The notes under the pieces were generated by a model. It did no database searches, was not told the origin of the DNA, and saw only the letters and a list, made by a program, of their open reading frames with translations. Below are positions 1 to 34,209 of a DNA stretch of 34,209 nt, piece by piece; position 1 is the first letter of the stretch, and each line of letters starts with the position of its first letter. The translations under genes were made by a program, and so were the position numbers. The stretch comes from Kiritimatiellia bacterium (GTDB lineage: Bacteria; Verrucomicrobiota; Kiritimatiellia; RFP12; UBA1067): NCBI GenBank assembly GCA_017514235.1, contig JAFWKK010000080.1:1-34209 (forward strand), in the 5' to 3' direction.

Positions 1-89
1 AGGTAATCTGCACAGTCTTGATCGGTTGAGAACCAATCAAGGAACTCCTCAAAGTTCTTCGGATATGGATGTTCGGTAGTCGCTTTCAT
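1..89 (-). CDS. IS1595 family transposase, N-terminal fragment (runs off window)
   Basis: The minus strand from the ATG at 89 encodes 29 residues before the window ends. They include YPKNFEEFLDWF, then STDQDCADYL. IS1595/ISXO2-like transposases open this way, with a short helical segment before RWPxGFxCPxC and the zinc ribbon, which would lie just beyond position 1. The DDE-type catalytic core is outside the window, so activity cannot be judged. The start is supported by a well-formed promoter 7 nt upstream of the ATG. Family assignment rests on this short N-terminus only. Confidence 0.7.
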   Translation of the reverse strand, partial: MKATTEHPYPKNFEEFLDWFSTDQDCADY

Positions 90-96
90 GCCTGAA

Positions 97-125
97 ATGG
101 TATCACAATCTGCAAGGCCCGTCAA
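97..125 (-). promoter_or_regulatory. Promoter of the IS transposase
   Basis: Read on the minus strand, TTGACG (120-125) is followed after exactly 17 bp by TACCAT (97-102), preceded by TGA as an extended -10. Seven bases (90-96) separate the -10 from the ATG, so the predicted transcript starts at or next to the start codon. The same -10 variant, TACCAT, occurs in the promoter at 5335-5363. Confidence 0.6.
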
Positions 126-173
126 TCAGCCACCCAGTTTTCATAAAGTTCTTTCTGAATAACCTTAAATGAG

Positions 174-206
174 TCCGGGGTCCGCGCCCCGGATTTCATT
201 TTTTTG
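174..206 (+). terminator. Intrinsic terminator-like hairpin
   Basis: TCCGGGG (174-180) and CCCCGGA (187-193) form a perfect 7-bp GC-rich stem with a 6-nt loop, followed on the plus strand by a T-rich tail (194-205). As an intrinsic terminator it works for plus-strand transcription arriving from the left, where the insertion sequence now sits. The minus-strand operon ending at 230 also runs into it, but on that strand no U-run follows the stem. Confidence 0.55.
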
Positions 207-229
207 TCATGTCGCTTGAGTAACGTCTT

Positions 230-994
230 TCATGCCTTTGCGAAGAATTTTCGCCTCAGGAATGCAAGCGCCTTCTTCGGCCAGTGCTGTGACTCCAGGT
301 GGATCGCGGGCAGGTCTATCGTGCGCAACCCCATTCGTCTAGTCGCTTCGCCCAGCCAGACGTCCAGCAGCCGTTCCGCAACGAAGCCGAAGACGCGGGC
401 GTCGTATGGCGAATAGTCCGATATGTCGAGCCGGCGTTCCAGCTCGAACAGCACGTCGAAAAGCCAGGTGCAGTATTTGTCCAGAATCGGACGCTTCATC
501 ACCATCATGTTGAACCGGTGGCCCTTTGTCGACCGCATCGCCGCGTCGAACGAGTGCAGGAACTCCGGGTGGCGTTCGGCAAGAATCTGGCGCGTTACGT
601 CCAGATCCACGGCATGGTGGGCGTGGGCGTAGTGCGAGTAAGTTGTTTCAATGAAGTAGTTGCGCTTGTGCGGCAGGATCACGTCGTGCCGCGCCAGGAC
701 CGCCCGGAGCTCGTCTCCGGTGGCGATTCCGTGCGCACCCTTGAAATGCCGTCGGTAGTGAACCAGCCCGATCGCATCGGTCGCGACGTTGCGCCATGCC
801 CAGTACAGCCCGGTAAGCTCGCACCAGTTTGCGTTGCGCGTGCTGATGTTCTCGCCCTCGTCATCGCGCGCATAGCCTATCGGTGGCTTGCCTGCTGCTC
901 CTACCTGCACCGGCAGGTAGGCGGGGTCGTCTGGCATTTCGTAGGGCTTATGGGCCGCTACGATCATCTTCAGCCCTGGGATTTCCGCGTTCAT
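230..994 (-). CDS. DUF4422 family glycosyltransferase
   Basis: Predicted cytoplasmic glycosyltransferase of the DUF4422 type, a family found in capsule and O-antigen gene clusters. The 254-residue product opens with MIVAAHKPYEMP (from residue 10), a typical DUF4422 start. It continues with NISTRNANWCELTGLYWAWRN, then GLVHYRRHF and the late RVFGFVAERLLDVWL segment, all characteristic of the family. I chose the ATG at 994, which lies 17 nt after the stop of the epsG-like gene. The ATG at 967 gives the family-typical N-terminus and is an equally possible start. The open frame extends upstream to 1600, but that part lies antiphase over the epsG-like gene and is not coding. Last gene of the operon. 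Acceptor and donor sugars are unknown. Confidence 0.8.
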   Translation of the reverse strand: MNAEIPGLKMIVAAHKPYEMPDDPAYLPVQVGAAGKPPIGYARDDEGENISTRNANWCELTGLYWAWRNVATDAIGLVHYRRHFKGAHGIATGDELRAVLARHDVILPHKRNYFIETTYSHYAHAHHAVDLDVTRQILAERHPEFLHSFDAAMRSTKGHRFNMMVMKRPILDKYCTWLFDVLFELERRLDISDYSPYDARVFGFVAERLLDVWLGEATRRMGLRTIDLPAIHLESQHWPKKALAFLRRKFFAKA

Positions 995-1011
995 GCGCTT
1001 CGTGCCGAGGT

Positions 1012-2175
1012 TTACCACCCTGCCGATTCCCATCGGTAGGGCAGCACTCCGTTCTTGTTGAAGAGATATATCGAGACCGCAGTCTCGGCTATGAAAGCCG
1101 CCACGACCAGAGCTGTCAGCACCCTGCGGCGGCGCAGGTTCCCCTCCGCAAGCAGTATCTCTGGCAGCATCAGGAACTGCGGCGCGGCATAGTAGTAGTT
1201 TATGCGCTTCATAAGCGGAATGGCTCCTGAGAACGCCAGTGCCGCCGTGCCGATGACGGTCATTCCGTACCACACTGCAAAATATCTGCTCCCCGCTACG
1301 GCTCCGCGCCAGTACCATGCCCCCATCGCCAGGAAGCAGCAGTTGATCGTGAAAAACAGCCATTCGAATCCGTCGGCAGCCAGCTTTGAAGAGAAGTACT
1401 TCACGTATTCCGATCCGACCAGGCTCAACGCGCCGTGCGCAACCGGCGCCGCGACGAACGACAGCGCGATCGACACGGCTATGATGTCGATGCAATGCCG
1501 CGGGTGCAGTTCCCTCCGCGAGAGCGCGTAGAGCGGCAGCAGCAGGATGGCCGAGTAGTGGAATGTCGTTGCGATCGCGACGCACAGGAGGAACCGCCAT
1601 GGCTTTCGGTCCGTCACGAACGCTATGGCCAGCAGCCCGATGCTGATTGCCACGTGCTGCCGCATGATGTTAAGCGAAAGGAAGTAGCTGCCTGTAGCTA
1701 CGTAGAGGAAGGTCGCAAGCGTCGGCCATCGGCAGAACCGGAATATGGCGAAGAAGGCGCAGGCTGTGGAAATCAGGGCGCAGACGGCTATGACGGACCG
1801 AAAGCCCAGTCCGCTGCGCACCGCGCCCTCCATCAGCAGCCGATAGGCGGGTTCGGAACGTCGCAACACTTTCTTGAAGTGCCTGCAGACCGTTTGCGGC
1901 GTTCTGCCGAAAATATGCCGCTTGGCGAGATAGGTGAAGGCCTTTACCTTGTCGGGAGGCGTGCGCGTGCCGTGCACCTGCTCGAGCGCACGGTATTCCG
2001 GGAGATATGTTAGGCGAAAGTCCGTCCCGACGTTCCATCTCATTGCTGAGACGACGAGAAGCGGAACTGCCGCTACGACCATAAGCCAGCGCCATTCCCG
2101 CCGGCGCTCGTAGGCGAACGCGGCAAGGCAGGCAAGGAGAGTTGCGGCGGCGTAGATCATGACTGCGAGGACCAT
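1012..2175 (-). CDS. EpsG-like/Wzy-type polysaccharide polymerase membrane protein
   Basis: A 387-residue protein made largely of hydrophobic helices. The N-terminal part carries ERRREWRWLMVVAAVPLLVVS, then AMRWNVGTDFRLTYLPEYRA. This 'R-x-x-V-G-T-D-Y/F' pattern is typical of EpsG family proteins, thought to polymerise exopolysaccharide repeat units in the inner membrane. FRFCRWPTLATFLYVATGSYF and NIMRQHVAISIGLLAIAF match the family's central region, and FHYSAILLLPLYALSRR the late one. Two starts are possible. ATG 2175 overlaps the upstream gene by 19 nt and has AAAGGA directly in front. ATG 2160 overlaps it by ATGA. Both imply translational coupling. With the DUF4422 glycosyltransferase downstream it points to surface polysaccharide assembly. 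Confidence 0.8.
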   Translation of the reverse strand: MVLAVMIYAAATLLACLAAFAYERRREWRWLMVVAAVPLLVVSAMRWNVGTDFRLTYLPEYRALEQVHGTRTPPDKVKAFTYLAKRHIFGRTPQTVCRHFKKVLRRSEPAYRLLMEGAVRSGLGFRSVIAVCALISTACAFFAIFRFCRWPTLATFLYVATGSYFLSLNIMRQHVAISIGLLAIAFVTDRKPWRFLLCVAIATTFHYSAILLLPLYALSRRELHPRHCIDIIAVSIALSFVAAPVAHGALSLVGSEYVKYFSSKLAADGFEWLFFTINCCFLAMGAWYWRGAVAGSRYFAVWYGMTVIGTAALAFSGAIPLMKRINYYYAAPQFLMLPEILLAEGNLRRRRVLTALVVAAFIAETAVSIYLFNKNGVLPYRWESAGW

Positions 2176-3107
2176 TCCTTTATTTCGGCCGCGACCTGGT
2201 CGATCGCGTCGAACACGCGCTTGCGCCTGTCCTCGTTCAGGATGGACGACCAGGAGGCGTTGACGAATCCCTTCAACCGTTTCGGGCTGATGTGCTTGCG
2301 GCAGTACCTTACGAGTCCGGAGAAGTTGTCGTCGTTGTTCGCTCCCTTCGGGAAATACGGCGGCACCCAGTTCGTGCCGGTCGGCACCTGGTAGAAGCCG
2401 GCCCTGTCAAGCTTGTCGAACGCGGCGAGCCGCTTTGCCTCGTAGGGGCGCTCCGGCGGCTCCCCCTCCCACCGGCGGCCGTAGTACCAGTTGGACTGCA
2501 GCACGGAGCGCGGCATGCGCTTCAGGAATTCGTCCTCATGGTCCCAGAAGTAGTCGCTCCATATCCACGCCCCGGCGCCGCGGCGTTCGATTTCCTTCAC
2601 GAAGAAGAGGAAGTCGTGCCACCACAGCTCGCCCTGTCGCGCACACGCGTGCTTGTAGCTCCGCTGCTGGTCTACCGTCTCTTCGTCGTAGCCGAGATGG
2701 AAGAGACGCGGCTTGCCGAAGATCGCGAACACGTCGGATATGATTTCCGAACAGGCACGGTAATATTCCCTCGTCGAAACCATGCGCGAATATTCGCCGA
2801 GCCATGTGTCGTGGCAGGTCGAGAAGTTAAGCTTCGGTATGACCTCGATGCCCATCTGCCTGACTCGGTCGAGCTCGCCCTTTAGCTTGTCCGGCGGCCA
2901 GCTTCCCTTGATCGCCAGTTCGGGATGGGACGGATACTTGACGCCCTCGCTGAGATCGAGAATCAGGGTGTTGATTCCTCCGGCCTTGATGCGCTCCGTC
3001 GCCTCTCGCCACATCGACTCGTCGAAGTCCATTTGCGTGAAGAAGGGGTTGTCGCCCGAGAAGTTTCGACCCAGGTGGAAGAGTACGCCCCACATCATTT
3101 TTTTCAT
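2157..3107 (-). CDS. GH20-like TIM-barrel protein
   Basis: A 316-residue protein with no clear signal peptide. The motif FHLGYDEE (residues 136-143) resembles the HxGxDE catalytic motif of family GH20 hexosaminidases, where the Asp-Glu pair (here D141-E142) acts in substrate-assisted hydrolysis. Barrel-strand-like segments precede it: INTLILDLSEG (45-55) and GIEVIPKLNFS (86-96). A later segment, GAWIWSDYFWDHEDEFLKRMP, is typical of the aromatic-lined substrate pocket of GH20-like barrels. The protein is shorter than full GH20 enzymes and lacks their N-terminal domain, so true hydrolase activity is an inference. Start and stop overlap the neighbours by ATGA on both sides, so it is translated with the exported phosphoesterase and the polymerase. 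Confidence 0.55.
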   Translation of the reverse strand: MKKMMWGVLFHLGRNFSGDNPFFTQMDFDESMWREATERIKAGGINTLILDLSEGVKYPSHPELAIKGSWPPDKLKGELDRVRQMGIEVIPKLNFSTCHDTWLGEYSRMVSTREYYRACSEIISDVFAIFGKPRLFHLGYDEETVDQQRSYKHACARQGELWWHDFLFFVKEIERRGAGAWIWSDYFWDHEDEFLKRMPRSVLQSNWYYGRRWEGEPPERPYEAKRLAAFDKLDRAGFYQVPTGTNWVPPYFPKGANNDDNFSGLVRYCRKHISPKRLKGFVNASWSSILNEDRRKRVFDAIDQVAAEIKEWSSQS

Positions 3108-5209
3108 ATCGGGAACATCCTTATCATGCCAGCCATGTCGGCTGCGAAGAGCCGCCCGTCAGAAATCGCCACGCCCGCGAGATAGGGTGCGCCGGTGGCG
3201 ATGCGGCGCTTTTCCGCGCCGGTCGCCAGGTCCCAGAAATGGATTATGCCGTCTGCGCAGGCGGCGCAAACCGTCGAATTGTCCGTCAGGACGGGCGAAG
3301 TGTTCACCATCCGTCCTTTATTCCTGTAGGCTCCGACCCCAAGAAGCGACATGTCGGCAGTTCCGCGCCAGACGATTTCCAGTGTGTTCCTGTCGATGGA
3401 CAGCAGCCCGCCGTTGAGAGACCCCACCAGATAGTGGCCGCCCGCCGCCAGGATCGGGCCGGACGGCAGTGCCGTTACCTCCTTGAGTTCCTTGTTCCGC
3501 AGGACCTGTCCCGTCGCCAAATCGACTTCGCCGATGTTCCAATAGCACGCGACTACCGCCTTCCCGTCGGTAATCAGCGGGTCGGCGCCGGGGAACCGCC
3601 AAGGCTTCCCGTCGGCCTGCCAAAGCCGGGCTCCGGTTTCAAGGTCGTGGCATTCGAGCCCGTCCCAGTTCGCCGCCCATACCATCTTGCCCTCGCCTAT
3701 TCCCGGCGCCCCGGCAACCGGCTCGCGTTCCCATGAGGAGTTGCGCCACTTTACCGCGCCCGTCGCGGCATCGACAGCAGTCAGGCGCGAACCGTAGCCC
3801 ACGTACGCCGTGCGGCCATCTTCCGATGCTGTCACCGCCGATGCCAACACCTGGAAATGGTACGGCAGCTGCATCTTCCAGACGCTCTTTCCGCTGTTCG
3901 CGGCAAACGCATAGACGCTGCCGCCTGCGTCTTGCACGATGACGTTGCCGCCCGCAACGACCATCCTGTTCTTGATTGAGTTGGCGACCTTGCGTTTCCA
4001 TGCGACCGCACCATTCCGCGCGTCGAACGCCACCACCATTCCCGTGCCGCGGTTCTCGTCGTCCGTCGTGCCGACGAACACCCTGCCGCTGGAGACGACA
4101 GGCGTGCAGAAGAGAACTGGCGCCGGCAGCTTCCGCTCCCATGCCGCGCCGGAGCGCGACGTCTGCCATGTCCGCTGCCGGTTGCGCCCGTAGTGGTTCT
4201 CGGAAACAAACGCGCCGTCTGGCTTCACGTCGAAGACTCGCACGATTTCCGGCGAATGGTCTATGCCGCCGAAGTTGGGGTTGGATGACGCCATGAACGC
4301 AACGCCGCCGTTGCCGCTCGTGTAGGTGTTGTGCACGTGCCCGTAGACGAATCCCCTGAAGTTGCAGGCGCTACGCAGGTCGAGCGGACGCTCCTTGCCG
4401 ATTACAAGCCCGGCCTCGCTCTCGTTTTTCGCGTGAAAGAGCATGTGACTGAACGCCATCACCGGCTGGTTCGGCTTTATGGGCGCAAGGTCGGCGCGGA
4501 TCCAGTCCGCTAGCTCGTCCTCGTCGTAGCTCGGTTTGACGTCCCAGCCTTCGGTCATGGGCACGACGAGAAAATGGATGCCGCCAGCGTTGAACGAGTA
4601 CCGGCAAGGCCCGAAAAGCCCCTCGAACGCCTGTTCGCCATAGTCGCCCGCGACGCAATCGTGGTTGCCTAGGCAGTAGAGAACCGGCAAGCCCATGTTC
4701 TCCGTGTTCATCAGCTGCGCATGCGCCTGCATCCCGGCAAGATAGCAGATGTCGCCGGTATGGACGATGAACGCGCACCGCTCCGCGTGCGCGATCTGGC
4801 GGACGTCGTCGATCCACTGCCGGTTGTACGCATTGTCCTCGCTGATCTCGGAATCGGCAATCTGCACGAAGCGGCAGCCGCATTTCTCCTTCCCCTCAGA
4901 TGCCTTTTCGAGCGAGAAGCCGTATGAGGCCGCCGGAGCGATCCGCCGGTACCAGTCCTTCATCTGATAGCCGCACGGCGGTGAAACGGCCACGAACCGC
5001 GCCCCTTCGCGCCGGGGCAGGGCGAAGGTTCCGTCAGTGCCAGTGCGGACGCACTGAAGCCCGTCGGAAACTACGACCCTTGCCAGCCCCTTGCCGTCGG
5101 CTGTGACTTGCCCGCGAATCTCGCCTGCCACACTGGCGGTGCGGGCAGTTCCCAGTCCGCTGCAAAGCACACCGGCTGCAGAAAGTTCTAGAAATTCCCG
5201 TCTCCTCAT
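3104..5209 (-). CDS. Tat-exported calcineurin-like phosphoesterase with PQQ-like beta-propeller
   Basis: A 701-residue, three-part exported protein. Residues 1-28 form a twin-arginine signal (RRREFLELSAAG). Residues 30-100 fit the beta-sandwich N-terminal domain of this phosphoesterase group. Residues 112-340 are a metallophosphoesterase with HTGDICY (150-156), GNHD (181-184), SH (254-255) and GHVH (290-293). Residues 345-701 contain repeated blades such as VVAFDARNGAVAWKRKV and YAFAANSGKSVWKMQL, a PQQ-like (YWTD-type) propeller. The first metal motif, normally DxH, reads D119-S-E121, so one histidine ligand is replaced by Glu. First gene of the polysaccharide operon, with a good promoter at 5335-5363. 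Substrate unknown; periplasmic location is inferred from the Tat signal. Confidence 0.8.
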   Translation of the reverse strand: MRRREFLELSAAGVLCSGLGTARTASVAGEIRGQVTADGKGLARVVVSDGLQCVRTGTDGTFALPRREGARFVAVSPPCGYQMKDWYRRIAPAASYGFSLEKASEGKEKCGCRFVQIADSEISEDNAYNRQWIDDVRQIAHAERCAFIVHTGDICYLAGMQAHAQLMNTENMGLPVLYCLGNHDCVAGDYGEQAFEGLFGPCRYSFNAGGIHFLVVPMTEGWDVKPSYDEDELADWIRADLAPIKPNQPVMAFSHMLFHAKNESEAGLVIGKERPLDLRSACNFRGFVYGHVHNTYTSGNGGVAFMASSNPNFGGIDHSPEIVRVFDVKPDGAFVSENHYGRNRQRTWQTSRSGAAWERKLPAPVLFCTPVVSSGRVFVGTTDDENRGTGMVVAFDARNGAVAWKRKVANSIKNRMVVAGGNVIVQDAGGSVYAFAANSGKSVWKMQLPYHFQVLASAVTASEDGRTAYVGYGSRLTAVDAATGAVKWRNSSWEREPVAGAPGIGEGKMVWAANWDGLECHDLETGARLWQADGKPWRFPGADPLITDGKAVVACYWNIGEVDLATGQVLRNKELKEVTALPSGPILAAGGHYLVGSLNGGLLSIDRNTLEIVWRGTADMSLLGVGAYRNKGRMVNTSPVLTDNSTVCAACADGIIHFWDLATGAEKRRIATGAPYLAGVAISDGRLFAADMAGMIRMFPI

Positions 5210-5228
5210 CTTGATCGTTACCTGATGG

Positions 5229-5276
5229 TCAGCGCAGTTCCGTCATAAGGGCGGCAGCCATGTTCCTGATGCTCAT
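5229..5276 (-). CDS. Possible 15-residue leader peptide
   Basis: Between the promoter at 5335-5363 and the phosphoesterase gene, the minus strand has an ATG at 5276 opening a 15-codon frame (MSIRNMAAALMTELR). AAGGA lies at good spacing upstream (9 nt), a better ribosome-binding site than that of the large gene itself. It ends 19 nt before the next start. It may be a translated leader that feeds ribosomes to the operon, or chance. No amino-acid run or terminator pair suggests classical attenuation. Confidence 0.25.
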   Translation of the reverse strand: MSIRNMAAALMTELR

Positions 5277-5334
5277 CGATTTTGTTCCTTGTTTTTTGTT
5301 TGCGGAAGGTCGAACATCCAAAGAAAACGTCAAC

Positions 5335-5363
5335 ATGGTACCAAAATGAACTGGTAAAGTCAA
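5335..5363 (-). promoter_or_regulatory. Promoter of the polysaccharide operon
   Basis: On the minus strand TTGACT (5358-5363) is followed after 17 bp by TACCAT (5335-5340) with an upstream TGG, an extended -10. The -35 overlaps the stop codon of the Sir2 gene (5360-5362), so the promoter sits at the end of the preceding operon. The predicted leader to the phosphoesterase ATG is about 120 nt, longer than at most promoters in this window. Confidence 0.6.
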
Positions 5364-6085
5364 ATCGCCTGCACGGCCTCCGCAAACTCCGCAAGGTCGC
5401 GGCAGACTCCTGCCGCAAAAGGGTCGAGCGAAGTAGGCTGTGCGTTTACGATGAACACCTTCGCGCCGCCTTGGAGCGCGAGGCGCGGCAGCCCCGCCGC
5501 CGGGAAGACCGTCAGCGACGTGCCCAGCACCAGGAAAACGTCGCTTCGCATGGCCAGTGACTGCGCCGCCGCGAATGCCGCCTCTGGGAGCGCCTCGCCG
5601 AAGAACGTTATATCAGGCTTGTATGCGCCGCCGCATGTGCAGCGCGGCACGTCGCCTGGCGCGGCTCGCAACATGGCGAGCACTTCGTCGAACGTCTTCT
5701 CCGCTCCGCACTTCCGGCAGTGGTGCAGTATCGGCGAACCATGCACCTCGTATACGTTCGAGGAACCGGCCTTCTGGTGCAGCATGTCAATGTTCTGCGT
5801 GGCGATGCCCTTGAGCAGGCCCAGGTCCTCCAGGTGCTTCAGCGCCCGGTGCACCGGACCCGGCTCGAACCGGTCGAGGCCGTAGACAAGTTCCGCGCAG
5901 CCGCGGTAGTAAATCGACGGGTCGCGGTCGAACCAGTCGATGTCGAATATCCGCTCGGCGTCCTTCTGCTTGTACAGCCCCTGCGGCCCTCGGAAGTCCG
6001 GAATCCCGCACAGCGTGGAAACTCCTGCGCCGGTGAGGCAGCCGACGTGCCGCGCGTTCCTGATGGCCTCGATCATCTTCTTCAT
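5360..6085 (-). CDS. Sir2 family NAD-dependent protein deacylase (sirtuin)
   Basis: A 241-residue sirtuin that removes acyl groups from lysines using NAD+. It shows GAGVST (19-24) and the IPDFRG loop (28-33) for NAD binding, TQNID (96-100), and the catalytic histidine in VHGS (H115). The zinc-binding pairs are C123-x2-C126 and C149-x-C151, followed by FFGE (161-164). Length fits small bacterial CobB-type enzymes. The open frame continues upstream to 6445, but that part overlaps the TerB-DnaJ gene out of phase. ATG 6085 overlaps that gene's stop as ATGA. It is the last gene of the yfcE-htpX operon. Deacetylase versus desuccinylase preference cannot be settled by eye. Confidence 0.92.
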   Translation of the reverse strand: MKKMIEAIRNARHVGCLTGAGVSTLCGIPDFRGPQGLYKQKDAERIFDIDWFDRDPSIYYRGCAELVYGLDRFEPGPVHRALKHLEDLGLLKGIATQNIDMLHQKAGSSNVYEVHGSPILHHCRKCGAEKTFDEVLAMLRAAPGDVPRCTCGGAYKPDITFFGEALPEAAFAAAQSLAMRSDVFLVLGTSLTVFPAAGLPRLALQGGAKVFIVNAQPTSLDPFAAGVCRDLAEFAEAVQAI

Positions 6086-6873
6086 ATTCCCCTCGCCTCC
6101 TTGATAGTGGCCCATGCCGCGTTGATGCGGCTCATGCGTTCGGTAGCCTTGCCGACCATTTCCTCCGGCAGCCCCTGCGCCCGCAGCGCGTCCGGGTGGT
6201 TCTTCTTCGCCAGGTCGCGGTAGCGCCGGCGCAGCGCTTCCGCGTCGTCCGTCGCCTTCGCCCCGAGCACCGAATAGGCGTCCGCCAGCGGATCGCGCGC
6301 CGTCGCTCCGCGTCCGCCGCCTCCTAGCCGTTGGGACGCGAAGTATGCGTACCAGTCCGGCCGGATGTCGAGCGCCGAGGGAATGTGCTGCAGTATGCGA
6401 AGCTCCTCCGGGCCGAACGTGCCGTCTGCGCCTGCGATGTCCCACAGGATCTCGTAGAACAGCTCGCGTACTTCCAGCGAGTCGACTGCGGCGGCGAACT
6501 CCCTTGCGTATTCGCCTATGGTGTGCGAGTCGTCTTTCGCCCGCCGGAAGACCCCTATGGCGTAGTCGCGCGCGGCGGCGGTGAAGCCGAGCCGGCGGAA
6601 GGCGCGTTCAACGCCGTCGATCTCCGCCTGGGTGACTCGCCCGTCGGCCTTCGCCATCTTCGCCAGCATGGCTGCGGCGGACGCGCAGAAGATGAGGCTA
6701 CGCTGGCTCTGCGAGTATGTCTGCCCGAAGCGCGGACGCCGCCTCGAGCCGGCGGCGGCGCGCTTTTCTATGTTGTGTCCCAGGGCCGCGCCTATGATGG
6801 CGCCGAGCGGTCCGCCGAAGAGGCTGCCGAGATACCCGCCTATCGCAATTCCCTTCCAGCCCATGCCCGGCAC
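6082..6873 (-). CDS. TerB and J-domain protein (DjlA-like co-chaperone)
   Basis: A 263-residue protein in three parts. A glycine-rich hydrophobic segment (8-33, GIAIGGYLGSLFGGPLGAIIG) is probably a membrane anchor or hairpin. A TerB-like helical domain follows (about 60-165), with two acidic motifs, KADGRVTQAEI (75-85) and GADGTFGPEEL (148-158). A C-terminal J-domain (about 196-260) carries the HPD signature at 226-228 that stimulates Hsp70 ATPase. This architecture matches DjlA-type membrane-bound DnaJ proteins. It lies 9 nt after htpX and overlaps sir2, consistent with a role in envelope protein quality control. Confidence 0.85.
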   Translation of the reverse strand: MPGMGWKGIAIGGYLGSLFGGPLGAIIGAALGHNIEKRAAAGSRRRPRFGQTYSQSQRSLIFCASAAAMLAKMAKADGRVTQAEIDGVERAFRRLGFTAAARDYAIGVFRRAKDDSHTIGEYAREFAAAVDSLEVRELFYEILWDIAGADGTFGPEELRILQHIPSALDIRPDWYAYFASQRLGGGGRGATARDPLADAYSVLGAKATDDAEALRRRYRDLAKKNHPDALRAQGLPEEMVGKATERMSRINAAWATIKEARGI

Positions 6874-6882
6874 CGTTCCGTC

Positions 6883-7767
6883 TTATGCGAAGACGCCTGA
6901 GCCCAGGTTCTGGAGCGCGCTGATGCGGTCGTCGAGCGATGGGTGCGTCGCCCATACGGACGTCTTGCGCTTCCCTGCTATGCCCATCGCCCGCAGGGAG
7001 TCCGGCAGCACCCCGGGCTGCAGGTTCCCGAGCCTGCGCAGGGCGGCGATCATCGGCGACGGCGAGCCGAGCAGCCGCGCCGACCCCGCGTCCGCCGCGT
7101 ATTCGCGCTTGCGCGAGAACCACATCACGACCAGCGAGGCGAGCGCGCCCAGTGCGATCTGCAGCACCATCACCGCCAGGAAATACACGCCGCCGTTCGA
7201 GCGGCGTCCGCCCCTGCCTTCGCCGGAGCCGGCGAGCACCGACGCCAAGACGCGCGAGACGACGATGACGAATGCGTTGAGCACTCCCTGCACCAGCGTA
7301 AGCGTCACCATGTCGCCGTTCGCCACGTGGCTCATCTCGTGCCCGAGCACCGCGCGCAGCTCTTCCTTAGTCATCTGGCCCATGATGTCCGACGACACCG
7401 CTACGAGCGCGTGGTTCTTGAACGCGCCCGTGGCGAAGGCGTTCGCCGCGCCAGGATATATCGCCACTTCGGGCATCTTCACTCCGGCGCGCCTGGACAG
7501 GTCCTCGACCGTGGTCACGAGCCAGCGTTCGGCCTCGCCCTCGCTGCCGTCGATGGTCTTCGCCCGGCACGCGAGTTTCGCCATCGTCTTGGACATCAGC
7601 AGCGATATGATCGAGCCGCCCATGCCGTAGACCGCCGCCACGACCAGCAGGTTGGCCCATTCCTGGTCCATCGGCACGCCCATGACTGCGCACAGCACGT
7701 TGGCAACGATGGTCAGCATCGCCATTACCGCGATGTTCGTGATCAGGAAAAGCAGAATCCGTTTCAT
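6883..7767 (-). CDS. htpX: HtpX membrane zinc metalloprotease
   Basis: A 294-residue M48-family protease that degrades misfolded membrane proteins. The zinc motif HEMSH is at 143-147, with the third ligand Glu222 in REYAADAGSA. Four hydrophobic segments (about 5-25, 38-58, 155-178 and 193-216) give the expected topology, with the active site on the cytoplasmic side. A strong ribosome-binding site (GAGGAGG) precedes the ATG and overlaps the end of the YfcE-like gene, so the two are co-transcribed. A Gly/Arg-rich loop at 180-192 separates helices 3 and 4. Confidence 0.95.
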   Translation of the reverse strand: MKRILLFLITNIAVMAMLTIVANVLCAVMGVPMDQEWANLLVVAAVYGMGGSIISLLMSKTMAKLACRAKTIDGSEGEAERWLVTTVEDLSRRAGVKMPEVAIYPGAANAFATGAFKNHALVAVSSDIMGQMTKEELRAVLGHEMSHVANGDMVTLTLVQGVLNAFVIVVSRVLASVLAGSGEGRGGRRSNGGVYFLAVMVLQIALGALASLVVMWFSRKREYAADAGSARLLGSPSPMIAALRRLGNLQPGVLPDSLRAMGIAGKRKTSVWATHPSLDDRISALQNLGSGVFA

Positions 7768-7777
7768 GTTTGCCTCC

Positions 7778-8293
7778 TCAAATCGTGTAGTGGCGGAGTT
7801 CCCGTCCGTCGAAATAGCCGAACGAACGGCTGCTGCCTCCCTTCGGCAGCGCGACGGAGCCGGGGTTGAAGACGGTAAGCCCGCAGTCGAGCCGCTTGAG
7901 CTCCGGCACGTGCGTGTGGCCGTGGGCCAGCACCGTGCCGATGCCGGCTGGCGGCAGGCGCTGCTCGTTCCAGAGGTGGCCGTGCGTAAGGAAGAACGTC
8001 TCGGTTCCCGCGTCCAGCACCGCGTAGTCGCCCATCATGGGGAATTCGAACATCATCTGGTCCACCTCGGCGTCGCAGTTGCCGCGCACGGCCACGATCC
8101 GCTCCTTGCGCAGGTTGAGCATATGAGCCACCCGCACCGGGTCGTAGAAGTCTGGCACTCCGTTGCGCGGCCCGTGGTAAAGCAGGTCGCCGAGAAGGAC
8201 GATCTTGTCGTAGCCGAGCGTCGCCGCCGACGCGAACGCCGCCTCCAGCGCGGAAGGCACGCCGTGTATGTCGCTCAGGAAGAGTATCCTCAT
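7778..8293 (-). CDS. yfcE: YfcE-like metallophosphodiesterase
   Basis: A 171-residue cytoplasmic phosphodiesterase of the MJ0936/YfcE group, which acts on phosphodiester substrates with two metal ions. All motifs are present: D8-x-H10, GDLLYHG (35-41), GNCD (71-74), HGH (104-106) and GHTH (125-128), followed by the family end motif NPGS. Length agrees with E. coli YfcE. The start is fixed by an extended -10 element placed 7 nt upstream of the ATG with no room for a ribosome-binding site. First gene of the operon with htpX, the TerB-DnaJ gene and sir2. The natural substrate is unknown in the family. Confidence 0.9.
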   Translation of the reverse strand: MRILFLSDIHGVPSALEAAFASAATLGYDKIVLLGDLLYHGPRNGVPDFYDPVRVAHMLNLRKERIVAVRGNCDAEVDQMMFEFPMMGDYAVLDAGTETFFLTHGHLWNEQRLPPAGIGTVLAHGHTHVPELKRLDCGLTVFNPGSVALPKGGSSRSFGYFDGRELRHYTI

Positions 8294-8311
8294 GGCACGT
8301 ATTATACCAAA
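8294..8311 (-). promoter_or_regulatory. Extended -10 promoter of yfcE-htpX operon, leaderless type
   Basis: Minus-strand TTTGG followed by TATAAT (8301-8306) lies 7 nt before the yfcE ATG. The whole 18-nt gap between the EamA gene and yfcE is taken up by it. There is no recognisable -35. Transcription is predicted to start at the A of the ATG. Confidence 0.65.
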
Positions 8312-9205
8312 TCACAGGCAGAGAAGCGCGGTGCCCGCGAGCAGGAGCCCGAGCGCAAGCGCCTTGCGCCCCAGGTTCGTCTCCCGGAAGGCCGCCGCAC
8401 CCAGCACGAACGTCAGTCCGACCGACAGCCTCCGCATCAGCGACGCCACCGAGATCGGCACTCCCGGCACCGCGAGGCCGGTGAAGTACAGCCAGTCAGC
8501 CGCCGCAAGCAGCACTCCGACGAGCGGAATCGTCCAGCGCCAGTCGAACTCCGCGCCCGATGCGCCGTCGCAATGCAGCCGTCGCCACGCGGCCGTGACG
8601 GCGAGGCAGCCTGCGTAAACGGCCACAAGCCCCAGCTGGAAGAACAGCTGAACGCTCTCGACCGGCGCTTCCGCCACCTGGAAGACGTACTTGTCCCAGA
8701 GCGACGACATCGCCGAGCAGCACGCGCCGGCGATTGCGCACCACACGGCGCGGTTGCGCAGGAAGTCTATCCCCTCGTAACGGCCGGCCCACGAGAACAG
8801 CCACAGCCCCGCGAACACCGCGAGCATTCCGGCCGCCTGCGTCGCGGTCGGCACCTCGCCGTAAAGCGCCAGAGCCAGCACGAAGACGAGGGCGGGCGCC
8901 GACGCGCGGATCGGCGTAGCGATCGTTATCGGCAGCGTGCGCAGCGCGCAGAAGGTGAATATCCACGACGTGGCTACGATCCCCGACTTGGCGACGGCGA
9001 GCGCCACGACCCGCCCGTCCGCCGCCGCCAGTGCCTCCGCCAGGCGCCCGGCCGCAGCCAGCGCCGACACGAACGCCGCGCAGCCGAAGCACGTCGAGCA
9101 GAGCAGCACGGGCAGCACCGCGTTGCCGCGCACGCTCGCCTTCTTGGCGAGGTCGTAGAGCGCAAGGAAAACCGCGCTCGAAAGTATCCACATGGTCCAG
9201 CCCAT
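8312..9205 (-). CDS. EamA/DMT superfamily transporter
   Basis: A 297-residue inner-membrane protein with about ten hydrophobic helices in two similar halves, as in drug/metabolite transporters. Typical segments are ATPIRASAPALVFVLALALYGE at the end of the first half, and FVLGAAAFRETNLGRKALALG near the C-terminus (the 'F-x-E' motif before the last helix). The ATG at 9205 sits 7 nt after a TATAAT box, without a ribosome-binding site. It is transcribed divergently from mscS. The substrate cannot be deduced; sugar-phosphate, amino-acid and metabolite exporters share this fold. Confidence 0.85.
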   Translation of the reverse strand: MGWTMWILSSAVFLALYDLAKKASVRGNAVLPVLLCSTCFGCAAFVSALAAAGRLAEALAAADGRVVALAVAKSGIVATSWIFTFCALRTLPITIATPIRASAPALVFVLALALYGEVPTATQAAGMLAVFAGLWLFSWAGRYEGIDFLRNRAVWCAIAGACCSAMSSLWDKYVFQVAEAPVESVQLFFQLGLVAVYAGCLAVTAAWRRLHCDGASGAEFDWRWTIPLVGVLLAAADWLYFTGLAVPGVPISVASLMRRLSVGLTFVLGAAAFRETNLGRKALALGLLLAGTALLCL

Positions 9206-9300
9206 GTACGCTATTATACCACGCCGTCGTGCGCGCCGCCGCCGATTTGTGGTATAATTTACGGAAATGGCCTAAGGCCGTCGTCAGACGGCTCGCGGCC
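9206..9300. promoter_or_regulatory. Divergent promoters for the EamA gene and mscS, with hairpin leader
   Basis: Minus strand: TGG-TATAAT (9213-9218) lies 7 nt before the EamA ATG. Plus strand: TGG-TATAAT (9253-9258) lies 8 nt before an ATG at 9267, but that frame is just Met-Ala-stop. The real mscS start is at 9342, behind GAAGGAG. The plus leader contains a hairpin: GCCGTC (9277-9282) pairs with GACGGC (9287-9292), with flanking self-complementary GGCC copies at 9269-9272 and 9297-9300. No U-run follows, so it is not an intrinsic terminator. It may stabilise or time mscS translation. Confidence 0.55.
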
Positions 9301-9341
9301 AAGGTAAAGAAACAAGGACACAGCGAAGGAGAAAAACAGTC

Positions 9342-10256
9342 ATGCCAGAGACAGCCACGAACGCAACCGCCGCCGCAACCTGCGCGACCACTGCAACCGA
9401 AACGCTGAGCGCAGAGTTCAGCCGTCAGATCTCGGAGGGTCAGGACCTCTGGAACCAGATCGTCACGTGGCTGGCCGAGAAAGGGTTGACGTTCGCAATC
9501 AGGATCCTGTTCGCCGCCGTCATTCTCGTCATCGGCGCGATCGTCATACGCCTCATCGTCGCCGCCGTCGGGCGGGCGATGAAGAAGAGCGGCCGCGGCG
9601 GCACGCTGCTGGACACGTTCGTGTGCAACGTCACCTCAAAGGTCTGCTGGGTGATACTGCTCGTGACGGTGCTTGGCAAGCTCGGCGTCAACGTTGGGCC
9701 GATCGTCGCCGGTCTCGGCGTCACCGGCTTCATACTTGGCTTCGCGTTCCAGGAGTCGCTCGGCAACCTGGCCTCCGGGCTGATGATTGCGATCAACCAG
9801 CCGTTCAAGATCGGCGACTACGTGGTCGTCGCCGGCCTTGAGGGCACGGTGAAGCAGGTTGACATGATGGCCACTGTCCTTTCGACCGGTGACAACAAGA
9901 AGGTCGTGATACCGAACAAGAGCGCCTGGGGCGCTCCGATCACGAACTTCTCGGCGCTCGGCCGTCGCCGTGTCGACATCCAGATCGGCATCGACTATTC
10001 GAGCGACGTGGGCAAGGCGATCAAGATCGCATTGGAGGCCCTTGCGTCCGTCCCTGGCGTGCTGAAGGACCCTGCGCCAGCCGTCTCGGTCGCTTCCCTC
10101 GACGACAGCCAGGTCACGCTCAACATTCGTCCGTGGTCGAACGGCGGCGACTACTGGGCCGTCTACAACGCCACCTGCCAGGCGATCAAGGTCGCCTTCG
10201 AGAACAACGGCGTCAAGATTCCGTTCCCGCAGCTTACAGTCCACATGGACAAGTAA
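9342..10256 (+). CDS. mscS: Small-conductance mechanosensitive channel, MscS family
   Basis: A 304-residue inner-membrane channel that opens under membrane tension and releases solutes in hypo-osmotic shock. After an Ala/Thr-rich N-terminus come hydrophobic helices. The third is pore-lining: VGPIVAGLGVTGFILGFAFQ, with the Gly/Ala packing pattern of MscS TM3, followed by ESLGNLASGLMI. The beta domain (NQPFKIGDYVVVAGLEGTV) and PNKSAWGAPITNFS are standard MscS signatures. Length is close to E. coli MscS (286 residues). The start at 9342 has GGAG upstream, and the promoter is at 9253. It faces the RNA ligase gene tail to tail. Confidence 0.92.
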   Translation: MPETATNATAAATCATTATETLSAEFSRQISEGQDLWNQIVTWLAEKGLTFAIRILFAAVILVIGAIVIRLIVAAVGRAMKKSGRGGTLLDTFVCNVTSKVCWVILLVTVLGKLGVNVGPIVAGLGVTGFILGFAFQESLGNLASGLMIAINQPFKIGDYVVVAGLEGTVKQVDMMATVLSTGDNKKVVIPNKSAWGAPITNFSALGRRRVDIQIGIDYSSDVGKAIKIALEALASVPGVLKDPAPAVSVASLDDSQVTLNIRPWSNGGDYWAVYNATCQAIKVAFENNGVKIPFPQLTVHMDK

Positions 10257-10288
10257 GCCGGCGGCGGCGAAGTCCCCCGCCACTCGTT

Positions 10289-10328
10289 CCTGCGCCTGCG
10301 GGCCGGTCAGGCGCCGCAGGCGCGCAGG
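10289..10328. repeat. Long imperfect inverted repeat between convergent genes
   Basis: CCTGCGCCTGCGG (10289-10301) faces its reverse complement, CCGCAGGCGCGCAGG (10314-10328), with a 2-nt bulge. It spans the mscS 3' side and the last codons of the RNA ligase gene. It could fold in both transcripts and act as a bidirectional barrier, but no T-run follows on either strand. Confidence 0.4.
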
Positions 10329-11623
10329 AACTTCGCATAGCCGGGGTTGGATACGTCGAACCACGCTGGTGCGGACGCGTCGCGGCTGCGGGCGACGATT
10401 CCGTGACGCGGCAGTCCGCGCGCCGTCTTGCCGGACGCAAGGCCAGCGACCGCGTCCATGTCCGCGTAGTCGGTGAAGAGGGCGCAGTCGGTCAGCACGT
10501 CGCGGACCATCGGCACTCCGCATTCCATGCAGAATCTGCGCCGTTCGTCGGTACTCAGCATGCAGTCGTCGTCCAGGTCGAAGATGTCGAACACGCGGAA
10601 GATGTCGCGGCGGTAACCGTCCTCCCATCCGTGGCGGAAGCCCGGCCCGACGACCACGCCTTCCAGCACCAGGTTCCGTCCGCTCTCCAGAACCCGTTCC
10701 GCTATGCCGAGCGAGAGCATCATTCTCCAGAAGTAGCTCCTGTCCGAGAAGCGTATCTCCTGTCCGCCGACGCAGAGGTGGATCGGACGCTTTGGGTCCT
10801 GCAGCCGCGCACAGTAGAGCGACAGGTTGAGCCCGTCCTCCTTCTCCGTCACGTCGAACCTTGTTCCGCGGAACTGCTCGAAATACTCGGGGTGCTCCTC
10901 CAGGTGGGCTAGTTCCGTCACCTTCACGTAGTTGGGCGTCCGTTCGCCGAAGAAGCACATCCTGCCGTTGGCGCACGCCTCTTCGCGCAGCGCCCGGCCG
11001 CGGCTCTCGGACAGTCGCTTCTTGCACCGTTCCGCCGCCATGCTCCGCCTCGCCTCGGCTTCCGCCTTGTGCAAGGCCTTGGCTGCCTGACGGCCCGCCA
11101 GTTCCTTCTGCAGCTCCGCGTCGGTCGTGACGCCTATGAGGTCCGCCACGTCCGTCCCCGTCGGCACGTTCTTGAACTCGGTGAACGGCGCCAGGCTCAG
11201 TATCGCGCCGGGGTTCGCACGGTACGGGCGCAGGGGCGCCTTGAATGCGATGTACGCCTTGCGGATGCCGCCGGGAAAGAAAATCTTCTTGCGCCGGTAT
11301 GGGGTCCGCGCGGCGTCCTTGATGCGCGGATCGTCTCGGACCAGTGTCTCCCGCCTGACGAACAGCACCTTTTCACCGGGGGTGAACAGCCCGCGCTTGA
11401 GGCACACCCGCCAGGACGGGCCGCGTTCGCCTTTGAGTACTGCCAGCGCATGGCGGGCGCTGCGCATCGGCACGTCGATGATTTCGCTTACCGTCATTGG
11501 CGCGACGCGCGGCAGCGGAGGCAGGTCCTTCGGATCCGACTCCAGCAGGCTGCGCACGAACGCCTCGTCGGCGCTTTCTGCCGTCGCGCCTCCCGCGCTC
11601 TCTGTCATCTCGTCTTCTTGCAC
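10307..11623 (-). CDS. ATP-dependent RNA ligase-like protein (DraRnl/Rnl5 type)
   Basis: A 438-residue protein of the nucleotidyltransferase ligase superfamily, which seals or repairs RNA through a lysyl-AMP intermediate. Residues 41-160 resemble the N-terminal OB-fold of Deinococcus RNA ligase (VKLGEK-type GLFTPGEKVLFV, 78-89). The catalytic motif I is KEDG with K261. LEGVVVGPG (320-328) fits motif III with E321, and FRVFDIFDL (342-350) fits motif IIIa. HGIVARS (407-413) aligns with motif IV and WFDVSNPGYAKF (421-432) with motif V, but the usual Glu and Lys there are replaced by His407 and Asp423. A charged Ala/Arg-rich insert (about 168-220) separates the domains. The start is GTG 11623, 7 nt after a -10 box. 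No adjacent repair partner is seen. Confidence 0.8.
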   Translation of the reverse strand: MQEDEMTESAGGATAESADEAFVRSLLESDPKDLPPLPRVAPMTVSEIIDVPMRSARHALAVLKGERGPSWRVCLKRGLFTPGEKVLFVRRETLVRDDPRIKDAARTPYRRKKIFFPGGIRKAYIAFKAPLRPYRANPGAILSLAPFTEFKNVPTGTDVADLIGVTTDAELQKELAGRQAAKALHKAEAEARRSMAAERCKKRLSESRGRALREEACANGRMCFFGERTPNYVKVTELAHLEEHPEYFEQFRGTRFDVTEKEDGLNLSLYCARLQDPKRPIHLCVGGQEIRFSDRSYFWRMMLSLGIAERVLESGRNLVLEGVVVGPGFRHGWEDGYRRDIFRVFDIFDLDDDCMLSTDERRRFCMECGVPMVRDVLTDCALFTDYADMDAVAGLASGKTARGLPRHGIVARSRDASAPAWFDVSNPGYAKFLRACGA

Positions 11624-11702
11624 GGATCGTATTTTACCAAATTTCGGCCCTTGGCGGACGGTCCCCGCATTTCACCGGCGATTTTTGATATAATTAACGC
11701 AA
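11624..11702. promoter_or_regulatory. Divergent -10 elements for the RNA ligase and the sugar-kinase operon
   Basis: Minus strand: TTTGG-TAAAAT (11631-11636) ends 7 nt before the GTG start of the RNA ligase. Plus strand: TGA-TATAAT (11689-11694) serves the operon beginning with the kinase gene. Its predicted start falls near the in-frame TTG at 11703, 21 nt ahead of the ATG with the better ribosome-binding site. Neither has an obvious -35. Confidence 0.55.
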
Positions 11703-11723
11703 TTGCAAAGGGGCAAACGCAAC

Positions 11724-12755
11724 ATGTCGAACAGAACATATGAAGACGATGAGTTAAGGTCCGTGCTAGCCGGGTTCGGGATCAAGGACCCGACCGACAT
11801 AAGCCGCTACGGCTCCGGGCACATCAACGACACGTTCAAGGTCGAGACCGGGGCCGGCACGCGCTACATTCTGCAGCGCGTTACCGATGCCTTCGACAAG
11901 GACATTCTGAAGTCCAACATCTTGCGCGTCACCGGGCACTTGAAGGCGAAGGGCGTGAAGACGCTTGAGGTGCTTGGCTACGAGAACCCTTGGCGCGTGT
12001 ATGCCTTCCTTGAGGGCTATTCTTCCGTCGACGTCATATCCGAGCCGGCCCAGGCGGAGCTGGCTGCAGGCGCGTTCGCGGCGTTCCAGAACGCCCTGGC
12101 CGACTTGCCGGAGCCGAAGCTGCTGCCGGTCATTCCGCGTTTCCACGACACGGTCGACCGCATACGCCTCCTCGACGAGGCGGCGGCGGCGGACGTGAAG
12201 GGCCGCAAGGCGTCCGTAGCGGCGGAGCTGGCGTTTGTGGACGCGCGCCGCGAGGAGGCCGCCAGAATCGTGACGATGATGGCGAAGGGCGAGATTCCAG
12301 AGCGCATCACCCACAACGACACCAAGATCAACAACGTGATGATGGCGCCGGACGGCTCTAACGTCGTCATCGACCTCGATACGACCATGCCCGGCTCGGC
12401 GCTCTATGACTTCGGCGACATGGTGCGCACGTCGTCCGCCGCCGCGGCCGAGGACGAGAAGGACCTCTCGAAGGTCTATTCAAAGAAGGAGTATTTCGAG
12501 GCGCTTGTAAGGGGCTACCTCGCGCAGGCGAAGTTCCTCACCGAGGCGGAGAAGGAGAACCTGGCGTTCTCGGGGCGGCTCATCACGCTCACGATCGGCA
12601 TAAGGTTCCTTACCGACTATCTCGCCGGCGACACTTATTTCCACACCGCCTACGACGGCCACAACCTCGTGCGCTGCCGCACTCAGTTCAAGATGGTGGA
12701 GTCGATGGAGGCGCAGTCGGCGGAGTACGAGGCCATCGTGCGCCGCTACGCATAG
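11724..12755 (+). CDS. Aminoglycoside-phosphotransferase-fold kinase, N-acetylhexosamine kinase-like
   Basis: A 343-residue APH-fold kinase, probably phosphorylating a sugar in the cytoplasm. It has a nucleotide loop GSGHINDTF (30-38), ILQRVTDAF (49-57) and the catalytic loop THNDTKINNVM (196-206) with D199. IDLDT (216-220) carries the metal-binding D217. The GSGHINDTF plus QRV pattern is shared with NahK-type N-acetylhexosamine 1-kinases, hence the call, but substrate is inference. I chose ATG 11724, with AAGGGG 10 nt upstream. An in-frame TTG at 11703, 8 nt after TATAAT, would be a leaderless alternative adding 7 residues. It heads a colinear run: luxS starts 9 nt after its stop. Confidence 0.75.
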   Translation: MSNRTYEDDELRSVLAGFGIKDPTDISRYGSGHINDTFKVETGAGTRYILQRVTDAFDKDILKSNILRVTGHLKAKGVKTLEVLGYENPWRVYAFLEGYSSVDVISEPAQAELAAGAFAAFQNALADLPEPKLLPVIPRFHDTVDRIRLLDEAAAADVKGRKASVAAELAFVDARREEAARIVTMMAKGEIPERITHNDTKINNVMMAPDGSNVVIDLDTTMPGSALYDFGDMVRTSSAAAAEDEKDLSKVYSKKEYFEALVRGYLAQAKFLTEAEKENLAFSGRLITLTIGIRFLTDYLAGDTYFHTAYDGHNLVRCRTQFKMVESMEAQSAEYEAIVRRYA

Positions 12756-12763
12756 GAGCCGCA

Positions 12764-13282
12764 ATGACGGAACTGATTGCAAGTTTCCAGGTTGACCACA
12801 CTCGCATAGCGCCCGGCGTCTACGTCTCGCGCGTCGATGCCGTCGGCGGCGACTTCGTCACGACGTTCGACGTGCGCATGAAGCGTCCGAACGTCGAGCC
12901 TGCGGTGCACCCGAACGCGCTCCACACCATCGAGCACATCGTGGCGACGTACATGAGGAACGACCCCGAGTGGAAGGACAGGATCGTGTACTGGGGGCCG
13001 ATGGGGTGCCTTACCGGCAACTACCTGATCGTGAAGGGGCGGCCGACGCCGCAGGAGATGCTGCCGCTCGTGCTGGCGGCGTTCCGGCACTGCCGCGACT
13101 ACGAGGGCGACGTGCCCGGCGCGACCGAGGTGAACTGCGGCAACTTCAGGCTTCACGATCTCGCTATGGCGAAGTGGGAGGCGGCTCGATTCGTTGAGGC
13201 GCTGGAGCGCGAGCCATGCTTCGACTACCCGGCGTCAGAGAGGCTGACTACGGACAACGGGCGGGTGTTCCACGATTCGTGA
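12764..13282 (+). CDS. luxS: S-ribosylhomocysteine lyase LuxS
   Basis: A 172-residue enzyme that cleaves S-ribosylhomocysteine to homocysteine and DPD, the precursor of autoinducer-2. It is part of the activated methyl cycle. The metal ligands H54 and H58 in HTIEH (54-58) and C125 in TEVNCGNF are present, as are the catalytic E57 and C82 (MGC). Length is slightly above that of typical LuxS (about 155-170). Its ribosome-binding site (GGAG) lies in the 8-nt gap after the kinase gene. A deaminase for SAH-like nucleosides lies downstream in the same run, suggesting linked recycling of SAM products. No pfs-like nucleosidase is seen in the window. Confidence 0.95.
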   Translation: MTELIASFQVDHTRIAPGVYVSRVDAVGGDFVTTFDVRMKRPNVEPAVHPNALHTIEHIVATYMRNDPEWKDRIVYWGPMGCLTGNYLIVKGRPTPQEMLPLVLAAFRHCRDYEGDVPGATEVNCGNFRLHDLAMAKWEAARFVEALEREPCFDYPASERLTTDNGRVFHDS

Positions 13283-13318
13283 CAGCTGGGTTGCGTTTTT
13301 TCAGGAAAGGGGGCTGAG

Positions 13319-14698
13319 ATGGATTTCATGACTGTCGAATGCGGCAAGGCGGCGGCTCTGCTCGTTGCCGCGTCATGCGCTTTCGGTGCGGCGGCGGAGA
13401 CCGTGTTCGTGCAGGACCGCGAGGTGTTCGTGCACGACGTGAACTACGACAAGGGCAAGATTCCGCCCTACGCCCTGGAAGACCCTCTCGTCTTTGCCGA
13501 CGGGCGGAAGGTCGCGACCCCGGCGGACTGGGGCGAGCGTCGCCGCGAGATACTAGGCATCTTCGCAAGGGAGATGTACGGCGAGGAGCCGCCGAAGCCG
13601 GAGGCTGTCGTCACCGAGCTTGCGGACGAAAAGGCCGCCATCGACGGCCATGCGGTGCGTCGCCAGTACAAGATGTGGTTCAGGGCCGACAAGTCGGGCC
13701 CGTGCGTCACATGGATAATGTGGATCCCCAAGTCCGCGAAGAAGCCCGTGCCCGTCATATCCTTCCTCAACTACCGGGGCAACCACGAGCTTGTCCCCGA
13801 CGAGGACATACCGGTTCAGCAAGGCTGGACGCGCGCCGGCGAGCGGTACGGCGTCACCAACCATGCCTCCAGCGCGAAGACGCGCGGCGCGTTGCAGGAC
13901 CCGAACGGGGCCGGAATCTTCCCTGTCGGCATGATCCTGGCGCGTGGCTACGCCGTGATGAGCGCATGCTATTGCGAGGTCTCCCCCGACCCCGAGGCTG
14001 ACGAGAAGGATCCGCAGTTCCAGCAGAACCCGTTCGCCTACACCGGCGTGTTCGGGCTGTGGGGCGAGCGCGACCCGTTGCGCACCGACAACGTCACTTC
14101 GCTCGGCGCATGGGCCTGGGCGCTCTCTCGCGGGCTCGACCTCGCCGAGCGCGTTCCCGAGCTGGACGCCGGAAGGGCGGTGGTTACGGGCTGCTCGCGT
14201 CTCGGCAAGGCGGCGCTCATCGCGGCGGCGAGAGACGACAGGTTCGCGGTCTGCGTGCCGAACCAGACGGGCGGCGGAGGCGTGCCCCTCGCGAAGCGCG
14301 ACTATGGCGAGAACGTCTCGACCGAGAACCGCGCATTCACGCACTGGTACTGCCGCGCATATGCGAAATATGCCGAGGCGCCGTGGAAGACCATGCCGTT
14401 CGACCAGCATCTTTTCGTCGCCTGCATAGCTCCGCGCGCCCTGCTTGTGGAGGGCTACGACTCGCGCTGGTTCGACACGGAGGGCGAGTACCTCGCCGTA
14501 AAGGCTGCAAGTCCCGTGTGGACGTTCCTCGGCAAGGAGGGGATGCCCGACGTCGCCTGGCCCGACGACTTCGACACTTCCGCCATCGGCCGTCACCTCG
14601 GCTACGTGCGCCGCAACCGCAACCACGGCATATCGGCCTACGACTGGACGTGGCTGATGGACTTCGCCGACGGGGTGTTCGGCAAGTGCGCGCGATGA
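13319..14698 (+). CDS. Exported CE15-like glucuronoyl esterase (alpha/beta hydrolase)
   Basis: A 459-residue secreted esterase of the CE15 type, whose characterised members cut ester bonds between lignin and glucuronoyl xylan. The signal peptide covers about residues 1-26 (AAALLVAASCAFGAAAE). The nucleophile is S293 in GCSRLGKAAL (291-300). NQTGGGGVPLAKRDYGE (315-331) is the conserved oxyanion and acid region of bacterial members, and the likely catalytic histidine is H436 in RNHGISAYDW. Start ATG 13319 follows AGGAAAGGGGG. It sits between luxS and housekeeping genes, an unexpected place for a plant-cell-wall enzyme. The ester substrate is inferred from the family. Confidence 0.85.
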   Translation: MDFMTVECGKAAALLVAASCAFGAAAETVFVQDREVFVHDVNYDKGKIPPYALEDPLVFADGRKVATPADWGERRREILGIFAREMYGEEPPKPEAVVTELADEKAAIDGHAVRRQYKMWFRADKSGPCVTWIMWIPKSAKKPVPVISFLNYRGNHELVPDEDIPVQQGWTRAGERYGVTNHASSAKTRGALQDPNGAGIFPVGMILARGYAVMSACYCEVSPDPEADEKDPQFQQNPFAYTGVFGLWGERDPLRTDNVTSLGAWAWALSRGLDLAERVPELDAGRAVVTGCSRLGKAALIAAARDDRFAVCVPNQTGGGGVPLAKRDYGENVSTENRAFTHWYCRAYAKYAEAPWKTMPFDQHLFVACIAPRALLVEGYDSRWFDTEGEYLAVKAASPVWTFLGKEGMPDVAWPDDFDTSAIGRHLGYVRRNRNHGISAYDWTWLMDFADGVFGKCAR

Positions 14699-14729
14699 GG
14701 AATTCAGCGACGAAGAAGGGAGTCTTGGC

Positions 14730-15014
14730 TTGGGTCTGTTCGTCGAGACGCCGGAGGGCGTGATCTTGAACGTGCGGGCGCAGCCGCGCTCGTCGCGCGC
14801 CGGCATCGACGGCGCGATAGGCGACGCCGTGCGCGTGCGCATACGCTGTGCGCCCGTCGACGGCAAGGCCAACAAGGAGCTGGTCGAGACGCTGGCAGAC
14901 GCCTTTGGCGTGCCGAAAAGCTCCGTCGCTTTCAAAAGCGGCGAAACGTCGAAGACGAAGCGCATTCTTTTGCGCGGCGTCGGAGCGGCCGACGCAGAAA
15001 GGGTCCTGAAGTGA
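14730..15014 (+). CDS. DUF167 (YggU-like) family protein
   Basis: A 94-residue conserved protein of unknown function. The DUF167 signatures are visible: ILNVRAQPRSSRAGI (12-26), VRVRIRCAPVDGKANKELV (33-51) and VAFKSGETSKTKRILL (65-80). The start is TTG 14730, which has GGGAG 7 nt upstream and gives the family-typical N-terminus; no ATG is available. Its stop overlaps the GTG start of coaB, so the two are coupled. Confidence 0.85.
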   Translation: MGLFVETPEGVILNVRAQPRSSRAGIDGAIGDAVRVRIRCAPVDGKANKELVETLADAFGVPKSSVAFKSGETSKTKRILLRGVGAADAERVLK

Positions 15015-15637
15015 AGCTGGTGGTCACGGCCGGCCCGACGCGGGAGCATCTCGACCCGGTGCGCTTCCTCAGCAACCCCAGTACCGGCAAGATGGGCTTT
15101 GCCGTTGCGGCGGAGGCGGCGCGGCTCGGGCTCGAAGTCGTGCTTGTCGCAGGCCCCGTAGCGCTCAGGACGCCCAAGGGCGTGGAGCGGGTCGATGTCG
15201 TCAGCGCGAGGGATATGATGCGTGAGACGGCGCGAGCCGCCAAGGGAGCCGATGCGCTGGTCGCTACGGCGGCTGTCGCCGACTGGCGTCCGGCGCATTG
15301 TTCGCGGACCAAGCTGAAGAAGCGCGAAATGGGCGGCATCCTCCGCCTGGTGCGCAATCCCGACGTGCTGAAGTCGGTGCGCGTTCCCCTGAAGGTCGGC
15401 TTTGCCGCCGAGACCGGGGGCGACGTCGCCGCCGAGGCGCGTCGCAAGTGCCGTGAAAAGAGCCTGGCGTTCGTCGTCGCCAACGACGTGACGGAGAAGG
15501 GCGCGGGCTTCGGCACGGACACCAACCGCGTCGCCTTTGTCTTCCCGGACGGGGAAGTGCGCCGCCTGCCGCTGATGTCCAAGCGCAGGGTCGCCCGCCT
15601 CGTCGTCAATGAAATCATCGCTCAAATGAAAGCATGA
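15011..15637 (+). CDS. coaB: Phosphopantothenoylcysteine synthetase, stand-alone CoaB domain
   Basis: A 208-residue protein corresponding to the CoaB half of the bifunctional CoaBC. It joins 4'-phosphopantothenate and cysteine in CoA synthesis. AGPTREHLDPVRFLSNPST (7-25) with GKMG, AVADWRP (88-94), KVGFAAET (128-135) and VANDV (156-160) before the GAGFGTDTN loop are the diagnostic motifs. The decarboxylase (CoaC) half is absent and not adjacent, so it must be encoded elsewhere. The start is GTG 15011, overlapping the stop of the DUF167 gene; the deaminase ATG overlaps its own stop (ATGA). Confidence 0.9.
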   Translation: MKLVVTAGPTREHLDPVRFLSNPSTGKMGFAVAAEAARLGLEVVLVAGPVALRTPKGVERVDVVSARDMMRETARAAKGADALVATAAVADWRPAHCSRTKLKKREMGGILRLVRNPDVLKSVRVPLKVGFAAETGGDVAAEARRKCREKSLAFVVANDVTEKGAGFGTDTNRVAFVFPDGEVRRLPLMSKRRVARLVVNEIIAQMKA

Positions 15638-16884
15638 CCATGTCTGCACCGACTCTCAAGCTGGAGAACTGCTGGATGCTTCTCGCCGGGCGGCGGGTAG
15701 CCAAGGGCGACCTGCTGATCGCGGACGGCAAGATCGCCGCCGTCGCCGAACGCGACTGCGAACCCGACAGGCTCGTCATGCCCGGGCTCGTGAACTGCCA
15801 CGGCCACACTGCGATGACGCTCGTGCGCGGCCTTGGCGGCGGGCTCCCCCTGCAGCGCTGGCTGGAGGAGGCAATCTTCCCGGTCGAGGCGAAGATGACG
15901 CCGGCGGACGTGCGCGCCGGCGCGGCATGGGGAATCATGGAGATGCTAGCCGGCGGCACTACTTGCGTGGCCGACATGTATGACTTTCCGGAGGAGACCG
16001 AAGCCGCCCTTGCGGACGCGGGGATGCGCGGCTTCACTTGCCGCGTCGGGCTGAACTTCGTTCCGGGCAGGCTTGACGAATGCGTGAGGTACGCCGAGAG
16101 CCACCCGAAGAGCCATCTCTGCATCCATTCCGAATATCTTACCGACGAGAAGTTCTGCCGTGCGCTTGCCGACGCCAACCGCGAGCTGAAGAGGCCGCTG
16201 CACGTGCACGTGAGCGAAACCCGGAAAGAGCACGAGGAGTGCATTCAGCGGCACGGCAGGACGCCTGTCGCGCAGATTGCCGCGACGGGGCTTTTCGACC
16301 ACGGCGGCTATGCGGCGCATTGCGTGTGGTGCACCGACGACGATTTCCGCATCATGGCGGACATGGGCGTGTCGCTCGTCCACAATCCTACCAGCAACAT
16401 GAAGCTGGGGAGCGGTTTCGCCCGCGTTCCGCGGGCTGCGGAGCTCGGCGTGAACGTCGCGCTCGGCACCGACGGCTGCGCCTCGAACGACAACCTCGAC
16501 ATGTTCGAGGAAATGCACCTGGCCTCCCTGATTCACAAGGGCCTTGCCCAGGATCCGACCGTGCTGTCGGCGTGGGACGTGATCGAGATGGCGACGAAGA
16601 ACGGAGCGAAGGCGCTGGGAACGGACGATGCGGGCGAAATCGCCGTAGGCAAGGCGGCTGACCTCTGCGTCGCCGGTCTCGGAAGCGTACACTTGGCGCC
16701 GGCCATCGACATGCCGAACCTGGTCGTCAACTCGATGGGCGCGGAAGACGTCGAGATGACGCTCGTGGGCGGAAGGGTCGTCTACGAGAAGAACGAGGCC
16801 GGCGGCGCCTTTGCCGGCGGCCAGTCGGTCGCCTCCGCCCGCTCCGCCCTCCTTGCAGCCGTTCGCCGCCTCGGGCTGGCGTGA
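15634..16884 (+). CDS. Amidohydrolase: SAH/MTA/5'-deoxyadenosine deaminase-like
   Basis: A 416-residue metal-dependent deaminase of the MtaD/SAH deaminase/TrzN-like group. Metal ligands are H56 and H58 (NCHGHTAM), H192 (HVHVSE, 190-195), H229 (AAHCVW) and D280 (GTDGCASND). E195 is the usual general acid/base. HNPTSNMKLGSG (250-261) is a hallmark of the SAH/MTA deaminase branch. The product would turn an adenosyl nucleoside into its inosyl form. Sharing a run with luxS fits salvage of SAM by-products, though which nucleoside is used is inference. A second ATG at 15640 is an alternative start. Last gene of the run. Confidence 0.85.
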   Translation: MTMSAPTLKLENCWMLLAGRRVAKGDLLIADGKIAAVAERDCEPDRLVMPGLVNCHGHTAMTLVRGLGGGLPLQRWLEEAIFPVEAKMTPADVRAGAAWGIMEMLAGGTTCVADMYDFPEETEAALADAGMRGFTCRVGLNFVPGRLDECVRYAESHPKSHLCIHSEYLTDEKFCRALADANRELKRPLHVHVSETRKEHEECIQRHGRTPVAQIAATGLFDHGGYAAHCVWCTDDDFRIMADMGVSLVHNPTSNMKLGSGFARVPRAAELGVNVALGTDGCASNDNLDMFEEMHLASLIHKGLAQDPTVLSAWDVIEMATKNGAKALGTDDAGEIAVGKAADLCVAGLGSVHLAPAIDMPNLVVNSMGAEDVEMTLVGGRVVYEKNEAGGAFAGGQSVASARSALLAAVRRLGLA

Positions 16885-17039
16885 GGAGTTTCCCCGATTC
16901 TTGAGGCATAAGGATTGGCGTGCCCTAGCAAACAAAGGGCGAGCTGGCGACTCCCATTTCGCGTTATGAGCAAGATTCCGCATTCTGTAGAGGACCGCCA
17001 GCCTTGTCAGCATCTCTGGGCTTGGATGGAATGAAGCGA

Positions 17040-17170
17040 GCAACAATAAGCGCGGTTGAAGCGGTTGATCTGCCTGACGCCCGGCTGCTTCTTGAAAGTG
17101 CAGAACGAGGCGAGCGGCACGAACGCACCGTCCTTGTTCATGACGGCTAACGGGAAGGCCAAGGCGGCGG
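17040..17170 (-). pseudogene. Fragment of an RND (AcrB-like) efflux transporter
   Basis: This lies in the 500-bp stretch 16885-17386, which has no intact gene. The minus strand encodes AVMNKDGAFVPLASFCTFKK followed by QPGVRQINRFN. This resembles the porter-domain segment of HAE-1 RND pumps (xVRNxDGxMVPLxxxx...GPxxIxRYN). No other part of a pump can be followed, so it would be a relic. Support comes from the adaptor-protein relic and the marR gene on the same strand at 18665-19664, the usual gene order for such an operon. I see no gene in the remainder of 16885-17386 apart from the repeats and promoter listed separately. Confidence 0.45.
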
Positions 17171-17195
17171 TTACGCCCAGCGGCGCGCCGCCCGC

Positions 17196-17212
17196 GTTCT
17201 TCCTGCGCGTGA
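17196..17212. repeat. 17-bp direct repeat, left copy flanking the ATPase gene
   Basis: GTTCTTCCTGCGCGTGA matches the copy at 18627-18643 in 16 of 17 positions. On the minus strand both copies read through the same peptide, TRRKN. They bracket the ATPase gene and its promoter. Confidence 0.5.
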
Positions 17213-17299
17213 GGATTAAATAGCGCAAGCGGCAGGGCTGACAAGCCGGAACTGAGCGACAAGATCGCAATTGTTGCATGATGTGCCCAAAATAGCCAT

Positions 17300-17336
17300 C
17301 GCAAATGGCGGATTCCGCCAGAATGTGCCATTTGCG
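17300..17336. repeat. Nested inverted repeat upstream of the ATPase promoter
   Basis: CGCAAATGGC (17300-17309) and GCCATTTGCG (17327-17336) form a perfect 10-bp inverted repeat. Inside it GGCGGA and TCCGCC form a second palindrome (about 17307-17319). It ends 14 bp before the -35 of the ATPase gene. It may be an operator, a terminator of upstream transcription, or an element end. Confidence 0.5.
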
Positions 17337-17349
17337 TTGGCAATTTCGG

Positions 17350-17379
17350 TTGACTTCCAATACCTTATTATGGTAGAAT
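17350..17379 (+). promoter_or_regulatory. Promoter of the AAA+/DUF4143 ATPase gene
   Basis: TTGACT (17350-17355), 18 bp, then TAGAAT (17374-17379) preceded by TGG. The -10 ends 7 nt before the ATG at 17387, so a leaderless transcript is predicted. One of the few promoters here with a good -35. Confidence 0.65.
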
Positions 17380-17386
17380 ATGCGCC

Positions 17387-18556
17387 ATGAAAGCCATAAA
17401 AAGATGCATACCGCCATACGAAGAAAACTTCTTTCTTCTTGGTCCTCGCGGAACTGGCAAGACCACGTGGCTCAAGGCGCAGTACAGCGACGCCGTTGTA
17501 ATCGACTTGCTTAAGCCAGATGTTTTCAGGGCTTTCCAGACAAGGCCCGAGAGCCTTGCCGATGTCGTGAAAGGCAATGCGCAGGCGCACTGCTTTGTGC
17601 TTGACGAAATTCAGAAAGTGCCTGAATTGCTCAGTGTTGTGCATTCGCTTATAGAAGAGCATCTGGGACTGCAGTTCATATTGACAGGATCCAGCGCCCG
17701 CAAGATAAGGCGTACGGGCGCGGATCTGCTGGCCGGGCGGGCTGTACGAAAGACAATGCACCCCTTTATTGCGAGCGAATTGGGGGAGGACTTTTCTCTG
17801 GATTATGCTTTGCGGTATGGCACGCTTCCGGTGGTTTGCGGTACGCGCAGAAAAGATGCCGCACTCTCGGCCTACATAGATTTGTATCTTCGCGAGGAAA
17901 TTCAGCAAGAGGGTCTTGTCAGAACGCTTGCTCCTTTTACGCGATTTCTTGAATCGGTCTCGTTTTCGCATGGTTCTCAACTTGTTTCAAGCGCGATAGC
18001 CAGAGATTGCGGTGTCGGGAGGACGACGGTCGACGGCTACCTGAAGATATTGTTCGATCTGATGATAGCCTCGACGCTGCCGGTTTTTTCAAAAAGGGCG
18101 AAGCGGGCCATGGCGGTCACGGCTAAATTCTATTTCTTTGATACCGGCGTATTCCGCACATTGCGCCCAAAGGGGCCGCTTGACCGTCCAGATGAAATCG
18201 ACGGTGCCGCGCTTGAGGGGTTGGTGTTTCAGCATCTGACGGCGTACCTCGATTATTCATCGCGGCGAGAGAGCCTTTATTGCTGGCGAACCGCCGAAGG
18301 CAAGGAAGTGGATTTTGTCATATACGACGACAATGATTTTGTTGCGCTTGAAGTCAAGAACGCCGCACGACTCGATTCACGGGATTTTGCCGGTCTCAAG
18401 GCGTTTCAATCAGACTATCCGGAAGCGAGAGCCGTGCTGCTCTACAGAGGCGAGACGCAATATATGCATGGGAATGTGCTTGTCGTCCCTGTCGCCAAAT
18501 ATCTTTCCAATCTCGTGCCAGGCAGTCGGTCGCCGGACGTAGCCTGGCGCAGATGA
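17387..18556 (+). CDS. AAA+ ATPase with C-terminal DUF4143 domain
   Basis: A 389-residue protein of the large AAA_14/DUF4143 family. Walker A is GPRGTGKTT (19-27) and Walker B is CFVLDEIQKVP (69-79); LTGSSARK follows as the sensor-like strand. A winged-helix-like middle part contains ARDCGVGRTTVDGYLKIL. The C-terminal domain has KEVDFVI and ALEVKNA, the D...ExK pattern of a PD-(D/E)xK nuclease-like fold. Function in the family is unsettled; such genes are common in accessory DNA of anaerobes. GC content is visibly lower than in neighbours. It lies in opposite orientation inside a decayed efflux operon, which suggests insertion. A broken relative is at 32722. Confidence 0.85.
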   Translation: MKAIKRCIPPYEENFFLLGPRGTGKTTWLKAQYSDAVVIDLLKPDVFRAFQTRPESLADVVKGNAQAHCFVLDEIQKVPELLSVVHSLIEEHLGLQFILTGSSARKIRRTGADLLAGRAVRKTMHPFIASELGEDFSLDYALRYGTLPVVCGTRRKDAALSAYIDLYLREEIQQEGLVRTLAPFTRFLESVSFSHGSQLVSSAIARDCGVGRTTVDGYLKILFDLMIASTLPVFSKRAKRAMAVTAKFYFFDTGVFRTLRPKGPLDRPDEIDGAALEGLVFQHLTAYLDYSSRRESLYCWRTAEGKEVDFVIYDDNDFVALEVKNAARLDSRDFAGLKAFQSDYPEARAVLLYRGETQYMHGNVLVVPVAKYLSNLVPGSRSPDVAWRR

Positions 18557-18626
18557 ACCGTATCGCGGCCGCAATCTTCGCGTTTGCGGCGGTTGTGTCG
18601 CCATTCGCCACCAGCGCATCGGCATC

Positions 18627-18643
18627 GTTCTTTCTGCGCGTGA
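18627..18643. repeat. 17-bp direct repeat, right copy flanking the ATPase gene
   Basis: GTTCTTTCTGCGCGTGA, one mismatch from the copy at 17196-17212. Together they bracket a segment of about 1.4 kb with the ATPase gene. They are candidate scars of its insertion or of recombination. Confidence 0.5.
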
Positions 18644-18664
18644 TGTCATCGGCATTGTCGAGTG

Positions 18665-19222
18665 TCAATGTGATGTTGTTTCGCTTTTGCACGTCACAGC
18701 GGCGCCGTCGGAGACCTTGTGCGTTCCGCCGACGATCACGGTCTCGCCAGCCTTGAGGCGTTCTTCGCTGCACCCGAAAAGCCGCGCATAGTCCGCCATC
18801 GACAGCGAGAAGCGGACGCGCAGCGGGTCGGTCTTGACGATTGTTGCGAGGACGCCGCTTTCTGGCGTAACGTAGTTGCCGGCTGTTTTCGCTGTGAGGC
18901 CGATCTTGCCGTCTGTCGGGGAGACGATGCGGGTATGGCGGAGGTCGTCCTCGGCGAGGACGAGCGCGGCCTTCGCAGCTTCGAGATTCGCCTCCAGTTC
19001 CAGTTTTACGGCACGGGCGGTGTCGAACTCCGCTTGAGCGGTCATTCCTTTCGCAAGAAGTTTCTCCTTCCGTGCAAAGGCAAGATTGGCAAGCTCAAGT
19101 TTCGCTTCAATCTCCGCTATCTCACAAAGCGGAAGCGGGTAAACCGCAAATGCGATGGCAGACAATACGAATCCGTATTGGAATTGGCGCAATCGTGGCA
19201 AGATAACGTGTGTCGATTTCAT
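18665..19222 (-). pseudogene. Truncated RND membrane fusion (adaptor) protein
   Basis: The 185-codon minus-strand frame starts at ATG 19222, 4 nt after the marR stop. It begins with a membrane-anchor-like N-terminus (about 1-32). It then jumps directly into the alpha-hairpin of a periplasmic adaptor: KLELANLAFARKEKLLAKGM, TAQAEFDTARA and EAAKAALVLAEDDLRHTRI. The second lipoyl half follows (VSPTDGKIGLTAKTAGNYV), then VLATIVKTDPLRVRFSLS. The first lipoyl half (some 60-80 residues) is missing, and the frame stops before the beta-barrel and membrane-proximal domains. The gene is therefore both internally deleted and 3'-truncated. The 3' break lies close to the repeat at 18627 and the ATPase gene. 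Confidence 0.75.
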
Positions 19223-19226
19223 TGGA

Positions 19227-19664
19227 TTATCTCTTGTGTGGCTTGAGATTGGCGAAGGTCGTCTCGAAGCTGTCGGCCATCTTCTCCATCGTCTCCAGCG
19301 CGCCAGCCGCAAGGAATGGTTCCATGACGCGGGACTCGGCAGCGAAGATCGGGCCGAAAACGTTGTCGGCGATTTCCCGTCCTTTCGGCGTTAGGAGGAT
19401 GTCTTTCTCCTTGTTGCCGCGCGGGACAAGTTTTACGAGCCCGTCTTTTACGCAATCGCGGACGATAGTGTTGAGCGTCGTGCGTGGGATTCGCCAGTCG
19501 TCGCAGATCTGCTTCTGTGAATACACCTTCCCGTCGGCAATGGCGTAGAACAGGAAGAACAGGTTCCCCTTAACGCCAAACGTCCGCACCGAATCGACGT
19601 ACAGCGCGTCAATCCTGTTGAAGGCGATCATGAACCGCCTGACTTTCTCGTGGTTGTCATTCAT
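19227..19664 (-). CDS. MarR family transcriptional regulator
   Basis: A 145-residue winged-helix regulator. VYSQKQICDDWRIPRTTLNT (47-66) is the helix-turn-helix. LVKLVPRGNKEKDILLTPKG (77-96) includes the beta-hairpin wing, with the R/K-rich tip and the LTPKG signature, followed by dimerisation helices. MarR proteins usually repress their own operon and release DNA when they bind small phenolic or drug-like ligands. It is followed 4 nt later by the adaptor relic, so it once controlled an efflux operon and is now left with decayed targets. A palindromic operator candidate lies at its own promoter. Confidence 0.85.
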   Translation of the reverse strand: MNDNHEKVRRFMIAFNRIDALYVDSVRTFGVKGNLFFLFYAIADGKVYSQKQICDDWRIPRTTLNTIVRDCVKDGLVKLVPRGNKEKDILLTPKGREIADNVFGPIFAAESRVMEPFLAAGALETMEKMADSFETTFANLKPHKR

Positions 19665-19679
19665 AGTTCGGATAATACT

Positions 19680-19716
19680 AATTCGAATTGTATCATGTTG
19701 CCCTTGCGTGAGTCAA
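19680..19716 (-). promoter_or_regulatory. marR promoter with palindromic operator candidate
   Basis: On the minus strand TTGACT (19711-19716) is followed after 18 bp by TACAAT (19687-19692). The perfect 10-bp palindrome AATTCGAATT (19680-19689) overlaps the -10 and the predicted start site. This is where an autorepressing MarR dimer would block initiation. MarR binding itself is inferred. Confidence 0.5.
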
Positions 19717-19780
19717 CACCGTTGCCTCCTACACTCTTATAATAAGTCGATCATGAATTTTCGGGCTGTGAGGCGGAGAA

Positions 19781-19804
19781 ATTTTTGGTATAATTTCCAA
19801 CATA
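19781..19804 (+). promoter_or_regulatory. Extended -10 promoter of the divergent-PAP2 gene
   Basis: ATTTTTGG followed by TATAAT (19789-19794), 10 nt before the ATG at 19805. No -35 at the expected distance and no ribosome-binding site in the short leader. Confidence 0.55.
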
Positions 19805-20302
19805 ATGTTTGCAACTGGAATAATCCATCACGTCAATGCGCTGGAGATAATCCGGCATCCGTGGTTCATGTCCGCGTTCATCGCCGGCGGCTGCGCACAG
19901 CTTATCAAGTTCATCAGCGACTCGTTGCGAGCGAAGCGTCCGTGCTGGGGGTCGCTGATCACGACCGGCGGCATGCCGAGCGGCCATTCCGCTGTGGTCT
20001 CGTCGCTGGCGTTCGCCGTCGGGTTTACGGACGGGTTCGACGCGCCTTACGCCATGATCGCGGTCGGGCTCGGCCTGATCGTGCTGGTAGATGCCGTTAC
20101 GCTCCGCTACGAGGCGGGCGAGCACGCGAAGCTGCTGAACCGCATAATCCGCCACCTGAACACAGTCAACGAAGAGGACCGCATCGAGGCGGAGCGCCTG
20201 CAGGAGCGGCTCGGCCATACCGTCCGCGAGATGCTTGCCGGCGTGGCTTTCGGCGGAGTCATAGCGTTTGTCGTATGCGGCATATGGGATTTCTGGAAGT
20301 AA
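19805..20302 (+). CDS. Divergent PAP2 family membrane protein
   Basis: A 165-residue membrane protein of the divergent-PAP2 (DUF212) family. GGMPSGHSA (55-63) is the phosphatase-like motif and AGEHAKLLN (104-112) with LQERLGHTVREMLAG is the family C-terminal signature. Hydrophobic segments lie at about 20-37, 65-95 and 140-160. The family resembles acid phosphatases of the PAP2 type, but its reaction is not established; lipid phosphate hydrolysis is a guess from the motif. It is followed 16 nt later by the next gene, with a shared reading direction. Confidence 0.85.
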   Translation: MFATGIIHHVNALEIIRHPWFMSAFIAGGCAQLIKFISDSLRAKRPCWGSLITTGGMPSGHSAVVSSLAFAVGFTDGFDAPYAMIAVGLGLIVLVDAVTLRYEAGEHAKLLNRIIRHLNTVNEEDRIEAERLQERLGHTVREMLAGVAFGGVIAFVVCGIWDFWK

Positions 20303-20318
20303 CCGGCAAGGAGTTGGC

Positions 20319-21467
20319 ATGTTGCGTCGGATTCTTCATTACCTGATTCTTGCGACGGTGCTGGTCGGCGTGCCGACGGCGTGCGCCGTGATCGGCGGTT
20401 CCGACGAAATCCTTGCGGGCCTGAAGCAGTTTCCGCCGCGCACCGAGGACTGGGGGTTCCATCCCGAGAAGCTGTGGAACGTGCGGCATCCGTTCAACTG
20501 GGCTTGGTTCATATGCATGACGGGGTTGACGGCCGCCAGCCTTTTCCCGCTCGTCCGTCGCGGCCTGCGGGGGCTGCGTACCGCTCCGCGCCCCGCCGCG
20601 CGGCGCTGTCCCTTTCCCCTCTGGGGCTGGGCCGGGCTTGCGCTGCTGGCCGCCTCGTGGGTGGTGACGTGGAACAGGTTCGAGTGGATCCGTCCGCACC
20701 AGGTGCTGCTGTCGTACTTCCCGATCTGGATGGGCTACATCGTAACGGTGAACGCGCTGGTCAAGTGGCGGTCGGGGAGGTGCCCGATGACGGACCACCC
20801 GTTCGTCTACGCGCTGACCTTCCCGGCGTCGTCGCTGTTCTGGTGGTTCTTCGAGTACCTGAACCGGTTCGTGTGGAACTGGTATTACCTTGGCATCAGC
20901 GAGCTGTCGGCCTATACCTACACCGTATACGCGACGCTGTGCTTCGCCTCCGTGCTGCCTGCGGTCTACGCGACCGCGGAGTTCCTGGGCACGTTCCGGT
21001 TCTTCGACGACAGGAACTACGAAGGCATGGGCTGGCGCCCCGACGTGCGCAGCGTCCGCGCCAAGCTATTCCTTCTGGCCCTGTCGGCCCTGGGCCTGGC
21101 AGGCATCGTGTTCTGCCCCGACTACACGTACATGCTGCTCTGGATATCGCCGCTGATGGTATTCGTGCTGGTGCAGGTCGTGCTGGGCGAGCCATGCCTT
21201 CTGGACCGGCTTAAGACCGGCTCCTGGGGGCTTGTGTTCCGGTTCTCGACAGCGGCGCTCGTCTGCGGGTTTTGCTGGGAGACGTGGAACTATTACTCGC
21301 TCGCGAAGTGGGTTTATGCGGTTCCGTGGGTGCACCGCTGGCAGATATGGGAGATGCCGCTCATCGGCTTCGCGGGCTACCTGCCGTTCGGCGTGGAGTG
21401 CGCCGCCGTCACGTTCTGGCTGTATGACGCGTTCGGCCTCGGGTCGGACTGCGAGCAGCGCCACTAG
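20319..21467 (+). CDS. Polytopic membrane protein of unknown function
   Basis: A 382-residue protein I do not recognise. About ten hydrophobic segments are visible, for example at 5-22, 60-80, 98-117, 125-147, 160-182 and 250-268. Aromatic residues are abundant near helix ends (SSLFWWFFEYLNRFVWNWYY). The ATG at 20319 has a near-ideal ribosome-binding site (AAGGAG, 5 nt spacing) and follows the PAP2-like gene by 16 nt, so the two are probably co-transcribed. A lipid-related role would fit that pairing but is speculative. It faces the tRNA gene tail to tail, only 4 nt away. Confidence 0.75.
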   Translation: MLRRILHYLILATVLVGVPTACAVIGGSDEILAGLKQFPPRTEDWGFHPEKLWNVRHPFNWAWFICMTGLTAASLFPLVRRGLRGLRTAPRPAARRCPFPLWGWAGLALLAASWVVTWNRFEWIRPHQVLLSYFPIWMGYIVTVNALVKWRSGRCPMTDHPFVYALTFPASSLFWWFFEYLNRFVWNWYYLGISELSAYTYTVYATLCFASVLPAVYATAEFLGTFRFFDDRNYEGMGWRPDVRSVRAKLFLLALSALGLAGIVFCPDYTYMLLWISPLMVFVLVQVVLGEPCLLDRLKTGSWGLVFRFSTAALVCGFCWETWNYYSLAKWVYAVPWVHRWQIWEMPLIGFAGYLPFGVECAAVTFWLYDAFGLGSDCEQRH

Positions 21468-21471
21468 GGTC

Positions 21472-21557
21472 TGGAGCCGAGGGTCGGATTCGAACCGACG
21501 TGTCCTTGCGGATCCTGATTACAAATCAGGCGCAGTCAACCACTGTGCCACCCCGGC
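21472..21557 (-). tRNA. tRNA-Thr (anticodon UGU) with long variable arm
   Basis: The minus strand folds as an 86-nt cloverleaf. The acceptor stem GCCGGGG pairs with CCTCGGC (one G-U), discriminator U73, encoded CCA. The D-arm has only 3 bp (GCA/TGC). The anticodon stem CCTGA/TCAGG encloses loop TTTGTAA, giving UGU. The T-arm is GTCGG-TTCGAAT-CCGAC. The variable region is 14 nt (ATCCGCAAGGACAC) and forms its own hairpin, UCC-GCAA-GGA. Such an arm is normal for Ser, Leu and Tyr tRNAs but not Thr. G1-C72, C2-G71 and the G35-U36 anticodon bases agree with threonine identity. Confidence 0.9.
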
Positions 21558-21572
21558 GGGCAGATGGCGGAT

Positions 21573-21612
21573 AGTATACCATATCTCGGACGATTTTGGT
21601 ATAATACCTCGC
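21573..21612. promoter_or_regulatory. Divergent promoters of tRNA-Thr and tyrS
   Basis: Minus strand: TGG-TATACT (21573-21578) lies 15 nt before the tRNA 5' end. Plus strand: TTTTGG-TATAAT (21600-21605) ends 7 nt before the tyrS ATG, again predicting a leaderless mRNA. No T-box-like leader is possible for tyrS with this spacing. Confidence 0.6.
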
Positions 21613-22857
21613 ATGAGACTGATAGACGAACTGAAGGCCCGCGGACTCGTCGAGGCGCTGACCGATCCTGGCGTCGAGGCTGCGCTGGAGCGTCCGATGA
21701 CGGTTTACTGCGGTTTCGATCCGTCCGCCCGGTCGCTGCAGGCCGGCAATCTCGTGTCGATAATGGTGCTGAGGCGCTTCCAGCAGGCGGGGCACCGGGT
21801 CATCGCGCTTGTCGGCGGTGCGACCGGGCTGATAGGCGACCCGAGCGGCAAGTCGGCCGAGCGCAACATGCTCACGGTCGAACAGGTGGCGGAGAACAAG
21901 GCCGGCATACGCGAGAACCTTTCGCGCATACTAGACTTCGACGGGCCGAACGCGGCCGTGATGGTTGACAACTACGACTGGTACAAAGGCACGTCGGCCA
22001 TCGAGTTCCTGCGTGACATCGCGGTGAACTTCCGCGTGCCGCAGATGCTCGCCAAGGAGTCGGTGAAGAAGCGCCTTGAGGCGAGCGAGGGAGCGCTCAC
22101 GTTCACCGAGTTCAGCTACCAGATCCTGCAGGGCAACGACTTCCTGCACCTATACGACGCGTACGGCTGCCGCCTTGAGGTCGGCGGTGCCGACCAGTGG
22201 GGCAACATCACCGCCGGCACCGACCTCGTGCGGCGGCTCCGCGGCGAGACGGCCTACGGGCTGACGTTCCCGCTCCTGCTCGACTCCGCCGGGCGCAAGT
22301 TCGGCAAGAGCGAGGGCAACGCGCTTTTCATGGACGCGTCGATGACGCCGGTCTTCGACTGGTACCAGTACTTCATGCGCGCGGCGGACGCGGACGTGAT
22401 CCGCTACCTGAAGGTCTTCTCCATGCGCTCGCTCGACGAGATCGCCGCGCTTGAGGCGGAGATGCGCGCGCACCCGGAGGCGCGCGTTCCGCAGAAGGCG
22501 CTTGCCGAGGAGCTGACGAGGCTCGTGCACGGCGAGGACGGGCTTCGCCAGGCCCAGGAGGCGACCGAGGCGCTGTACGCGAAGAAGACGTCCGCCGACG
22601 TCGCGAAGGCCAGCGACGTGCCGAGCGCGCAGGTGCGGCGCGAGGACTGCGTCGGCAAGACGGTGTTCGCGGTCGCCGCCGCCGCCGGGATGTTCTCGTC
22701 CAACGGCGAGGCGCGGCGCATGGCGCGGCAGGGCGGCCTTTCGCTCAACGACGCGCGGGTGGACGACTCGCGCGTATTCGCGGAGTCCGACATCACAGCC
22801 GAGGGCGTGGCCGTGCTGCGCAGCGGGAAGAAGAACTACTTCGTGCTCAGGTTTTGA
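21613..22857 (+). CDS. tyrS: Tyrosyl-tRNA synthetase
   Basis: A 414-residue class I synthetase charging tRNA-Tyr. CGFDPSARSL (33-42), VGGATGLIGDPSGKS (67-81), the tyrosine-pocket DQWGN (194-198) and the KMSKS-type loop KFGKS (229-233) are clear. The C-terminal S4-like RNA-binding domain spans about 345-414. The HIGH-equivalent reads Q43-A-G-N46, so both canonical histidines are replaced. Asn at the second position is common in TyrRS, but Gln at the first is unusual. The start at 21613 is set by the promoter spacing. Its stop overlaps the TTG start of the lptF/G-like gene. Confidence 0.93.
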   Translation: MRLIDELKARGLVEALTDPGVEAALERPMTVYCGFDPSARSLQAGNLVSIMVLRRFQQAGHRVIALVGGATGLIGDPSGKSAERNMLTVEQVAENKAGIRENLSRILDFDGPNAAVMVDNYDWYKGTSAIEFLRDIAVNFRVPQMLAKESVKKRLEASEGALTFTEFSYQILQGNDFLHLYDAYGCRLEVGGADQWGNITAGTDLVRRLRGETAYGLTFPLLLDSAGRKFGKSEGNALFMDASMTPVFDWYQYFMRAADADVIRYLKVFSMRSLDEIAALEAEMRAHPEARVPQKALAEELTRLVHGEDGLRQAQEATEALYAKKTSADVAKASDVPSAQVRREDCVGKTVFAVAAAAGMFSSNGEARRMARQGGLSLNDARVDDSRVFAESDITAEGVAVLRSGKKNYFVLRF

Positions 22858-23972
22858 AAACGATCGAGAGATACGTCTTCGGCTCGTTCCTCTCGAGCTT
22901 CCTGCTCGCGTTCCTGGTGCTTTCGTTCGTGCTGACGATCGCCTTGCTCGTGCAGATCGTCGACCTCGTCATGGACGGCGTGCCGATGCCGCTCGTCGGC
23001 GAGTTCTGCATGGTGTCGCTGCCGGAGACGCTCCAGTGGTCCATGCCGCTCGCCCTGCTCGTGAGCGCCATACTCGTGTTCTCGCGCCTCTCCGCCGACA
23101 GCGAGATAGCGGCGATGCGCGCGTGCGGCATCAACCTCCTGTCGGTGGTGCGCTGGCCCGTCGCCTTCGGCGTGCTTTGCGCAATGCTCGGGCTGTGGGT
23201 GAACAACGAGATCGTGCCGCGCGGCCACGAGGTCCGGCGCACGCTCAAGGCCAAGGTGTCGGTGAAGGCCGGGCTCGGCGTGCTCGAGCCGGGGCGTCTC
23301 ATCTCCGACTTCCCGAAGGTGAAGCTCTACTTCGGCCGCAAGGAGGGCAACTGGCTCTACGACCTCGTGGTGCTGGACTACTCGAACCCGAAGTTCGACC
23401 GCCTGATCACGGCCGAGAAGGCGCTCGTCACGCAGTCCGGGGCGGACGTCGACTTCGAGCTCTACCAGATGACGGTGGATCCCGTCGACGAGGAGCACCG
23501 CACGATGGTGCGGGCCAGCCGCTTCCCCTACTCGATGAAGAACGTGATCAAGAGGTCGCACTACACAAAGCGCGTCAAGGACTTCCGCTTCTCCGAAATG
23601 CTGGCGCAGATACGCGCCCGCCGCGCGGAGATCGCCGCCGTTTCCGGAACGGGCGCGGTGGAGGACGCCAAGCGCAACTTCGCCCGCCGCGAGCTGAGCG
23701 AGCATCTGGTAGAGCTTAACAAGCGATTCGTCTTCGCGATGGCTTCCGTCTGCTTCGTGCTTGTCGGCATACCGCTCGGAATCAGGTCGCAGCGCAAGGA
23801 ATCGACGATCGGAATGGCGATAGCGCTGGCCGTCTCGCTCGGATACTACGTCGTCATAATACTTATGCTGTCCTGCGAGAGGTTCTACTGGGCGCACCCG
23901 GAGATCCTCATGTGGCTGCCGGTGGCGGCGTGCCTCGTGCTGGCGGCGAAGCTTATGCGAAGGCACCTTTGA
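22854..23972 (+). CDS. LptF/LptG family LPS export permease
   Basis: A 372-residue inner-membrane permease of the YjgP/YjgQ family, which with LptB extracts lipopolysaccharide for transport to the outer membrane. Three N-terminal helices (about 8-35, 50-75 and 95-115) carry PLALLVSAILVFSRLSADSE, then IAAMRACGINLLSV, the family signature. A large periplasmic domain (about 120-285) precedes C-terminal helices (FAMASVCFVLVGIPLGIRSQ and after). The start is TTG 22854, overlapping the tyrS stop as TTGA. Whether it is LptF or LptG cannot be told; the partner is not in the window. LpxA follows 16 nt later. Confidence 0.88.
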   Translation: MKTIERYVFGSFLSSFLLAFLVLSFVLTIALLVQIVDLVMDGVPMPLVGEFCMVSLPETLQWSMPLALLVSAILVFSRLSADSEIAAMRACGINLLSVVRWPVAFGVLCAMLGLWVNNEIVPRGHEVRRTLKAKVSVKAGLGVLEPGRLISDFPKVKLYFGRKEGNWLYDLVVLDYSNPKFDRLITAEKALVTQSGADVDFELYQMTVDPVDEEHRTMVRASRFPYSMKNVIKRSHYTKRVKDFRFSEMLAQIRARRAEIAAVSGTGAVEDAKRNFARRELSEHLVELNKRFVFAMASVCFVLVGIPLGIRSQRKESTIGMAIALAVSLGYYVVIILMLSCERFYWAHPEILMWLPVAACLVLAAKLMRRHL

Positions 23973-23988
23973 GAACGGAGGTCGGAAG

Positions 23989-24768
23989 ATGGCGAAGATA
24001 CACCCAACTGCCATAGTCGAGGACGGAGCCGCCCTTGGCGCGGACGTCGAGATCGGCCCGTACGCGCATGTCGGCGCGAACGTCAGGATCGGCGACGGAA
24101 CGGTCGTGAAGCAGGGAGCGATAATAGACGGTCACACCACCATCGGCTCGCAGTGCCAGATATTCCCGTACGCCTGCGTCGGCATGAAGACGCAGGACCT
24201 GAAGTACAAGGACGGCTCGGTCAGCTACGTCGAGATCGGCGACCGCACGGTGATACGCGAGTTCGCCACGGTGCATCTCGGCACGGCGGACGGGGAAAGG
24301 ACGGTGATCGGCAGCGACTGCCTGTTCATGTGCTACTGCCACGCGGCCCACGGGGTGATTCTCGGCGACCACGTGATATGCTCCAACTCCGTCCAGCTCG
24401 CCGGCGACGTGCACATACAGGACTGGGCGATAGTCGGCGGCGTCTGCGCGGCGCACCAGTTCTGCACGATCGGCAAGCACGCGATGATCGGCGGCTGCTC
24501 CAAGATACGCCAGGACGTGCCGCCCTACATGCTTTGCGACATGCACGAGAGCTCGCTCAGGGCCATAGGCGTCAACATCGTCGGGCTTACGCGGCGCGGC
24601 TTCCGCAAGGAGGTAATACAGGCCCTTAAGGAGGCCCATCGCTTCATATACCGCTCCGACCTGAACCGCTCGCAGGCGCTGGAGCGCGTCGAGAACGACG
24701 TCGAGCAGTTCGACGAGGTGCGCGACCTCGTGGCGTTCTACCGCAACTCGCACAGGGGAGTGGCGTGA
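23989..24768 (+). CDS. lpxA: UDP-N-acetylglucosamine acyltransferase LpxA
   Basis: A 259-residue enzyme for the first step of lipid A synthesis, acylating UDP-GlcNAc from acyl-ACP. The left-handed beta-helix is visible as hexapeptide repeats through residues 1-185. MKTQDLKYKDG (66-76) matches the conserved PQDLKY region. H118 and H121 in CHAAHGVILGD correspond to the H122/H125 catalytic pair of E. coli LpxA. The C-terminal helical domain contains RAIGVNIVGLTRRGF. GGAGG 7 nt before ATG 23989 supports the start. Overlaps murF by GTGA. Confidence 0.95.
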   Translation: MAKIHPTAIVEDGAALGADVEIGPYAHVGANVRIGDGTVVKQGAIIDGHTTIGSQCQIFPYACVGMKTQDLKYKDGSVSYVEIGDRTVIREFATVHLGTADGERTVIGSDCLFMCYCHAAHGVILGDHVICSNSVQLAGDVHIQDWAIVGGVCAAHQFCTIGKHAMIGGCSKIRQDVPPYMLCDMHESSLRAIGVNIVGLTRRGFRKEVIQALKEAHRFIYRSDLNRSQALERVENDVEQFDEVRDLVAFYRNSHRGVA

Positions 24769-25868
24769 GGTACACGTTCGACTCCCGCGAAGTGAGGCCC
24801 GGCATGGGCTTCGTCGCGCTGAAGGGCGAGAAGGCCGACGGCCGCGACTTCATTCCGCAGGCTCTGGCCGCCGGAGCGGCCGATGTCATCGACGGGCTGG
24901 ACGAACTTCAGCGCCGCGCCCGCGAGCGCCGCCGCGCCCTGAAGGCGAAGGTCGTGGGGCTCACCGGCTCCGCCGGCAAGACCACGACCAAGGAGTTCCT
25001 CAAGGCGTTCCTCGCCTGCCCCGGCACGGAAGGGAACTTCAACAACCACATCGGACTGCCGCTGACCATCCTCAACTGCCCAGACGACGCGGACTTCCTT
25101 GTCCTTGAGATGGGAACGAACCACCCCGGCGAAATCAGGGCGCTCTGCGACATCGCCGAGCCGGACGTCGGGGTCATCGCCTCGATAGGCACGGCGCACA
25201 TCGAGTTCTTCGGGACTCAGGAGGGGATAGCCGAGGAGAAGGGCGCTCTCTTCGCGTCCACAAGGGATTTCAACGTCGTCTCCTCCGCCTGCAACCGGCT
25301 CGACGTGCTCCGCCGCCTTTCCAAGCCGCGGCTGATCGAAGTCGACGTGTCGGCAGGCGACCTCGAGTGTCCGTTGCCCGGGGCGCACAACCGCTCCAAC
25401 ATGATGCTGGCGTATGCGACGGCCCGCGAGCTCGGCGTCACGCACGGCGAGTGCGCGGCCCGGCTCGGCGACTTCGCGCTCCCGGGGGCGCGCTGGCGCG
25501 TCTCGGAGAAGTGGGGCGCGACGTTCATAGACGACACCTACAACGCCAACCCCGACTCGATGGTCGCCGCGCTCGACGCTTTCGCGGCCACGCCGTGCGA
25601 CGGCCGGCGCATCGCCGTGCTGGGCGACATGTTCGAGCTTGGCGACAGGTCGCTCGAGCTGCACAAGATGGTGTTCGGCCACGCGATGTCGCTCGGCATA
25701 CCGCTCGTGATAGGCGTCGGCGAGATGTCGTCGCAGTGCCTGTGCCACCTGGCGTACAAGAGCGTCGCCGCCCTGAAGAAGCGCTTCCGCGTCGACGTCT
25801 CCGCCGGCGACCTCGTGCTGATGAAGGCGTCGCACGCGATGCGTCTCGGGGACCTCCTGGCGGATTGA
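24765..25868 (+). CDS. murF: UDP-N-acetylmuramoyl-tripeptide-D-alanyl-D-alanine ligase MurF
   Basis: A 367-residue Mur ligase adding D-Ala-D-Ala to the peptidoglycan precursor in the cytoplasm. It has the uridine-binding DSREVRPGMGFVALKGEK (6-23), P-loop GSAGKTTT (68-75), GNFNNHIGLPLTIL, EMGTNHPGEI and ASIGTAHIEFFG. DDTYNANPDSM and LGDMFELG mark the later domains. At 367 residues it is shorter than the usual 440-460, with almost nothing before the DSR motif and a compact C-terminus; no break in frame is seen. The start is GTG 24765, overlapping the lpxA stop. Confidence 0.93.
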   Translation: MRYTFDSREVRPGMGFVALKGEKADGRDFIPQALAAGAADVIDGLDELQRRARERRRALKAKVVGLTGSAGKTTTKEFLKAFLACPGTEGNFNNHIGLPLTILNCPDDADFLVLEMGTNHPGEIRALCDIAEPDVGVIASIGTAHIEFFGTQEGIAEEKGALFASTRDFNVVSSACNRLDVLRRLSKPRLIEVDVSAGDLECPLPGAHNRSNMMLAYATARELGVTHGECAARLGDFALPGARWRVSEKWGATFIDDTYNANPDSMVAALDAFAATPCDGRRIAVLGDMFELGDRSLELHKMVFGHAMSLGIPLVIGVGEMSSQCLCHLAYKSVAALKKRFRVDVSAGDLVLMKASHAMRLGDLLAD

Positions 25869-25881
25869 CCTTGCAATTGCG

Positions 25882-25911
25882 TTGCGCGGGGCGGCGGGGA
25901 AATGATATAAT
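25882..25911 (+). promoter_or_regulatory. Promoter inside the envelope gene run
   Basis: TTGCGC (25882-25887), 18 bp, TATAAT (25906-25911), preceded by TGA. The -10 ends 6 nt before the ATG at 25918. It gives the genes from 25918 to 32536 a start separate from the tyrS promoter. Confidence 0.6.
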
Positions 25912-25917
25912 TCGCGC

Positions 25918-26727
25918 ATGGTTACGGTAATCTTGGCGATAGCCGCGGGAGGCGGCGTTTTTGCCGCCGCGTACTTCGCTGGCGACTGGGGCACCGGGTG
26001 GAGCGTCTTCGCCGGAATCGTCGGCTTCGGCGTCGTTCAGGGCGTGGCCGGCCATTTGATCCAGAAGCGCGTCAAGCGCGAGATGGAGAAGGTGCAGGCG
26101 ATCCTCCTGGCCGGGCAGAAGCAGCTGCAGCAGAAGATGCAGCGCTGGCAGCTGCGTCCTCCGGGCTCCGTCCAGGCGGCGCAGAAGGAGATCGCGGCAG
26201 ACACCAGGGTGTTCGTGCGGCAGGCGCTGGAGCAGACGAAGTCGCTGGAGCGCTTCCGCCTGTGGGTTCCGCTCATGGGCCGCCAGATAGCGACGGCGCG
26301 CCTTCAGCTCTGCTGGATGATCAAGGACTTCAAGGCCGTGGACGAGCTTATGCCGAAGGCGATCTGCATAGACCCGACGATGTCCGCGATCAAGATGGCG
26401 CGCATGTACATGCTCGACCGCCCGATGCCGGAGATCGAGAAGGTCTACCGCAAGGGCGTCGCAAGGGTCCGCTACAACGGCAACGTGCTGCTCGCCGCCG
26501 CGATGAGCTGGATGCAGGTGAAGAAGGGCGACGCCGACGGTGCGTTCAAGACGCTCACTGAGGCCTTGAAGAAGAGCGACGACGCCACGCTTAAGCAGAA
26601 CCACGAGCAGCTGATGAACAACCGCGTCGCACACTTCTCGAATTCGGGCCTTGGGGACCAGTGGTATTCGCTCCTCCTGGAGGAGCCGAGGATGCACGTG
26701 CAGCGCCAGCGGAGCGTATACAGATGA
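25918..26727 (+). CDS. Membrane-anchored TPR-like protein of unknown function
   Basis: A 269-residue protein I do not recognise. Two N-terminal hydrophobic segments (about 2-22 and 27-47) are followed by a long charged helical stretch (48-100, KRVKREMEKVQAILLAGQKQ). TPR-like helix pairs come next (about 115-250, for example NGNVLLAAAMSWMQVKKGDA and then FKTLTEALKK). The layout suggests a protein held at the inner membrane with a cytoplasmic scaffold domain. It is first in its transcription unit, and its stop overlaps the next start by ATGA, tying it to the sugar-nucleotide enzyme that follows. Confidence 0.75.
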   Translation: MVTVILAIAAGGGVFAAAYFAGDWGTGWSVFAGIVGFGVVQGVAGHLIQKRVKREMEKVQAILLAGQKQLQQKMQRWQLRPPGSVQAAQKEIAADTRVFVRQALEQTKSLERFRLWVPLMGRQIATARLQLCWMIKDFKAVDELMPKAICIDPTMSAIKMARMYMLDRPMPEIEKVYRKGVARVRYNGNVLLAAAMSWMQVKKGDADGAFKTLTEALKKSDDATLKQNHEQLMNNRVAHFSNSGLGDQWYSLLLEEPRMHVQRQRSVYR

Positions 26728-28427
26728 AGGTGCACAAGGCGATCGTTCTGGCCGCGGGGCACGGCACTCGGCTTAGGCCGTTCACGTGCGCTACGCCGAA
26801 GCCCCTGATGCCCGTGTGGGGCGAGCCCATGCTCGGGCGTGTCGTTTCGATGCTCCGCGGCTGGGGCGTGGACGACTTCGCGTTCAACGCGCACTGCCTG
26901 CACGAGCAGGTCAAGGCATGGGTCGACGGCTGCCGCCGCGCAGCCGCGGCGAACGGCGACAAGGTAAAGTGGAAGGTCAGCTACGAGCCTGAGATACTGG
27001 GCACGGGCGGAGTCCTCAATCCTCTTCGCGAATGGATCGGCGAAGAGCCGTTCTTCCTGGTGAACGGAGACATCGTGGTCGAGAACGCGCCGAACCCGGC
27101 AGATGACGCATGCGGCTTCGGCAGCCCCGACGCGATCGGGTGTGCCCTGGTTTCGGAGGCGGGTCCGCGGACGATAGAGGTGGAGCCGAAGAGCGGCTTC
27201 GTGACGAACTGGCGCAGCCAGGACGCCGGGATGGACGGAACCTACACGTTCTGCGGCATATCCGTTCTCAAGCCGGATATCCTGGAGTTCGTCAAGCCGG
27301 ACGGCTTCTCGTCCATCGTGACGGCTTTCGAAGAGGCGATGATGCGCGGCAGGTTCGTAAGGGCCGTGAAGAGCGACGACATGCTCTGGACCGACGCCGG
27401 AACGGTTTCCGCCTACATCGACCTCAACCGCGACGGCGATGACAACGCCTTTGCGGACATGCCCCAGGTGAAGGCCGCCCTGGAGGCCGTCGGGTCGGAC
27501 GGACGCGTCGAGTTCCTCGGAGCGCGTGGCAGCGAGCGCGTGTTCTTCCGCTGCGACAAGGGAATCGTGATCCTATACGACGACGGCAACCGCGACGAGA
27601 ACGGGCTCTACGCCGGTCATGCGCGCTACCTGAAGTCGAAGGGCGTTCCCGTGCCGGACGTGCTGGCGGACCTGGCGTCGCTCAAGACCCTCGTCCTTTC
27701 CGACGCAGGGACGGAGCGCAAGATGTCGCTCGAGGATTACGTCAGGGTCGTGGAGACGCTCGTCAGGTTCAACGCCCTCGGGGAAGACCCTGCCCTTGAC
27801 GGCCTGAACCTTCTGCCCGGCTTCGACGACGAGACGTGGACGTGGGAGCGGGGGCTTTTCGCCAAGCACTGCCTCGGGAAGCAGTTCATGCGCGAGATGC
27901 CGGAGGCGGCGAAACGCGAGCTGGAGGGAGTCGCCGTCGTGCTTGAGAAGGAGCCGAAGGCGCTGGTCCATCGCGACTTCCAGTCTACGAACGTGCTGTG
28001 GAAGGGCGACTCCATGGCGTTCATCGACTTCCAGGGGATGAGGCTCGGCCCTGCCGTGTACGACCTGGCGTCGCTTCTTTACGACCCGTACGTGTCCATG
28101 ACGGACGGCGAGCGCAGGGCTCTTGCCGCGCTTTACGCGAAGAAGAGCGGCCGCAGCGACATCGTGAAGATACTGCCCCTGGCGGCGGTGCAGCGTCTTG
28201 TGCAGTGCCTTGGAGCATACGGGCGGCTGGCGTCCGTCGGCCAGCCGCAGTTCGGCAAGTGGGTGCTGCCGGCCTTGCAGAACCTGCTTGCCGCCGCCGA
28301 CGAGGCGGGGCTTGACGCCGTCGGTGCGCTTGCCGAGGACCTGATCGCCGAGGAAATGCGGTTGCGCGGTCGCGAGCACGGCCACGAACATTGCGGTTGC
28401 GACTGCGGGTGCGGCCATCACCACTGA
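26724..28427 (+). CDS. Fused sugar-1-phosphate nucleotidyltransferase and sugar kinase (MurU-AmgK-like)
   Basis: A 567-residue two-domain enzyme. Residues 1-240 are a nucleotidyltransferase with LAAGHGTRLRPFT (9-21), PKPLMPV (25-31), LGTGGVLN (92-99) and VNGDIV (113-118). Residues about 270-545 are an APH-fold kinase with VHRDFQSTNVL (415-425) and FIDFQGMRLGPAVYDLAS (433-450). The pair matches MurU and AmgK, which turn recycled MurNAc into UDP-MurNAc. Here nucleotidyl transfer and phosphorylation would be on one chain. Position after murF and before kdsB supports an envelope role; the exact sugar is inference. The tail (551-567) is rich in His and Cys (HGHEHCGCDCGCGHHH), a probable metal-binding appendix. 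The start at 26724 overlaps the previous stop. Confidence 0.8.
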   Translation: MKVHKAIVLAAGHGTRLRPFTCATPKPLMPVWGEPMLGRVVSMLRGWGVDDFAFNAHCLHEQVKAWVDGCRRAAAANGDKVKWKVSYEPEILGTGGVLNPLREWIGEEPFFLVNGDIVVENAPNPADDACGFGSPDAIGCALVSEAGPRTIEVEPKSGFVTNWRSQDAGMDGTYTFCGISVLKPDILEFVKPDGFSSIVTAFEEAMMRGRFVRAVKSDDMLWTDAGTVSAYIDLNRDGDDNAFADMPQVKAALEAVGSDGRVEFLGARGSERVFFRCDKGIVILYDDGNRDENGLYAGHARYLKSKGVPVPDVLADLASLKTLVLSDAGTERKMSLEDYVRVVETLVRFNALGEDPALDGLNLLPGFDDETWTWERGLFAKHCLGKQFMREMPEAAKRELEGVAVVLEKEPKALVHRDFQSTNVLWKGDSMAFIDFQGMRLGPAVYDLASLLYDPYVSMTDGERRALAALYAKKSGRSDIVKILPLAAVQRLVQCLGAYGRLASVGQPQFGKWVLPALQNLLAAADEAGLDAVGALAEDLIAEEMRLRGREHGHEHCGCDCGCGHHH

Positions 28428-30523
28428 TGAGAGTGTTCCGCCAGTTCCTGAAGCGCATACGGACGACGGGCGCAAAGCGTGCGGAAACCGTCGTTACGAT
28501 GTCCATGGGGCAGGAGCGGAAGTTCGACGCGTTCGACATCGGGCCGGACACGTTCATTCTCGAGAGAGGCGTCTCCGGCCACCTGGACGAGCACCCGAGC
28601 GTGCTGATCGTGGAGAAGTCGGCCCTGCGCCGCCGCGCCTCCGGGCGCGTCATGACGGTAACGACCGGCAACCACGCGGTCGCGGCGCTGCCGCTTCTCG
28701 GCGGCAGGTTCTGGCGGCTTTCCAACCTGCCGCAGCAGAGGCGCGGCGAGACGCTCGTGCATGCGGTGCTGTGCGCGAACATCGTGCGCGACAGGCTTGA
28801 GGTCGCCCAGCGCGACGTGCCGACCGACGTGCTCGTGCGTTCTGACGGCTGGCTTCTCTCGTCCGCCGGCCTCGCGATGGGCGACGTGGTGATGACGGAG
28901 CGCATCGACGCCACGCTCGACCACTACCGTCGGCTCGGCCAGGAATGGCGCATAAAGGCGCTTGCGTGGACCGAATGCGAGATGCGCGCCGTGCTTTCGG
29001 CGTCGCGCAAGCGGATATCGTCGGACCTCCGCTACTACCATTCCACGCGCGGCGTGCATTTCCTGTCGTTCGCCGAGTTCCGGCGTTGCGCGACTATGGC
29101 CGAGACCGACCCCGACTCGTTCGTGCGGTGCCTGCGCGAGCTGGTGAGCGTCTACGAGGGCCACACCTGTTCCTTCGTGCGGATGCCGCGCTACCGCGGC
29201 CACCACGAGATCGAGTTCTTCGGCGTGAGGCGCGGCTCCGCGCTGGAGAGGCTGGTGCCGGAGATAGAGAAGCTGATGGAGGCCATCGCGCTCGGCCGCA
29301 TAGGACACCTTGGCGTCATACAGCGCGCGCAGGAGCTCGTGTCGCTCTTCGAGTCGCTCCTCACGAAGCCCGAGCTGGCCGACGAGAGCTCCAAGGCGTT
29401 CACCGAGGCCCTCTACCTGCACGTCACCGGCGAGGTTTACTCCCACGTCGGCGAAAGCGCCGTGCCGACGTTCGGCGACCGCCGCACGGCCCTGCCGGGC
29501 GCGACGTTCGTCAACGGCAGGCAGACGCTGCACCCGGGCGCGGACGACCGCACGGAGGTGCTGCTCTCGAACTTGCGCGGGCTGATGTCGAAGGACGAGA
29601 TGATCGAGTACGTCAACGTCTACGAGCTGCGTCACGGCGAGGACTGCGTCGAGCCTGGCCGCGGGTCGACGCGCGAAGTCGTCTACAAGACCAACAGGAA
29701 CCCGCTTGAGATGAGCCTCGTGGAGAAGCGCCTCTCTCGCGCGAAGCGCGGCTACAGCGCCTACATGCTCTCGCGCATCGGGGCGCTGCGCTCGCTGGGG
29801 ATCGCGCTGAGCGACTTCTACCTGATGCTCAGGCGCAGGCCGGGCAGCGGAAAGCGTCCGCTCGACTACTACATACGCCACAGGTGCGAGGGCGAGGCGA
29901 TGGACTCGATACCGGAGAGCTACTTCCGCAACGCCGACGACGGGTCGGTGGAGGAACGCGAGGTCGTGCTGGGGCTCGCGACGCTGATGGGCGACGCCGC
30001 CGCACAGAACATGGCGATGAAGAAGTACGACCCGGAGACCCAGTCGCCCCTCTATGGCGTCGGCAAGGAGATATACGAGTTCGAGTACGACATAATGCGC
30101 GAGCGCGTCGTGCCGAAACGCGTCTCGACCTGCTCGATACGCGGCAGCTTCGGCTGGCCGTCGCTCGAATACTCCGACGAGAACCTGGATGCGCTCGCCA
30201 ACTTCTACCTCGGCCACTTCGCCCATGCGCTCAAGGCGTACCAGAGGCGGCACCCGGCGGTGCCGATGGCCGACCTGGCGGCGCGGTTCTTCGGCGGCTT
30301 CGAGTTCCGCACCCAGGCGATGTGCTGGCAGCTTTCCGTAATGCGCGACAGCTTCGAGTCGTTCGATCCGGAGATTCCGGCGTCGTACGACTTCGCCAGC
30401 AAGTGGCGCTTCGTGATGTGGTCGCTCGAGCGCCAGGAGCGCAGGCTTCCCGCGCTGCGCAGGCTGTTCTTCGAGAAAGTGAGGGTGATCGAAAGTGAAG
30501 ACGTATGCACTGATTCCAAGTAG
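28427..30523 (+). CDS. Large protein of unknown function in the envelope operon
   Basis: A 698-residue protein I do not recognise. No signal peptide or membrane helix is evident; Arg, Glu and aromatic residues are abundant, as in a cytoplasmic enzyme. Well-formed segments that look conserved include FDAFDIGPDTFILERG (near 30-45), VVYKTNRNPLEMSLVEKRLS (near 415), YSAYMLSRIGALRSLGIALS and CSIRGSFGWPSLEYSDENL (near 575-595). The start codon overlaps the MurU-AmgK stop (TGATG). The 3' end overlaps kdsB by 29 nt, so it is translated as part of the chain. A role in cell-envelope sugar metabolism or its control is plausible from context alone. Confidence 0.75.
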   Translation: MRVFRQFLKRIRTTGAKRAETVVTMSMGQERKFDAFDIGPDTFILERGVSGHLDEHPSVLIVEKSALRRRASGRVMTVTTGNHAVAALPLLGGRFWRLSNLPQQRRGETLVHAVLCANIVRDRLEVAQRDVPTDVLVRSDGWLLSSAGLAMGDVVMTERIDATLDHYRRLGQEWRIKALAWTECEMRAVLSASRKRISSDLRYYHSTRGVHFLSFAEFRRCATMAETDPDSFVRCLRELVSVYEGHTCSFVRMPRYRGHHEIEFFGVRRGSALERLVPEIEKLMEAIALGRIGHLGVIQRAQELVSLFESLLTKPELADESSKAFTEALYLHVTGEVYSHVGESAVPTFGDRRTALPGATFVNGRQTLHPGADDRTEVLLSNLRGLMSKDEMIEYVNVYELRHGEDCVEPGRGSTREVVYKTNRNPLEMSLVEKRLSRAKRGYSAYMLSRIGALRSLGIALSDFYLMLRRRPGSGKRPLDYYIRHRCEGEAMDSIPESYFRNADDGSVEEREVVLGLATLMGDAAAQNMAMKKYDPETQSPLYGVGKEIYEFEYDIMRERVVPKRVSTCSIRGSFGWPSLEYSDENLDALANFYLGHFAHALKAYQRRHPAVPMADLAARFFGGFEFRTQAMCWQLSVMRDSFESFDPEIPASYDFASKWRFVMWSLERQERRLPALRRLFFEKVRVIESEDVCTDSK

Positions 30524-31256
30524 GTTCGGCTCCAGCCGGTTCCCCGGCAAGCCGCTTGCGATGCTGGCCGGCAAGCCGCTCGTCGCGTGGGTGGTCGAGG
30601 CCGTCCGCCGCGCAAAGAGCCCGGACGTAGTGCTGGTCGCGACGGACGACGAGCGCATCGCCGAGGCCGTGCGCAAGTGCGGCGGAGAGGCGGTGATGAC
30701 GCCGTCGGACCTCCCGAGCGGAACCGACCGCATAGCGTTCGCAGCGCGCGCGTACCTGGGCGGAGACTTCGGCGACGACGACCTGCTCGTCAACGTGCAG
30801 GGCGACGAGCCGCTCCTGGACCCTGCGCTCGTGGACGCTCTCGCGGCGAAGCTGAAGGACGACCAGCGCTGGTCGATGGCGACAGCCGTGACGCCGATCG
30901 CGTCGGCTGACGACATCGCGGCGAAGTCCGTCGTAAAGGTCGTGCTGGACCGCGACGACGGCGCGCTCTATTTCTCCCGCGCGCCGATTCCGTTCGACCG
31001 CGACCATGCGCCCGATCCCGCTGGCGGGCTCTACGTGCGCCACCTCGGCATCTACGCCTACAGGGGAGCCTTCCTGAAGCGATACATCGCCGAGCCGCCG
31101 TGTGCGCTTGAGACGACGGAAAAGCTCGAGCAGCTCCGTGCGCTCTGGATGGGCGCGAAGATCGCAGTCGTGCGGACAAGGGACGAGGGCGTCGGAGTCG
31201 ACACCCCCGAGGACGCCGTGCGCGTCGAGAGGCTGCTGCTTGCCAGGAACTCGTGA
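30495..31256 (+). CDS. kdsB: 3-deoxy-manno-octulosonate cytidylyltransferase KdsB
   Basis: A 253-residue enzyme that activates Kdo to CMP-Kdo for lipopolysaccharide inner core synthesis. It shows IPSRFGSSRFPGKPL (7-21), VATDDERI (48-55), the SDLPSGTDRIA motif and NVQGDEPLL. YFSRAPIPFDRD and HLGIYAYRGAFL follow, all diagnostic for KdsB. Length fits the family (about 250). The start is GTG 30495, with GAGGGTG 7 nt upstream, placing it 29 nt inside the end of the unknown gene: an unusually long overlap that implies coupling. Confidence 0.94.
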   Translation: MKTYALIPSRFGSSRFPGKPLAMLAGKPLVAWVVEAVRRAKSPDVVLVATDDERIAEAVRKCGGEAVMTPSDLPSGTDRIAFAARAYLGGDFGDDDLLVNVQGDEPLLDPALVDALAAKLKDDQRWSMATAVTPIASADDIAAKSVVKVVLDRDDGALYFSRAPIPFDRDHAPDPAGGLYVRHLGIYAYRGAFLKRYIAEPPCALETTEKLEQLRALWMGAKIAVVRTRDEGVGVDTPEDAVRVERLLLARNS

Positions 31257-31272
31257 CAGAGCGCCGCGGAGC

Positions 31273-31857
31273 GTGTTCCGCCGCGCCTTTGTGGATTCCC
31301 TGCCGGTGCTGATGGGGTATTCCACGATGGGTTTCGTGGCCGGCGTGCTGCTTGCCGCGAAGGGGAACGTCGCGCTTTCGCCTCTGTGGGGCTTTCTCAC
31401 CTCTTCGCTGTGGGTGACGGGCACGATGTCCATAGCAGGCGTCCCGGAGATCGCCAGGCGCATTCCCGTCATGGCGTTCGCGCTGATGACGCTCGCCGTC
31501 AACTTCCGCTACGCATTCTACGGCTTCACGATGCTGAAGGCATGGAAGGGCGTGCCTCTGCTCAGGAAGGCGTATCTGGTGCTGATGCTGACCGACGAGA
31601 ACTACGCCCTGGAGGCGGCCAGCGGCATCGCCGACCCCGCCGAGAACGTCCGGTACTGCACGGTCCTCTCCGCCCTCAACCATTCCTACTGGGTCGTAGG
31701 CGTCACGGTCGGCGCGCTCACGGTCGTGCTGCTCGGCATGGCGGTCGATCCCGAGACCATACGGCGCCACACGAACGGCATGGAATTCTCGATGGCCGCC
31801 TTGTTCCTGGTAATATTTACGGATCAGATAAAGGGATTGCTGCAACATGCAAGATGA
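31273..31857 (+). CDS. azlC: AzlC family branched-chain amino acid permease subunit
   Basis: A 194-residue membrane protein with about five hydrophobic helices. AFVDSLPVLMGYSTMGFVAG is the AzlC opening signature. NFRYAFYGFTM and LMLTDENYAL correspond to the conserved NxRH/Y and LTDE motifs. With AzlD it forms an exporter of branched-chain amino acids. The start is uncertain: GTG 31273 keeps the family N-terminus and begins 16 nt after kdsB; GTG 31291 is an alternative. It overlaps the azlD start by 11 nt. Confidence 0.85.
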   Translation: MFRRAFVDSLPVLMGYSTMGFVAGVLLAAKGNVALSPLWGFLTSSLWVTGTMSIAGVPEIARRIPVMAFALMTLAVNFRYAFYGFTMLKAWKGVPLLRKAYLVLMLTDENYALEAASGIADPAENVRYCTVLSALNHSYWVVGVTVGALTVVLLGMAVDPETIRRHTNGMEFSMAALFLVIFTDQIKGLLQHAR

Positions 31858-32536
31858 GATCGCATACATGGCCGGCATAGTGCTGGCCGGGTTCGTCGTG
31901 AACTTCGGGCTGCGCGCGCTGCCGTTCCTGCTTTTTGCGGGGAGCGGACGCGAGCTGCCGCGCTGGGCGGAGAGGGCGGGGAGCCTCGTCTCGCCGGCGA
32001 TAATCGCGGCGCTCATCGTCTATTCCTATTCGGGCCTCGCGTGGAAGACCGCGTACCCGTATGCCGCCGGCGCCCTCGCCGTCGGCCTCCAGCTCTGGCG
32101 GCGCAACCCGCTCGCCAGCATCGTCGCAGGGACCGCCCTGTACATGGCGCTCGTCGGCTGCTGCGGCTGCTCGACCGCGCGCAGCACGATCGAGCTGGAC
32201 GCGCAGAATCCCTTCGTGCGCGTGACGACGGCAGGCGTGTTCATAGGCGACAGGCCCGTGCGCCCGGAACATGTAGCGTCTTATCTGGAAGATTTAGACG
32301 TGCCGAAGAGCCGCACCATACACATACTGCTTGCCGAGAACGTCCGCGACCTGCGTCAGGCCAGGTTCCTCATGGGCTGTCTCGCGAAATCCGGCTACAC
32401 GCGGCCGGTGCTGGTAACGAAGCGCCATGCGGAGTCCGTCGCAGTCGGCAAGCGCAAGCCGCGTCCCGTCCAGCCGCAGCAGCCGAACCGGCGTTCCGGT
32501 GCGCCGAATGTGCTTCGCCCCGCCGGCCGGAAATGA
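31847..32536 (+). CDS. azlD: AzlD transporter subunit fused to an ExbD-like domain
   Basis: A 229-residue protein about twice the usual AzlD length. Residues 1-106 are a standard AzlD: NFGLRALPFLLFAG (19-32), SPAIIAALIVYS (49-60) and four hydrophobic segments. After a Cys-rich junction (GCCGCS, 104-109), residues 122-192 read like the periplasmic domain of ExbD/TolR: VRVTTAGVFIGDRPV (124-138), IHILLAENV (158-166) and GYTRPVLVTKR (183-193). A basic, Pro/Gln-rich tail follows. No separate start codon with a ribosome-binding site was found for the second half, so I read it as one fused chain. What the extra domain does for amino-acid export is unknown. Confidence 0.75.
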   Translation: MQDEIAYMAGIVLAGFVVNFGLRALPFLLFAGSGRELPRWAERAGSLVSPAIIAALIVYSYSGLAWKTAYPYAAGALAVGLQLWRRNPLASIVAGTALYMALVGCCGCSTARSTIELDAQNPFVRVTTAGVFIGDRPVRPEHVASYLEDLDVPKSRTIHILLAENVRDLRQARFLMGCLAKSGYTRPVLVTKRHAESVAVGKRKPRPVQPQQPNRRSGAPNVLRPAGRK

Positions 32537-32599
32537 CATGGCAGGGCGAGTCAATCTCAATGTTAGCCTATTGCTGCGGAGATGTGATTTCTGCACGAC

Positions 32600-32678
32600 T
32601 GCTAATTTGATTTTGCGCCCTCTATAATGTTGATTTTACGCCCAGTGCTAATTGACTTTTGCGCCCGTTTTTGCGCCC
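32600..32678. repeat. Direct repeats with 23-bp spacing
   Basis: TTGATTTTGCGCCC (32607-32620), TTGATTTTACGCCC (32630-32643) and TGACTTTTGCGCCC (32653-32666) repeat with a 23-bp period. A shorter copy, TTTTTGCGCCC, ends at 32678. The first and third are preceded by TGCTAAT. The array fills most of the 185-bp gap between azlD and the broken ATPase gene. Two helical turns between copies suggest protein binding on one DNA face. The gap 32537-32599 holds nothing I recognise. Confidence 0.6.
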
Positions 32679-32721
32679 GTTTTTGATAAGGTATTGTCCG
32701 TAAACTTGTTGGGGACGGCAA

Positions 32722-33942
32722 ATGATTGCAAGATGGCAGGAAAAAGAAGTTGTTTCATCGCTGAAAAACTTCAGGGTGGTGAACTTGACCGGGGCGCGAC
32801 AATGCGGCAAAACCACGCTGTCGAATATGTTGGATTTGCACAATGTCCGGCGATACGCACTGGACAACGATGAGGCTCGCAGGGCGGCGACAAGCGACCC
32901 CCTTGGCTTCGTGGACAGAAAGGACGATGAAACAATAGTCATCGACGAAATCCAAAAAGCCCCGGAACTTCTTAATGCGATGAAAATTCGCGTTGATGCG
33001 TGTAACGCCAAGGGATAGTATCTGTTAACGGGCAGCTCAAACCTGAATTTCGTCAAGGCTGTTTCGGACTCCTTGGCTGGACGCGTTGGCAGGGTGCGGT
33101 TGCGGACGCTGGCATACGGTGAGCGAATTGGCGGAAGTGGAGACTTTCTCGACAGAGCCTTCGCACGAGATTTCCCCGCAGTCATCTCCGGCGTTGACAA
33201 GCGAGCGGCAATACGCCTTGCAGCGCAAAGCGGATATCCCGAGGCAATGGAACTTGAGCAGAGATTCCGCAAGAAATGGTTTCAGGCATATCCCGACAAC
33301 CTTCTCACAAAAGACATCCGCGACGTAACCGAAATCCGAAAGTTTGATGTCCTTCGGAAAATCGCCGTATGGCTGCTGGCGCATTCATCCAAGTTCTTCA
33401 ATGTCTCGGAACTCGCCGCAAAAACAGGTGTCGGCAAGGCCACGGTTGACACATACCTGTCCGCGCTCAAAGCTCTTTACGTCTTTGACGAGGTGCCGCT
33501 GTGGTCAAAGGGGGATTACTCAAGAATCGGCAAGCGTAGCAAGTATTTCGCATCAGACGCAGGGCTGGTTGTAAACATCCTTGGATGGAACGATGAGTCT
33601 ATCTACATGGACGGCGACATGAGCGGGAAAACAATCGAAACATGGGTTTACCAGAACCTCGCCAGCCTTGTGGATGTACAGGGCGACTGCGAGTTGAGCC
33701 AGTACCGCGACTCTAAGAAGCGCGAGATTGACTTCATCGTCGAACGCTCGGACGGAGCGATACTTGGCATAGAGGTCAAGGCCGGATCGTCCTTGGGCGA
33801 AGAGGACTTCAAGCACTTGAAGTGGTTTGCAAAGAACCTTGCAAAAGACGAGTTCACTGGCATCGTTCTCTATTCGGGCGAACATACGCTTCGCTTCGGC
33901 GAAGGCTTCTACGCCGTGCCGCTCGCCACGCTTGGTGCATAA
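32722..33942 (+). pseudogene. AAA+/DUF4143 ATPase gene interrupted by an amber codon
   Basis: One reading frame of 406 codons encodes a complete ATP-binding protein of the AAA_14/DUF4143 family, except for TAG at 33016-33018 (codon 99). Walker A is GARQCGKTT (24-32) and Walker B is IVIDEIQKAP. After the stop the frame continues with YLLTGSSNLNF, TGVGKATVDTYLSALKAL, REIDFIV and GIEVKAG (nuclease-like). Relatives usually have Gln or Arg before YLLTGS, so one base change such as CAG to TAG explains it. Start ATG 32722 has GGGGA upstream. Unless the stop is read through, only the P-loop fragment is made. It is a distant relative of the gene at 17387, not a recent copy. Confidence 0.85.
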
Positions 33943-34008
33943 GAATCCATTGCTGCAGCATAAGAAACTGCGACATTTTCGGTAGAGAAAATTTTTTAAA
34001 ATACCCCC

Positions 34009-34037
34009 TTGCGGATGCGCGGCGATTTTGGTATATT
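34009..34037 (+). promoter_or_regulatory. Promoter of the right-end exported protein
   Basis: TTGCGG (34009-34014), exactly 17 bp, TATATT (34032-34037), preceded by TTTTGG as extended -10. The transcript would start near 34044, about 98 nt before the ATG, in contrast to the leaderless pattern elsewhere. The AT-rich stretch 33985-34003 just upstream could serve as an UP-like element. Confidence 0.65.
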
Positions 34038-34043
34038 ACGCAG

Positions 34044-34141
34044 TGTCAGGCATAGAAGGTCTCCGGCGAGTGCCGGGTGGATCAGCCGTGCCAGGCGAAA
34101 AACTCGAAGGCACACTGGGTTGTGCCAGAAAGAAGAAAAAC
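34044..34141 (+). promoter_or_regulatory. Structured 5' leader, candidate cis-regulatory RNA
   Basis: The leader folds locally. CCGGC (34063-34067) pairs with GCCGG (34072-34076) over a GAGT loop. Further on, GGCAC (34109-34113) can pair either with the upstream GTGCC (34088-34092), or as GGCACA with TGTGCC (34121-34126) over a 6-nt loop. The two are mutually exclusive, the hallmark of a switchable leader. I do not recognise a known riboswitch consensus. No U-run follows, so any control would act on translation or stability. Confidence 0.4.
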
Positions 34142-34209
34142 ATGAAAAAGTTAATGGTTGCAGCCTCTGCGGCACTCTGCGCGGCAGTGAGCTTTGGCGT
34201 TGGGCTGAC
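34142..34209 (+). CDS. Exported protein, N-terminal fragment (runs off window)
   Basis: The last 68 bases encode a signal peptide: two lysines after Met (MKKLMV), then an Ala-rich hydrophobic core (AASAALCAAVSFGVGL). The mature protein is outside the window, so function is unknown. The strong promoter, 98-nt leader and secretion signal suggest an abundant envelope or secreted protein. The ribosome-binding site is weak (AGAAAGAAG). Confidence 0.7.
   Translation, partial: MKKLMVAASAALCAAVSFGVGL

Follow-up and report, generated by a model that had tools for sequence, protein, structure and literature searches.

The window, i.e., the whole stretch of 34,209 nt that was analysed, holds eight genes with a -10-like box shortly before the start codon. 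On the minus strand, TATAAT preceded by TGG is found 7 nt before the ATG of a yfcE-type phosphoesterase gene (7778-8293, Metallophos_2; box 8301-8306) and of a gene with an EamA match (8312-9205; box 9213-9218), and TAAAAT after TGG is placed 7 nt before the GTG of an RNA ligase gene (10307-11623, RNA_ligase match; box 11631-11636). On the plus strand, an AAA_14/DUF4143 gene (17387-18556; TAGAAT at 17374-17379) and tyrS (21613-22857; TATAAT at 21600-21605) both show the box after TGG and 7 nt before the ATG. Two further plus-strand boxes read TATAAT at other spacings, i.e., 10 nt to the ATG of a DUF212 (divergent PAP2) gene (19805-20302; box 19789-19794, after TGG) and 6 nt to the ATG of an unnamed gene without Pfam match at E 1e-5 (25918-26727; box 25906-25911, after TGA). 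The eighth gene (minus strand, ATG 87-89) runs off the edge of the window; in the sequence-only reading that preceded this study, it is a putative IS transposase. Its box (97-102, 7 nt to ATG) reads TACCAT after TGA, is weak when taken alone (2 mismatches) and was excluded from every test. Boxes and spacings are as the sequence-only reading had placed them, and TG precedes all eight. By geometry, the yfcE gene is not a first gene; it follows the EamA gene at a distance of 18 nt, and its box lies in this interval.

With regard to Shine-Dalgarno (SD) sequences, positions -20 to -4 were compared with the SD complement AAAGGAGGTGA. In seven of the eight genes, matches do not exceed 3 nt, while the IS gene shows GTGA. 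Other genes of the window do carry an SD, as had been pointed out for htpX (GAGGAGG), e.g., AAGGAGG before the ATG at 6085. The same promoter type also occurs with a leader on the plus strand: TGGTATAAT (box 9253-9258) lies upstream of an MscS gene starting at 9342 with SD AAGGAG, and TGATATAAT (box 11689-11694) upstream of an APH-family gene starting at 11724 with SD AAAGGGG. The pattern TGN-TATAAT(<=1 mismatch)-N6-8-[ATG]TG has 8 sites on both strands of the window, compared with a mean of 0.125 (maximum 2) in 200 dinucleotide shuffles. Six of the eight are boxes described above; the remaining two (9253, 11689) are those of the leadered genes.

In the whole genome, TATAAT-N6-8-ATG occurs 221 times, compared with 10 occurrences of the reversed pattern and 62 at N16-18. 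Gene-wise statistics are based on a sample of about one fifth of the genome (834,209 bases including 72,000 N) with 521 classified genes from a simple in-house caller. Here, 71/521 genes have a box 5-10 nt before a plausible start, a number that includes the preference of the plausible-start rule for starts near the box; called starts only, at 5-9 nt spacing, give 39/521 genes and 2/202 internal ones. Boxes exist at other distances too, with 22 genes at the control spacing of 15-20 nt. The most frequent spacing is exactly 7 nt (25/71).

The motif is enriched near the starts of first compared with internal genes: 27/58 divergent but only 7/202 operon-internal genes have it 5-10 nt before a plausible start (Fisher p 1.5e-14). 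That these seven internal genes also score counts against a leaderless reading. The further claim of a genome-wide rule for first genes does not hold. Among the 58 divergent genes, the extended -10 has leaderless spacing in 24, lies at another distance of up to 150 nt in 19 and is absent in 15, and the window itself has MscS and APH-family genes with leaders behind the same box. Leaderless spacing is a common option for first genes, not a rule.

SD matches of 5+ nt are scarce in the box-near-start genes of the sample (2/71) compared with other internal genes (91/195). A pyrimidine directly precedes the start codon in 39/50 genes of spacing 6-8, compared with 88/195 and 123/255 in the comparison groups. 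Starts are ATG in 62/71 box genes vs. 293/450, an enrichment that is partly built in because the plausible-start rule sorted ATG candidates first. For the 119 TGNTATAAT sites of the sample, the distance to a plausible start is 5-10 nt in 50 cases, 11-16 nt in 1 and 17-150 nt in 43. Some 4.2 sites would be expected at 11-16 nt; the shortfall does not reach significance (p 0.08), and genome G374 has 2/24 sites in this range. Finally, 69 boxes have no gene-start assignment. Ten of them show an ATG at 6-8 nt, compared with about 5 expected from some 1.7 per position elsewhere; with regard to small ORFs or uORFs, several of the ten are plain genes missed by the caller.

The promoter consensus is T-N-TGG-TATAAT. 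At the TG position one base upstream of TATAAT, T and G are each found in 65/71 genes, and of the 39 TANNNT found at 6-8 nt, 27 match TATAAT in full and 31 carry TG. In Gram-positive extended -10 promoters, a TG one base before the -10 can make up for a missing -35. In the leaderless set, TTGACA is matched at 4+ positions in 14/71 promoters, with 9.9 for shuffled sequence. For leadered promoters the respective values are 14/51 vs. 7.6 and, in a clean set, 11/30 vs. 4.7; given this excess of about twice the shuffled value, leadered promoters may have a -35 element. RpoD regions 3.0 and 4.2 look intact in this genome, and region 3.0 contains RTIRIPVHMIET, whose H and E presumably read TG as in E. 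coli.

For calibrating the start site, the set of 51 leadered promoters proved unsuitable: at 5-10 nt downstream of the box, 10 of its sites have a plausible start and another 11 a start codon of some kind. A clean set (n=30) therefore leaves out every site with ATG/GTG/TTG at this distance. Here, C stands at position 7 after the box in 13 promoters (p 0.016), and A at position 8 in 16 (p 0.003) and at position 9 in 19, a signal weaker than in the 51-promoter set. Leaderless genes of spacing 7 have the first base of their start codon at position 8, those of spacing 8 at position 9.

Taken together, we consider it very probable that these are housekeeping-sigma extended -10 promoters placed such that transcription starts on the start codon or 0-3 nt before it, giving leaderless mRNAs. 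At the sequence level, the initial prediction of leaderless mRNAs is well supported by the spacing, the lack of SD, the contrast of first and internal genes, the A peak and the conservation in orthologues (see below). RpoD would read the T-N-TGG-TATAAT box, the start site would coincide with or shortly precede the start codon, and ribosomes would initiate at the AUG of the 5' end without pairing to an SD. Many operon-internal and leadered genes of this genome, on the other hand, use SD-led initiation. We thus predict widespread leaderless mRNAs from TNTGGTATAAT promoters.

The best surviving alternative, though an unlikely one, is that transcription starts a few nt upstream of the ATG and yields very short leaders of 2-10 nt instead of true leaderless mRNAs. 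Promoters often start at several positions, the spacings of 6 to 10 nt lead us to expect leaders of up to about 3 nt (for the DUF212 gene we predict about 2-3 nt), and the clean calibration cannot tell position 8 from 9. Against this stand the mode at exactly 7 nt and the A peak, which falls at positions 8-9 after the box and not earlier.

It is less probable still that the promoters are ordinary ones, with SD-led translation from a start further inside and the annotated start being an artefact. Such a reading could draw on the approximate start calls of the sample and on the RNA ligase gene, whose start is uncertain given an in-frame ATG at 11608, 15 nt downstream of the GTG, that is favoured by the coding score. 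On the other hand, tyrS, the yfcE gene and the gene at 25918 share the start residue with divergent orthologues, several of which have an SD-like sequence, and the respective ATGs therefore look real. It is very unlikely that the box is no promoter but serves translation or the avoidance of structure: SD-poor genes commonly have A/T-rich sequence upstream of the start, but T-N-TG-N-TATAAT with the same flanking preferences also occurs further upstream of leadered genes, operon-internal genes have the motif about one sixth as often (7/202 vs. 64/319), and 119/163 TATAAT of the sample carry the extended TG.

In favour of leaderless mRNAs, the box spacing is kept in orthologues of tyrS, yfcE and the 25918 gene while the flanks diverge, and it recurs across genera. 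A box is present at 7-9 nt in 16/41 related tyrS loci, at 6-8 nt in 7/30 yfcE loci and at 6-9 nt in 6/29 loci examined for the 25918 gene (the latter two including the locus studied here). With regard to other genomes, a box at 5-10 nt (control 15-20 in brackets) is found for 12/98 (5) genes in G374 and 12/72 (3) in G373 but only 2/85 (3) in G101, a genome of the same family with GC 0.637 and 0 TGNTATAAT in 180 kb. Given these counts, an artefact of GC or of the gene caller is unlikely. Many relatives share the close placement of the box before the start codons of many genes, and their mRNAs, too, are predicted to begin on the start codon or within a few bases of it.

We also assessed candidate causes. 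A comparison of 29 RpoD sequences from the family (13 from genera that show the signal, 11 from genera that lack it and 5 in between) finds hardly any difference in regions 2.3-3.0 and 4.2. The columns that are diagnostic, 14 in number, fall into N-terminal and non-conserved parts, one of them in region 3.1 and three in the finger of region 3.2 (GDFIPD vs. GDFIED). The finger is rejected as determinant because, outside the family, f2/g8 has GDFIED with a strong signal, and f4/g10 has GDFLPD in 2/3 with low counts (13/2, 10/6, 6/4); this check covers full RpoD from 29/30 genomes, 6 of the 29 giving no finger string. Loss of bS21 is rejected as well, the protein being present in 140/146 genomes of the class, including this one and all 14 drawn from the family. 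The same holds at the level of the lineage for loss of the anti-SD, with GGATCACCTCCTTT present in 6/6 complete 16S; of these, only that of G203 is from this genus and the other five represent genera in which the signal is low or absent, the assembly of this genome holding no 16S.

More tentatively, and with somewhat less than even confidence, promoter and translation start might have merged, in this order of gut Kiritimatiellae, into a single portable unit, T-N-TGG-TATAAT-N7-ATG. At about 21 bp, it would suffice for both transcription and translation, fit into gaps of 18-60 bp, and come and go gene by gene between species; leaders would be either 0-3 nt or SD-long, with intermediates selected against. 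If leaderless transcription is confirmed, a large uncultured gut lineage joins the bacterial groups rich in leaderless mRNAs and departs from the published trend of degenerate TAnnnT in high-GC genomes. Relatives with and without the trait, from the same family and with near-identical sigma recognition regions, would then allow for a study of gain and loss. Gene annotation is also concerned, as SD-dependent start prediction may put start codons in the wrong place in this lineage.

Gram-positive extended -10 promoters carry TRTGN. The motif found here also has TG one base before the -10, which may offset a missing -35, but it reads T-N-TGG and, in many genes, stands only a few nt from the start codon. 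Akkermansia muciniphila belongs to the same GTDB phylum as this genome. There, 10% of TSS are leaderless, i.e., on the start codon, according to Cappable-seq, and -35 as well as -10 signals are reported for each of the four species studied (Ettwiller et al. 2016, PMC4782308). That evidence is experimental while ours is computational, and the leaderless set here has 14/71 TTGACA-like elements vs. 9.9 shuffled. For mycobacteria, a different phylum, nearly a quarter of transcripts are reported as leaderless and a 5' ATG or GTG suffices (Shell et al. 2015, PMC4633059); translation was tested there and is predicted here. There is also a close likeness to the leaderless or TA-led genes of Zheng et al. 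2011 (PMC3160421), which in the accessible sections lack an SD, have a -10-like box some 10-12 bp upstream of the start codon, coexist with SD-led genes, and have orthologues that change mode over time. The same sections report TAnnnT for high-GC groups and a TG peak for several low-GC genomes such as Lactococcus, whereas this genome of ~61% GC has the full TATAAT with TG; the groups they name for 207 genomes with leaderless genes do not include Verrucomicrobiota/Kiritimatiellota, save for one genome left unclassified. Our literature search found no report of leaderless genes in this lineage. The predicted leaderless genes are of a known kind, and what would be new is the lineage, the full extended -10 at ~61% GC and the presence or absence by genus.

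We first consider the window, which has a GC content of 0.63 across its 34,209 bases and belongs to a genome whose 82 contigs total 3.96 Mb. It holds 8 extended -10 boxes (TGN-TATAAT, at most one mismatch) located 6-8 nt upstream of an ATG, GTG or TTG, compared to 0.125 on average and at most 2 in 200 dinucleotide shuffles. The box positions reported by the sequence-only reading match the sequence; the IS gene's box, TACCAT, is weak and was excluded from the count. Two of the 8 boxes (9253, 11689) are owned by leadered genes, i.e., genes with the same box farther upstream of their start.

Genome-wide, enrichment at start-codon spacing is found as well: TATAAT-N6-8-ATG occurs 221 times, compared to 10 for the reversed pattern and 62 for the box at N16-18. 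Gene classes were compared in a sample of 40 stretches of 20 kb plus the window (834,209 bases, including 72,000 N). Here, a purpose-written hexamer-score caller yielded 530 genes, of which 521 could be assigned to a class from the gene upstream. When restricted to called starts, a box with one mismatch allowed is located 5-9 nt upstream in 16/58 divergent genes, 13/103 co-directional genes with a gap of 25-59 nt, 8/158 with a gap of 60 nt or more and 2/202 internal genes. When nearby starts with almost equal coding score and a spacing of 5-10 nt are also accepted, 71/521 genes carry the box vs. 22 at the control spacing of 15-20 nt, and the respective class counts are 27/58, 19/103, 18/158 and 7/202. 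The commonest spacing is 7 nt (25/71).

First genes do exceed internal ones, but the stronger claim of a rule for first genes is not supported: the extended box is leaderless-type in 24 of the 58 divergent genes, in 19 it lies at another position within 150 nt, and 15 lack it. We thus consider the arrangement frequent rather than a rule. At locus L005 (contig C28, about 82261-82313 and 92884-92943), back-to-back divergent pairs show leaderless-type boxes on both genes, both fitting in a very short common intergenic stretch.

Next, we studied the promoter motif. The 71 sites aligned on the box give the consensus T-N-TGG-TATAAT, with T at -5 in 61, T at -3 and G at -2 in 65 each and G at -1 in 48. 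Because these sites had been picked by TATAAT similarity, we also counted every TANNNT 6-8 nt before called starts (n=39), where TATAAT is found in 27 and TG in 31. No -35 above shuffles is observed in the leaderless set (at least 4 matches to TTGACA at spacers 15-19 in 14/71 vs. 9.9 shuffled). For leadered promoters with the same box, -35-like hexamers are about twice as frequent as in shuffles (14/51 vs. 7.6; 11/30 vs. 4.7 in the clean set defined below), such that a -35 may help there and the two promoter sets of this sample may differ in this respect.

The extended TG accompanies 119 of 163 TATAAT in the sample, compared to 0/15 in 180 kb from G101, a relative that lacks the trait. This genome (C66:1-180000; L206-L213, L238) is of the same family and similar GC; these 180 kb hold no TGNTATAAT, even though the recognition regions of the G101 RpoD are near-identical. 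In the window's genome, the motifs of regions 3.0 and 4.2 are retained in RpoD (contig C9, 151,214-153,263). Beyond RpoD, the window's genome gave only two short sigma matches (30 and 24 bits); some relatives (G084, G282, G339, G344) have an additional RpoD-like sigma factor (319-351 bits).

To avoid help from the start codon, the transcription start was placed from leadered promoters. From 51 of these, we removed sites followed by a start codon 5-10 nt past the box (a plausible start in 10, another start codon in 11), leaving a clean set of 30. In this set, C is found at position 7 past the box in 13 (p 0.016), A at position 8 in 16 (p 0.003) and A at position 9 in 19. By construction, the start codon begins at position 8 for spacing 7 and at position 9 for spacing 8. 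Given these A peaks, transcription is predicted to start on the A of ATG or 1-2 bases away, with positions 8 and 9 not separated. A pyrimidine directly precedes the start in 39/50 genes at spacing 6-8 vs. 88/195 internal and 123/255 other genes. Among the 119 TGNTATAAT sites, the distance to a plausible start is 5-10 nt in 50, 11-16 nt in 1 and 17-150 nt in 43; the low count at 11-16 nt is no more than suggestive (p 0.08).

Translation signals were compared accordingly. An SD-complement match of 5 nt or more precedes 2/71 leaderless-like genes vs. 91/195 other internal genes (8% and 14% in shuffled upstream sequence of the respective classes). Together with the 7-nt mode and the A peak at positions 8/9, this makes it very likely, judged from sequence, that many genes of this genome have leaderless mRNAs, as first proposed for the window. 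The anti-SD is intact in 6/6 complete 16S of the family, one being from the genus of the window's genome, so SD-led and leaderless initiation should coexist; bS21 is present.

Some window sites show further arrangements. The start of yfcE lies 18 nt behind EamA, which likewise speaks against a first-gene rule. In the leadered promoter of MscS (9253-9275), an ATG is also located 8 nt past the box and opens a two-codon frame, ATG GCC TAA (9267-9275), possibly a leaderless start-stop uORF, possibly chance. For the APH-family gene, a TTG 8 nt downstream of box 11689 shares the reading frame of the SD-led ATG 11724 (11703-11724), i.e., one promoter possibly serves two alternative starts. A second TATAAT (19738-19743), without TG, is found 51 nt upstream of box 19789 and 9 nt upstream of an ATG (19753) in a different frame from the DUF212 gene. 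Finally, a TGG-TATACT (21573-21578, minus strand) is oriented toward tRNA-Thr (21472-21557, minus); a start 8 nt past it would put the transcript's 5' end about 8 nt before the tRNA.

Orthologues were assessed as well. For tyrS, the closest match (97%) is from a Kiritimatiellae MAG from goat ileum, followed mostly by gut MAGs whose labels read Kiritimatiellae, Verrucomicrobia, Lentisphaerae or uncultured bacterium. Among 41 loci (L021-L062 without L047, where the match begins at a contig edge), the extended box is 7-9 nt before the ATG in 16, 14-48 nt away in 9 and absent in 16. Within the top 30 matches per search, a box at 6-9 nt is found in 7/30 yfcE loci and in 6/29 loci of the unnamed gene at 25918-26727 (L149, matching from residue 13, omitted), each including the window's genome; it is 27-29 nt away in 2 and 1, respectively. 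Most of the remaining orthologues have either SD-like sequence or no box. Thus, the flanks diverge, but the spacing is kept or re-made.

Scored against the reversed pattern, 57 family genomes show a strong signal in genera g1, g2, g7, g155, g159 and g160, an intermediate one in g4, g5, g153, g156 and g157, and a weak or absent one in g3, g6, g152, g154, g158 and g161-g163. Across the phylum (288 genomes, N6-8 vs. N16-18), 53 genomes were summed in four groups: 1612/614 for family f1 (ratio of 2 or more in 10 of 14 genomes), 339/74 for f2 (10/10), 135/103 for f3 and f4 (1/7) and 924/674 for genus g56 (3/22). The remaining 235 were inspected by eye; a few of them also exceed 2 (e.g., G110, G165, G066). 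Gene-level replicates gave the box in 12/98 genes (5 at control spacing) for G374, 12/72 (3) for G373 and 2/85 (3) for G101.

Titles and abstract openings, with subscription journals and preprints outside this coverage, returned no report of leaderless genes in Kiritimatiellae. An anti-SD table lists Kiritimatiellae with a value of 63, and the passages seen do not mention leaderless genes there (PMC10783764); PMC10434106 does no more than cite a gene-finder paper. Across bacteria, leaderless genes are known whose -10 lies about 12 bp ahead of the start, exceeding 20% in Actinobacteria and Deinococcus-Thermus (PMC3160421); they are also described in mycobacteria (PMC4633059) and make up 10% of mapped starts in Akkermansia (PMC4782308). 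The gene architecture is therefore known and the novelty is the lineage, with a full extended -10 at high GC being unusual.
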